Below are positions 1 through 64,000 of a DNA stretch of 64,000 nt, piece after piece. A program made the translations under genes and the position numbers. Each line of letters opens with the position of its first letter. The first letter of the stretch is position 1. This DNA is from Prostheceraeus crozeri (lineage: Eukaryota > Platyhelminthes > Polycladida > Euryleptidae), in assembly GCA_907163375.1 (NCBI GenBank), contig CAJQUW010000909.1:310001-374000 (forward strand). The letters run 5' to 3'. Below the pieces are notes generated by a model, which was not told the DNA's origin, ran no database searches, and saw only the letters and a list, made by a program, of their open reading frames with translations.

Positions 1-2480
1 CTGAGCGAGATGATACAGGTTCTTAAAATATCGAAAATCAGTCTCAAACGAATGAACCTTATCATTTGGCTGTATCTTTCTCCTTTCTTTTCACTGATCT
101 TCATCGCAAACCTTTTGCAAAAATTTTGAGCTTCATGTCCCATTCCTCCTGAGCAACTGAATATCAATGGGCAGAAAGAACTCATGTCCACTTCCAAAAT
201 TCGTGAATTGTCCATCAAAAATTGCATTTACTTTGGTGGCCATGCTTATGAGCTTGTGAATACTCATATGCCTCAATACTGATTTGGAAAACATCTTGAT
301 TGAATCTTGAAATATGATGGCTACATGTAATTATTCAAACATAATTTGTAACTACATTCAAGAAAGAGGTTGCTAATTGTGAAAAAGAATGACCGCGGGC
401 CGAACATGCGTGGTTCATTCGCGACTCTGTATATGTCATTTGCCTTGGTTTTCGCCAATAAATAAAACTGTAGTTCAAACAATTAAATAGACTTGTCAAA
501 TTAACTTCATTATACATTTTTCATTTTGTTAAGTAAAATCGCAACACTCAGCAGTTGATTCCGCATAATCGAATTCAACGATAAATCATTTTAATCAGAT
601 TTTGTTTCTGTACCGGATGTAAGTATAGATAAGTAGCTATTAGCGGAATAGCAAGAAAATGCGGAGGCATGCATAAATAGACAAATTCCGAATAAAATCA
701 TCATCAATCAAAGAAATTTTTGAGCACCAGAGATTAATCCTCCGCATCAAACCGGATTTCTTTAAAATACAAAATCTCAATGTCATGCACGATTTTATCG
801 GAGACAAGGCTTTTACTTAATTGATGTCTCTTGATTAAAGCTCTTGATTGTACTTGCAGTGACTTGCACGTACATCTACAAAGTTGTGAGAATAATTGAC
901 CGAACTCATTTTGTGATCAAACTATTGTATATGTGAAACTATCATTAGATTAAAATTCATTAGAATAATTCGGCTGAATTTTCATAATCTGTTACATACA
1001 AGTTCAGCAATGGCCCACAATTTACAGGAAAAGTTAAACACACATGTTATCAAGCATGCATTTCAACCGAAACAATTCAGGATTTATGAAAGTGTCGAGC
1101 AGCTCATGTCTACTTGCTCAACAACTTGTTGAGACGGGTAAGCGATGATATTTCAAACAGACATGACTCCAGGACTATGTAAAGCAATCCGGTGACTATA
1201 GTGTGAGAATTCGGAAGGAGAGGCTTCTCGGTTATCAAACATTACTGTTGAACAAACGTTAGAGAGGAAGTGATCTCTCTACGATAAGAACTTAGAAAAT
1301 ATGGCAAACAAATAAAGACGAACATGAACTGTGAACAACATGAGAGAACGTGCCATTGAAAGATTAAAATGAGAACTGATCAAATAAAAGATCAGATAGG
1401 AATGATACGAGGAGGCAACGGGTGGAATGCAAGATGAAGGCGATACTTTTAACCCGTTTTATTTATATAGGGGTAGATTGGACTGAATCCTACTTCGTAC
1501 TTCGTAGCCTCTTTTTCTGGAGTCAATAGTGCAGTGTAATAGTAGTCTAGTCAATAGCCGTTGCGCAGCTATTGCAGTTTGACCGACAGCATTGGCCAAC
1601 ATCGCCTGTTAAAAAATATCTTAAGGGCAGCCAATGTGATCTCATCAAGAGTGTGCTTTATTTAATCATCACACCGTTAGAAGCTGCTACAGGTTTGACA
1701 ATATTACCGAGTGTGAACAACTTGGTCCAGTTTAGCTTGATATTTATTTTGAATTTAGACACATTTGGGATGCTTGGTATTTGGAATTTTGGCTGCTATT
1801 GATATATGTGTCAGCAACCCAACTGCATGCGTTTGTTTCTTGCAACAGCTGAAGATTACAAGGATTTCGGACACAGAATTAAATTGCTTAACTCTTTCAG
1901 TTTACTAGAAGTGCAGACTGATACAAAACGATGTCACACGCTAGAACTTAGTAAGTGGGCTGAAAGGATTTCCTAATACCTTACAGAGATAGGAAAAAAG
2001 TCGTTCGTTCATGCGAACAAGTTTTCTCCATAATGTTGGTCCTTCCGATCTTTATTAAAGACTATGGCAGGCGCACAAAAATTGGTTCACCTGATGACTT
2101 CACCAACCTCTTCTCAGCATTCCCCACTGCATACACTGAATGTAGCCAGACAGCGAAATTTTCATGGATATGACTGATCATGATAGCAATACTGGAGGAA
2201 TAATAATATTTTACAGATCATCCAAAAAATTTCATGCTACTTATTTAGAGGTATCAAATTACAAGTCAGTTAGCTAGTGCATGAAAATAAAGTTAATATT
2301 GTGCAGAAGCCAGTTAATTGTCATAGGATTGTTGATTGGAAGGATTATGATGAAGTAGAAAAGGAAGAGACGAAAAAAATCTTCATTTACATAAGTGAGT
2401 TGTTGAGAAGCGATTGGATGAAGGCGAAAGATTTATCAAGCGAGGAGTGGAAGTGTGATCACGAGGAGCGCATTGAGAGT
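1..2480. other. Non-coding stretch, nothing recognised
   Basis: This AT-rich sequence has only short chance frames and no recognisable domain, RNA gene or element. It lies upstream of the nuclear-receptor exons, so it may be intron or 5' flank of that gene. I looked for the receptor's two-zinc-finger DNA-binding domain here and did not find it. Confidence 0.5.
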
Positions 2481-2489
2481 CAGCTGAAT

Positions 2490-2560
2490 GAAGCCACGCT
2501 CGCGGTCAGAATTCGAACATGAGCGCCTCCGCCTTCTAATCCTCAGGCCACTCCAGTTTC
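2490..2560 (-). repeat. tRNA-like SINE head (candidate)
   Basis: On the - strand a tRNA D-arm/A-box-like stretch (complement of 2532-2554, containing GTGGCCTGAGGATTAG) is followed by a good B-box (complement of 2506-2520, ATGTTCGAATTCTGA). This spacing is typical of the pol III promoter of a tRNA-derived SINE. The flanks do not form a full acceptor stem, so a functional tRNA is unlikely. The 3' body and tail of the element are not delimited. Confidence 0.4.
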
Positions 2561-3010
2561 CTCTCCTCTTGATAACACTTCGCTCCCCTTTCTCAGACCG
2601 TCGCAAGATCAGTGTCTGAGAATCCACCATCTGGGGTTGCGGCCGAAACAGAGGCGAAACTTTATCGCAATTTGTAGCCTCCATCAACCGCACTCTCTGC
2701 CATGTAATCAAATCACCCATTTGAATTGCTTGCTCGACGATCTCTTATTGGATGACGGGCCTCTCTAGAGTCTCGCTATCTCTGCCCACCGATCGCAGGG
2801 CAAACATCCCGGTTGGGATTCAGGTGCTTCGATTCCCTGGCCCCGAATGACAAGCAGCTGATGCGAGCAGACGTCTTCCCACCACCCCATTCAAGTGCTT
2901 ACCCCCATCATCTGGGAAGGAGGCGCCGCAGGCTCTTTGCCGTCGTAAGAAATACTTCTCCATCCATATCAGCATCAGCATATCATTTTCCACCCCAACC
3001 ATCGCCTCTT
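2520..3010. other. GC-rich island of unknown function
   Basis: About 500 bp is clearly richer in G+C than its surroundings. Short proline/serine/arginine-rich frames are open on both strands, and a second B-box-like motif (GCTTCGATTCC) occurs near 2827. It could be an upstream exon or promoter of the nuclear receptor, or an old repeat. No splice sites linking it to the receptor exons were established. Confidence 0.25.
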
Positions 3011-6000
3011 CACGCCTTTTACACGATTTTCAATATTTAGACTCGTGAAAAGAACATTTCAATTTTAGAAAAATGATTCTCATGCGATGATGAAGAATCA
3101 TCCCAGCACTTACTTACAATATAATACAAGTCTTAGTATAACTTGAAGAACAAATTGAAGCAGTCCTAATGATGGCTGGAGACGTTCTCAATCCGGAGGT
3201 TCACCATGTTGTAACAATTAGGTTAATCACAATAACCAGTTCTTTGAAGAACTCAATGTAACTTTCACGTCCCAGACAATTAAATTTGATCAGTCTTGGC
3301 CCATTAATCACAAAAATGGAATTTTGAGCCTACTTGTCCTACGAGAACACCATTTCCACAACGCCACACAGATGCTCTGCATAGGCGCCTCATACTCGTG
3401 TACTGTACACATAGAGTGCACGTGTTACTAATGAAACAATAAAATAACATTGATCATGTTAAGGAAATGAAAAGGAAACAGATGCTACAAAACAACATAA
3501 CACAAATGGATAGAAAGGAAAATGTGCAATGGAAAAAGTAGACTATATATACAAGGAAAATAGTGGTAGGAGGCAAATACTATGAGGTACACTATGACTA
3601 AGACGATGCGTGCACGTACGTGTATGGAATCCTACTACTACTACTACTTCATTTGGATTTACATGTTATCACAGGTTACATATCACGATAAATACTATAT
3701 GTTTTTAAGTTATAGATTATGTAGCTATAGATATATTATTAAGTTATAAAATAATTTTCGGCCCACGCTTCTGGAAGCTGAGGGGAAAAAGGCAAATAAA
3801 TTCAGAGGATATTTAGATGCATTAAGAAAAATTGTGAACTCACAGAATTAGACAAGTCGTCTCTTCTTCTGTTGACTAGAAAGGAAACATTAGAGCATGT
3901 AACTATTTTTTCCTATCTCTGCAAGGTATTAAAAATTTCTTTTTGCCGACTTAGTAAGTTCCTGCATGTGCCATTGTTTTGAATCAGTTTACACTTCTAG
4001 CAAAGTGATGCTCTTAAGCAATCTAATTCTGTGGGTGAACCAATACTATTTCATACTAGAATTCACAATTTATTCGTTTTCTTCGTTTCTTTATTTGAGT
4101 TCCTCCAATGTGAAGTGACACTTCCGTGAATAATAGAGCGAATACATTGCTTCTACTCAAAGAAATCCGACACTCTATGATAATAAACGACTAGAGCGGG
4201 CATGGATATCGAAAACAATAGAGCGTCATGGACAGGCGTTGTCATGACGACGGTACCTAGACGATGGCGGCTTCTACTGGTTAACAATAGGAAGATACCG
4301 ACATTTTTTTTAGTGTACTTTGTAAATACCCACGGTTATCATCATTTCTCTTTCTATGTAGAAGCATTTTGATAAAACAACTTACAACAGATCACCATCC
4401 GGAAATTGTAAGAATCTGCAACTGTTGCATGTTTATTACCATGTATAAATTACCATCAACAAACAGCCGTTTAATAACTGAAAATACTTAACACATTTAC
4501 TCTATTTGGCTTGCCCACCAAATGCGTGATTCCTGCCCGCTATGGTTTACACGTATTATTTCGTTCTGTTGAGGCACCGTCACACTTTCGAGTGTGAGGT
4601 GAGAGCGCATCGCTAGAATCAGGAGAAACATTGTGTGGACTTAGCGTTTATGTTTTGATTTCAAAGTGATATTAGATTTTGAATGCGGAAGGAATGCAGA
4701 CTTTGGTATGGGACATACATTCAACGTACATGTTTTAGCTTTCTTATATACCGCGGAATGTTTAGGTTCTATTAGGTCACCAAAGGTCGTTCTGGATTTG
4801 AGCGCGCTTAACACCGCATGAACAATTTTAGTTTCATTTGAGGGGTATTAAAATCTAGAATAATCAAAACTCTAATCACATTGTAGAAAAAGTCATACCG
4901 AACTTTGATATTCTGTTTCAAGTTCTTTAAGTTATGTTTGGAATAAATGATCATATGCACTTTCTGTCTAACCTCCGCTGATTTTTGAGTCTCTGTTGTT
5001 TAGCGAAAAATGCGATAGCTTACACCAATCATAACATTGGGTTTGTGAAACCTTTGTTATCTTTGTTTTTAGATTGTTTTCTCTATAATCAATTTTCGGT
5101 AAACTTATGTAGCAGCAATGTCACTTAGTACACGGGAAAATGAAAACCTTGAGAAGTTCAAATCCGCTTTATTATGGTCGAAGTTACTGAAGTTATGTCG
5201 AAGATGTTCTTTCTGTTCTACGATCTGGTGAACTAGTTCCTGCTGTGAAGTCAAAGAAGTTAGTGTTCCATTGAAGTTAGAGAACATGTGTGTTTGAGTG
5301 AATATATTTTGCAACGATATAACCAAAGTCTTTCACACAATAATAGTTGATTCTCCATAGAATGATGAAATTTAAATGCTGTGAAGCAACCATAGTTTCA
5401 GAATTGAATACAAGCTTTCGTTCTTTAAGTCATTGGGAAATCAACGCACTTAAAATGTACTAATCAGTAAAATGTTTGCGTAAATGATAATATTTATGTA
5501 ACCTGCATGTACATTGTATAGTGTAAATGTAAATGTTGAAAATGAAAACTTAAAACCAAATATTCTGCTGAAATATATAATAAAATAAATGTATTTTACA
5601 ATATAGGCCTATAAGAGTATTATAATGATGGTGGTTCATGTCATCGATATTGTATTGGTCATTTTATCGATAGGTCTTTTCGTCGACAGGTGGATGATAT
5701 TCGCTCAAGAGTATCATGCTTATGGAGATAGTTAAAGACATAAATTTACTCAGTAATTCATAGACATCAGGCTATGATGTTTTTTAACTTTATCAGGGAC
5801 TTCATTGTATTCTGACTCTGGACATAGACATTGATAAAACGACCTGTAGATGAAATATGCTGCATCAATTGCGTTTTATATTTCTAAAGTTGAAATCAAT
5901 ATGTAATATGAATATTTGTATTTATCCATATCTATATTTCAATCTGAGAGAATTTACCGGCCTTTGGTTATTTTACAGCAATGAAATTTCATCTATAAAT

Positions 6001-6903
6001 TAAAATCAATGAAGCACTATAGGCCTACTGAACTTATTTACTAATGTTCCTACAGGTATGTTAGACATGGATCTGTAGAAATCCCTGAAGTAAAAAATTG
6101 CTGTGTCAACTTGAAGAATAGATGTTTTGAAAAAATGAAAGTAATTGTACAATGATTTTGCAAAAGAATGGAGATTACATGTTTTCCATGGTTGATGTTG
6201 AAGTCTCATTTGCTTAAGACATTTCAGCAAAAAATATATCTAGTTTGTCATGAATTATAATCTTTTATCCAAAATATTTCAATTCATCGGATTAAACTAG
6301 CAACCTAAGCTAGCATATTTTAAAGATTTTCCAACAAGTGGCATCATGATTGACCTCCGAAATACGCTAGCACATGTAATGTTTAGGATGCTAATGGATT
6401 TTTATAGTAACAAATTTGTGTCGGTTGAACCCAAGTTCGTCAGGATTGATCAAATTCCTCTCTCTGCATGACCGTGTTACATAGTAAAACGTGACAACTT
6501 CGAAAGCTGATGCGATCATTGTAACAATAGATAATTATAATGATCAATAAGTTCACAGTATTAATAAATGGTTGACGAGAATCTAAATGTAATCTCCGAA
6601 CATTGTTTGCTATTTACACTTGTCAAAAAAAGCACGAATGGGTGGAACAAATTTCTTGACTTACCGACCTCGCTCAAAGGCAACTTTGGCACGATCACTG
6701 TTCCAGTAGGTCATGGTGTGGGTTATCATCATTCATTATCTAGTGTCCCATCAGATCAGTCATTCCATGTGAATCATTCCATATTCCATGTATATTCTCT
6801 TAAGTGATTCGAATTTGCCATTCCAAATAATATTTGTTGACAATCATACTACTGAATATTTCTCAAAAAGTAACATCAAATTATAGATATTTTTTGCTTA
6901 CAG
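3010..6903. other. Non-coding stretch, nothing recognised
   Basis: AT-rich sequence with a short (CTA)n run near 3632 and no supported coding region. If the receptor's DNA-binding domain lies upstream of the window, all of this is intron of that gene. Confidence 0.5.
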
Positions 6904-7239
6904 CCGTGCAACACGAACGAGCTCCGCGTTCATATCAATTCAAGCGCGATAGTCCTGAACCAGTAGCTGGATATGTACCTCCCTACAACTCTTGGCTACC
7001 ATTTTCCTTCCTCGGTCGCAACCGCCTTCCTCCGTTCTATCCACCGCTCTTCGCCCCAAACTTTGGGCTTGCTGGTGAAGTCCTCCCTCGATCACCTGTT
7101 TCCACAACTTCACCTTTGCTCGGTTGTGGATCATCCCTACATCCAGGACCAGTGGAAGCACAGTGCACTCCTTCTCGCAGCCGCTCTCCTATCCGCCGAT
7201 GTGACACAGAGTCTGGATTCGGACCTCGTCTCAAATCAG
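6904..7239 (+). CDS. Nuclear receptor exon: end of DBD extension and hinge
   Basis: The acceptor is TTTTTTGCTTACAG and the donor GTTAGT. The exon enters and leaves in phase 1. It begins with the split Ala of AVQHERAPRSYQFKRD and continues as a proline/serine-rich hinge (PPYNSWLPFSFLG, PPFYPPLFAP) ending CDTESGFGPRLKS. Frames on other strands here are shadows of this exon. Confidence 0.85.
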
Positions 7240-10200
7240 GTTAGTTTGAAAATAAAGTTATCGTAGCTAGTTCAGAATAAGTTGTCCATCAAGTTTACGA
7301 GCCAATCGTTTGATGAAACTATAAACATGATGTTCAATTCAACGCACGAGCTTTCATTTTCAACCACAGGTACTTTAATCAAGTGATGTACGCATCAACT
7401 TAAGTGGTTGAAAGTTTGCGAAATTGAATATTTAATTTTCTTGTCCAGAGTATGCATTGATTATATCTAATCAAAATGTACGAGGCCGCCATTGAGCTTA
7501 GACGCATATTTACTCTTATGAAAATTATGTTCATTCTTGTCAGCAACAGTCAATGGCAGTATGTTTGCAAAAAGACAATTCATAATGTCCGACTTCCGGG
7601 AAAGAAAATTTAATTTTCCAATTAATGAATCCCAGTCTCATCTAATTACTTAGCCGCAAAGTATCCACTGCTCAATGCTATTTGATCCAACATTTATGCG
7701 TTGTCGTTTCTGTGATTACTGTACGATTGTAAATGTATGTCTCTTATTCAGTATGTGGAAACTTGCAAGTCTGCATCATGCTTTTCCACTCCTACTAGGT
7801 TTGTGAAAATATTCAGTCACCTTGTTCAGGCATATATCCAATCCAAGTTGTCAGCAGTTGACTTAGCATGGAGAGCACAAACACCCTTTTTCTTTTGAAA
7901 TTGATCATTATTAATCACCCACTTCAATTTAGTTGCCTTTAAATTCCTAAAAGTTTTATAAGCATTGTCACCTGTCTTAAATTGATTTTAGCCATGCGTC
8001 TGTTTTGAATTCATTGTTTTCTGTACTTCCTTCATGAAGAGAACAAGCATATGTTTATTGGTCTTCTAAAATTCTAGTCATTATTATATATGATTTAACA
8101 TAAAGTGAAGTTGCCGCTATTTCAAATTCTCAATCACTAAAAATGAATTGAAAAGACACTAAATTGTGAATTCTACGTTACATTTTATACTTCCATAAAT
8201 CATTCTCACCCTCTTCTTTAATACCAGAAATAAAAGAAGTTGGAACACATTGATTGCCAATGGACGCTTCGGGTCCAAGCCATTTGCAAAAAATCAGCGA
8301 AAATAACATTGAGCCATTTTTGCATTAGCAAAGGTTCTGGACCCGAAACGTCAGCTAACAATCAATGCTTTCCTACATTTGCTATTTCTGGCATTTAGTA
8401 AGAGGGAGAAAGCTATTCTTTTCTAAAGTGAAAATATTGAAAATATGCATGCACTTTCTTATTATTTTTCCTTATGAATTTTGAACTAGATATTTTTAAT
8501 TTAGAGACTAGAAATAAGTATTAAAATAAGCTTTTGATTATCATAGAGACATTTGCTAGTCATGAACATTCAATGCTTATATAAATGTACCTTCATTGTT
8601 TCTCCAGATGTCGACATGAATATCAGCACCAGCGGAGCATCACTGGTTGAACGACTTCTCCACATGTCAGTTCGCTGGGCCAAACAAATTGCCCATTTCA
8701 GTCGCCTCAGTCACTCAGAGCAAGCCAGTCTGCTTGACGCTGCATGGCCAGAACTTCTCATCCTTGTTGCCGCTCAATGTGGAATTCCTGCCGAATGTGA
8801 GTGTGTGATTTAGAGACAATAATACAGAAGAATGATCATATACCCCTGACAAATTCGTTGACATTAAGATCTGTATCAGCTGATTAGGTGTTTAAAAATC
8901 ACAGAAATTGTTTAATTAACACACATTTCAATTAAAAATTCTCAGACTGAAAAATTAGAAGAACGCAATTTTCTATTCCATTCTGACAACGTGGCGATTT
9001 AGCTCTTTTTATTTTGGTGGGACCATGGATATCAAACTAGCCGTCAATGGCACTTATCAGATCAAAATCTAGTAGGACAACGAGTAGGACGCCAATTGCA
9101 ATTTATGCAACAGCACATGAAAAAATCAGTTCAATGGCACCAACGTCTTTTGAATACTGTCGCTGTTGAATTGAAAAATTCTGTTCATGACTTGAAATCG
9201 CTGTTGTTGAACTGACTTTACCGTTCTTGTGCTACAGGCTACATAAGTTGATGTCTGATTCTTTTGTGTAGACTTGATACTATTTTGTTGCAACCATCGG
9301 AAATGATCTATCCACCTAAAGAAACGGCGCAAGTGCATACTTGCAGTTTATTTAAACCCCAAGTTTGCTAACACTCTCTGCAAATGTCCTATGTGAAAGA
9401 TGTCTGTGTCCTTACCATTCAGACGATCCGCTTTCGACCCATAATACCTTTTTAATTGCCGCAGGAGAATAATAGGCAGTGTGCCTTAATATGTGTGTCA
9501 GCACCGGTAGAGCATCGTGCTTTTATATCAAACAGTGCCAATATTTCATATACCATCACAGCTTATTAAGCACAACCACTGCATGTATGGACCATACAGA
9601 TGATCGTCGGTCAATGGAAACAAACCATTGAATTCTCTTAACTGAAGAATTTCGAGTTTGGGGAGTTTACCAAACTGACGAATTAGCGTAGGTGTGCGAA
9701 ATTGAACTCCCGACCACTGGCATAGGCCTACCCAATACTCATGCGCTAACTTTTTTAATTAAGGGTTTCTTTCTTCTTTAGGCTTGGTAAGAGCGGGCGA
9801 ATCACAAGAGCGGCCTGAAACCCGAATTCTTGTCCGTAGTTTGGGTCGACTTATTGGAAGAATAATGGAACTCCGTCTTGATCTCACAGAATATGCAATT
9901 TTGCGGGTCCTGATTCTTTTTCAAAATGGTAAGTTGTTTTTGAAACTTTATATAAGAGAAGCACTTATATCTGCTGTTGCTTTAGGCAGTTTACTTTTTG
10001 CTATGCGACATGCAAAAATATTTTCATGCAATAATCGGCCTTCATAATCAGTCATTTTCATGACTTCCTCAACAAAAGCTGCAGATTTAATCCTTAATTT
10101 TCAAACAGCTATTTTTCAGAAGCATCTCCAGTGATGCTGCTTGAAGTCTGTAATTTGTTGATCAACAAGTCAGTGTGACGTTTCTCCGTCTTGCCAGAAT

Positions 10201-13200
10201 AATTGGCGTGAAGGATTTTTTAAGAATGTGTAAAACAATCTAAAAATGTATATTTTCATCATACAGAAAACAAGTCGATGCAATTGGATGATATGGCATT
10301 TGACAATTCATAGCTAAGATTCTTAATAATTTTGCAGAATGAGATGAAGAAAAAATGTGTGAGGGAAAAATGGAGTGACGCTGGAAGGAGGACCTGAAAA
10401 TGTACAGTCATTTATCACCAAGTCACGACACATTTACTTGGTAGCATAAACGGGAGATAGAGATCATCTGTGTGATATCAAGGGTTATCTGAAGCTAAGC
10501 ATTATTTGTAGCATTACGATTATTTACCAAACGAGAGGTTCGGAAGCAGCAAAATATTTTATGTAAGCCTATCATTGCAAAAAGATAATTAATGTTAGGA
10601 GAAAAAAATAATTCAACTGTCTCACCTGCAATGCAAAAGAAATGACCAAATTGATCAAATGATCTGCAAAGAGTTGCGGGCGTTCCCGACATTTCATAGT
10701 CTCATGAATCATCATGTTTATAATCTAATTAATTAAAACAGCAGTATGACTAATATTAATTATCAATGGAAAGACAATAGTTATGAAAGCATGGATTCCG
10801 CAGCAAACATAGTTTTTAAATCTTCAATTCAGATTTGTAAGATGCATGTGAGATGTAATTGATACTTTTAGAACATAAATTTCAAATAATAGCAACTGTG
10901 TCCATACTACAGTGCTGATCATAGAAAACGAAACACCTAATTTTCACTGAAATTCAACCGATTCTCATGCCTTCCAGTCGTGCCGCACAACAAAGTGTCA
11001 TACATCATTCGAGAGCTTGCATTCTCAGTTTCAAAATAAGATATGATAGACTTGTATCCGTTATTGTATTTGCTGAGCAGTCCTCAAAAAATGAAAATCA
11101 CTCAATTTACAAATTGCAATTTTTCAATAAGAAGACATGTGAGTATGGTAATGAATCAGGTACGGGGTATAAGAGCATTTTCTGAGCTCTCTTTTGACAT
11201 ACTGGTCATCAAAATCGGTGACCTTATAAAACTAGTGATATCGTGAAGTTGTCACACAATCATGACCTTTTTGGTTGAAAATGTTATGCCTTCACTTTTT
11301 CATCAACAATATTAGTGTTTGGTATCTTCAGAATCAATGTGTGAGGAGTACGAATATGTAAGTTATGCTCATAAACGTTCAATAGTTCTTTTTCAAACTT
11401 CCTCAATATTTTTTCTCATTTCCGCAAAAGTAAGCAAACACTATGTAAGGTGAACGAAGGTTCAAAACAAGACAATTGGCGAATGCATGCCTTTGTTCTC
11501 CCATAGCAGCTGCCGATTGTTTACCTTCATTGTTTCATCAGTTCTGCTTTTGCTATATATATATTTATATGCAATTCAATGCCTCTCGCTTTTCACGAGG
11601 TCAAAAAGATATTTCTATGCGCTCTGTTCTTGGTTCCTGACACCATGAGAAATGGCTTGCCAGCTAGGAATCAAACCCAGTCCTTGAATTGCTAACGTGC
11701 TTGGAGCATTTGCCTATTCCTGACATGATCGTGGAGAGTGTGCTTCGCTTGCCTTGGTGGCCCTTCGTGCTGCGTTAGTATTTCGAGGACTGTCTTCGAA
11801 TCCTAGCTAGCAAGCCATTTTTCATGGTGTCAGGAACCAAGAGCAGGGCTCATGGAAACATCCTTTTGACTTCGTGAAAAGCCATCAGTTTCAGTTTCAG
11901 ATTCAGTTTTTTGCGGAGATAACGTTCCCGTAGTTCAAAAAATTATTTGAGCAGTTTTTAAAAAGCCAAATTTTTGCAAATTTATATACTGCTGACATGA
12001 CGCCCCTTTATAGGTAGCATGAAACAAGTTGGATATCAAAAGGAATGAATATTCGCTAATAAGCATCTTAATTAAGCGGAAATCATGATGATTATCAAAG
12101 GAAATTCATGAGCTGCATTATAAAATCTTCATAAAAGCGTCGACGTCTTATTGTGCTTTCTTGGCTGAAATTTCAAGTTTTTAATTTCATTTTCATCTGT
12201 ATAATTAATTCTATGATTCACTCAAATCCTTATAGTAATGCGGAGATCGTTTTGCATCTTTAAAGTTGATTAATTGTGATCATTGTCAGTGCTTATTTTA
12301 ATTTGCTGTTCCAGTGGCAGGATAGCTTGTATGATGACGTTCAAGAAAGTGCTCTCATTGATAAGCCTATGTATTGAAGTGATTGTAGCCCATCGGATTG
12401 CTAGTTTAACAAACCATATTATTTCTCCACACAGGTTGACATGACATGGAAGATTTGTAAAATGCTATAATTCCCTCTGTTTTGCTATCACGATCAATCC
12501 ACAAATCCAAAATTTCTTCAAAAGTGTAAAAATTTGCATATCTCACATGTGATGCTGGGTCTTATTCGAGTTCATTTAATGAAATCGAAACTGCATACAC
12601 AGAGGAGATTTAATTTTTGATGAGTTTACCTAATATACTTACTCTATGGTGTGGCCGTCAGAGTGACTTTTTATTAGTGTTAACTCTTCGTCCTGGAGAC
12701 TTAGGTTCAAATCTAGGTCGAGCGTAAATTGTGACTTTTAAAGTATGTGCACTATATGTCCTTGCATTCAGCACAAAAGAAAGAGATTGACATGAATATG
12801 AAAAATCGATCACATGGGCCAAGAAAGGTGTCAGCCTATAATGTGCTTCCGAGTATGAACAAAGTTTATATTCATTTTCATTTTGTGTCATTATTGTACT
12901 ATGCAGCATCATGAAAATGACTATAGCCGCCCTATTGACACTTATAAGTCAGTTTGAAATTTTGTTTCCTTTTGATATTACAAAACTCAACATTTTGTTC
13001 TATGAACAGTAGATATCAGAGTGAGAGTATTATGTGATAATGACATATTTGATGAAGGACGGCTCAATTAAGTGTACGTCACATAAATTTACTTAAACAA
13101 TCTCCTATCACTTAATTTAGTGCGACCTAAAACTGATTGAGCATTAATTAGTAGCCTAATGATTATTTAAGTTTTACTGAATAGGCTACCATTGTCGCAC

Positions 13201-13720
13201 GATGAGAAATTAAGCTGTGCCCAAAGTTTGTGTTATTCGTGCAATATGATTATGGGTTCAGAGTACTTAAGTTCAGAATACTCAATTTTGAAAGTGAGAA
13301 GTACTTCTCATTTTCAAAATTGAGTTTAATAAGCTACTAAGAGTATTGCAAATCAGGAAGATAAGTTGTTTACTAAAAGTACTTGAGAATTCAAACTACT
13401 CTTTCATGCTCGTATTCATGACAAATTACAATCTGCTATTATATCTTTTTTCAACAGAAGATCAACCTTGTCCTGACTCATCTGTGACCGTTCGTAGAGT
13501 ACAGTCCCAAGTCCTCCTTATGTTGGAGGAATATGAAGCCAGTCGAGGTCAGGCAAATTCTGGTCGAGTTGGTGCACTAGTGCTGCTTGTATCTTCAATG
13601 AAAAATATCTCCCGGTCGTCCTTGGCACAGCTGTGTTTTGGTGGACATTCTGAAGATGTTCTTAGTTGGGACCGCGTTATGCACGACTCTCTCCTGCCCC
13701 CTTTGTTTCCACCTTTTTGA
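6904..13720 (+). CDS. Nuclear receptor, NR2E-like (hinge and ligand-binding domain; partial gene)
   Basis: Whole span of four phase-1 exons (6904-7239, 8608-8796, 9782-9928, 13458-13720) giving about 310 residues. The first starts with AVQHERAPRS, the sequence that follows the zinc fingers in NR2E receptors, then a proline-rich hinge. The next carries the helix 3-5 signature (RWAKQIAHFSRLS, then LLDAAWPELLIL). Later exons give the helix 7-10 region (LRVLILFQN; QVLLMLEEYEASR; GRVGALVLLVSSMKNIS). Nuclear receptors are ligand- or cofactor-controlled transcription factors; NR2E members usually repress in neural and sensory cells. The DNA-binding exons are not seen in the 6.9 kb upstream and are presumed to lie outside. 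The helix-12 region (SWDRVMHDSL) lacks the usual glutamate of an activating AF-2. NR2E is the best fit; another NR2 group remains possible. Confidence 0.88.
7240..8607 (+). other. Nuclear receptor intron 1 with inverted repeat
   Basis: GT-AG intron of 1,368 bp. Its only recognisable content is an imperfect inverted repeat (arms 8225-8276 and 8339-8391). Confidence 0.7.
8225..8391. repeat. Inverted repeat, about 52-bp arms (MITE/foldback-like)
   Basis: The left arm (8225-8276, CCAGAAATA... ending CGCTTCGGGTCC) pairs with the right arm (8339-8391, GGACCCGAAACG... ending ATTTCTGG) with several mismatches. The spacer is about 62 bp. It sits in the first receptor intron. There is no coding capacity. 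Confidence 0.55.
8608..8796 (+). CDS. Nuclear receptor exon: LBD helices 3-5
   Basis: Acceptor TTTCTCCAG, donor GTGAGT, 189 bp, phase 1 in and out. It encodes the LBD signature: RLLHMSVRWAKQIAHFSRLS, then EQASLLDAAWPELLILVAAQ. It has the Trp-Ala-Lys of helix 3 and the acidic-Ala-Trp helix 4/5 motif conserved across NR2 receptors. Confidence 0.92.
8797..9781 (+). other. Nuclear receptor intron 2
   Basis: GT-AG intron of 985 bp. Weak tRNA-like fragments occur near 9490-9530 (CCGGTAGAGCATCG on +) and 9690-9720 (B-box-like on -), too degraded to call. Nothing else is seen. Confidence 0.6.
9782..9928 (+). CDS. Nuclear receptor exon: LBD helices 6-8
   Basis: Acceptor TTCTTCTTTAG, donor GTAAGT, 147 bp, phase 1 in and out. 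It encodes RPETRILVRSLGRLIGRIME followed by LDLTEYAILRVLILFQN, where the last part matches the helix 7-8 'E(Y/F)..L+.I.LF' pattern of nuclear-receptor LBDs. Confidence 0.87.
11588..11882. repeat. Large inverted repeat: two tRNA-derived SINE-like units head to head
   Basis: Arms 11588-11699 and 11771-11882 (about 112 bp each) are reverse complements with scattered mismatches around a 71-bp centre. The right arm on + carries TGTCTTCGAATCCTAGC and the left arm on - carries GGGTTTGATTCCTAGC, both good pol III B-boxes. The likeliest origin is two related tRNA-derived SINEs in opposite orientation. A foldback transposon is the alternative. Confidence 0.65.
11899..12656 (+). repeat. Local duplicated segment, copy A
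   Basis: Closely resembles 15141-15723 in the same orientation. Shared landmarks in order are AGATTCAGTTTTYTGCGGAG, AACAAGTTGGATATCAAAAG, GAATTCATGA-like, TTCTTGGCTGAAATTTCA and GAGTTCATTTAATGAAATCG. Copy A has about 170 bp (roughly 12195-12385) missing from copy B. Non-coding. Confidence 0.7.
13281..13324. repeat. Near-perfect 44-bp palindrome
   Basis: CTCAATTTTGAAAGTGAGAA (from 13281) is mirrored by the complementary half ending CAAAATTGAG at 13324. The 22-bp arms have one mismatch and no spacer. It lies 134 bp upstream of the last receptor exon. Confidence 0.8.
13458..13720 (+). CDS. Nuclear receptor last exon: LBD helices 9-12 and stop
   Basis: The acceptor is TTTTTTCAACAG and entry is phase 1. 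It encodes EDQPCPDSSVTVRRVQSQ, then LLMLEEYEASR (helix 9), GRVGALVLLVSSMKNISRSS (helices 10-11) and DVLSWDRVMHDSL in the helix-12 position, ending PPLFPPF and a TGA stop. Immediately after the stop the +1 frame stays open to 13871, which may be a C-terminal extension lost through one extra T or read by frameshifting. Confidence 0.87.
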
Positions 13721-13871
13721 TGAATGTACAAACAAGCATGTGATGATCTCTTTTTCCTCTGCATTGTATCAACGTTGTGTTCGTCTCGATATCAATTCCT
13801 CATCAGAAATTGAAAGAGAACCAATAGATGAGGATCTTCTGAGCTCTGTGAAACAACGAGTGCAGACCTGA
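13721..13871 (+). other. Possible C-terminal extension of the nuclear receptor in the +1 frame
   Basis: Directly after the stop, in context CCT TTT TGA T, the frame one base on is open for about 50 codons. It encodes DECTNKHVMISFSS, then SSSEIEREPIDEDLLSSVKQ and RVQT before TGA. The acidic/polar composition looks coding rather than random AT-rich sequence. It could be an assembly or sequencing error in the T5 run, a recent frameshift, +1 programmed frameshifting, or chance. Confidence 0.35.
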
Positions 13872-13943
13872 ATTATATTTTCTTGTTTCTTCAGCATTTC
13901 TTCGAATTGAGTTATTGATGTACATGTAATTTTGAGAATTGCA

Positions 13944-13949
13944 ATTAAA
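13944..13949 (+). terminator. Candidate poly(A) signal of the nuclear receptor
   Basis: ATTAAA about 220 bp downstream of the receptor stop codon on the + strand. Confidence 0.3.
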
Positions 13950-14746
13950 GCATGTAAATAGTAAAGAATTTTTAACAATTTTTTCAGTGAATTTTCATGA
14001 AAAGTTGGAATGCAGACCATGGAAGGAACCAGTCCAGATTTCACGGGCCTGGACCGGCTTTTGATATGCGTCATGCGATTATTTATTTACAATCATGCAT
14101 ACCGGATGATTTGTAAAAATTGTCAATTGTCGTATTCGTCGGTGCTTGATTTTCTTACATGATTAAAACCTCAACTGATAAGTAATAATATAGTAACACT
14201 TCGAAATATGTCATACTTTACTAGCATCAGAAACAACACTGAATAATCAAAATTCTACATTTCAATCCTGTACACATTAATTGCATGCATGTTTCTGAAA
14301 TTGAGTTGGCTATCACTGTATATGCGTTTGTTGAATGGTGCATGGTGGTGATGATGATGTCATATTCACACATTTTGCAATATGCTGAGATTGCAGGTGT
14401 CATATTCCTTTCTGATCCCACAACTGCGTGAAAGTGGAACTAGACGTGCTCCCCTCAGATCGAGGCACTGATGAAATAGCAACTGAATGAGATAATACTG
14501 CTATTTGATTAAGATTAAGTTTGGTTATTCCAGCTGGATCTAGCATACGTAAAAATAACCAACAATTTCCTACTAAATAAATTAGAAAAATCCTAAGTGA
14601 ATTAATAAGATAAGCATCCACACATATCATATGAAGTAGGCTTTACGCGTGATCACAACAAGCATGTGTGAACTTATCATTGTCTAACCGTGAAATTTGG
14701 CCGGGTTTTGGGCCGGCTAGATTGGGAACGTGCCAGTTCCATCTCT

Positions 14747-14780
14747 GAGAGTCGGAGTCCTAAACGTGACAGGACTCTGA
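14747..14780. repeat. Short GC-rich hairpin
   Basis: GTCGGAGTCCT, a short loop, then AGGACTCTGAC form an 11-bp stem (one G-T pair) in otherwise AT-rich DNA, within a locally GC-rich 90-bp patch. Confidence 0.4.
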
Positions 14781-15140
14781 CCCCGGCTAATATCTTCTGA
14801 ATCGTGACTTGATCGCGAATAATTCCCCACTGCTTTTAAATTTAATTTGTGTTACATTAACTTCTTTTGCGATTTAGTCTCTCAATTACTACCTTCGGCA
14901 TTTTTTCCAAAGATTGTATCTTGATTTTCACAGTTTGTTGAAGAAAATTCTTTGTCAATAGGCAATTGACTCTTTGATTGCTACTTTCGCACTTCTACTT
15001 CATATTTCATCACAATTTTATGATGTATCACACATGGCACTGGTTATAATGACTAGGCCTAGCCCATAGAGTAGGGATGTATAAGTACGTAGAGTGTCGA
15101 CTCAAAAAGTATCTATATACAGTGAAAATTCTTATATCAA

Positions 15141-15723
15141 AAGATTCAGTTTTCTGCGGAGATTACATTCCCGTGGTCCAAAAAATGAAGAGCACTTTTG
15201 AAAAAAGTCAAAATTTTGCCAATTTATATACTACCGAGATGACTCCTCTATGTAAGTATGCAACAAGTTGGATATCAAAAGGAATGAATATTTGCTAATA
15301 AGCATCCTAACCAAGCGGCAATTAAGCTAATTATCAAGGGAATTCATGATCCGTTTTATAATGGAAGTCTTCATGAAAAAGTCGACATCTTATTATGCCT
15401 TCTTGGCTGAAATTTCATATTTCTAATTCATGAAAGCAATAGCAGGTCATCAAGTTGCCAATTTAACAAATATTGCCTCTCCAAGGCTGTCATGACACGT
15501 ACAATCTGTAAAATAATATCATTTCCTTCTGCAATGCTATAATGATCAGTCAATTCCTTGTCAATTTCTTCAAAACTGCATAAAGTGCACATCTCACATT
15601 TGGAAACAATTCCGACTGTATCCCCTTTGAGTTCATTTAATGAAATCGAAAGTGTATATACATTGGGGATTTAGTAAATGCGGAGTTCCCACTCTGCCTA
15701 ACATATTTACTCTATGATCTAGC
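15141..15723 (+). repeat. Local duplicated segment, copy B
   Basis: Diverged direct repeat of 11899-12656, starting AGATTCAGTTTTCTGCGGAG and ending near ATTTACTCTATGATCTAGCC. It lacks about 170 bp of copy A. No open reading frame is conserved between the copies. Confidence 0.7.
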
Positions 15724-17118
15724 CTACTTTTCGTATCGAATTGAAAAATGCAACTAATGTTATATTTGTCATAATTAATTAAGTTCAATTATGCTGTTAG
15801 AGTATGTGCCACTATAGCTTAGGCCTACTTTCATTAGGGGCAACATGAAGATGGTTCTATATCTCGACGTAAATTTCGACATCTTGAGCACCACCATAAT
15901 TATTGCAGTCTTTACTTGATGAGTCATCGCATAGTTCACATGGACGTTCTTCAAATCGTAATCTATTTCTACAACATCAAATATAGTCAAAATCTAACTT
16001 TATAATGATTTTTCGTCTTTGATTTCAGCAAGATATTGTAGACTTGATTTCAAAATCAAGATCGGTTGCATTCTCAAACAGACATGCATGGCTCCAAGTA
16101 ATTCAGGCTATGACGCTGCTGATATCCACTTTCTCTGAAATAATGAGTTTTCGGTCTAGCAGTCTACAAGTACGAATTTCTATCAGCTGTCAACAGTTCA
16201 TTCATCCCATATTCATGCTAAATTGCTTCACTCGCCAGCTCCACTTTCTAATTCATTTGAAGCTGCTGAAGCAAGCAGTAAGACTAGTAACTTTTTCGAA
16301 TTAATGTAATACAATGTAAATTATACCTATCATACGTGAATAACAATTAATTAGAACAAATTCAGTATGTTGCAAAACATTGAATTCGTTATATTGTTAT
16401 TCAGAAAGATAGGTTGTCGATAAACACAAAAAATCCAATAAAATTTGAATATCATACTGACAGACTTACGGATTATGCACGCAATCAGAAAATTTGTTAA
16501 AGCTATGCAGCAAGTCAGCCCCCTTGTTTGAGCTATTTCTGACTTTTTTAGGACTGCACACTTTTCAACTCACATATAGAAACATTCAAGGTCTCGCCAC
16601 AATCAATTGAAACTACTCTTCAAGACTGACACATCCTAAGGATTCAAGCAGAATGATTTTACTATTGATTTTAGTGCGAAGTGGCTCTGAAATATTAAGA
16701 TGTAATAAAATAATTCTCAGTAAAATGATAAAATTTTGTGTGCTAAACCCTGGAGTACTCCATGGCTCAACTCATTTTGTTAGATGACTAGAAAATGATT
16801 TTGATTGATCATGGTGAGTCCCAGTATGCTATTGATGAGTTGAAAAGCGTGTGACAATTCGGAAACATGGCTTACTTGTTCAGCGATAACAAATTTTCTG
16901 ATGTCGTGTATAATAAAGGATCAGTAGCCTAACTTTTTCGGATTAAATTGTTGCAGTGTAAATTATACACGTTTGAATAGAGTTCAACATACTATTTTTT
17001 TAGAAATGTTATTGAATGAACTGCCGATACTATAAATATTTTTCTCCACTGGCTATCGAATGGCTATCTACTCGTCTATGAAGCCAAATTTCCAAAAACA
17101 GTGATGAATGAAATGAAT

Positions 17119-17124
17119 TTTATT
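17119..17124 (-). terminator. Poly(A) signal of the DyP gene
   Basis: AATAAA on the - strand about 77 nt downstream of the DyP stop codon, in the correct orientation for its 3' end. Confidence 0.5.
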
Positions 17125-17200
17125 TTAACAAATTGTTTGTGAAAGCAACGATATGTCTATGTGTCTGCTTCTATTTTCATGACACTTCAAAGAAACTATT

Positions 17201-17451
17201 TCAAGCCATTTTTTTGAGCTCATCCGCCCCAGGGAAATACCAATAAGTTCCTTTGACGTTTTTGGTGAGCCTCATGATATCATCACTATGACCATCTTCA
17301 CCTGCGCCTACCATCCGATCCAACATGTACTCGAAGTTAGCTGGGGATTCAGCATAAGCGATAAAGAAGAGACCAGATTCCCCACTCAAATTTCCGAATG
17401 GCTGAGATTGGCGAACAATCTCGAATTTTTTCTTCTGTTGGAAGGCATTTC
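17201..17451 (-). CDS. DyP peroxidase exon 7 (C-terminus)
   Basis: Acceptor TTTCACTATTCCAG, phase 1 in. It encodes [20 protein letters not shown] with the distal Arg301, then [20 protein letters not shown] and the C-terminal [16 protein letters not shown] before TGA. This is the best-conserved C-terminal block of DyPs. Confidence 0.94.
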
Positions 17452-20400
17452 CTGGAATAGTGAAAATTTCGATTAGGACAAGATCATCTAAATTGTATGT
17501 ATTTACAAGCAGAATTTTAATTTATCAGAATTTTTTTCTTGTTGCGACACCTATCGTTATTTCCGGCCGTCAGTTAAAATGCAAAAATTGTTGACCAGCT
17601 TGAATTTTCATGGTATGAGACATTTGCACGCACGCCTGTAAATGGTCATCATAGTGAAGTTCTTTGATTGGTGGTGCAGGCATATTATATCAAAGCAAGT
17701 AAGTAAAAGAAGCATTTTCTTCAGCGAGTAGCAATATTCAAAGCAGTTGTCAGATCTGTCATTCATTAAGAAATCAAGCTTAAAGAAATTTGTGCCATTC
17801 TTGACAAAAGATGTTGTCATCATCCTTGCCATCAAATAGCATCATCAAAGCGATATTTTCTCTTTCTTTTGAGACTAGTGAATGCTCAATAGCATAGGTT
17901 TCTCTTGATTTGACAGCATTTTTGACTGTCAAAGAGATTCATTGAGATAAAGTAACTGCAAATTAGGAAAGAACAAAGCAAAAAGTTGAAATACATTTCT
18001 AAGTTCAGCAGCATTCCTCAATTCTCATTTTGCGGAGGACTCTGAGCAACTGCAATGACTCATAGAAAACCGAAGCTATGGAGGAAAGGTTTACTAAACC
18101 ACCTAAATCCATTCAAAAATCCTAGTAAATATCCTTCTGCACACTTAAATAATTTCAGGCAAGGAATGTAGCTGAGCATAATAACTATCACACTATAAAG
18201 AATATTGGATAGCAGGTATGGACAGCCTTCCATACCTGTTCCAAAAATGCATAACTTATTTGGACTTTAATTGACACAGCGCAGTCGACAACTACAACAT
18301 CATTTCAATCCTTAGGGGATAATGGTGCATTTCATCACAATTCGAACAGTTATGACAATATTCTATCCAATTCAATCGATGAAATTAATTCAAATGACTT
18401 CAAAAATATACAAACATAACTGACATTGAAAATATAAGATTTTGTGGTTTTTTTCTAAATCTGAAATTAAGGACATTTCTTGACGCTGGGAGGCTTGTAT
18501 CTGATTTAAAATGCTGTGACGGTTTAACGTCACTACTCCTCCCATACGACTGGCTTGTATGGTGCTGACATAGTCGGACTTTTTTTACCAAGAGCGTTGT
18601 GATTTCTTAGCCAGGAAGCCTTAACTGTCGACTTTCAATGACACCTTCGGGGCGCGACCTCTGGACCAAAAGATCGGTATGCCAAGCACTTAACCATTGT
18701 GCAACAGATACCACTATTATTCAACATGCAGGGTGTTTCAAAAGGCTTCATTAAATAATTAGCGAATTCTATGAAAATCTTTATATATTTCTACGGCATT
18801 GATTTAATGTTTACAGTACATTGAAACGTTTAATGTACTGTTCGTGAAATAAATTATGATAAACCACAGATATTTTACTTTACACATAAAAAATCCTCGT
18901 TAAAGATTTAATGCATTCGTCCCCAACGAGGACTCATACATTGAATATGCAACTCGTATTACATTGTGTAAGTAAAATATCAGTGCTTTGTCACACAGGA
19001 TCACAATATTGCACTTCCTGGTATTCAAGATACAAGTAGTGTAACATTACTTTATACTGTCGATAGTAGCACCATCAGTTCCGAACTAAAAACGTCACAG
19101 CATGATAAGTGAAGACAAATGTTGAGAGAACACATTTGCGTGTAAAAATGCTAATTATGAGAAGGTAAGCTATATTGCAAACTTCATATAATATTCCATT
19201 ATATAATATAATAATATTTTACTATGTGTAGCAGCTGAGCCTTCTTTCGCTAAGAATCTCAAAAAAAGAGTGGATTGGGAAAATTATTAACTATAACGAG
19301 GACTAGTGTAAAGAATAGCTAGAAATGCTGGTAACCAATTACTTTATGTCATAGATACATGTATATAGCACGGAACTTATGAATCAAGCCTTTAAGCGAG
19401 AATACAATTTTCAAAAAATGAATGGTCATCTATGAAATGCCACAGCCCGGCCATAAAGAATGAGAAAAGAGCAGTCAGTTAGAGTGATGGAACGGTGTTA
19501 AAAAGATCATGATTCGTGAAAATTAATCAAAAAAGGAGACAGAAGTCCACTGACACAAAATGCCTTTACTTGCATTACATCTGTCCAATTAATGCAACTT
19601 ATGTTTCGGGGGACAGTTCCCCTCATATGCACCTTGCTACGTGTCATCTCCAAATTATTCTAGACAAAAGGGCATTATGTGAAATAACAGAGCAATTCCA
19701 GCCAAATCTCATTGCTAGCAAGTTATTTACCTCCAGTCATCCGTGCCACATGTGAAGTAATTGATTTTCGTGACTGTTCAGTACTGTCATTCCGTTGACG
19801 TCCGACCCAGTTCTCCATAGTGCGATCTGAAAATGACAACCAGTCATGAAAAATATTCAACCTATAGAAAAGTGGGGAAAGAACGAACCTTTTTCAGAGC
19901 TGATGACATGATGCTGGTGCAGCCACTTTTGAGTGATCTGGAATACAAAGCGGTAGAAACTATATCAGAGTATTATACTATTGCACTCTACTGTGATCGA
20001 AACAAGAAAACATGGAGAACACAAGGAAACTAATAACTTCCTGCAAAGTGGAGAAAAGCTCTTACCACACAATGGTACCATATAAGGTGTAGTTCCGCCA
20101 AATTATACTTATAGTTTTAATTCGCTCAATCAATGAATTTGCAAAGTCGTCGCTAAAAATGCATTCATTGAGACGACTGTATGGATTGTCAGACGTATTT
20201 AAACGTAAAACTATACGAATACATTGGAATAATACGTACATCTGCTTCCCGAACAACAAAAGCATGATGAGAGAAAATCGGCGTAATTCAATGCCGATTA
20301 CTGAATGTAATCCTCTTTCGCTGTAGAGGAATATGAAATGGTTTGAAATTTGACTTCAGTTATCAAGGAATAAAGATTACGAATAAGATCAAGACAAACA

Positions 20401-23400
20401 TCGACCTTGCTATCAACCGATCAACTAACTTCTTGATTTTGCAAGTGGCTTATGTGATGAATCCGCTACTGACTAAAAGACGAACTTCCATTTTACCGGC
20501 AATTATCATACGATTGATTGTATTCTATTAAGTGTCAATCATGAAGATATGAGCACTACTACACTTGTTAACTTTGTACATGTTAACACAATTGGTACAA
20601 GGTTAGCCCATCCATAGTCCATGTATCTCAACCTTGAGTTCAGTGAACTTTACACGATTTGATTACGTTTTTGAACCATACAATTGATGTGTATTTAACT
20701 AGAGTAAAACAGCGCCGATGTGTATAGTTGGGTTTCTAGATAAATCAACAATTTCGCAAATTACATATGTAGGCCCTACCTTGTTTTTCGCATAATTTCT
20801 CAAGCTATTCAACTTGTGAAGATTCAGCACTGCTTCGTACAGTTTACGAAAATGAATTTAAAATTAGTCCGTTGTCAACAGGTGAAAAATCGTCAGAAAC
20901 GGTTTAGATGAATTTTCCACAGAGACTTTCTCTTCAGTTCACTATGCTGTTAAGTAGAAGTTAATGAAAGACAAACATGTATACACGCAAAATATGATGT
21001 GCCGGGTGTCCTGGATAGCCTAGCTCTAAAAATATCTGCATGAGTTTATAATGTAATTCAAAATTCCAAAGTCGTTAAAACTAAACAGCGAGACTGTTCA
21101 TAGTTTAATGAAGTTAGGGAATGATGATTCAACATGATGCCAAATTGTCTAATTGATTCGGAATTTTCCGACCGGAATGAATCCTGAATCCTTGGTCATT
21201 TTCTGCTCGAATCTTATTTCTAGATCTGCACATGACCCGAGCAGATCTGATAGGGCTTTTTAGAATGATCTACAGATCATGGAAGTATAGGAGGAATTTT
21301 CTTTAGTAGAACTAAGTAAAATATACCAAGCAAGGAACTGGGCCACGCATTAGTGACCCGAAATCTTCATTTTCCTTTATTCGAGTTGTCTTCACAATCA
21401 GTGGTATTTTATTTTACTGAATTTTCACCCCTAGCACAGCTATGAGCCATGATCGAAGCTAGGGGTTACTCAATGAAAAGTAACAAATTGTATTATTTTA
21501 AATAAATAAAATAAAAAAATAACAGATCTTCTAATCTGATTAAGCTGTCCCCATCAGAAACCTATTCGCACGCCTCTTGAAAGTATCAAGATTATATTGG
21601 TCAGGGAAAGTGGTCTGGGGAAGCTGATTCCAAAGCTGTGCCGTGCGAACAAAGAAGCTTTTCGAGCGACTCACAGTACGTGCGCGTTCTAAGCTCACAT
21701 TATAGCATGTGAGTGCATTAGCTCTGTGTGTGCTTCTGGAGAAGATCTTAGGTTTGGGTACGCACTCATTTACTGCAGAGCTGCTTCTACCGAAATAGTA
21801 CCTGTAGAAGAGACTGAGTGAAGCAACATCCCGTCTGACGGAGAGCGGCTGCAACTTGATAGCAAGTTTTTCACCCATGAGATTCTTGACACGTTTCTCA
21901 ACCCGTTCAAGGAGGTTAAGATGTGTTTGTGGGGCGCCTGCCCACAGATGACAACAATACTCCATCAGAGGACGAATAGTGGACTTGTAAAGATAGCAGA
22001 CAGTCTGTGGTGGAAGATAGCTGCTGGCACGATAGAGACTACCAATGAGTTGAGCTGCCTGCTTGCTAATGGATTGGATGTATGGTTTCCATGACAAGTT
22101 TTTCGTAACCGCCAATCCAAGGAAGGAGATGGAATCTTGTTCTCTGATCCTATTATTTGACATCTTAATGCTATGATGATCATCATCTCCTTCAAGTCGT
22201 GACTGCAGAATACTCTGAGTTTTGAAGGATTGAAGGAAACAAGCCAATTGGCGCCCCATTCTGAGACCCTGCGTAAGTCTTCATTAAGAACGTCGCATAA
22301 CTGCTGACGTTGCTGAGTGTTTTTAGCGAGTCGCTCATTGGAATTGAAAAGTGTTGTGTCATCTGCATATATCACCAATTTACTCACTAGGCAGTCTGGG
22401 AGGTCGTTGATGTACAGTAGAAAACGAGTGGGTCCCAAAATTGACCCTTGAGGAACTCCTGCATTGACTAACTTGGTGGAAGACTTTTGGCCATCTAAGA
22501 CGACAGATATCTGCCGGTCACTAAGGAAAGAAGCAAGAAGTTTGTGGAGTTGATCAGCAACTCCATAGGACTTTAGCTTCATAAGGAGTCCCTGATGCCA
22601 GATTTTATCGAATATTTGGTCGCAATTATATATTTGCTGACTAATAACGGCTGAATACAAGTTACAGGCCAACTTCAGAACCAACGAAGAATAACCATGT
22701 GTAGCCCTCCTCGCGACCACAGAAAGAATTAGTTCTTTCAGAAAATAGTGTTAGATAATTCCCAATTCTGATACGCAACTTAACATACCGACAACAACCA
22801 CTATCAGCATTGGTCTGTAGAATCTAATGCAATTATCTTTCTTTTAACGAGAAGCTACCTCTCGATTTCAAATCTAACTATGTTATGATCAGACAAACAA
22901 AATTTGACTTTTTTTCTTAAAAATGTGCTACATTTGATACACATACATTTTTACCAAAATTGCAGATAATGGATGTACCGGAGTGTCTTGTTTATAATGA
23001 ATACAACAGTACAACAAACATTTATGAATGTCTTTCTTATTACAAAGAGGATGCGCAACTGGCTTTGAGGAGTCTGCACCTTCATCGAGCTCCATTCGTA
23101 CCTGAAGTGGCAAATGATATTCCGACCTGTATTCCTTTACAACAAAGGACTAATAAGCGCAAAAACCTACTTCCTTTTCGCCGTTGAACATTAATTAAAT
23201 GCCTTTCCAATCCCTTGGTGATTTGCAAGGTATAGGTTAAGCGGATAATTCACTGCAACTTCGCAGTTTTGCTATGAGACTATTATAGGCAACAAGTTGA
23301 GAATAACCTGAAAACGGATGCAGCCTGACCCAAACAAATGACCCGAATGCTACATACATACATGTACATCTAGGGCATTTAACTAATCCTTGACTCTGAC

Positions 23401-26400
23401 TACATTCCTTAATTTTGACTATATCCTACATGAAAATATCAGGCTTCTCGCTCTTGCTGTTAGCATTTTCATTTCACACTTTTGTTTGTCACGACATCTA
23501 CATCTAGTTAAAGTCGGCTCTTCTTCTCCTAATGTGCGCTTGAAACAAAAATTGTAGACATCGCTAACTCGTGGTATTAAAAAGAAACGCTTGGAACATC
23601 TCACTCTTCGTTCTTTAATCTATCAATGCAGGCTCTATAACAACACGACAATAAGATACAATTCAAAAACTGACCAGTTCAGTAGAATTAAGTGAAATAC
23701 ACAGATTTTTTACTTATAAACTTCGATATTCACATGCCCAATTTCGGACCGAAAGATGCTTAAGTAGCCTACACAAAGTTGATTTTACGATAACTTTATA
23801 CTTTGCATTGTTCATCAAATTAACGATATAATTGAGCTTCAATAAACATTCATCATTCAATTAACATTTATACGACATAGAATTTGCGATGCACAGTCAC
23901 CTCAGGCTTGCATTCAGAAAAGTGTTTCATGTTATATTGTTTTGTCTTAACAATTTCATACGCAACTGATTGAACATTGAAAGTTCTAAAGATTTTTGAA
24001 ATTTTTCAAATATTTAAGTATCCAATATTGATGAAGAATCAAATATTCATAAGTTTGAGAATTGAAGGTTTTGATAATGGCTATCGTAGCGGCCGATGAT
24101 ATTTCTGATTGCAATATACAGTTGGACATTGCCATGAGAAGAGCATTTCTCAAAAGGCCTTTTTTTTGCTGCATATTTTCAGGTGTGGAAAAGTCGTGAA
24201 TATTGAGATCGTTAAGGACTGGGCCAAAATTTTCCGAAAACTCCCCATTCACAACTCTGACTGGCTTCTTATTACTTAAGATGATTATCCCTCAGTCAAA
24301 TCAATTTCCATTTCTACAATCTTAATATTTTATCAACAGAAATTAAGAAATGTACGTTTCCTTTTTGCAAGTAAATTGAAATATAGACTATATGCACAAA
24401 ATCTAAGTCACATGTCGAATGTCATATGTCCAGAATTATGCAATAATTTGCAAATTTCATCAATCAGTCATATTCAAAGAAAGCTTTGAGAAGTACAAGT
24501 ACCTAAACATGCTATATAAATGATCAGAATCAAACAAATTAAACAATTAAATTTGGCGGTAATTACCATTGACTTCTATAGATACAATTGAGGATCAAAT
24601 TTAACGGAAATCACCAGGATAAGTCATATGCGACCTGATGCCTGTAGTAGGTTTCCAAAATTACCTATTACCCTGTTTGCAAGTGGCGGAGGCCATAAGT
24701 TGGTGCAGCGGGTATGAGGGAACTATGTGCCGTTAATGCAATCCTAGCTTCTCAAGAGGATTATGAAAACGGTTTTTGAATAACACGCATTTTCAATGAT
24801 TTTGTACGTAGAACATACATACTGATTAAGAGCTGTCGCACAATGTATAACCAAATGAAATTCATGTGCTTTACAGACATTTAGTCAGTAGGATAGTCGC
24901 ATCTATCCTGACTACTTCTTAACAACAGAAGAGCTGCAGTCTGGCGTGCAGTCAGTTCCTAGTCATATCGCTGTCGTTAAGCAAATCAAACAAACAACAG
25001 AAGATATTGCGGCGATGAAGTGATCAACTATTGTAAACAGCTAACGAACACATAAGGCGTCAATTTATAGTCGCAGAGTTTTATGTAAATTGAGGTGCTA
25101 CTGCTGCGTCCATCATATAAGAAAATCGTTAGTTACTTTAGACAACCTTGATTCTTCAGAGCCAGTAAATAGATTGTTGGTGGAGTGGTATAGCTACTGT
25201 AATACTTATTACGAACGGAATAACATCTCAATCAAAACACTCCCTCATTGCGTTCAGTCGTCAAAAAATTGGCCATTAGTATCATTTACATTAAAAGCAC
25301 TACTTACACACTCATCGTGCATGTATTTCCATAATTGTTTCCGGTCTTATATCTGATACTACATACAGAGGGGCTACAGTAATTAGGAGCGTGAATCTGG
25401 AGAAGTAAAGATCACCGACTTACTCAGGATACATGGATACTTTTAGTAATTTTTAATCTTTCATAATACCAACGTTCAATTCCTGTTTATGACAGAACTG
25501 AAATAGGACATGAGTCATCTACATTATGTAAGAAATAATAGATAAACCGAGCTTAATATCGTAGTTGCTGCTGTTGCATTGAACATTGCTGCCACTGACT
25601 TACAACATCGCAATTGAATCGAATATACCGAACGTGAATTCGAAGCTAACATTCTGATAAGCCCCGCTAACGGCCATAAAAGTATATAATGCGCATGTAC
25701 CTATTAATTCTAAAATTGAACTGATCACTATCACTTACGAGCGCATGTCCGACGAAGAATCATAAGTCTTAAGTTGTTTGTTGCCAAAACATGGACAAAC
25801 ATTGGATAAACATGAACCTATAAACATCATGGTGACATGTGAAGAGAAAAAAAATCACAAATCGAATCGACCACATCTAGCTAGATACCATTAGTCAATG
25901 ATGAATAATCAGCTGTACATTGCCAGCAGGAGAGAAACAAAATGTAAAAGTTGTACTCATCATCAAATCATGTCTAGATACAAAAATTGATTTAAAAAGG
26001 GTCAATTTCCTAAGTATAAGTCGTTGCATTTACAGTTTAAGCTTACACAAATATCAGGTTATAGGACTGTTCAATTGGTTAAGGACCGCGCATCGGTGAG
26101 AAGAGCAGAGAGTCCAGGGTTCGAGTCTGTCCGCCTCGGGAGGCATCACCATTCTCACGAGGGTCTATTAACAATAGCTTGTGAGTTGCGGGTAACTGGC
26201 CCACCCCTAGGTTACTAGCATGGTTTTGTATCTTGGGTAAGACAGGAATTAGCAGAAAAAATGTGATTTGGATGCATAAAGGATTACTTCATGCATGACA
26301 TTTTCCATTATAAGGAATTGAGGGGAATTTGCAATGCCACTTCAAAACTTCGCACCATGAATTATGTTAGGTATTGCGACTTATGAGAACTCAGTTATAA

Positions 26401-29400
26401 AAATAAGGCATCATATTGTCATATTACTTAACGCACAAACGTATCTGCAAAATAGAGAAAACCAAAATTCAGTTCAATAGTAAAATCTAAAATACAGCGA
26501 ATTTTCTCACTTGGCTAACAGTTTGGATTCAACATGAAAAAGAATTAGTAATGCTTTTCTAAATACACGAAAAGCTTTATCACTCATAATGAAAGCACTA
26601 TGAATGCAAAACATTGACATTTTATGCTAACTGACATACAATATTCATACTAACCTATAGGAAATCCGAAGGAACGAAATTTTAATATTTAATACATGTA
26701 TTAAATAAGATCTAAATAAAGTTCTATTATACTAATTAGATTGAGACCTCTTGGAAATACGCAATAAACAATCACAACGCAAATACAAATACGTTCCCAT
26801 AGATCTGAAAGGCTGAAATTAATACACGAAAGGAGCAATACAAGTAAGCGAAAAGTGTATGCAAGAGTTGGAATCGTTCGTGGTCCACCGGCGCCGGTCA
26901 CCGGTCGGGTAGGGTTTTCCAACTGGTGTTTGACTGGTCAGTCAATCGCTGGTAGAGCATTGGAATTTACAGATTATAGCTCAAATCATAATATAACAGA
27001 AAGAAATCATTTTTCTAAAGGATGAATTCTTATGCAGAGGTGGTCAAACTCAGGCTACATTTTTGTTCGAACTTCAAAAATATGAATCGTCTCTAGAACG
27101 CGAAACATATTACATTTCGACTATACTTCTGTAAGTGCTTCCGCGTAACTTTTTAAAAGTTTCACGCAAGCAGGTGAGGCTTCTGTTAAAAAGTAATACA
27201 TTCCAACTGATACTCAGATACATTTGCACAAACATTACTAAAAAAGTATCGAGAAAGGCTCCTGCATAAAATAAATTCTCTATTTTGACATTTCTCAGAC
27301 TCGATGATTGCCTTGAGACTGTACAGTCTGCACCATCATCGCACCCCTTTCGTAGCCGTACCGACAATTGATAATCAGACATGTGCTCCTTTACAACGAA
27401 CAACTTTTGAGCACTGAAGCTTCGTCTTTCGCCGTTCACTATAATTAATTTCTTTTTCCAATCATCTAGTGATTTACAAGCACATACTAAGTACAGAGGA
27501 TCACCGCCGCAATTTGAAGAAATACTCAAAATCGGAAAAAACCGGGTCGCCGAATGGAGCCCTTGATCCGGTGCCCTGTAGACTTCGTGTGACCCAAATT
27601 ACCCGGTTCTATCGCTGATAAATCAATCGCAATATTAGTACGAATGAAACACGTCAGTACTCATGTACTGACGTCACTGATGACAATATCAGTAATTGTC
27701 AATGATAAAACTGATAATGATTGATGATGCTTCAAACTCATAATATCAATACTTCGTTCTGTTGATGCAATTACTGATAGGTATAGATATGTCATGACTG
27801 AAAAATTGAATCAGTAGCCATTTTCTTAATAGGGTTGCGACTCTCACAAAATGAAAAATAAGTACGGTTTATTCTTGCAGATGATGAGTTTTGAATGAGA
27901 CCGGGTGCATTTGCATAATTTAACAGACTGAAATATCACAGTAAATGAAATGTATTCAATCAAAAATATGGCCTGCGGAATAAGCATATGTATAAATCAA
28001 CTTGCCATTTTTACTCTAATGATCACAGTGAAAAGAATTTTGTTACAGATGAATTGTTGAAATTGTAATAATGGGAATCAGGATATTCAACAGAAATTAC
28101 GGGCTCACAAACTTTAGCAATATTTTTAACATTCTTTGTTATTTTGCTACTAATGATAAATACTGAAAGAATGCTGCATTATCAAACCACAATCTAACTT
28201 GTTTTACCTTTAATAACCATCTATGTAAACAATCGTCTTAGCAACAAAAACAAATCAAGACTAATTGAATTTAATACTACATACATGCACATGTACGTAT
28301 GTAGCGGGATTTGACATCGAATAATCAATTATTGAAAGTGCATGATTGATCAAAACTGCGCATGAATTCAATGAAACTTAAATAATTCCGCTAATGAGCG
28401 GAATATAAACATTCACTCACGATAAGCTTTTGTAGACAACATCTAAAATCTTCACTATTAATTTCCACTCTGTAACTATTTCTTATAATAGATACGGCAT
28501 ACAATAATTCGACTAGATCAATTTATAGATAACGCCTGCAATGTTGAAATTCATGTTGATCGAAGGTTAACCTGATTAATTTTAAACAAAGATGTGAGAA
28601 AACTTGAATCAGACTCGAAAGGTAATTAGTAGTTGCTCAAATCGACATATAAATTTACACAATTTAATAATAAAAAAACTGACATTATAGACATGTGTTT
28701 ACAGGGAGACTAGACTAGACAATTACTAGAGTAAATATTCCAATTAGTTGAAAAAATCAGTGTTAGTTATCAGCTTCATCAGAGTCCGATTCAATTCCAA
28801 CGTCTCGAAGTATCTACGTCTTGCGTTCCGTGCCAGTTACAGCAACTTGTCATTGACATCAAAGTTCGAGCAACCGCCAATATTTCGTAAATAAGATTTT
28901 ACACGACATGTGACGACCAGTAATTCTGAAGACATTCTGTTTATTTCCTTTGTAAAGGTTGATGTGTTCACACTAAATCCACGTTCGATGGCTGCGTTGT
29001 GCGGCTATATGGATAAAAAAGCTTTGACAAATGCCAATCGTATAGGGTGTTTTAATTTAATGGCGCTTCTCGCAAAATGCGGATGCGAGAATCATCATCA
29101 CAAGTAGACGCCATCTGTATACTGGTCGTCAGGTTTTGATTGTGTAAAGCCACGTTGTGATGTAACGTGTCATTCTTTATACTCTTACAAAAATTAGAAA
29201 AACATCATGTAGTGTTTTCTTCTGCCTGTTTGTATTGTCATGTGAAAACTCATTGTCAAAATGACTTATGGCTTATGGAGTACTGTGTCGCGACTTGCCA
29301 TCGACGGCTTATGACTTGAGACTTATTCTGTTTGCCTCAGGCCTGATGTGGGACTAGAATAGACAACTGTTTGTTGATGATAATTTCAACTTCTCGGTCA

Positions 29401-32400
29401 GATACCGATCCAGGTAATGCTAGATCTTAAGAAGAATCAAATTGCTGAAAGTATTGTGTTTAAGATAAATTCTATGGATGTCATTTTGTGATCATGACAG
29501 TCTGTTTGTTTATATGTAGCAATAACATCGGTTGCAATGACGTTTCCATTATCTTTAATAGCAAATCTGCCAAGCTGACGGCTACGAGGAAAATCACATT
29601 TCTGTCTCCTCTAGAAGATACCTGCCTTAAAAATGCAATCATAATAATAAAAAGGACAAATTTCGCTATTAAGTGTGCCAAAGTCAGAATTAGCTGGATC
29701 TACATAAACGAATGGGATCTTGTGATGTTTTGACGCTCCGTAACTTGCAAGACGATTGGAAGTATAACTGAATAATTGTCGTTTTACTATGTTAGGAAAC
29801 AATTCACAAATAGAAAATAATAAGAAGCACGTACGCGAATTTAGGAAGAAAACGTCAGTAGCTCTCGGACTGCATTTACAGTTATTGTATTTTCCCTTTA
29901 AATATAAAATAATTTTGATAAAAAACTTGCGGTGTATCGCCTTAAGACAAGAATCTACGACTGCTACATGTTGCACCAAAATAGTTACTCTTAAGATCTA
30001 GCGACTTTTACCTAAATCAGTGCCTGAATGATCAGCTGAATTGACCATCAACAAGCCGCTTTTGTCCTTTCCAGTCTCACTAACTTAAATGGCATTAACC
30101 ACAGAAATCTGACTTTTCGCTTTGTCTAAGATAGTGAGACTGGAATGGACAGTATCAGCTGCTTGACTGGGCGCCGATCTATGTCAATGTTACTAGAAGA
30201 GTAAATATTTAACAGCTGTAGGTTTTTGTCGCAGATCGGAATGGTTCAAGAAATTTTATCAAGATGATTCAAAATTTGAAGAAAAGTGATAATATCAGTG
30301 AATGACTAACAAAGCACATTGAGAGGGTAATGATGCCTAACCAAGTGTCAACCATGGGAAGGCGGCCTCGTTTAGGTCTCGCTGTCATGACAGCGCATGT
30401 CTACAACGTAGTATTGTTATCAATGATGATGTCCATTTTATGTCCAAAAATCTATGACGTTTTTCATTTATTTCACTCGCAAAAGAAATCGAACCACTAC
30501 ACCAGAGAACTGAAAATGGTCGAACGAGAGGCATAGATAATGATATAAACGAGACAATTAAAAGCCCGGACAAAGACTCTGAGCTGAGACTATATTGTAA
30601 AAGTTAAAAAGCTGAGTAGATACTCACCGTGTACTGAATCATTGGATTATTTAGCTATTGACTTACCCCCATTACATTAGTATTACTAACTCTACTCCAC
30701 GTTTAACGTCCGTTGAATCCCATCTCCTGGGGCTGGACGGTTGATGGCTCTCCTCCATTCATCTCGGCTGACACCGAGTTCTTCGGGGATTCCTATTTTC
30801 TTCAGATCTTCTGAGACACATTGACGCCATGTTCTTCTTGGTCTTCCGACGGCTCGACGCCCCGGGAATTCCATGCTTTCCACTCTGCCCAAGCAGCTTC
30901 CCTCAGCTCTCTTTACATGACCGAACCATCTCAGACGTCCTCTTCTAACCCGATCTTCCAGCTCCTTCAGACCACACATTCTTGCCACTTCCTCACTTGA
31001 TCTTCCGTCGCTCCATTTTGCTCCTGCCATGTATCTCAGCATTCTCCGATCACATGCTCGCAATACTTCAAACAACTTCTTCTGTGTCAAGGAACATGTT
31101 TCTGAGCCATCGAGGCACGAGGCATTAAATCATTATGTTTGATTATTTTCCAGTTGCTTCACTTCCTGTGACATTAGAATCCATGGGAACAGACTCAAAA
31201 ATAGCAATGCGAAAATGAAGTAGCTCAGCTGTTGAGCACTCTCCTTATTCGCCTCTTGATAGTTACAAAAGGAAATTCAGAAGTTACTATTTAGAAGGGA
31301 TTTATTGAATATTCCCATGAAAATCATCTTAATTATTAGTAAGCTGAATATCTCTTTCCTAATTAGTCAAAATATGTAAATTATCAATACAATGGCACCT
31401 ATGTAAGTATTTCTCACGACATTATCTGGCTGTCATTGAAACTTTTGGTCATGCATAGCAGTGGAAACTGCATGAAAAGTCAAAATTCGCAGGGTATCGC
31501 ATGATTCAGCAGCAGCAGCTCAATTACTTCTACCAAATCTGCCAGTTGTCGATCTGAATTAAGTTTCGTAATCTCATGCGGTCACACTTTACGGCATTAT
31601 ATCATTGCTATTCAATGGGCCTGAGTCACGCTTTACATTGTTGAGGTATCAGTGAGCTGCGACTAGGTCATTGCTGTCAATGGTGTGCATTTGAGACCCG
31701 AAACATAATTTTCACTTTTATCTTCATGATGGATGTTTCACAAGACATCCATTGTCATAAAGGAAAACTGAAATATAAGAATACTTACACAAAATATGGT
31801 TGGTTCTGTTTAATGTGATTATGTTCGGTCAACTGAACAAGAGTAAGTAACGACACTGACATCCTAAGTAGAATGAGGTCAACTGCGTTGTAGCTAACCG
31901 CCATCTATCAAAACCAGAACCCGGCTCATATCAATAGGTTAGATCGAATCAAACGGATTGACGAAGGCTAACCTGATTCAGGTTGATTAAAAGGGGCAAG
32001 CAACAACCTTGAAATCCATTTCAAAATCACGGTTATTTGATGCGCTCTACCTCGGTGTGGTTGATACAACCATTGTCCAGTTGGAATATCACAAATAATC
32101 AGAATCCGGTTGGTTCAAAGACCGAATAGGCGTGAAAGAAAGCAGCTCTGCCATATCAATCCAATGCAGTATGAGTTCAATTCAGAGGTCGTTGGAAAGA
32201 CGGCCAATGGCTACCGTGAATGGTTTGTCAACAAACAATACCTGATCTTATCAAATCTGTAGCTGACGTTACCTCTGTGTCAAAAAACCATTCTTCTTTC
32301 ATCTACCATACTATCGCCCAGAATTCGAGCGCTTAGCGCGTGAGGTCTGCGATCTTATTCGATGTCGACTTCATTATCTTAATCCTTTCCTGCTTTTATG

Positions 32401-35400
32401 ACTAAAAATCCAAGGCATGATAGCAATTGCTGCAAGGGTTGTGATGCCGCCTGCCGATTCTCAAAACATTTCGCTGTTCGCTCGACTGCCCGCGTTGAAC
32501 ACAGTATGTCAGAAGAACGGTTATACTAAGGGCTAGACACGAGGGACCTCCAATATCTGGGCACCTTCCAAAAATGGGTCCCTCAGGGAGAAGATAAATT
32601 TCCGAGATCCACTAATGCTGCGTAATCCGCCGTCATCCCGCACATTTGATCACTTGCGATAAACGCTACAAGTTCTGTGATGAGATGCTCAAACTTTCCA
32701 TTTTAAAACGTACTTGATTTCGGTTTTCACTGCCAATTTGAGAAAGTGTTTGTATTAGTGCTAAAACCACCATTGTGTGTACAGAAAGAGGTTCTCTTCA
32801 ATTTGAGACTTTTGTGACATTCTCTTATTGAATTCTCCTGATTTCCACTATTTATGATTTATGCATTTATTTTTGCATCTCTCTGTTGATCAGTCCCGGT
32901 TGGTTCTGCTTCATTGTCGATGTCATCTGCCGTTGTCAACATCTCCGTCGAAGTAATGTTCGCATTCTGTCTAAATGTCAGATGCAATTTCATTCATAAT
33001 GTAAATTTACCAAGAGAAGGGGAGTGAACATGAAATATGAAATTTGTTTTTTTTCAATATCGTTCTAGGCTGTTGATCTTGCTTGTGTACGCAACTATGA
33101 ATTCGCTTAATTTAAATGCCTGTAAGTCTGGGCATGTACATGCAATGTAGATACGTCAACTATTAAAGATTGGCCGTCATTGGGATAGAACACCTATTAG
33201 AAGTTTGAACCCTTCCTAAGCATCAAAATTGATTGATCATTCATTTCTTATCTATCATTTTTCGATAAATAAATAATCCCAACATCATAACTTTTTCGAG
33301 TACTTTTAAGCATAGTATCTGCTTACACACGTGCACTCACACTGTTTCACTTCATGCATTTACCAAACAATCTGTGAATATTCAAACTTTCAAATGAGTA
33401 AACCGAACACTGGAGCACAAAATCCTATATCCTTGATACTAATGAAAGAAATAACTGTTGAATCTGATGGGAATATGTGGCAGTTGCAAATCAATGGAGA
33501 GAGGGAAACCATCGCTCCGAAAATGCTTTTTGATTAATACAGAAATTTCTACGAGTATTAGGTTTGTAAGTATTAAACAAGATGTTAGGATCCTCGCTAT
33601 CCTCAACAATATCAATATGATAGAATTTGTGTTATATGTCTTAAAATCCTCAAGGATATACAGAGAAATCGGTGCCATGAATCATATTCATGGCATGCAA
33701 TTCCTGACTTACACCCAGTGCCGTCAAAATATTAACTTCAGTACCTATACTGTCGCTTGTTCTGTTTTGTTATTAGGCTAATAATATAGATCAAACATAA
33801 ACGTGCTCAGCACATCCATACGTCAGAAAATATAGGTAACAATAAGTAAAAATAGCGACCTATTAAGCAGTCCAACAGTTTCTTCATTCATTCTATATAA
33901 TAAAATAAGCATCGAGGAAAAGCAACATCCACACTCTACGCTAGTGCCACAATTGACCATTAGGGAGAAGCGAAGCGAAAAAACTCTTTCGAAATGCATA
34001 GGTCTATATCGGTGTCTACGGATACTTTAAGATGACGTGCAAAGCTATATTGATTTGGTTGAGGTCCAACACCAAGCTTGAAGCTGATTGGATGACTACA
34101 AATCGAAAAAAATCGTTACTTTAAAAATTTTCAAAGTTCACTTTGCTTGGGGTCTAGATTGAATATTTTGTAATAAACGAACATGGCAAAATTTCAAGCG
34201 AATTGGCTAATATCTGCTGGTCCAGCATCTGGAATCAATTCTTCATAGCATTTTTTTTGTACCATAATTCACAATTATCAATTCCAGAATATATGAAGTC
34301 ACAAACGTCAAGCAAAATCAGTTAAGTTTTACATGGCATCCTATAGTATCCGTCGACATCGAAATAGACCCCAAGGATTTCAAAATTAAAAATGCTTCTC
34401 ATTCCTATTGTACAAGTCCATGGATGTTTTCCCTGTTTAACAGGTCTAGATGACCATGGATCGGAAGGCTCGATTAATAATACCAGCCGTTCATCTTTTG
34501 CATGGCTTTATGGTATGTGGTTTATACCATTTCATTTATCGCTGATCAACATTTTTTATATTGATATTTGCGAATAAATCTAATGAAATATAAAAAGTAA
34601 TATAATGTGTAAATAGCAGAATACTGTCAAAATTTTGTCATAATTCAGTCAGATTAACTGGGGGAGAATTTTTTTTGAAATTGTGATACATTTTAGCGAG
34701 ACAGTGCACCCTAAATCTGAATTTTTTGCGGAATTGTGTGACTCTGGAACTCGTATGGAAACAAAAAGAACTGACTTCCTTAAGAGCTATCATGAGACTA
34801 ATTCCTGTTCAATTAAGAACGATGTCATAAAAAATTGACTTGAAAATGTTTTACAGGAAGCTTCAACTAATCCAGACTATCCGGTTCTTAGACAATCTCA
34901 CTTATTTGTCGATATGAATGGACAACCTTTTCTCACTTGAAATGGTACGTGTAGTTTGAGAAGTTACATAAAATATATGATCACATATAAATCATATAAT
35001 AAATGCAGCAAAAGACGAAGCTATCGCTAAGTATCAACGGTCTGTTGAAATTGTAACCTTCAAATTGTTAAATTTTCGCTTGATATTTGAATTTGAAAAA
35101 AAGGAACTGAATTGTTACACTGAAATGTAATCACATTATGCAATACGTAGAAATTGTATTTAGTGCCATATTTTCTACCAGATCTGAGCGATATAAAGGA
35201 CAATTCTTTCCACGCATTGTTCGTAATTAACCGAAGTTAGCAAAGAACAGACTATTGAAACTGAGAAGTCTGATGTTCGTCAGTACGTAAACAGTTATAA
35301 CTTTCATTAGTATCAAGGTTTAACAAAACACATGAGAATACAACACACATTCTGCAAAAATTACCGAAATCCAATTTCGCATGGCCCATGAAATTCATAT

Positions 35401-38400
35401 CTGAAGAGATTCATTTGTTTTTCAATGGCGAACTCGGCCTATGTCAAGAATGATATGAGGGACTTACCACGTATGCGCCTCCGTTGTCTTTGTCCAAAGC
35501 AACTCGACTGCGACTGTCATCATCGGCTGGATTCTCAGTTCCTACAGACAGAAAAATATATCGAGACAATGAATCCATTAGACATAGTGTTTGAACAACT
35601 TACCGTCAATGAAACCACTAAGATCTCGACCATATTTATAGACCCAACCGTAGATGTCTTCGAAATTATCCACACTTCCTTTAGGCAACTCACGCATGAT
35701 TACCTGGACCAATTCGAATAGTTTGCTTTGTTGGTGACATTTAGCGTGGACAAAAATATCACCAGCTGAAAATGCATATGCACATCGACTGACCAGATTA
35801 TGTACGACTCAAGAAAGTCATGCACAAAAAGCGTTGTGACAGGCAACTGCGTCTGTCAATCTTTCAGATAAATAAGTAATAAAGAAGCATTAATCTATCA
35901 TGTATAAGTCATACAAGCGGCACCATAAAATCACAATAAATTAAAGTTGGTCATCAATCACAATTTTTGAACCTGAACATGGCCAACGACCCGACTCAAC
36001 CTTTTCTACTACAACTTTAGACCCAACCCGACCAGGGCTCGAAACTGATGAAAATCAAAAAGTCAAAAAATTTGACCTATCACCAAAAGTCTGTAATTCT
36101 ACCATCAAAGTGTCCTATAAAGTAAAAAGAAAATAGAATGAAGTCAAGGAGGCCTACAACACTTATTTACACCAAACTTATGTTTTCTTGATTTCATGTT
36201 CTGCACATAGGCCGAGGCCTACACCTACTAAACTTCAAAAAGATGACAGATACATTTGGCATTCAATGGGTTGAGCATATTAAAGCTAGTTTTCATGTAA
36301 TTAAACATTGGTCTTTATGTTATTTACCGAGGCAACAGCCTTAAGTCAGTGCATGTGCATACATGTAAATAAGCAAGAGCAGGTGCGCGTATAGGACTAT
36401 AATGATGTAATAGAAAGTTGTCCTCAAACCTGAACAATTTAAGCACGAAAAGTCCTTGCAGGCAAACTGGAACTCTGCAATCTTCATGACTATATAATTA
36501 TGTAGATATGTGGTGATTTGGACTAGTGGCGCTAATGTTTTAAGTTCTGATCGTGTATACGACAGCATACACAGTAGACTTACGTCTGATAGATCCGCAA
36601 ACTTTTTACGTTCCAGCAGGCCTCCAAGAATACACAACTCTTTTTTTAGGATAAATGTAGAGCGCTAGAAAAAACTTTAACTTATTTATGTGTTTTAATA
36701 CAATTTGGCCAATTTTACTGCCGCATTTTACATTTGATGTAACAGTACATATTGACTAATGCAGAATGAAAAATGTAGATTCAGATAAAGGCCTAGCTTA
36801 TATATCTGATATATTAGCAATCAAAACTGCAGCAATTCAAGAATCAAAAGATGAGAATGAAACTGGACATTAAAAAAACAATTCCTGTATAGAGCTCATA
36901 GATAATGAACTGTTATTCACAGATTTTGCGTCATGTAACAGATCAACTTGTCAATCATAAATAAGGGGCGGGGGAACTTTATGCTCATTCTCTATAAGCA
37001 ACCAGATTTGCTCTGTAAACTTGAATGAGTAAGGTAAAAAGTCCATTAATTGGCATTAAAGCTGGAAAGATAGAAGGCAAGAATAATTGTCTTCTAATTG
37101 TAGCAAATTTTCTCATTTTACCGTCTGAATCAGAGTGCTCAAGTAAAACATTGTGCTTTTTGATTACTGACTGAAAGTGAACTTCATTCATGCTTAGCAA
37201 CATCTTCTTGGACTATCTGTATTACAAACATATTCGCTTGAAATAATTTAGGAGACGTTATCTTCAGTTTCTTAGGATTCGGTAAAAATTTCCGGACTTA
37301 AATGGTTCAATGCTCTAGTGAGCAGATAAGGTGGAAGATGACAAATTGATAATTGTTACAATCTGACGAAACGGTAAAACTTAAATACAATAAATAAGCA
37401 ATGAAATAAGGATTTCTTTATCATTTAACAATAAACCAATAAATGTCATTTTCTTCGCATGTTCATATTTGAAGAACAGATTGGATAAATCATGTATCAA
37501 ATTGATCAAGTTTATTTCAGACCATGAAAGTCATCCTTTGAATTGTTTTTTCAAAAAACGCTTTCTCTATATTAATCTTCGACAGACGAGAGCCTTGATT
37601 CCTTTGAACCGCAAACCAATGTACAATAAGTCCTTTGTGAAATACTCTGTACATTCTTAGTTGTCGAAATTGCACGTTGAACCTCTATTGTCATACCGCT
37701 TTTCGTATTGACATCAATTAAGTCTTTATTACTCTCATTACTATTTATGTAATCCGATTCAGGAGAGCTAAAGGTGTGCTGTCACTTGCCCAAGGCTAAC
37801 ACTCAGACCGTGGAGGCAAGGAGCGCCTTGCGCCATCCTTCATGAATTCTTTCTATTCATGCCACTAATCATTTCGAATCGTATCATATATCAGATCATG
37901 CTACAAGAAACATTTCATATGTATTGCAAAGGAAAGATTGAGGGTGTTGTTTTTTCGATGAAATAAGTAATATTGCAGCAAAAATCACAAGTTCTGGTCT
38001 TAAAACAGTTGCGAGCGAGACACACAGACATGTGAAATTACATGAAGGATGAGTCAATTTTCAAACAGTAACGTTTTCAATGTATTGCTCCACTATGTCA
38101 GATACTTTCAGATTTTACCAAGTGACGATTGGCAAAGTATGCAATGCCGAAACTCCTGCCTCTACCCCTATGATTTTAATGCATTTTCTTTCGAATATCG
38201 AGACCCAATAATTTTGACCCCAAAAAGTCAGAAACGTCGGAAAAGTAGGAAAATTTCTAGCCTTGAACCCGATACAAGCATCCCCAATGAAATGTGGCCG
38301 ATTTCTAATCAATCAGTTGACTTGTAATACGTTGTTTGGAAATATACGTTGCTCGGATGATAGCATAAATAAGCATATTCCGTTAATCAGTAAGAACTTC

Positions 38401-41144
38401 AATTAGAATAGGGTAAAACAAAAAGAAGACGAATGGTCAAGTACACCAAAAATTTATTTCGTAAATATTCGCTGTGTGAATCAGTTTAAACTCCGAAAAA
38501 TTGGCGCAAGGATTTCGATATTGCGTGAAAAAATACGAAACCTTTATCTTTGCAGAAGAAACTGCAATTAATGTAGATGTCTCTCCTCACAACCTTTCAA
38601 AATTGTTCAACAAATATTTGTGTTGCCATTAAAGTAAATTGCTAACTTAGTGAGTCCATCTTCAAAGAGCAATCATATCATTTGATAAAAATTTTATGCG
38701 CTAACCAATATGTCAAGATACATTAGGTTAATAAGATTTTACTCCCTATTAGGTACATATGTAAGTCATGCATAACAGGGATCAAACATTTGAAAACCCA
38801 CTGAAATTCTCAGTAATGCATCTCGTATTTAATAACAGATAGATTAGTGGATTTTTCAAAGGCTGCGATATTGAACCTTTTGATATGTGAAAACTTTTTT
38901 GTTAGAATCCAGGCATACACATGACAGTAGCTTTCACTCGACCTATCAACCATCAAAGTTAAAGGCAGCTGCACCACTCATGTTGAAGTTTGACTTCTGA
39001 GCTCGATGAACTCATCAGGCTGTTTCGAATTCATCCAGCCGACTGTTTGAGCAATATATTTATCAATGAGCCACGGCACGATTGACGTGAACAGTAAGCT
39101 TTCATAAGCGATTAACACGTGATTCAGATTATGTATACGCCGTCAAGGTGACTTGCACAACTGCACTCGTGACCTCAGTAGTTATACCACCACATCGATT
39201 GACATTTTTACAGTCTACTTTTCTAGAAAGACCGATGCACGCTATGTAATGAGTTATGTCATTTAAGCAATTGACGCAACACGTTTTTACATCATCATAA
39301 CAAGGAATGGTGAGCATGAAGTGGTGAAAATGAGGTAGTTTAGTGTGTGTAGAGAACTTACCGAAAAAATCATAACTCAAAATAGAAGTAGTTCGAAAAT
39401 TAGGAGATTCTCAATCGAGGTTTTAACTTGAATCCAGATCGGTGTTCGAACGGCTGATTCCGAAATTAAGCAAATGATAACTTGAAATAAGAGCACGTGG
39501 CAAAATTATCCGTAAATTTTGATCTTGTACGCGATTCTATGGCACCAGTTATTAATTGCACAATCAGAACTATATCCACTTGGCTACTAATTGCTAAAAA
39601 TCTGAGAAAACAATTTGCCGCTTTGTGTTTTCTGTATGATGCCACTATTTCACATTTTTTATTCTTTTAGTCGAGTGGGATCTCTGAATTAATTTCTCTT
39701 TAAAAATGTGGTAATCTGCTAACATCATCTAGGTCAAGAATTATTACTTCTCAGATTCGCGGCAAACTCCCTCAAATATCTTCATCAATAGGTTTTTTAA
39801 ACTTACGTGAGCTAGGCATATCTCCAAGGGTACCACGTCGATGCGGATAAGTAAAATTATGTTTCGCCGTCTTCCCTCCAATCTGACGATAGAAATTGGG
39901 TCCAAATCCAACACCAGCAAACACTTCATCCTCTTCGTCTTTCATACTTGGTGGACATACTTCATCTACGAATTTCTGCAGCTGACTCATCACTTTCGCG
40001 CATTGGCGTGCAGGAGCGTCAGGTTTAAGGCTAATCCAAAGATAAAGTGCATGCTCCTTAGTACCAGAAATAGCACTTGGTTGCGGCACAACAGCAGCAG
40101 CAGATATAGGCTGCGGAATATTCTCCGCCATGACCTGAGCTACAGAACGCTCATTTTGCTTCAAATAATAGGCAACTCCACCTGCTGCAGCAACAGATGC
40201 TCCTCCAAGCAGTAAGGTTGCAGTTCTAATACGACTTCCACCTTGTGAAGATCCCCTTGTGGAATAGGCACGAGCTGCCGCTGTCAAAATAAGATTAGAC
40301 TTCAAATGAACATGTATTAATTTATCTCGAGAATGCGTGTATGGAAGAGAAAAGTTTAGTTCGGCAGCTAGAACGAGTTTCTGCAGGGAGTAGGCCGAAA
40401 TTCAGACTTTCACAGAATGATGCCCATCCTGTGAATATTGCGAATCTGTATGTCTGCCGAGTTCTATCTGGCTTCTCTTCTGGTCAAACAAGATCAAAGA
40501 AAAGCACGGAAATACAATGAGAAACAGACTGCAGTTTTCGGTTTAGTCAGATTTTCTATGCCTTCACTATTAAGAGAAAATTACTAAGACTAGAGACATT
40601 ATTATCAGCATGCAGTGTCTTCGGGTCATTTGTTACCATGTGCATGAGTTGCTATCACACTTCCGATTGATGATGTAGGCCCACGTGAGCATGTGGTTAA
40701 ATGTAACCATAATTGGCCTAAAAGTTGTTTGCCACTACTAGGATGCTTGCGAGATCTGAGTGTGTTGAACTCTATAGACAAAGGTACATCAGTATGATAA
40801 AAAATGACCTGAAGATATTCCATGTCAAACAATTGTGACTCTATATTAAGTTTTTCTAGAGAAAACAATGAAAATCTGATTATTACCGAAAATAAGTCTG
40901 TTTCTCATTGAGTCTGCACGCATTTTTCTTTGATCCCGTCTAACAAAAGGAACCGGATAGAGCTCGAAAGACACGCAGATTTTACATTCTGTGGAAGTCT
41001 CATTTTCGGTCACATCAGCTGTAGAAACCCGTTCCAGCTGCAGGACTAGCTAGAACATATTTCACCATTCGACTTCAAAATCAGTAATTTTTTCATGATA
41101 ACTGGCAAGATAACGAAATTAGGGTTAGTTAACTTACATGCCAT
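17201..41144 (-). CDS. DyP-type (dye-decolorizing) haem peroxidase, mitochondrial-type N-terminus (whole gene)
   Basis: Seven - strand exons (41144-41138, 40280-39807, 35765-35604, 35541-35468, 19937-19889, 19826-19731, 17451-17201) sum to 1,113 nt and join in phase into 370 residues. DyPs use H2O2 to oxidise varied organic substrates at a b-type haem. Key residues are present: distal Asp214 in SGFIDGTENP, proximal haem ligand His281 in TSHVAR, and distal Arg301 in [30 protein letters not shown] and [20 protein letters not shown] are also family blocks. Residues 1-21 lack acidic residues and are Arg/Ser/Ala-rich, and 22-42 form a hydrophobic segment, so mitochondrial targeting with an inner-membrane anchor is inferred. 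No residue essential for haem chemistry appears missing. Length fits a DyP domain plus leader. Confidence 0.93.
17452..19730 (-). other. DyP intron 6 with a SINE-like insertion
   Basis: GT-AG intron of 2.3 kb (donor GTAAAT). A tRNA-like SINE head lies at 18645-18710. A - strand frame near 17580-17700 was examined and rejected as an exon. Nothing else is recognised. Confidence 0.7.
18601..18712 (-). repeat. tRNA-derived SINE-like unit
   Basis: On the - strand, GTTGCACAATGGTTAAGTGC (A-box region, complement of about 18686-18705) is followed about 30 nt later by CCAGAGGTCGCGCCCC (B-box, complement of 18649-18664). It is non-functional as a tRNA but fits a SINE head. The A-box resembles that of the SINE at 26060. 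Confidence 0.5.
19731..19826 (-). CDS. DyP peroxidase exon 6 (haem-ligand exon)
   Basis: Acceptor GTCATTTTCAG, donor GTAAAT, 96 bp, phase 1 both sides. It encodes [20 protein letters not shown] followed by [11 protein letters not shown]. His281 of SHVAR is the expected proximal haem ligand. Confidence 0.93.
19827..19888 (-). other. DyP intron 5, 62 bp
   Basis: Very short intron with donor GTTCGT and acceptor CATTTTCAG. Splicing is required: reading through would put a stop (TAG in CTATAGGTT) before the haem-ligand exon. Confidence 0.8.
19889..19937 (-). CDS. DyP peroxidase exon 5
   Basis: Acceptor GCTTTGTATTCCAG, 49 bp, phase 0 in and phase 1 out. It encodes [16 protein letters not shown], matching the conserved '(V)xxQ(K/R)WxH' block that follows GGAYV in DyPs. 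Confidence 0.88.
21428..21465 (-). other. LINE 3'-UTR terminal stem-loop
   Basis: Complementary 8-mers CCCCTAGC (21428-21435) and GCTAGGGG (21458-21465) flank a 22-nt loop about 20 nt from the 3' end of the LINE. The same structure occurs at 47558-47595. Confidence 0.6.
21540..22613 (-). pseudogene. LINE reverse transcriptase, 5'-truncated and frameshifted
   Basis: It covers the RT core from [20 protein letters not shown] through [20 protein letters not shown] and the catalytic YADDTTLF motif to the C-terminal [20 protein letters not shown] and stop. Compared with the 47.7-kb copy it has lost one T in a T-run near 22215, which breaks the frame, and gained three bases near 22173. Everything N-terminal to the first catalytic Asp region is missing. 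The element is dead. Confidence 0.9.
22928..23270 (-). repeat. Diverged protein-like repeat, copy 1
   Basis: Resembles 27300-27500 in the same orientation. On the - strand it reads [10 protein letters not shown], stop, [11 protein letters not shown]..., then [20 protein letters not shown] and LDEGADS, with two in-frame stops. I do not recognise the family. Confidence 0.45.
23270..26040. other. Intronic stretch, nothing recognised
   Basis: AT-rich sequence within the large DyP intron. There are short unsupported frames on both strands and no motif, repeat pair or RNA gene that I can identify. Confidence 0.5.
26055..26290 (+). repeat. tRNA-derived SINE
   Basis: The A-box region TTCAATTGGTTAAGGACCGC (26070-26089) is followed by the B-box CAGGGTTCGAGTCTG (26115-26129) at tRNA-like spacing, then a non-tRNA body with GGGAGGCATCACCATTCTCA. 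The acceptor stem does not close, so it is not a functional tRNA. It is the clearest SINE in the window. Confidence 0.65.
26925..27000 (+). repeat. Weak tRNA-like fragment
   Basis: CAGTCAATCGCTGGTAGAGC followed by ATTGG resembles a tRNA D-arm and anticodon stem start. The B-box equivalent (AGCTCAAATCATA) is degenerate. Confidence 0.25.
27300..27530 (-). repeat. Diverged protein-like repeat, copy 2 (open frame 27110-27529)
   Basis: The frame reads [40 protein letters not shown], then [11 protein letters not shown]. The same residues are recoverable from 22928-23270 despite stops there, so the shared ancestor probably coded in this frame. It could be a transposon protein or a duplicated host exon. 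No family is recognised. Confidence 0.45.
27540..30060. other. Intronic stretch, nothing recognised
   Basis: AT-rich sequence with a short 9-bp-stem palindrome (GTCAGTACTCATGTACTGAC near 27654) and overlapping open frames on both strands at 29481-30001. Those frames show no domain and are probably chance. Confidence 0.45.
30064..30150 (-). ncRNA. miRNA-precursor-like hairpin (candidate)
   Basis: The arms 30064-30087 and 30127-30150 are 24 nt each and pair with two mismatches (GTCCTTTCCAGTCTCACTA against its complement) around a 39-nt loop. The dimensions match animal pre-miRNAs, and it sits in a host intron. The strand is assumed to be that of the DyP gene. A small MITE is the main alternative. 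I do not recognise the mature arm. Confidence 0.35.
30692..31120 (-). pseudogene. LINE ORF2 C-terminal fragment (5'-truncated)
   Basis: The frame reads [20 protein letters not shown], then [31 protein letters not shown] and [19 protein letters not shown]. This 'RMLR-x-ML/AG ... WFGH(V/I)(K/C)R ... GRPR+W' layout is the C-terminal end of many non-LTR retrotransposon ORF2 proteins. RT and endonuclease are absent because the copy is 5'-truncated near 31120. The frame is still open over about 140 codons, so the insertion is fairly young. Confidence 0.75.
31130..33980. other. Intronic stretch, nothing recognised
   Basis: Part of the 15.5-kb DyP intron. The segment 31.9-32.6 kb is slightly richer in G+C and may be decayed repeat, but no frame, motif or partner copy was identified. 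Confidence 0.45.
33987..34386. mobile_element. MITE-like element with long terminal inverted repeats
   Basis: The left end (about 33987-34050: GGTCTATATCGGTGTCTACG then GATACT) is mirrored at the right end (about 34326-34386: AGTATCCGTCGACATCGAAA then TAGACC) with about 20% mismatch over roughly 60 bp. The total is near 400 bp with no coding capacity, as expected for a non-autonomous DNA transposon. The exact ends and target-site duplication are unresolved. Confidence 0.55.
35468..35541 (-). CDS. DyP peroxidase exon 4
   Basis: Acceptor CTGTAG, donor GTAAGT, 74 bp, phase 1 in and 0 out. It encodes [20 protein letters not shown] followed by GGAYV, the conserved GTENP and GG(A/S)YV blocks just after the distal Asp. 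Confidence 0.94.
35542..35603 (-). other. DyP intron 3, 62 bp
   Basis: Very short intron splitting the FIDG/GTENP junction, with donor GTAAGT and acceptor CTGTAG. It is exactly the length of intron 5. Confidence 0.88.
35604..35765 (-). CDS. DyP peroxidase exon 3
   Basis: Acceptor TGCATTTTCAG, donor GTAAGT, 162 bp, phase 1 both sides. It encodes [20 protein letters not shown], then [17 protein letters not shown] ending at distal Asp214. The + strand frame covering this place is a shadow. Confidence 0.95.
35766..39806 (-). other. DyP intron 2, 4.0 kb
   Basis: GT-AG intron. At 36031 CAGGGCTCGAAACTGATG looks like a hAT-type terminus, but no matching partner end was found. A 92-codon + frame at 38049-38327 resembles no family I know. 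Nothing else is seen. Confidence 0.65.
39807..40280 (-). CDS. DyP peroxidase exon 2 (leader, membrane segment, N-terminal DyP fold)
   Basis: Acceptor TTATTTTGACAG, donor GTAAGT, 474 bp, phase 1 both sides. It encodes the Arg/Ser-rich leader ([14 protein letters not shown]), a hydrophobic segment ([20 protein letters not shown]), a linker, then the first DyP strand ([20 protein letters not shown]) and [20 protein letters not shown]. It ends [11 protein letters not shown] before the split Pro161. Confidence 0.94.
40281..41137 (-). other. DyP intron 1
   Basis: GT-AG intron of 857 bp between the 7-nt coding start and exon 2. No other feature is seen. Confidence 0.7.
41138..41144 (-). CDS. DyP peroxidase exon 1 coding part (start codon)
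   Basis: ATG GCA T followed by donor GTAAGT. Joined to exon 2 it gives [12 protein letters not shown] in phase. The ATG context (AGTATGG) has A at -3 and G at +4. It was chosen because it supplies a start, the right phase and a plausible mitochondrial presequence; starting inside exon 2 would need a non-ATG codon. Confidence 0.75.
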
Positions 41145-41189
41145 ACTGAATGACAGCTGATCTTAACCGACAAGGTTCGCCGATGTAAA

Positions 41190-41197
41190 TGACGTGA
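41190..41197 (-). promoter_or_regulatory. CRE-like site upstream of the DyP start
   Basis: TGACGTGA (TCACGTCA on -) about 46 bp upstream of the DyP ATG resembles a CREB/ATF half-palindrome or USF-type site. No TATA box was seen. Position alone makes it a candidate. Confidence 0.2.
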
Positions 41198-41487
41198 CAA
41201 TCTCTAGAAACTGATCTTTTACAGATGAAACCCATCAGGGTGCGCTAACTTTTACACAGTTTAAAGGTATGACTACAATAATGAGGAAGGACCTGAATTA
41301 TAAGGAAGAGACTGTGTAAATAGATGTGGGCCAGTTTATCCAACAAATAAATTCCTCGCGTAGTGTAGTGACTAAATCCAAACCATTCGCATGCAAATGT
41401 CGCGACGCTATTTTGAGGATAAAGCGTATCATCAACTATAATGCAGAATTGCTACACATAGGCATAAAACGGCTTCCTTATCAGCAT

Positions 41488-41600
41488 CAGGGGTGCACTG
41501 ATCAGTGATTTTGATAATCGGTTATTATCGATTAATCAATAGGTGGCCGATTAATTGGTCGATTATTATCCTTTAATTCACCTGAAATCGAAGTTCTCGA
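41488..41600 (+). repeat. hAT-like terminal sequence
   Basis: Begins CAGGGGTGCACTGATC and continues with repeated ATAATCGG/CCGATTA motifs. Similar ends in the opposite orientation occur at 58020 and 63465. Probably the end of a non-autonomous hAT-type element. No transposase was found. Confidence 0.4.
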
Positions 41601-42410
41601 TAAGGTATGCCGAAGACACTGAATTAGATAACTTAGTGATACAAAAAGTACACCAAACAATAAATAATACAGGAAGAGGGGAGTGAGGTGTTATGGGCCA
41701 CCTCCATATAAGCCATACTTTCTAACTTGAAAATCAATTTTCGAGCGTATGAGAACGAAAACATAGTAAATAAGAACATATGGTGTTTCTGACTACACAA
41801 TTTATTTATTTCATTTTTTTAGATATTGGTGACAAAGACACAGCAAAAAGTCTTATTTATGCATGATTACTTTAAACGATGAACATCAAATTCACAGCAG
41901 CATCACTGAAATAATAGCGACGCGGAATAATTGACGACCAAATATATCCATTTTCAAACCAATGACTGCAAGAAAAGACAACCCACTCTTTGTCATCACG
42001 TCGTGAGGTTTTCAAGTGACTTGTAATTACTTAGTATGATTAGCTGATATACTGCACTGGGATTCGAAAACAGGTACTCTAGTTCCAGTGAGCATTGACT
42101 AGGCCAACTCCATCGCACGGCTGCAATAACAGCTGGTCAGCTGCAAACCGAATGACTGCATGGCTCAACCAATCAGAGGAAAGATACTGACATTCAAAGA
42201 ATTTGAAGTGTGAAAAGCACCGATCAGTGCTTCTCTATAGTGTAAGTGAGCTCAGTATACCTACTAGAAGAGAGTGACAGAAGAAATAAAACAAGTTAAC
42301 TGAAGCTAACTTTACGCACCCGCGCATTTTCAGAGGATAATTTCGAGACTCATTAAATAAAATTCCAGACTCATTGATAATGCCAATTTACCCTAATTCA
42401 CCCAACGATT
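41600..42410. other. Non-coding stretch with a dispersed repeat
   Basis: Contains one copy of the inverted dispersed repeat (42070-42240). Otherwise nothing is recognised. Confidence 0.5.
42070..42240 (+). repeat. Dispersed repeat, copy 1
   Basis: Shares ordered blocks with the reverse complement of 52860-53045: ACAGCTGGTCAGCTGCAAAC, then CATGGCTCAACCAATCAGAG, then GAAAAGCACCGATCAGTGC. No coding capacity. Confidence 0.55.
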
Positions 42411-42414
42411 TGTT

Positions 42415-43550
42415 TTGATTTCGAAAGGCGGTACGGCCAAAATGAAAATGTGGCTGCAGGAGAAACACCGGCCGATTGAGCAGAGTTCGCAGAAGCAGAC
42501 ACACACACCAAACATACCTGATGATCAGAGTTATCAAAACAAAATGGGAACCGAAGCAACGATTTGCTTAAGATTGCGATGGACAACTGTTACAGACATT
42601 CGAAGATACCAGAGAGAGAGATGGACTGAGTACTGCTGAGACCTGCATGCGTAGACGAATGATGATGACACCACAGTAGTGACGGAACTTGAAGCTAAGG
42701 CCTTCCAGAACGACGACAGAAATGACGAAATACTCGGGTGTGAAGTCGGAACAGCGACCAAGAAACTTAAACCACATAAGGCTCCCGGCACAGACGGTAT
42801 CACGGGTAAGATGCTACATGCTAGTGGAGAAGAATTAGCAGAAGAGCTATTCATTATATGCAGTCAATCATAGTCTGAACAGAAAGTTCCTGATGAATGG
42901 AACAAGTCGGATATAGTGACGCTGCCAAAGAAAGGAGATCTAAGCATCAGAAACAACTACTGCACCCTATCTCTGATAAATCAGCGCATTGGTATGGCAT
43001 TCAGGATTTGGCGTTAGCAGGATATGACAAAATATGGAGGAGTCACGCGATTAGCACAAGAACTATAACGCACGGTGTTGCGAACGTGAGTTTCTAGCAT
43101 GCTGATGCTTACTTCGGAAACATGGACATTGAGACAGACAGATAGGCGGCGTCTAGATGACTGAGTTGCGGTGCTTCCGAAGGATTTTAGGCGCTAGATG
43201 GTTTCACCGCACCACCAAATATGAAGTCCTGAGAAGAGTAAAAATAAAGTTGCAGCTTGTGTATATGATAATGAAACGCAAAATGAGTCTCTTCGGCCAC
43301 ATCTGCCGCATGAAAGATCATTGCCCAATGAAGACCATGCTGCTTGGTATCGCGAATGGCAACAGCCGTAGAGCCGATCCAAGATGTGGTAGACAGACAA
43401 TATCGAAGGCTAGTGCGAAGCTGACGTACACGTGATAACTAGGATGACAGATGAGAGACTGGCGGAAAATAACCGAACACGTAATTGAGGCCAACGAATG
43501 ATTCGACCTCCTCGTAAATCAGACAAAGTAAGCAAAATGATTTAAGGGAC
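42415..43550 (+). pseudogene. RTE-like LINE ORF2 relic with internal deletion
   Basis: The 5' part keeps RYQRERWTEYC and the start of the RT domain (KKLKPHKAPGTDGITGKMLH, then VPDEWNKSDIVTLPKKGDLS). The palm with its YxDD motif is missing, and at 43157 the sequence resumes with the ORF2 C-terminus (TELRCFRRILGARWFHRTTK, MSLFGHICRMKDHCPMK). Several stops and frameshifts break it. The endonuclease part is absent. It is a dead relic with about 1 kb or more of central RT deleted around 42980-43090. Confidence 0.75.
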
Positions 43551-45236
43551 CAACAGTCTGTTTAGTGGTTCTGACCAGTGCATTGAAACTTTTGGGAGTA
43601 AATGAACGATGTTCTTAGTCGTACACTGATAAGCGAATGAGTAAACGGGAGTTCCTAGTAACTGCTACTGAAATGAACTGATATTTTTCAGTTCATGAAA
43701 CTGATGAATGAACAGAAGTGATGCTTCTCAGTCTTACATTTACTATGGGGAATTCATTCTCATGTCGCTTTTCACTGTTCAGACATAGACAGCCGTTTAG
43801 ATTAACTTTTGCTCAGACGAATCCGTACTGTTGTTTCTGTGCGTGAACACATTGTAACACATGCTCAATGTAAATGAGTAGACAAAAGATCAGATCAGTC
43901 AGGGATTTTTAAGGTCATTTTTAGTCAGCGTAGCACCGCATAAGAACTTTCGTGCGCCTTATGAAATATTCCATCAAATTTACCTCGATTTCTGCAGCCA
44001 TAAATTTAAGGCTGTGGTAAAATTCAAGTATTTATAGTTTCAAATATTTACCAGTTATATACTTCTGGGACATAGGCCGATCAACTTTAATTTAGTAGTA
44101 TAGGGTTGCCATCTTTGTAGGAATCCGGGATTTGTAATTGGATGGCTTCCCCCTGGTGGCAGTTTTGTGAATGTCAAAGTCGATTTGTGAGACAAATCAG
44201 GTGCAGTTGTCTTCAAAATTAACAATGAAAAAGTAGGCTTATAAGAAAGAATGACAGACAATATGAATAGACTTATTTGATTCTGAATGTGGTCAACCAG
44301 TGCCAAATCCCACAACGTTGGTGCCTTTCAAAGTGAACAAAAAGGAAGTAAGTGACTTGAGTGTTTCAGCTGATCTGAACGGCATAGCGCAAAATTAACA
44401 TGAACAGGCGAACGGAGTGAACGAACAAAATAGTTGAATCAGCGAAGCTCTGAGTGAGTTGAATAAATGGCCTGATTCGAATGCACTGGTGCACTTGGAT
44501 TCAGGAACGATCTTTTGCATTCAAGCTTCGAATATTAATGTATCGATCGATGGAATGACAATTTCCACCTTACTAAATGAATTTCACACTTCTAGATGCA
44601 ATAATGAATGAGAAATCTTGTATTTCAAAATGCAAAAAAATACTTTTGTTAATATAAACTTGTCATAAAAGTTTTTTATAATTATGATGAATGAAACTCA
44701 GTGGCTACCATATAGCAGCTGGCATTAAAACTCTTTCAGTCATGAGCGCATATTTTCAAATTTTTTTCTATAATCATTAAAGTATAATTTTCTTTTTAAG
44801 ATGATTCTATTCAAATATGATATTACCCTTTTTACAACTGCAGTACTACACGAACGGCATGCATACACGAGCCATTTTTATCGTGCACATCACTCTTAAG
44901 CACTGTTTTTGTACGTAGAATGTACGTAGAGTGCTACTTGCAGCTATAATCGACTATTCTTGCTCAATTGTCTAACTGAAATTTTGCATCATCAAATTGC
45001 GAAAATTGTGTTGGAGTAACGCAACTCTTAGCGAATAAGAAGCGGACTTTTTTGATAAGTCAATTCCATCAATAACCAATTACACACCCTCACAAAGCCT
45101 ACAGCTAAACAGCTAATAGAGCAACTAAGTAAATACTTGATATTTGACACTACTTACAGTTATCTGAAAACAAAACTAAGGTGCAATCAATATCGTCTTG
45201 GATATGTAAAGTAAACATGGACCGCTTGAAATTATA
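43550..45236. other. Non-coding stretch, nothing recognised
   Basis: AT-rich sequence between the RTE-like relic and the Tc1 element. Only short unsupported frames are present. Confidence 0.5.
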
Positions 45237-46876
45237 CAGTCCGTTTCATAAAAAGTGGATCATCCTAAAATTTGACTCAATAAAACAAGTATGATACAGA
45301 AAGCATTTTTCATGTTATTTTATGTCCCTAATATATTTAAATGTCCTTATATAATCTGATAAGCTATGATACAGTAACGGTTCTTAAGAAGCTAATATTT
45401 TGTGGCCCTACCCTTATTGTCAATGACATTACCAATTCGTCTAGGCATTGATTCGATGATATCGTTGATTTTTGACTGATCTAACTTTCTCCACTCTCTT
45501 TTTAACAGTGACGTAAGTTGTGATGCGCCATCTGTAGGTAGCAGTGAACGACGAACGTTACGTTTTAGAATACTCCATACATTTTCTATGGGATTCAGAT
45601 CAGAAGAACGAGCTGGCCAAGATAATGTCCTAAGCCCTAATTGAGACTTGCATAAGTTGACTCTACTACTCCTGTGACACGTAGCATTATCATCCATAAA
45701 TAACCAAGTCGATGGATCACCAAGTTGATCTGTCATTTGGCCAATGTTCATTCGTAAAACATTCACATAGCGTTCAGAATTCATGGTTCCTTGCTGTATG
45801 TGAAGTTCAGAGCGGCCATTGGTCCAAATGCCAGCCCAAATCAGTAGAGTCGCACCACCTTGTACCCGGGGACGATGTAAATGTCTCGGAATTTCCTGAT
45901 CAGATTTTATCCATAATCTCAATCGACCATAACTATATCCTTCAGACGGACTGATGCCTCATCAGACCAGACAACCCGATCCCATTGATTTCGCCAGTGA
46001 CAATGACTCATTGCCCATCTGAGACGTCTTTTTGTATGCTGATCTGATAATTCGATCTGAGAGGGCCTCTTACAGCTCTTGAAATTCGACTCAATAAGTC
46101 TTCTGCGAATAGTGGACTTAGAAATAGACGAGTCTAGTGCAGCCATCTCAGTTAACGAGAGACTTGGATCAACTTTAACAAATCTCAAAATTAGGCGGTC
46201 TCTACGTTTGGATGTTTTGCGTGGACGGCCAGAGCCCTCTTTACGACAGAGTCGAAAATCATCATTATGCCATCGATGCACATTTGTGTAAGGGACATTT
46301 AGTCGCTTGCTTGTAGCTCGCAAAGAAAACCCTAGTTCTAGCAAGGCTGACACTTTGCCTTTTGTGAATGCGATCTCGTTATTGTTCATTTGTGCTTTGT
46401 ATTGTTTTCAACCGGTAAGAGATAGATTTCTAGCTGAAAGCAATCAGGAGTGCTGCCAACACCACCGCAACGAAGTCAGGAAGCTATGGAACATGAAGTC
46501 CAGTTAATCACATCTAGCAGTTACATTACTGTTGATGAATAATGGTGCTATACTGGCTCTGATTGACCGATTTTCTTTATTTTTGTTTTGCTTGATAGCT
46601 TTTGGCTTGTAGAACAAAATATTACTTAAAAAAGGACACAAATGTAATTTTATAAGAGTGAGGTTGCTAAATGAAGATCAAATTATCTACTACTTTTTTT
46701 ATCTATAACAGGAAAACAACTCAATATTCATGCTTGAAATTTCCAACAATGATATTAGTAAGCACAACTGACATATCTTCCCAATTTCAGAGAAATTCGT
46801 TCAAGTTTGGCGGAGTTAGACAAAGTTAAAGTTAAGACGATGTTTAAGGGTGATCCATTTTTTATGAAACAATCTG
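45237..46876 (-). mobile_element. Tc1-family DNA transposon, both ends present
   Basis: A 1,640-bp element bounded by TA dinucleotides (45235-45236 and 46877-46878), the target-site signature of the Tc1/mariner superfamily. Terminal inverted repeats are CAGTCCGTTTCATAAAAAGT at the left and CAGATTGTTTCATAAAAAAT (complement) at the right, and pairing continues for about 10 bp. It encodes one transposase, now frameshifted. Confidence 0.9.
45392..46389 (-). pseudogene. Tc1-type (DD34E) transposase, single frameshift
   Basis: The N-terminal half (46389-45919) starts at ATG (MNNNEIAFTKGKVSALLELG) and has the paired helix-turn-helix domain with a GRPRKTS linker, then RVVWSDEAS carrying the first catalytic Asp. 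The C-terminal half (45922-45392) is one frame away and carries WLFMDDNATCHR and SSDLNPIENVW. There are 34 residues between the second Asp and the Glu, the Tc1 DD34E spacing. One frameshift near 45920 is the only break seen; total length (about 330 codons) is normal for Tc1. It cut-and-pastes DNA at TA sites when intact. Confidence 0.9.
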
Positions 46877-47534
46877 TACAATCTAAAATTGTAACTAGCA
46901 GTTCACACACTCCTCTTTTCATGGTCCTTGAGAGAAAATTAGGGATCGAAAATAATGAAAGGGAATAGAAGCTGCATTCGCTCATCTAACTGCTTCTCTT
47001 TATCAACAATATCTCTAACACTTCAGAACGTCTTCGTCATTAACCGGGTGGTTTCCTTAATCAATTTGCGTATATTTTCTCCCTCACTATGTCGTCTTCA
47101 TTAAATATATGACTCTGTTTACTGAAATGTTTTCCCAATTACGACTTTGTCCACATTGAGTTTTAGCTTCTATGGTTCTTTCATTTTTCTCGATGTATTT
47201 AAGTTTCGCTCACATAGTTCCAATCGCATTTGTGCATTCATTGAGATAAACTGCACTACATTGTTTTCCTAGTGCTTGTCTATTCTAAAATGATCACGCA
47301 ACTGTGTCTTCTTATTTATTTATTATGTGTATATTCTTCGAATTTTCCTAGCCTGAACTTCGCACCGTGTCTTCTGCTTCCCCGTGTGATCATTCCTGCT
47401 CATTACAATTCGAACGCTTCCCCCCCCCCCCGGTTCGTCACTTCCTACGCCTCATTCGGCGCTTTCTCGCCGTGTTACCGTGTCTGAATCAAGACTACAA
47501 CAATAGCTTTCAGGAACTGCGGTGCTATTGCCTG
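46877..47534. other. Spacer between Tc1 and LINE, with a GC-rich patch and poly(C)
   Basis: AT-rich sequence, then a GC-rich patch (47360-47520) with a run of 12 C at 47420-47431. It may be the displaced 5' part of the + strand LINE at 49.4 kb, but this was not shown. No gene is recognised. Confidence 0.35.
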
Positions 47535-47557
47535 TTTTTTTTTTTACTGAATTTTCA

Positions 47558-47595
47558 CCCCTAGCACAGCTATGAGCCATGAACGAAGCTAGGGG
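47558..47595 (-). other. LINE 3'-UTR terminal stem-loop, second copy
   Basis: CCCCTAGC (47558-47565) pairs with GCTAGGGG (47588-47595) over a 22-nt loop, as at 21428-21465. Possibly recognised by the element's own RT. Confidence 0.6.
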
Positions 47596-47673
47596 TTACT
47601 CAATGAAAAGTAAAAATTGTATTATTCTAAATAAATAAAATAATAATAAAAAAAAACAGATCTTCTAATCTGA

Positions 47674-49233
47674 TTAAACTGTCCCCATCAGAAACATGTT
47701 CGCACGCCTCTTGAAAGTATCAAGATTGTATTGGTCAGGGAAAGTGGTCTGGGGAAGCTGATTCCAAAGCTGCGCCGTGCGAACAAAAAAGCTTTTCGAG
47801 CGACTCACAGTACGTGCGCGTTCTAAGCTCACATGATAGCATGTGAGTGCATTAGCTCTGCGTGTGCTTCTGGAGAAGATCTTAGGTTTGGGTACGCACT
47901 CATTTACTGCAGAGCTGATTCTACCGAAATAGTACCTGTAGAAGAGACTGAGTGAAGCAACATCCCGTCTGACGGAGAGCGGCTGCAACTTGCTAGCAAG
48001 TTTTTCACCCATGAGATTCTTGACACGTTTCTCAACCCGTTCAAGGAGGTTAAGATGCGTTTGTGGGGCGCCTGCCCACAGATGACAACAATACTCCATC
48101 AGAGGACGAATAGTGGACTTGTAAAGATAGCAGACAGTCTGTGGTGGAAGATAGCTGCTGGCACGATAGAGACTACCAATGCGTTGAGCTGCCTGCTTGC
48201 TAATGGATTGGATGTACGGTTTCCATGACAAGTCCTTCGTAACCGCCAATCCAAGGAAGGAGATGGAATCTTGTTCTCTGATCCTATTATCTGACATCTT
48301 AATGCTATGATCATCATCTCCTTTAAGTCGTGAGTGCAGAATACTCTGAGTTTTTGAAGGATTGAAGGAAACAAGCCAATTGGCGCCCCATTCTGAGACC
48401 CTGCGTAAGTCTTCATTAAGAACGTCGCATAGCTGCTGACGTTGCTGAGTGTTCTTAGCGAGTCGCTCATTGGAATTGAAGAGTGTTGTGTCATCTGCAT
48501 ACATCACCAATTTACTCACTAGGCAGTCTGGGAGGTCGTTGATGTACAGCAGAAAAAGAGTGGGTCCCAAAATTGACCCTTGAGGAACTCCTGCATTGAC
48601 AAACTTGGTGGAAGACTTTTGGCCATCTAAGACGACAGATATCTGCTGGTCACTAAGAAAAGAAGCAAGAAGTTTGTGGAGTTGATTAGCAACTCCATAG
48701 GACTTGAGCTTCATAAGGAGTCCCTGATGCCAGACTTTATCGAATGCCTTGGAAATATCCAAGGCAACTGATCTCGTCTCACCTTGTCTGTCAAGGACAC
48801 GACTCACATGTTCAGTGACATATGAAAGAAGATCTGCAGTTGATCGAGAGTGCCTGAAGCCATACTGTTCTTCTGATAGAAGGTTCTGAGTTTCAAGGAA
48901 GTTAACAATGTGTTGGTTAATCACTGCTTCAAAAATCTTGCCAGCAATTGGAAGCAGGCTGATAGGACGGTAACTAGATGGAAGAGATGAGTCAGAACCT
49001 TTCTTTGGAACTGGAACCACGGAAGCTACTTTCCAACAAGAGGGAAACTCACCGGTGGATACACATCTACTAAACAGTTTAGATAAAAGTGGAGAAAGCT
49101 CAGGTGAGAGATGCTTGAAGACCGAAACCGGGATGCCATCTGGTCCACTAGACTTAGAGCTATCGAGACCGGCGATGATCTTTTTGACGAAGTTTCCCCG
49201 CGGCCAGCGTTTGCCGTGTTTCTGCTTCTGCAG
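47674..49233 (-). CDS. LINE reverse transcriptase, uninterrupted partial ORF2
   Basis: About 519 codons are open. The RT domain begins around [20 protein letters not shown] and continues through [41 protein letters not shown], the first catalytic motif [33 protein letters not shown] and catalytic YADDTTLF (48490-48501). It then has the CR1/Jockey-type C-terminus with [12 protein letters not shown] and [20 protein letters not shown]. Reverse transcriptase copies the element's RNA at a nicked target. The upstream endonuclease is lost, so this copy cannot retrotranspose by itself. A start codon is not evident; the frame is cut at its 5' end. Confidence 0.9.
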
Positions 49234-49470
49234 TCACAGTGAGTGAGAGACTCAGCTGTTTTCTGGGAACTCTCATAGATAGCGACTCGCTCACGTCACG
49301 ATCCATGTGCCACTACGGTTATTTACATTCTGTGTCGTGGCGCAACGTTTTGTTATCTTGGTCTGTAGGCAATGAACGTGGGTTCCCTTATACGTGAAGT
49401 GGGAATCGAACCCCGGCCGATTTTTTTGACGTTTTATTATCTCCTTCAAATGTTTCGCTCTAATTTACGT
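49234..49470. other. Junction between two head-to-head LINEs
   Basis: Contains a B-box-like motif on - (complement of about 49391-49412, GGGGTTCGATTCCCAC), suggesting a SINE or tRNA fragment. It may be the 5' UTR of the + strand LINE. Confidence 0.35.
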
Positions 49471-49471
49471 C

Positions 49472-52420
49472 GTGTCAGTTTGTTTGCTGTCTTCTACTGA
49501 GATGCCTTCCCACTACAAAGATCTTCGACTCCGACCTGCTCATTGCCCCTGTATTGACCGCACGTCACGAAGGAAGCTACAGTACCTGAAAATCTACGTT
49601 CGCTATATTCCTGTCATCTCTCAATCTTCGTGTTTATGTACACCAGAATGTCGCTCTTTGTGGGATTCGGGTATTCGAAGAAACCATCTTATATTTCTGG
49701 CAGATAAGTCGACTGAGAGGAAGTATCGTCGTAATCGTGAGGAGAATAAACCATATATTCCATCGTTAATTCTCTCAAATACAAGATCTTTGAGCAACAA
49801 GATTGATGAAGTGGAACAACACATCTAAAAAATGAAAAACCAGGTATCGTAGTGTTGACAGAAACATGGCTTGACGAGTCAATACCTGATACTAGAATTT
49901 CTATCTCAGACTATACGATTTCACGCAATGATCGCAATAGATTTAGCGGAGGAATTAGCATTTATTCACATAATGGTCTGCAATTTCAATATTTGAATGG
50001 TGATCTAGTTGACACTCTGAATGCTTGTGATAGTGAAATTCTTGCAATGATGTTTCCGGCGTTGCATATGCTATTAATCGCAGTTTATCATCCCTTTTGG
50101 AATGATTCATTGATGAATGAAGCAGCCATCTTTTGCATTATGGATATTATCATGCGTGTCTCATCATCGTCTTCCTCTATTCAGCTGAACATAATTGTTT
50201 GTGGTGACTTAAATGGGCTTCTCTCTGACTTGGACGAATTTGAACAAATATCTGGATTGAAGTGCATTGTGAAGAAGAGCACTAGAGGTGAACGAATATT
50301 GCACCAGATTATCACCAACATAGATTCTGATAGTGCTCCCTAAGTCAGTTCCTTTTGGTCGTTCTGACCACAGTGTTGTGATCTGGACTCCTTGCAGAAG
50401 ACGAATCCGCACCACAAAGAAGAGAATAAGAAATATCTGCAGAGCAAACCAAAATTCTCTTGAACGATTGACTTCAATGGTTGATTGGTCACTGCTGGAT
50501 GGTTTCTTGGACCTAAACTTGGCCGTTATTGCTCTTCAGAATGTCTTTTGGTTCCTGTTTGACTCATGTTTTCCATAGGTTTCGCTCCAATGATCCTCCA
50601 TGGATGAATTCGACACTTAAGATACTGATGGATAAGCGTGAAAAGGATTTTCAGAGCAATCTAACGGCCTCTTATCTTCAATTACGTGACGAAGTCGTTA
50701 GTTATGAAAAATCTCTAGAGAAAGGTTACCTCAATGGAATTGAAGCTAGCAGAAGTTCAATGGAGTCCTGGAAGAAAATCAAGGCTATCTCGCGAATTCA
50801 GAAGAATACTTCGAGCTCTACCACTCCGTCCGCTAATCAGTTGAATGATCATTTTTCTTCTGTGTTTGTGGAGGATGATCTCGCCTACCCGTCTCAACCA
50901 GAGATCATCAACTTTCCGGATCATGGTATTGAAGTTAGTGATTATGAAGTTTTCAGTTTATGTGCAGTTTAAAAAAAGGGCGTGGTGGTCCTGACGGTCT
51001 CCCATTTTTTGTTTTTAAGAATAATTCTAATGTTCAGCAACGGCAAATAGTTTCAATAGATGTTTTTCTGATTGCATTTTTCTTATGTTGTTTAAAAATG
51101 CAGAAATTGTACCTAAGAAATCTAGTGCTAATACACCTGATGACCATCGTCCTATTTCTATGGTGTGTATTCTCTCTAAAATAATCGAGAAAATAGTTGT
51201 TAATAAGTGGTTGATTCCTAATCTTTCCAACAAACTCCATCCTTCACAGTTTGCGTATTCACTGCGCGCCGGAAAAGGTACTACCAATGCGCTAACTCTA
51301 CTATACCATCATATTGTGATATTTTTGGATGTTGATTCTGGCGGAGTGCGTTTGTTAATGGCTGACTATTCAAAAGCCTTTGATCGACTGAGTTTCAAGT
51401 CCATCGTTCTGTCTCGTTAAGTTTAAGCTACCGCATCAAGATATATTGTTAATCATTGTTTTTTACGTGATCGTAAGTAGTGTGTGTTAGTTAACAGTGA
51501 CTATTCATATTGGTCCCCTATAACCAGTGGGGTGCCTCAAGGAAGTATAACAGAGCCTTTGCTTTTTCCCAATGTAATAGACTCGCTTCATCCTGCTTCT
51601 GATAACACGACTTGAATAAAGTATGCTGATGACGTTATCATGGCTCACTTCATTCGCAAACATTGTTTGCGATGATCATTATTGCATGATTGTTTGCAAG
51701 AAGAATGGCAGCATCTTGAGAGTTGGGCATCTTCCGCAGGTTTGACTTTGAACTACCAGAAAAGCCGTGTAATGAACTATATCACCGAAACAAACCTTTC
51801 TTGTAATCCTGTCTTGTCTCCGTCGAATGATGTAATTTCTACAGTTACTTCAGTCAAGATTTTAGGAGTGATTTTTTCGTTTTCGTCGGACTTGTCATGG
51901 AACTTGCATATTAGTGAGATTATCAATAAATGTTACAAACGCTTTTAATCCTCAAAAATTTGAATCGTGCTGGTAGTCCACATACGATCATTCATAATTG
52001 CTATGTTGCTTTTATCAGATCATTGCTGCTCTATAGATTCCCATGCTTTTGTAATATACCAGATTACCTTCTGAAAAAACTTGTGCGTATCGAACGTCGA
52101 GCTGGTAAATTTTTTAAGAGAATTGTTTTCAGTGATTTGATCGCCTCATCAGAAAAAATTGTATGAAACTTTTCACGAATATCTTGAAAGATGATTGTCA
52201 TCCACAGCGTGTAATGACAAAAAGTCGTGTCCCAACCAAAAGAAATAGTACCACCTTGAAAGCTCAGGTCAAAGACTGCCCGTTTCAGAGTCATTTATTC
52301 GCTTTGGATGGCGTAGCTGACGTGCTTTTTTATGTCTATTAATTACTCTATCGTCTTCAACTATGAACTGTATCATTTTGTAATGTGTTCACCGCACCAC
52401 CGTGAAACAATAAAGGATTA
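49472..52420 (+). pseudogene. LINE with endonuclease and reverse transcriptase, decayed
   Basis: Domains appear in order across shifted frames. The AP-type endonuclease comes first (SLILSNTRSLSNKIDEVEQH, LTETWLDESIPDTRISISDY, IIVCGDLNGLLSDLDEFEQI, and the catalytic GRSDHSV at about 50357). A linker follows (WMNSTLKILMDKREKDFQSN). RT then has DDHRPISMVCILSKIIEKIV, ADYSKAFDRLSF, GVPQGSI and catalytic YADDVI (51622-51639), ending with the C-terminal region (GAGKFF-like to 52166). At least six frameshifts or stops break it. The 3' end is near 52420, after AATAAAGGATTATTC. It is oriented opposite to the LINE at 47.5-49.2 kb and is an older family. Confidence 0.85.
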
Positions 52421-52429
52421 TTCTATTCG

Positions 52430-53250
52430 TAAATACGCGTTTTCATAAATCGAAATATGCCAACGCAAAGCGTGTTTGCCTTTTTAACCGTCGCTGTGAC
52501 GCGCGCCCGCAAATAAAATTCCTCTATTATAAATTTGTCACGCAATTGACAATCATGCACTGTACAGTTTACATGTTTTCATAACTGTTTTGTACAGTCT
52601 TTGGGTTCTGTACTAGTCTATAAATCCATTAATAGAATCATTATTAGAAAAATTGTACGTGTTTATCGAGGAAGCTCAAACCATAGACATCAACGCCTGT
52701 TAAAAGCGTTCGTCATGATAGTTGTAATTGAAAACCTAATAAATGAAACTCGACTGTGCATCAACGAAATGTGCCGGGATAGATATACCAAGTTTTGAGA
52801 GGGTCCGTCAATGCTATTTTAGAAGTAAGCGACCCAGTTGTCATTCCAGAAATTCCGGTCGGTTTCCACTGTGGAGTAATCGCTGATCAGTGCTTTTCAA
52901 TCATCTCCAATTTCTTGGAAATCATACCCTATATCACGAGCCTCTGATTGGATGAGACATGCCATCACTCGATTTACAGCTGGTTAGCTGTCATTGTAGC
53001 CATCTGATGGAGCGCTACCTAGTACAGCTGGGGCACCTAGGTTAAAATCCCAACATGGAATATCAGCCTATACATTCATTTTCGCCAAGAGAGGATGGAA
53101 TCTCCATTTATAAAGCGGAATCCTATAGTAGGTAATTACGAGTCTTGTGGGAGAATTGGGAGAGCCAGCATTGGCTAGAAAATGGATCAGTTGGTTAATT
53201 ATTCCTCCGCGTTTCTATTAGTAGTAAGTAGCGTTTTTATTCGTGAAATA
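52430..53250. other. Spacer with a dispersed repeat
   Basis: Between the decayed LINE and the mariner-like element. It holds the inverted copy of the dispersed repeat (52860-53045) and otherwise nothing recognisable. Confidence 0.5.
52860..53045 (-). repeat. Dispersed repeat, copy 2 (inverted)
   Basis: Its reverse complement aligns with 42070-42240 by shared blocks such as ACAGCTAACCAGCTGTAAAT, CATCCAATCAGAGG and GAAAAGCACTGATCAG. The copies are clearly diverged. Confidence 0.55.
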
Positions 53251-54627
53251 CAGGGTGGTTGGATAGTCGCTCCTTATTTGTAGAAGCCTAAAAAACAAAG
53301 AAATATATGTACTAAGAAATCAAAGCAAATTTTATATTATTCCATGAATCATGCCATTTTCTTCTTCAAAAAATTACAATTCAATGTGTGCACCATCCTT
53401 ATGAATACACTGTCTAAGTCTTATCGACACCTGTTCCGTTGCTGATCTTAAGAGTTCAGGAGGAACATTTTCAATGACTTCACGGATCCTGTTCTCTAGC
53501 TCGTCAATGGTCCTCGGTGAAGTTTTGTAGACTTCCTCTTTGGCCCATCCCCTCAAAAAGAAATCACATGGCATGAAATCCGGACTTCGCGCTGGCCAAT
53601 CTGTTGGTCCACGTCGACCCATCCAACGCCCTGGGAAGTGGTCGTCGAGCCAAGTTCTCACTGTTAGTGCATAATGTGGAGGAGCACCGTCTTGTATAAA
53701 AATTAATTCGTTGGCTTCTTCCCATTCAGTAATTGTTGGCCAAACGAAATTCTCCAACATGTGCAAGTATCGTTGACTATTCATAGTATCACGAATGATG
53801 TATGGCCCAAGAATCCTTGTTGAATCCTTTCCGTAATTTCCTTTGGATCATTCTCACACCAATAGTGACAATAGCGCCTGTTGACAAAGCCACCCACACG
53901 AAACACGGCTTCATCTGTCCAGAGAATCTTCGAACTCAGCTCAGGGCAATCTTCAAACCATGCCAGCATCGTTTCACAAAACTCCACCCGTCTATCACAG
54001 GCTTCCGGAAACAGTTGCTGGACATAATGAGGCTTCCACTGGCGGTATCGTAAATCCTCATGAAGAACATTCAGGATAGTGTGACGGCATATCCCACTTT
54101 CACGGGCAGCTTGCCTTGTTGACTTGGAAGGGCTCCTGTCAAACATCTCCCTCACCAGTTCCACATCCGCGTCTGACTTTGTCAAAGGTCTTCCAGATCT
54201 GGCGGAATCAAGAACGCTGTCAGTTGTCATCAGTTTGCGGTAGCAGTTCTTAATTGTCTTAGGGTCAAGATTTGAATGTCTTCCATGTTGGGATCTCCAC
54301 CATCGCTGAACTTGTACAACAGCCTGCCAAACCTCGTATCTAGCGGCAAATCTTGTTCTGTCTTCAATGCTTAAAGTAGGCGACATTTCGTAAGTAAAAT
54401 CAACAATGTTGTGATCAAATTGCATGTAGAGAATTAATATAACGGATAACTTTCGCGGACAGAGTGGTGATCATTACTCACATTCTAATTGACTGAACAG
54501 TTTCATGATTTGTCATAAGAAATGGCAGGTCTCATGCAATCTTAAAATATGAAGTTTCAATCAAACGACCATATACTTCCGAAAATATAGCTAAGTAGAA
54601 TCAGGGAGCGACTTTGCAACCACCCTG
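53251..54627 (-). mobile_element. Mariner-like element (DD41D), both ends present
   Basis: A 1,377-bp element flanked by TA (53249-53250 and 54628-54629). The inverted ends CAGGGTGGTTGGATAGTCGC (left) and CAGGGTGGTTGCAAAGTCGC (right, complement) match at 17 of 20 positions and extend further. It encodes one broken transposase. Confidence 0.9.
53374..54425 (-). pseudogene. Mariner-like DD41D transposase with frameshift and small deletion
   Basis: The N-terminal part (54425-53781) has a helix-turn-helix region with STRQAARESGICRHTILNVL and ILWTDEAVF with the first catalytic Asp. The C-terminal part (53784-53374) has LIFIQDGAPPHYA and WPARSPDFMPCDFFLRGWAK. There are 41 residues between the second and third catalytic Asp, so the triad is DD41D as in the rosa-type clade. 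Between ERIQQ and LGPYIIRDT-like sequence the frame shifts, and the beta-strand normally found there (a hydrophobic V-x-V-W segment) is missing, implying a small deletion. Non-functional. Confidence 0.87.
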
Positions 54628-54769
54628 TAGAAATCATCAAATACATGAAGACATGCACACTTTCGACACATCTGCATAAAGAGATAAATTGCAATAATCT
54701 AATGAATAAATGTACATCCATTAATTATTAGAGGAATTAAAATAGCGACACATAAAAGGAAGAAAAGAA

Positions 54770-57300
54770 TTTGTTTAAGTTACGGAGTGACTGAGAGGCA
54801 CACAGTACTTCTTTGAGCATCTTAGAACTGATGGCATGCCACCAGTGAGAAGATGGTTTACGTCTCGAGACAACCGAGTCCATAAACTGGAGGCCAAGCG
54901 CAGGCGTCGATCATCAAGCAAGCCTGATGTGCAGTTACTTGTTCATTTAATTTTCATTGTTGTAGTCATAACAAATGATGTGGTAGGCTCGATTATGTGC
55001 CTTTCTCAAGGTCTTTGCTTGTTTATTGTTCAGACCCACAAACAATGGACAGCAATATTCCATGACTGAACGCATTATCACTTCGTAGACTCGATGAAGA
55101 TCTCAGGTTGAAATGATAGGTCTCAATCTACGCAATATGTGAAGCCTTAAATTTTCGAGTTATACCTTAAGCACGTACCTCCTGGTTAGGTGCGCAAATG
55201 CATCTCAGGTTCAAGTTACGTACTTAAGTGGGAGGTTCCTGTATATTGGAGGATAGCTGATCTTTCTGTTGTTTGGCGCTGTACTTGCCGACTGGTCCAT
55301 AATCCTGAAACATAATCCTCTCGCAGAATTCATCATTCTGTCAGTCCAGATCTTGGCTTTCAAAACTTCCGACTTTTACTTTCTCTTTCAGGTAATTGAA
55401 CTTGTCCCATTCCTTGATGCGGTAACCTTGCCAGCGGTACATAATCAGCGCTTTAGTGAGTGGCGTTATCCACTCTTTATCACCTGAGGTAATAGGATCG
55501 TATCTGATAGGAATCGTCAATTGAATGAGGTTGTTCAAGAGATCTGAAAATTTGAACCACACAGTGTCGATATCATCCTTATCATGAAACAGCACACTCC
55601 AATCAAACAAATTTGAGTGATAATACAGCGAGTCGAGATAAGATTGCCGAATATCAAAAAGCATATGCCAACGGGTGATTGTTGGACGAACTGCACAGTT
55701 CTTCAGAATACAGAAAAGCATCTTGTGATCGTTATTGCCTATGGGAGCGTCATATGAAACATTGTTGGGATGGCAAACTTACAACAAATCGTTTGAAACC
55801 AAAATATGATCAAATGTGCCATTCATGTAGAATGCTTTACTAGATCCGTGAGTGTCAAGTCACGACAGACCGGCAAAACATTTAAGTGATTAAAGTCACC
55901 AAAAATAATTATATAATGATTGGGTTTTTCAGCAAGAAAGAAGTCGATAATGCGTACAAAGTGCTTATGTGCAGCTTGCAAGTCTGTGCTCGTAGAAGCG
56001 GATGGAGGTATGTAAACACAAACACAATATCTAAAAGGAGAGGACGTCAAGAATTAGATTTTCTACATCCTTGGTCATTAAAATGGACATGATCTTGCAG
56101 ATAGATGGCTTCTCCGCCTCCACGTCGACCATCCCGATCAGTTCAACAAACGATGTAGCCTGGGCTTTGTATAAGAGATGAGTCCACATGTGATCCAAGT
56201 CATGTATCAGAAATACCAGTAACTGTAGGTTGCTTTATATTGACCACAGTCTAAAGTTCGCATAACTTGGGGAGAATGGACTGTGCATTTAATAACAATA
56301 TTCTTGGAAATAATCTTAAGTCTGATAAAATCTTCTGAGGATTGCTTTGGACGGAATCAGACACTATTTGATTATGTCGAATACGCACCCTCTCGCCATT
56401 TTTGCGTCTCTTCCTAAAATTATCTTGCAAGCATTTCTGTTGTTGTCTCTGGTCTGGTTAAATCGTGATTGATATATACTTGCCTGAATTCACTAACTCG
56501 ACGAAGTTTTGCGAAGAAGTGCTGATTTATGGTCTTATCTTTACACTTGATCTTTTGGAGTCTCGGTTTATTGTGTACTATTTTTCCCACTCTGGAATGT
56601 CTGCTACTCCGCAAGGACCTAACCTAACAACAAAGCTCATTCGCAATTTTGCAAATTATCATCCGATCATTTTCTCTTGTGATCTATGGACCCTTGATTA
56701 TGTTCTGGCAAACCTGAAATAATCAGAAAATTGCTCTTCTTGATTCTGACTGAGCTCAGCTTCTTCAATTACAATCTCAGAAAATTCTTTGAGAGTATTC
56801 GAAGTCGTCACATTTCCCGAGTATCAGGTTTTCATTTTTCAAATTTGCAATGCTGTTTGAAAAAGACTCAAGCTTTGAGGTGAGTGGCTGGAGATGTTTA
56901 GCAAATATACTTTCCTCTGTTCGTTCCATAGATGTAGCTTGGAAGGACGCCGAGTTGGACTGATCTCTCAACGCAGTAGGTTCACCAGGAACAAGTTCAT
57001 GTTGCTTTCTGAGCTCCTAAATCGCTTTGATAAGGTCCTTCTTTGCAATTTTGCTAGTTTTCAAAATATTATCTTCGGACATCAAGGCGATCTCGTTTAC
57101 AAATGTCATATTAGATTTGGTGCATTAAGTTTTGCGTCAAAAAATCTACGATTAGAACCTATGACCTCCGACACACTGGCCCTGATGCCAATGTTCTCTG
57201 CCGATGCCACAATCAGAGTGATGATTGATTTATTTAATCGGAGCAATGAAAATTCCAGTGAATAACCAGTGCGATCTGATGAAGCAATGCAACAGACAGA
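54770..57300 (-). pseudogene. CR1-like LINE relic: ORF1 remnant, endonuclease and ORF2 C-terminus
   Basis: Read on the - strand. From 57250 to 56780 there is a likely ORF1 remnant (NIGIRASVSEVIGSNRRFFD, AKLNAPNLI, a coiled-coil-like LTSKLESFSNSIANLKNEN). From 56050 to 55720 lies the endonuclease (VCVYIPPSAS, HYIIIFGDFNHLN, NGTFDHILVS, PIGNNDHKM), then a linker to 55341. RT is almost entirely missing, and the sequence resumes at 55150-54800 with the ORF2 C-terminus (YEVIMRSVMEYCCPLFVGLN, KAHNRAYHIICYD, LLDDRRLRLASSLW). Numerous stops occur. It is an old copy that lost its palm by deletion near 55.2-55.3 kb. Confidence 0.72.
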
Positions 57301-57319
57301 CTGCAGAACACGCGATCTT

Positions 57320-57364
57320 GGACACTAGAGCGACAGAGATATGGACACTAGAGCGACAGAGATA
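57320..57364 (+). repeat. Two-copy tandem repeat of a 23-bp unit
   Basis: GGACACTAGAGCGACAGAGA plus TAT occurs twice back to back, with the second copy identical over 22 bp. Confidence 0.75.
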
Positions 57365-57369
57365 GAAAG

Positions 57370-60300
57370 TAAAGCGATGAACACAAATCGCAGAGGATAG
57401 CCTCAAGATTCCTCAAAAAACGGGAAGGTTTGATAGGAACGCTGTTGTGAACGTCGAAATGATACTACTGATAGGTAGAATATAGAGCCAGACGATATAA
57501 ATTCCAAGAACAGATTATGAGGATAGATTATTCACTATGTACAAAATAATAAGACCCTCACGAGCGACGCAGAGACACGACCAGTCACGCAGACGTTCAG
57601 TGTTCTCAGATGTGGTTTACTCATTCGTTACTTAGATTAGGTTACTGATGCTGATTATCGATGCGAGTTTGATTGGAATTTGACTTTTAAGCAATCATAT
57701 CAAATAAAAACTTGCTGCGTATTTCTGTCAGCAATATTCTCTTGCAAGCAAAACTTGAAGTACTAGCCTGCAAGAATCTATTCAAAAGTAATTGATCAGA
57801 GTTCAAAATTAAGGTATCCAAAGTGACACTTGACTAGCATCACAAGATTCGGGATATTTTACTAATCTATATGGTGTAGGGATTACGTTTAACTAAATCG
57901 GCACTTTCGGTTGATCAAAAAAACGTCGATTTCAGATGAATATAAAAAAATGATCGAATACCTTCTACTGATCAATTCGTAGCAGGCCGATTAGAAAAAT
58001 CATTTGTAAGTGCAGCCCTAATTTGAACATCAGTTGCTTGGATGTCTGTTCTGCCGTCCGGATAGGCAGCAAATAATAGTTCACACCTGGGAGATAAATT
58101 TCCAATGCGGGAAGCATACCAGTTTTGCCGAAAAATGAAGTACAAAGTTCAGCACAAAGCGGTAAAATGCGGCCAAGTCAGTAGAAATCCATTTCCGATT
58201 TAGCAGGCATCTGGGAAGTTCGGGCCAGATAATTTGCGTGAATATTTCATCAAATTTGTTGGAATTTAAAAAATGGCATCCGGTCTATTGCCATTCCATG
58301 ACGACCGATCATCCCACTGAAGTCCTACGTACCTCGCTTGAACGAATAAACGAGCATAACCGAGAGACTCAGGAAAGATGCCGAAGTCGCAATCTAACTC
58401 TCCAATTAGGAAAATTTCAAAGCATTTGGTCCACATTCTCTTTCGAAGATATAAGGAAAAGATTCGCCTTTCTTGATATTCTAAACTTTTTCTGGATTAT
58501 GTCAAAGCTTTGCATTTCGGTGTTTTGCGCAATTAGATAATTTAATCTCTTTAATTAGGCTCGAGTGTCGGCTGTGATGTCTATTTCTCTAATAAGATGC
58601 ACGTACGATAGAATCTTCACTGATGAGCGATAAATAACGCCGAAAAACGCCATGCATAAAAAGTTTTTGCTCTGAAAAAATTTCTTAGAGACATGAGTTT
58701 TGCAGTCAATTTTGTACTTCCTATGAAGGTAAGCACTTCACTACAAGCATTTCCTGATAATCATATCGAGACACAGTTATCTAATCTATCTGCTTCGGAA
58801 TCAGATAATGAAAATTGGAATTCCTCAATCTCCAAAAATGAACTTTTGAAACAGCAATATGAAGTCGTTCTTACATTCAACAACTCGGATACTTTGGATA
58901 GCTCGACGCATGTTCAGGACGCTGATTAGCTGAAATCAGGATTATGCAAGATACTTTAAATGATCTACTTTATAAAAAAGTCAAAAGAATATAAATAAGA
59001 TATTGAAACAAGGGGGCAGAATGAAGTAGGCTGCCGGAAGAATATATTGGCAGAATGTTCAGTCTGATTCGAAATTATGTTGTCGTTCATAAACTATTTA
59101 CTGGCAGAATAATAAATCGGTTTAATTTTCAGTCAACAAAATTTTAGTTCATGAACAGCCCGATGCTACGACTTTATCAGAACCAACAGAACATAGACAT
59201 AGAATAAACATCAAAAAACACGAAAATACTGGGCATTGAAGTCGACGCAGATGGCTTCCATCACAGCATTCATCATGAAAATTCGATTTTCAGGAGCTCC
59301 TTATACTGGAGATGACATCCATAGACATCGGATCATAAAGTGACAGTGGACAGAATGCATGAAATAAAAAAGTGCATTTTCAAGATAGGCAGTTTACCTA
59401 GACTTTTCCTTGTGTAGATGCAATCACAATTTTCAATTGCTCAGCTACCTGGTGAAGGCAAGCTTCATCAGGTGCTGTGTGATCTCGGCGTTTTGCTTTC
59501 TGTGTCTGATCACTACACTCTTCTGTTTTTTGCTTGTCTGTGATATTTACATGTGGAGCGCCCCATGATATTCAAATTGATTGGATTGCAGAGGGCATCT
59601 ATTAATATGGTAGACAAGGCTACTAAACAATACTTGTCACGAAAATATTTCATTGTCGAGATAACTACATAAATTGTGTTGAACAAGAATGTTATTTTTG
59701 AGGAGCAATTGTGCTTCAAATATTATGGAACTCAAACCTCTTGACTGACCGCATTTGTGAAAACTTGGCGATTTCTATGGGCAAAAGCAATGGGCCTATG
59801 GGCCCATCAATCTATGGGCCTTCAATGCCCTTTCTTCCAAAAACAATTTCATTTATTTAGTTTTAATGCATAAAGCTGGTTACGCATCCTGTTACTAAGT
59901 GAGAGTTAACAATCATATATTTAAATTGTTTGATGCATACGGTTTGATTTTTTTTAAGTTAAAATAGTTCAAGAAATTACCTTTATTTCATCGAGTTCTA
60001 GTGGACAGTTAGTTTACTACACTGACATCAACCGAAATTTTACTGAGCGGCTGGTGTCCTCCGAGACCTAGTGAAGAATCTGCGAACTCTTTTCCATCGC
60101 GAATTCGAGGAAAATATAGGGTGTTGCTGCCTTTTGTTGACTTAATTGTTATAATTCTGTGTATATTCAATTTAGTACCACAGACCTGTTGTGAATTTTG
60201 AATCTACAATGAAATTTGGATGGATGAGGATTTTTTGTAGTCACACGGAAATCTGAGGATTTGATAGTTGAATGTATCAATCTCATGAGTTTTCAGTATG

Positions 60301-60570
60301 CGATGAGAGCGTGCGAGTGAGTGAGGAGTGCCTGCTTCTCCATGCGATTTAAATTCAAGCACAACCTGTATTGTTTTAGTGTTAGATTGCAAAACGTCAA
60401 ATTTGGTGCCTCATCGTTATTTTTATCATTCAGAATGCTGGATTTTCAGTGATACTACTGTCAAATGTTTAGCTGTTCCATGTGTGAGAATGAGCTGATT
60501 TCACAATGTATCAGGCACAATGGTGTTCCTGAAGTATCATACCTGCCTCTCCATGTGAAGAACTTGCCTT
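57370..60570. other. Non-coding stretch with a hAT-like end and short open frames
   Basis: A hAT-like end lies at 57890-58020 (-). Two short + frames (58238-58540 and 58693-58929) have protein-like composition but no known domain. A GGGCC-rich patch with repeated ATGGGCC occurs at 59776-59822. No gene is supported. Confidence 0.45.
57890..58020 (-). repeat. hAT-like terminal sequence (inverted)
   Basis: On - it begins TAGGGCTGCACTTACAAATG, followed by AATCGGCC and CTGAAATCGACG, resembling the start of the copy at 41488. Probably an end of a related non-autonomous element. Confidence 0.4.
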
Positions 60571-60584
60571 ATTACAGTAGAAAG

Positions 60585-61170
60585 TGATAGCACAACCTTT
60601 GACATCACAATGATGGCGCACATAGCCCTTTTGACATCACACTTAAAGAACTGCTCTTTTGACGTCAAGCCTGTGTGGAGGAGCTCCTTTGACTTTTTTG
60701 TTCGAAGGGGTTCCTGCCAAATCAAAGCTAGACTATTTGCCCTTTCTACATCACACTACATCACGACATCACAACTAGATTGAGTGCTCCTGTTGACATC
60801 GCGATTAGATGACAAAGGGTCCCAATTAGAATTCAACTGGACTGAGAGGTTTTTTCTACTCAACAGACGGACAGGCCTCTCTTTGACATTGCAACTAGAC
60901 GGAGGGATCCGGCTTTTGACTGCAACTAGACGGATGGGCCCTTTTGACATCACAGCTAGACAGAGGGACTCTTTTGACGTCGAAACTAGATACAGTCGTA
61001 TTGGCATCACGACTATGGAAGCATCCCATTTGACATCGGAACTAGACAGGACCATTTGATTCCAGGAAATTGTGTAAAAATTCCTTTTCATGTCACGGAA
61101 AAGCATTAGCTGGATGGCACCCCTCTTCACATCGCAACTAGACTGAGTGGCCTAATTTTACACAGCAGCT
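60585..61170 (+). repeat. Degenerate minisatellite, unit about 30-36 bp
   Basis: At least ten imperfect repeats of a unit like CTTTTGACATCACAACTAGA then CGGAGGGG. Examples lie near 60884, 60910, 60942, 60975, 61025 and 61120. Units differ in spacing and carry many substitutions. On the - strand a 124-codon frame (60756-61130) stays open through much of the array, probably because the unit length is often a multiple of three. Confidence 0.7.
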
Positions 61171-61581
61171 AGACATCGAGACTCCTTAAATCCGGCCTGA
61201 AGAGAAGATTAAAAGGAATATAAAAGAAAATTCAAGTTTCGGCTGATGTATCGGCACTGCACGTGTAGTGGTTCATGTAACATTTTCCTTGTACAAGTAT
61301 TATACAATGTACATGCACATCTACTCGTAACAAATAATGCATTTACCCTTCAGACTTTTGACTTCTCACAATTCACAGTTAAAAGTGTAAATATTTTATT
61401 GCTTTATGTTTTCATACTGCATTTTTCGAGTGCTCATCTAAACGCCAGAGATGTACGAATGCTCCGTAATCCGAAGTTCATATTCAACAAGAGAATAAAT
61501 AACTTGACCGATTATACAGAATGAGAAGAAAAGAAAAGCGAAGGAAAAGTTAAGAGCGTACACCGCTGGCCATCGATACAC

Positions 61582-61920
61582 TTAAGCCATTATCCCTCTG
61601 ATTGTCGCAACACTGATGCGCTGCTGCAACCAACAATGTTCACGTCCGTCGTCAGTTGCTTCACTCATTAGATGGCGAAGTGACTTAAGAAAGTTTTTTG
61701 TTGATTTACCGTACAATCCAGTAGTCTCGATAGCAATGGGCTGGGTACAAGGTGCGAGGTCACGATATTTCAACCGCTTGCGATCTTCAGTTGCAGCAGA
61801 GGCGGTTCCGAATCGGTTGCAGAATCGACTAGATTGGAAGCAGCAGAGGTGTCGGTACAGGTCAAATCCCACAACAGGTGCACGCCATTTTTGAATGGGA
61901 AGGTGGTGACACCGTCAGAT
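61582..61920 (-). pseudogene. Retroelement C-terminal domain fragment
   Basis: The - strand has, in one frame, TFPFKNGVHLLWDLTCTDTS and, shifted, KYRDLAPCTQPIAIETTGLY followed by LQQRISVATIRG. This 'LLWD(x)T..DT ... KY..L ... P.A.ET.G ... QR(I/L)S' layout is a C-terminal module I know from many invertebrate reverse-transcriptase-like proteins. Frameshift(s) and absence of the upstream RT make it a dead fragment. Its biochemical role, possibly nuclease-like, is inference. Confidence 0.5.
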
Positions 61921-64000
61921 CGCCTACCGTCACGGTTGCTAAATCCAATCCATTCGAGGACTGTTGGAATGCTAGCAGTTAGGAAACCACAGCACCAATT
62001 TATAGCAGCATCACGTGGAGCACTTCCGCAATTAAAACAACAGGATAATGGATGGAGACTGAGACTATCAATTTTTTAAGTATAGATGCGACCAATTCAA
62101 AAATTGAATAAACAGAAGCTTGGTAAGCAGTACGAGCGATATCGCTAAATAGGAGGATACCCAGACCATCCATTTTAACAGGCAAAAATGCTTGGACTAA
62201 ACTGGACCCAGAAATATCATTATTTATTCTCTTGTTGGATATAAAATCATGCTTAAAAATATTAGTCCTTTATTATTGAAGAGCGTTGGATTTCTATGAC
62301 TACAAGATTTAGGATATACAGCAGTATTTCAAATATTTTATTATTATCTATTAATGGAAAACAAATAAGAATGATAGCTGACCCAAGGATATTACTATGC
62401 GACCAAGAATTAATAAGTTGAAGAACACATGAATCATCGTCGACCAATTTCATGTCGTTCATTGATGCACTATCAGGACATCAAGTTACAAATCAGCAAA
62501 AGTGAGGTTTATATATAATTAAAATTGATAAAGTAGACACAACTAAGAACAGCTATAATGAGATCTACAATAAAATGGAATGAAGCGGTAAATGCACATT
62601 TGCAATTATCTCTAGAGGTAATTGTAGGCCTCTAGAGATTAATTTAGACCTATCATCTAACGCAGTAAAATATAGCAGCAATGACACTATGTTCCATACT
62701 GATAGTGAAAAATTCTATTCTCGGTAGATTGTGATGTAGGACAATCAGTTGTTCCACTTTGCGCCATTCCAATGCTCACAACAGTGAAAATGTTGTTGTT
62801 CTCTTTGAACAACTGTAGGTTCTATAATCCCTACTTAAACTTGCTATCCAGCTAGGACTATATTCCATCCTCATAATGTGAAATATAAAATCAAATATCC
62901 TACAATATATGAATAGTGTTGCACTATATTTTCATAAATTTAAAAGTTTCTCTGGATTATTGCTCTTGATAAAATTGGATGGATATCAACTACCAAACAA
63001 GCGTTCAGTCATAATGGTAATCACATTCATTTTGGATTTTGCAATTATTCTAATTATTCCAATTCTATCTAATTATTCTATTTCCATAGTGTTTGCAAAA
63101 AGCAGCATTTATTAATTGTTGTAGGCGCACTAACTTAAGTGATTTGCCAGCAGTGTGTTTAAAGTGATGTTTAATGAATGAATGCCCGTCGAAATTTCAC
63201 CAACTTCCTAATTGTAAAACTCAAATTGACCCGAGCATGGCTGCAACTTTAAATAGGGGGTTGTGTCGATGTTGGGAGATGTGAACTAGGCCTGCTGATG
63301 ATTCCTGATGAAGTGATCATCTATTCAGTTGTGTCCAATTTTTCAACTGAACATGCTACTCAATATCTATTTATTCTACTTAATTTGTTATAAAGGCTGC
63401 CGATTATCGACAGTGCGGATAATCGGCCAATATATCGGCTTATGAACATGTTGAGTGCGGCCCTAGGTCTTGCAAATTCAAATAGCAATAAAATATGTTT
63501 CAGTGTTGGTTGAAAACCCATCGGTTTTTTGAATAGGTGGTTTTCCCTGTTTTTTTTGAAGGTGGGTTATTAAAATACATTCACTTATTGATAGACGTAT
63601 GATCGAATGTGAGACAGATATTGATAGTAGGCTATGTCCGATGCCAAATCGTAAGCTCAATGGTGTATTCTAATTTAAGTATCAAACTTCTGAGAACATA
63701 ACATTTCTTCATTATCTGAAATACACGTCTTATTCTTTTTATACTATTGAGACAATTCTTTCGGTATGAGATAAGAAGACATGATTCAGGCTTAGCGTCT
63801 AAATGGGTTAATAATTATGTAACCACATGAAATTGTAAGTAACTTTGATGCAGTTGTACTAGTTTAGTATTTATTCCAATGAAAACAAATTTAGTGATAC
63901 AACTGAGCGTTTAATATCACGTGTATGATTTCGTCATACTAAAATCAATGATACATAAATGTTCATAACAAAAAGTGGCTATTACAAAAATTACTAAAAA
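61920..64000. other. Non-coding stretch with a hAT-like end
   Basis: AT-rich. It holds the hairpin and hAT-like end at 63395-63465, and otherwise only short unsupported frames up to the window edge. Confidence 0.5.
63395..63465 (-). repeat. hAT-like end with perfect 10-bp hairpin
   Basis: GCCGATTATC (63399-63408) and GATAATCGGC (63418-63427) form a perfect stem over a 9-nt loop. On - the segment begins CTAGGGCCGCACTCAACATG at 63465, like the ends at 58020 and 41488. Confidence 0.4.

Follow-up and report, generated by a model that had tools for sequence, protein, structure and literature searches.

A spliced nuclear gene for a putative class B/P-like DyP-type peroxidase in a flatworm genome

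In a stretch of flatworm genomic DNA (hereafter the window, 64,000 nucleotides in length), we identified what we take, with a probability of roughly 0.6, to be a functional, single-copy flatworm nuclear gene encoding a class B/P-like DyP-type haem peroxidase. What DyPs do physiologically is still largely unsettled, and those of animals are hardly studied in the literature that we found.

Schistosoma mansoni was reported to possess DyP-type B genes, which were ascribed to transfer from lower eukaryotes (PMC4420034); a schistosome DyP appears among ovary-preferential genes (PMC11879061), and schistosome DyPs are named among candidate molecules from microarrays (PMC3512318). A gill protein spot of Mytilus edulis with a mass of 30.4 kDa was matched by two peptides to a Trichoplax adhaerens DyP record (PMC5302490), and a Porites proteome annotation lists a DyP (PMC7006924). 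A report from fish consists of transcriptome annotation only (PMC6160557) and was left out as evidence. The initial annotation had called animal DyPs scarcely described; the reports from S. mansoni, M. edulis/T. adhaerens and Porites make them less of a novelty than this implied. In the literature covered, searches for animal DyPs returned no paper on the present gene, which is a further member of this known, little-studied animal set. Its nearest relative in print is likely the S. mansoni DyP (Smp_314200/Smp_312400), which is also a flatworm protein of DyP type and belongs to subfamily B according to PMC4420034. The DyP of T. adhaerens and of the M. edulis gill is likewise of animal origin.

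Results

Seven exons join to a predicted 370-residue protein

The DyP gene lies on the minus strand between positions 41144 and 17201 of the window, and its seven exons (Table 1) join in phase to a 1113 nt coding sequence for 370 residues. All six introns (857, 4041, 62, 15530, 62 and 2279 nt; phases 1, 1, 1, 0, 1 and 1) are bounded by GT and AG, and no phase conflict arises, in agreement with the exon number and protein length proposed at the outset. The reading frame is intact, and we predict that the gene is functional.

Table 1. Predicted elements of the DyP gene and associated features (positions in the window).
Feature	Position	Strand	Remarks
Exon 1, coding part	41138..41144	-	ATGGCA-T, strong start context, donor GTAAGT; predicted from signals
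Exon 2	39807..40280	-	Residues 3-160: basic N-terminus, hydrophobic stretch (about residues 20-43), linker, N-terminal DyP domain
Exon 3	35604..35765	-	GDIFVHAK to GRDLSGFID; Asp214 codon 35607-35605 (GXXDG motif)
Exon 4	35468..35541	-	25 residues
Exon 5	19889..19937	-	16 residues; carries His246
Exon 6	19731..19826	-	Proximal haem ligand His281, codon 19752-19750
Exon 7	17201..17451	-	Arg301 (17413-17411), Ser303 (17407-17405), Asp344 (17284-17282), stop codon
AATAAA polyadenylation signal	17119..17124	-	Starts 77 nt past the DyP stop codon
LINE fragment (RVT_1) in intron 4	21404..22613	-	96.3% identical to 47534-48745, 26 kb away

The weakest element of the model is the 7 nt coding part of exon 1, which is predicted from signals. 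When the 8 kb upstream of exon 2 were screened for segments running from an ATG to a donor (GTRAG, ATG within 150 nt, right phase), seven candidates were obtained, and 41144-41138 alone combined a purine at -3, a G at +4 and the donor GTAAGT. One other candidate had the same start context; it lies inside a transposase frame and its donor is GTAAGA. We rejected a trans-spliced leader that ends in AUG and is attached directly to exon 2, as it would open the wrong frame and run into a stop after 40 codons.

Over its first 49 codons, exon 2 shows GC contents of 0.61, 0.63 and 0.22 at the three codon positions. This contrast of 0.40 was matched by none of 407 randomly drawn open 147 nt frames of the minus strand, and the N-terminal extension therefore looks coding. 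Met53 is a second well-placed methionine (G at -3 and +4, judged by eye), and initiation there would give a product of 318 residues that lacks most of the extension. Much of intron 1 is filled by an imperfect inverted repeat (67%; 40357-40639 and 40794-41048) that ends near exon 1.

The protein belongs to the DyP family and retains the haem pocket

The predicted protein matched TIGR01413 with 132.6 bits (cut-off 100.5, E 1.8e-38), Pfam Dyp_perox_C (PF20628) with 102.3 bits (cut-off 20, E 3.1e-29) and, over residues 119-188, Dyp_perox_N (PF04261) with 26.5 bits (cut-off 20.4, E 7.2e-6). A PDB search returned 42 distinct sequences at E <= 0.001 (best 1.6e-37), nearly all named DyP, YfeX/deferrochelatase or peroxidase, together with one TyrA and one uncharacterized Streptomyces protein. 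These scores exclude a chance match and substantiate the DyP identity first assigned to the gene. We infer the fold of the protein, with two predicted ferredoxin-like domains, from its sequence.

We aligned the protein with 97 relatives, comprising 96 bacterial, plasmid or viral-contig rows (of 98 fetched) and the fragment of Dictyostelium discoideum DyPA. Arg301, His281, His246 and Asp344 were identical in all 97, and Gly211, Asp214, Gly215, Glu217 and Asn218 in all 96 other than the DyPA fragment, which is without that part. The GXXDG motif is present as G211-F-I-D214-G215 and the distal arginine as Arg301; Asp214, His281 and Arg301 stand exactly where they had initially been placed. At the third distal position the window protein has Ser303; of the 97 aligned rows, 51 have Ser there and 46 have Asn. 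The haem pocket of DyPA consists of Asp149, Arg239, Ser241, Leu253 and Phe255 on the distal side and the pair His222-Asp281 on the proximal side (PMC8230527); Asp214, Arg301, Ser303, Leu315, Phe317, His281 and Asp344 of the window protein align with Asp149, Arg239, Ser241, Leu253, Phe255, His222 and Asp281 respectively. With these residues conserved and mapped on DyPA, the active site is complete for a class B mechanism. Klebsiella variant chains in the PDB carry changes relative to the wild type at the positions that align with Asp214 and Arg301.

At the top of the PDB matches stand 9li4, the 6fks group and YfeX 5gt2, and 6FKS and 5GT2 are named as class B enzymes (PMC8230527). The predicted protein is nearest to the class B/P (YfeX-like) DyPs, and its Ser303 sides with the YfeX-like enzymes. 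E. coli YfeX (5gt2), Klebsiella DyP (6fks) and 9li4 have the Arg-Gln-Ser motif in common with it; they are about 30% identical to the window protein and, unlike it, bacterial and without an extension. DyPA (7o9j) shares class B/P, the distal Asp-Arg-Ser-Leu-Phe set and the proximal His-Asp pair, with 39% identity over 127-128 C-terminal columns, but DyPA has Asp in place of the first Gly of GXXDG (PMC8230527), where the window protein has Gly, and DyPA is cytoplasmic without an extension whereas the window protein has a predicted one. About 75 residues precede the DyP core in the predicted gene model, which departs from the usual class B enzymes, since these are described as being without N-terminal extensions (PMC8230527).

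We also considered that the protein might be an encapsulin cargo. Encapsulin-cargo DyPs (such as L002, L004 and L006, each adjoining an encapsulin shell gene) share the DyP family and the haem residues, but in these rows have Asn at the third distal position, where the window protein has Ser303, and a C-terminal extension with a GSL-type tag. The window protein ends with ...ADELKKMA and has no such cargo-loading extension; on these two grounds, this role was ruled out.

The N-terminus has some features of a mitochondrial signal

Within the first 45 residues there are five basic residues, four of them among the first 22, and no acidic one. The sequence RAY-ST near the start resembles a mitochondrial processing site and might be one, although a cut there would have just eight residues before it. 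Among 19-residue stretches, the most hydrophobic has a Kyte-Doolittle mean of 1.42, below the usual cut-off of 1.6 for a membrane segment, and the helical moment is low (best 0.35 among the 14 windows computed). Thus, of the mitochondrial-looking N-terminus with one hydrophobic segment that had been described, the basic, acid-free character and the single stretch were recovered, while the stretch proved weaker than a typical membrane segment. We tentatively favour a mitochondrial location of the protein; that its mature form is membrane-anchored seems rather doubtful.

The gene resides in the nuclear genome of the host

The genome searched comprises 2,048,925,868 bases in 14,165 contigs, and the gene lies on a contig (C735) of 577.5 kb, of which the window covers positions 310001-374000 and the gene 327201-351144. 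A search of the whole genome with the DyP protein gave five matching places, all within this gene, and the C-terminal DyP family model gave a single match. The N-terminal model alone found no match in the genome contigs, which split exons would explain. As far as protein and family-model searches see, the gene is single-copy.

Intron 4 contains a LINE fragment (Table 1). Of 2710 candidates obtained with a 901-base piece of it, 40 were scored: the piece itself and 39 others, which are spread over many contigs and are 97-98% identical over the whole 901 bases. Near-identical copies on many contigs identify the DyP locus as host DNA, and the spread of such copies over the genome indicates that this LINE family moved recently. 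The GC content is 46.1% in the DyP coding sequence and 37.69% in the window, with CpG observed/expected ratios of 0.81 versus 0.83; published values for the polyclad Prostheceraeus crozieri are 44.5% for the average exon and 37.64% for the genome, with a mean intron length of 5,263 bp (PMC9469890). The composition of the gene is like that of the host. Its introns and the host LINE in intron 4 rule out bacterial contamination of the locus and uphold the earlier reading of a resident, spliced nuclear gene.

A COX1 family search matched a contig of 100.7 kb (C6227), on which mitochondrial genes occupy positions 8458-18297. COX1 alone was identified by the family search; four further frames were named by eye as COX2, ND6, ND5 and COX3. 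The order is COX2, COX1, ND6, ND5, COX3, all on one strand, which also carries 19 of the 20 tRNA calls. Read against COX1 residues that we take to be conserved, AAA encodes Asn (DR-N-FNT), ATA Ile, AGA (AGR) Ser and TGA Trp. AAA as Asn, ATA as Ile and AGR as Ser constitute the echinoderm/flatworm code, and genes on one strand favour a flatworm; both observations support the animal host assumed initially. On the same contig, a COX3-like stretch is repeated four times and the COX1 frame is extended at both ends; the contig may be chimeric, a nuclear copy or expanded mtDNA.

Elsewhere in the assembly, a 6 kb stretch (C8477:761690-767676) contains intronless ORFs for ALAD, coproporphyrinogen oxidase and ferrochelatase at a GC content of 0.30-0.32. 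ORFs of at least 150 aa cover 79-98% of this sequence, and the host has separate, split copies of the same genes; C8477 looks like a bacterial contig, from a symbiont or a contaminant. DyP searches with the protein and the C-terminal family model gave no match on C8477.

No close bacterial relative is found among the sequences sampled

A single-protein search of genome contigs for DyP relatives yielded no match; an alignment-based search did find relatives. Among the best 80 of 586 bacterial candidates, identity in the best segments was 27-36%. The 101 plasmid records were all less than 60% identical (32.7% across 78% of the query for the best of those listed), and within the tree set whole-length identity reached at most 32%, over 301 columns. 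Since identity to the bacterial relatives sampled stays at about 33% or less across most of the protein, the data demonstrate neither a recent transfer nor a donor; the comparison with bacterial proteins proposed in the initial annotation thus delivered DyP relatives and a tree, but no donor.

A quick tree (97 rows) gave the window protein the longest branch (3.71) and joined it only to another long branch, a pairing flagged by the tree program itself. A careful tree of 37 hand-picked rows and 134 C-terminal columns placed it outside the bacterial groups on a long branch, and not inside class B. In contrast, D. discoideum DyPA nested among gammaproteobacterial YfeX proteins (99/95); it shares 59% identity with a Pantoea protein across 130 columns and was apparently acquired by transfer from gammaproteobacteria. 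The free tree suggests separate origins of the window DyP and DyPA, although a constraint uniting the two as one clade was not rejected (p-AU 0.241). Grouping the window protein with the YfeX clade was not rejected either (p-AU 0.411). An alphaproteobacterial (mitochondrial) ancestry found no support, the corresponding constraint being borderline with a p-AU of 0.056 and three magnetospirilla only. Overall, the gene appears to stem from an old acquisition or inheritance rather than from recent transfer out of any bacterium sampled.

Among nine viral contigs (IMG/VR) with a DyP relative, the gene is near the contig end in seven (L090-L096), probably in bacterial flanking sequence, and internal in L097 and L098.

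Discussion

The window protein is very probably an active DyP peroxidase. His281, held by Asp344, would ligate the haem iron, and Asp214 and Arg301, surrounded by Ser303, Leu315 and Phe317, would split H2O2 to give compound I, which could then draw electrons from a small reductant or via surface radicals. Less certainly, the basic, Ala/Ser/Gly-rich N-terminus may direct the protein to mitochondria; the weak hydrophobic stretch might then be cut off or hold the enzyme at the inner membrane, and the DyP may remove peroxide beside catalase and the usual thiol peroxidases. Catalase is present in the genome, split over three places on one contig. The DyP would therefore add to catalase and not replace it, and a catalase-less flatworm that uses DyP instead is ruled out for this genome. 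The genome family search found no match to PF00141 (plant/cytochrome-c type peroxidase), which short split exons may escape. Loss of the haem pathway, which would have highlighted a haem-degrading role, was ruled out because the genome carries split-exon genes for ALAD, coproporphyrinogen oxidase and ferrochelatase on contigs C11526, C12629 and C11335.

Were translation to start at Met53, or the extension to go unused for import, the product would be a soluble, cytosolic class B peroxidase like DyPA. The strong start context of Met53 (by eye), the cytoplasmic location of DyPA, the description of class B as lacking extensions (PMC8230527) and the mass of the mussel spot, which is close to that of a bare DyP core (PMC5302490), all fit such an enzyme. 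We nevertheless consider it somewhat unlikely, given that the 49 codons between the beginning of exon 2 and roughly Met53 have a strong coding composition, that the acceptor of exon 2 is good and a start exon matches it, and that the first 45 residues of the extension contain no acidic residue. Retention of the distal Asp and Arg, and of the proximal His-Asp pair, as required for peroxidase chemistry, makes it very improbable that the DyP fold was kept without peroxidase function, for haem or porphyrin binding or iron release, even though YfeX has been called a deferrochelatase (PMC4263509) and the genome has the haem pathway split over exons.

As to the source of the gene, we attach almost no weight to a contig derived from prey, a symbiont or another animal. 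The assembly does hold the bacterial-looking stretch on C8477, but the DyP gene is spliced, its contig is long, and the LINE in intron 4 has its 39 other full-length matches among the 40 scored candidates. Quite improbable, too, is a recent bacterial transfer into this flatworm lineage with introns gained later: six introns, a host-like composition, the low identity to all plasmid and bacterial relatives sampled and the longest branch of the quick tree speak against it, and the schistosomes also have a DyP, so that any acquisition would move back before the split of both lineages if the genes are orthologous. Such transfers do seem to occur, as the position of DyPA inside the gammaproteobacteria indicates, and most subfamily B sequences are proteobacterial, with transfer stated for the schistosome genes (PMC4420034). 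An old acquisition or inheritance is thus the reading that we prefer. In a more far-reaching version of it, the window gene represents an ancient animal lineage of DyPs, passed on vertically, whose members are mitochondrial and membrane-anchored, arose independently of the Dictyostelium enzyme and disappeared from many lineages; the flatworm and schistosome genes would then be orthologues, and the transfer from lower eukaryotes that has been published for schistosomes would be wrong. We regard this combination as unlikely.

Together with the schistosome gene, the window gene, from what seems to be a free-living flatworm, opens the published account of transfer into schistosomes to a direct test, and with it the question of where flatworm DyPs come from. 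Should the N-terminus truly serve as an import signal, a peroxidase would be present in an animal organelle in which DyPs are unexpected, beside a retained catalase.

Other features of the window

ARAGORN called no tRNA in the 64 kb window; by eye, tRNA-like stretches resembling SINEs were seen at 26080-26240 and 18590-18720. A LINE reverse-transcriptase frame of 519 residues (RVT_1, 2.3e-39) lies on the minus strand at 47674-49233. Two Tc1/mariner-like transposase genes are found on the same strand at 45392-46407 and 53374-54470, each split over two overlapping frames; the downstream frame of the second is without a Pfam match and was named by eye.
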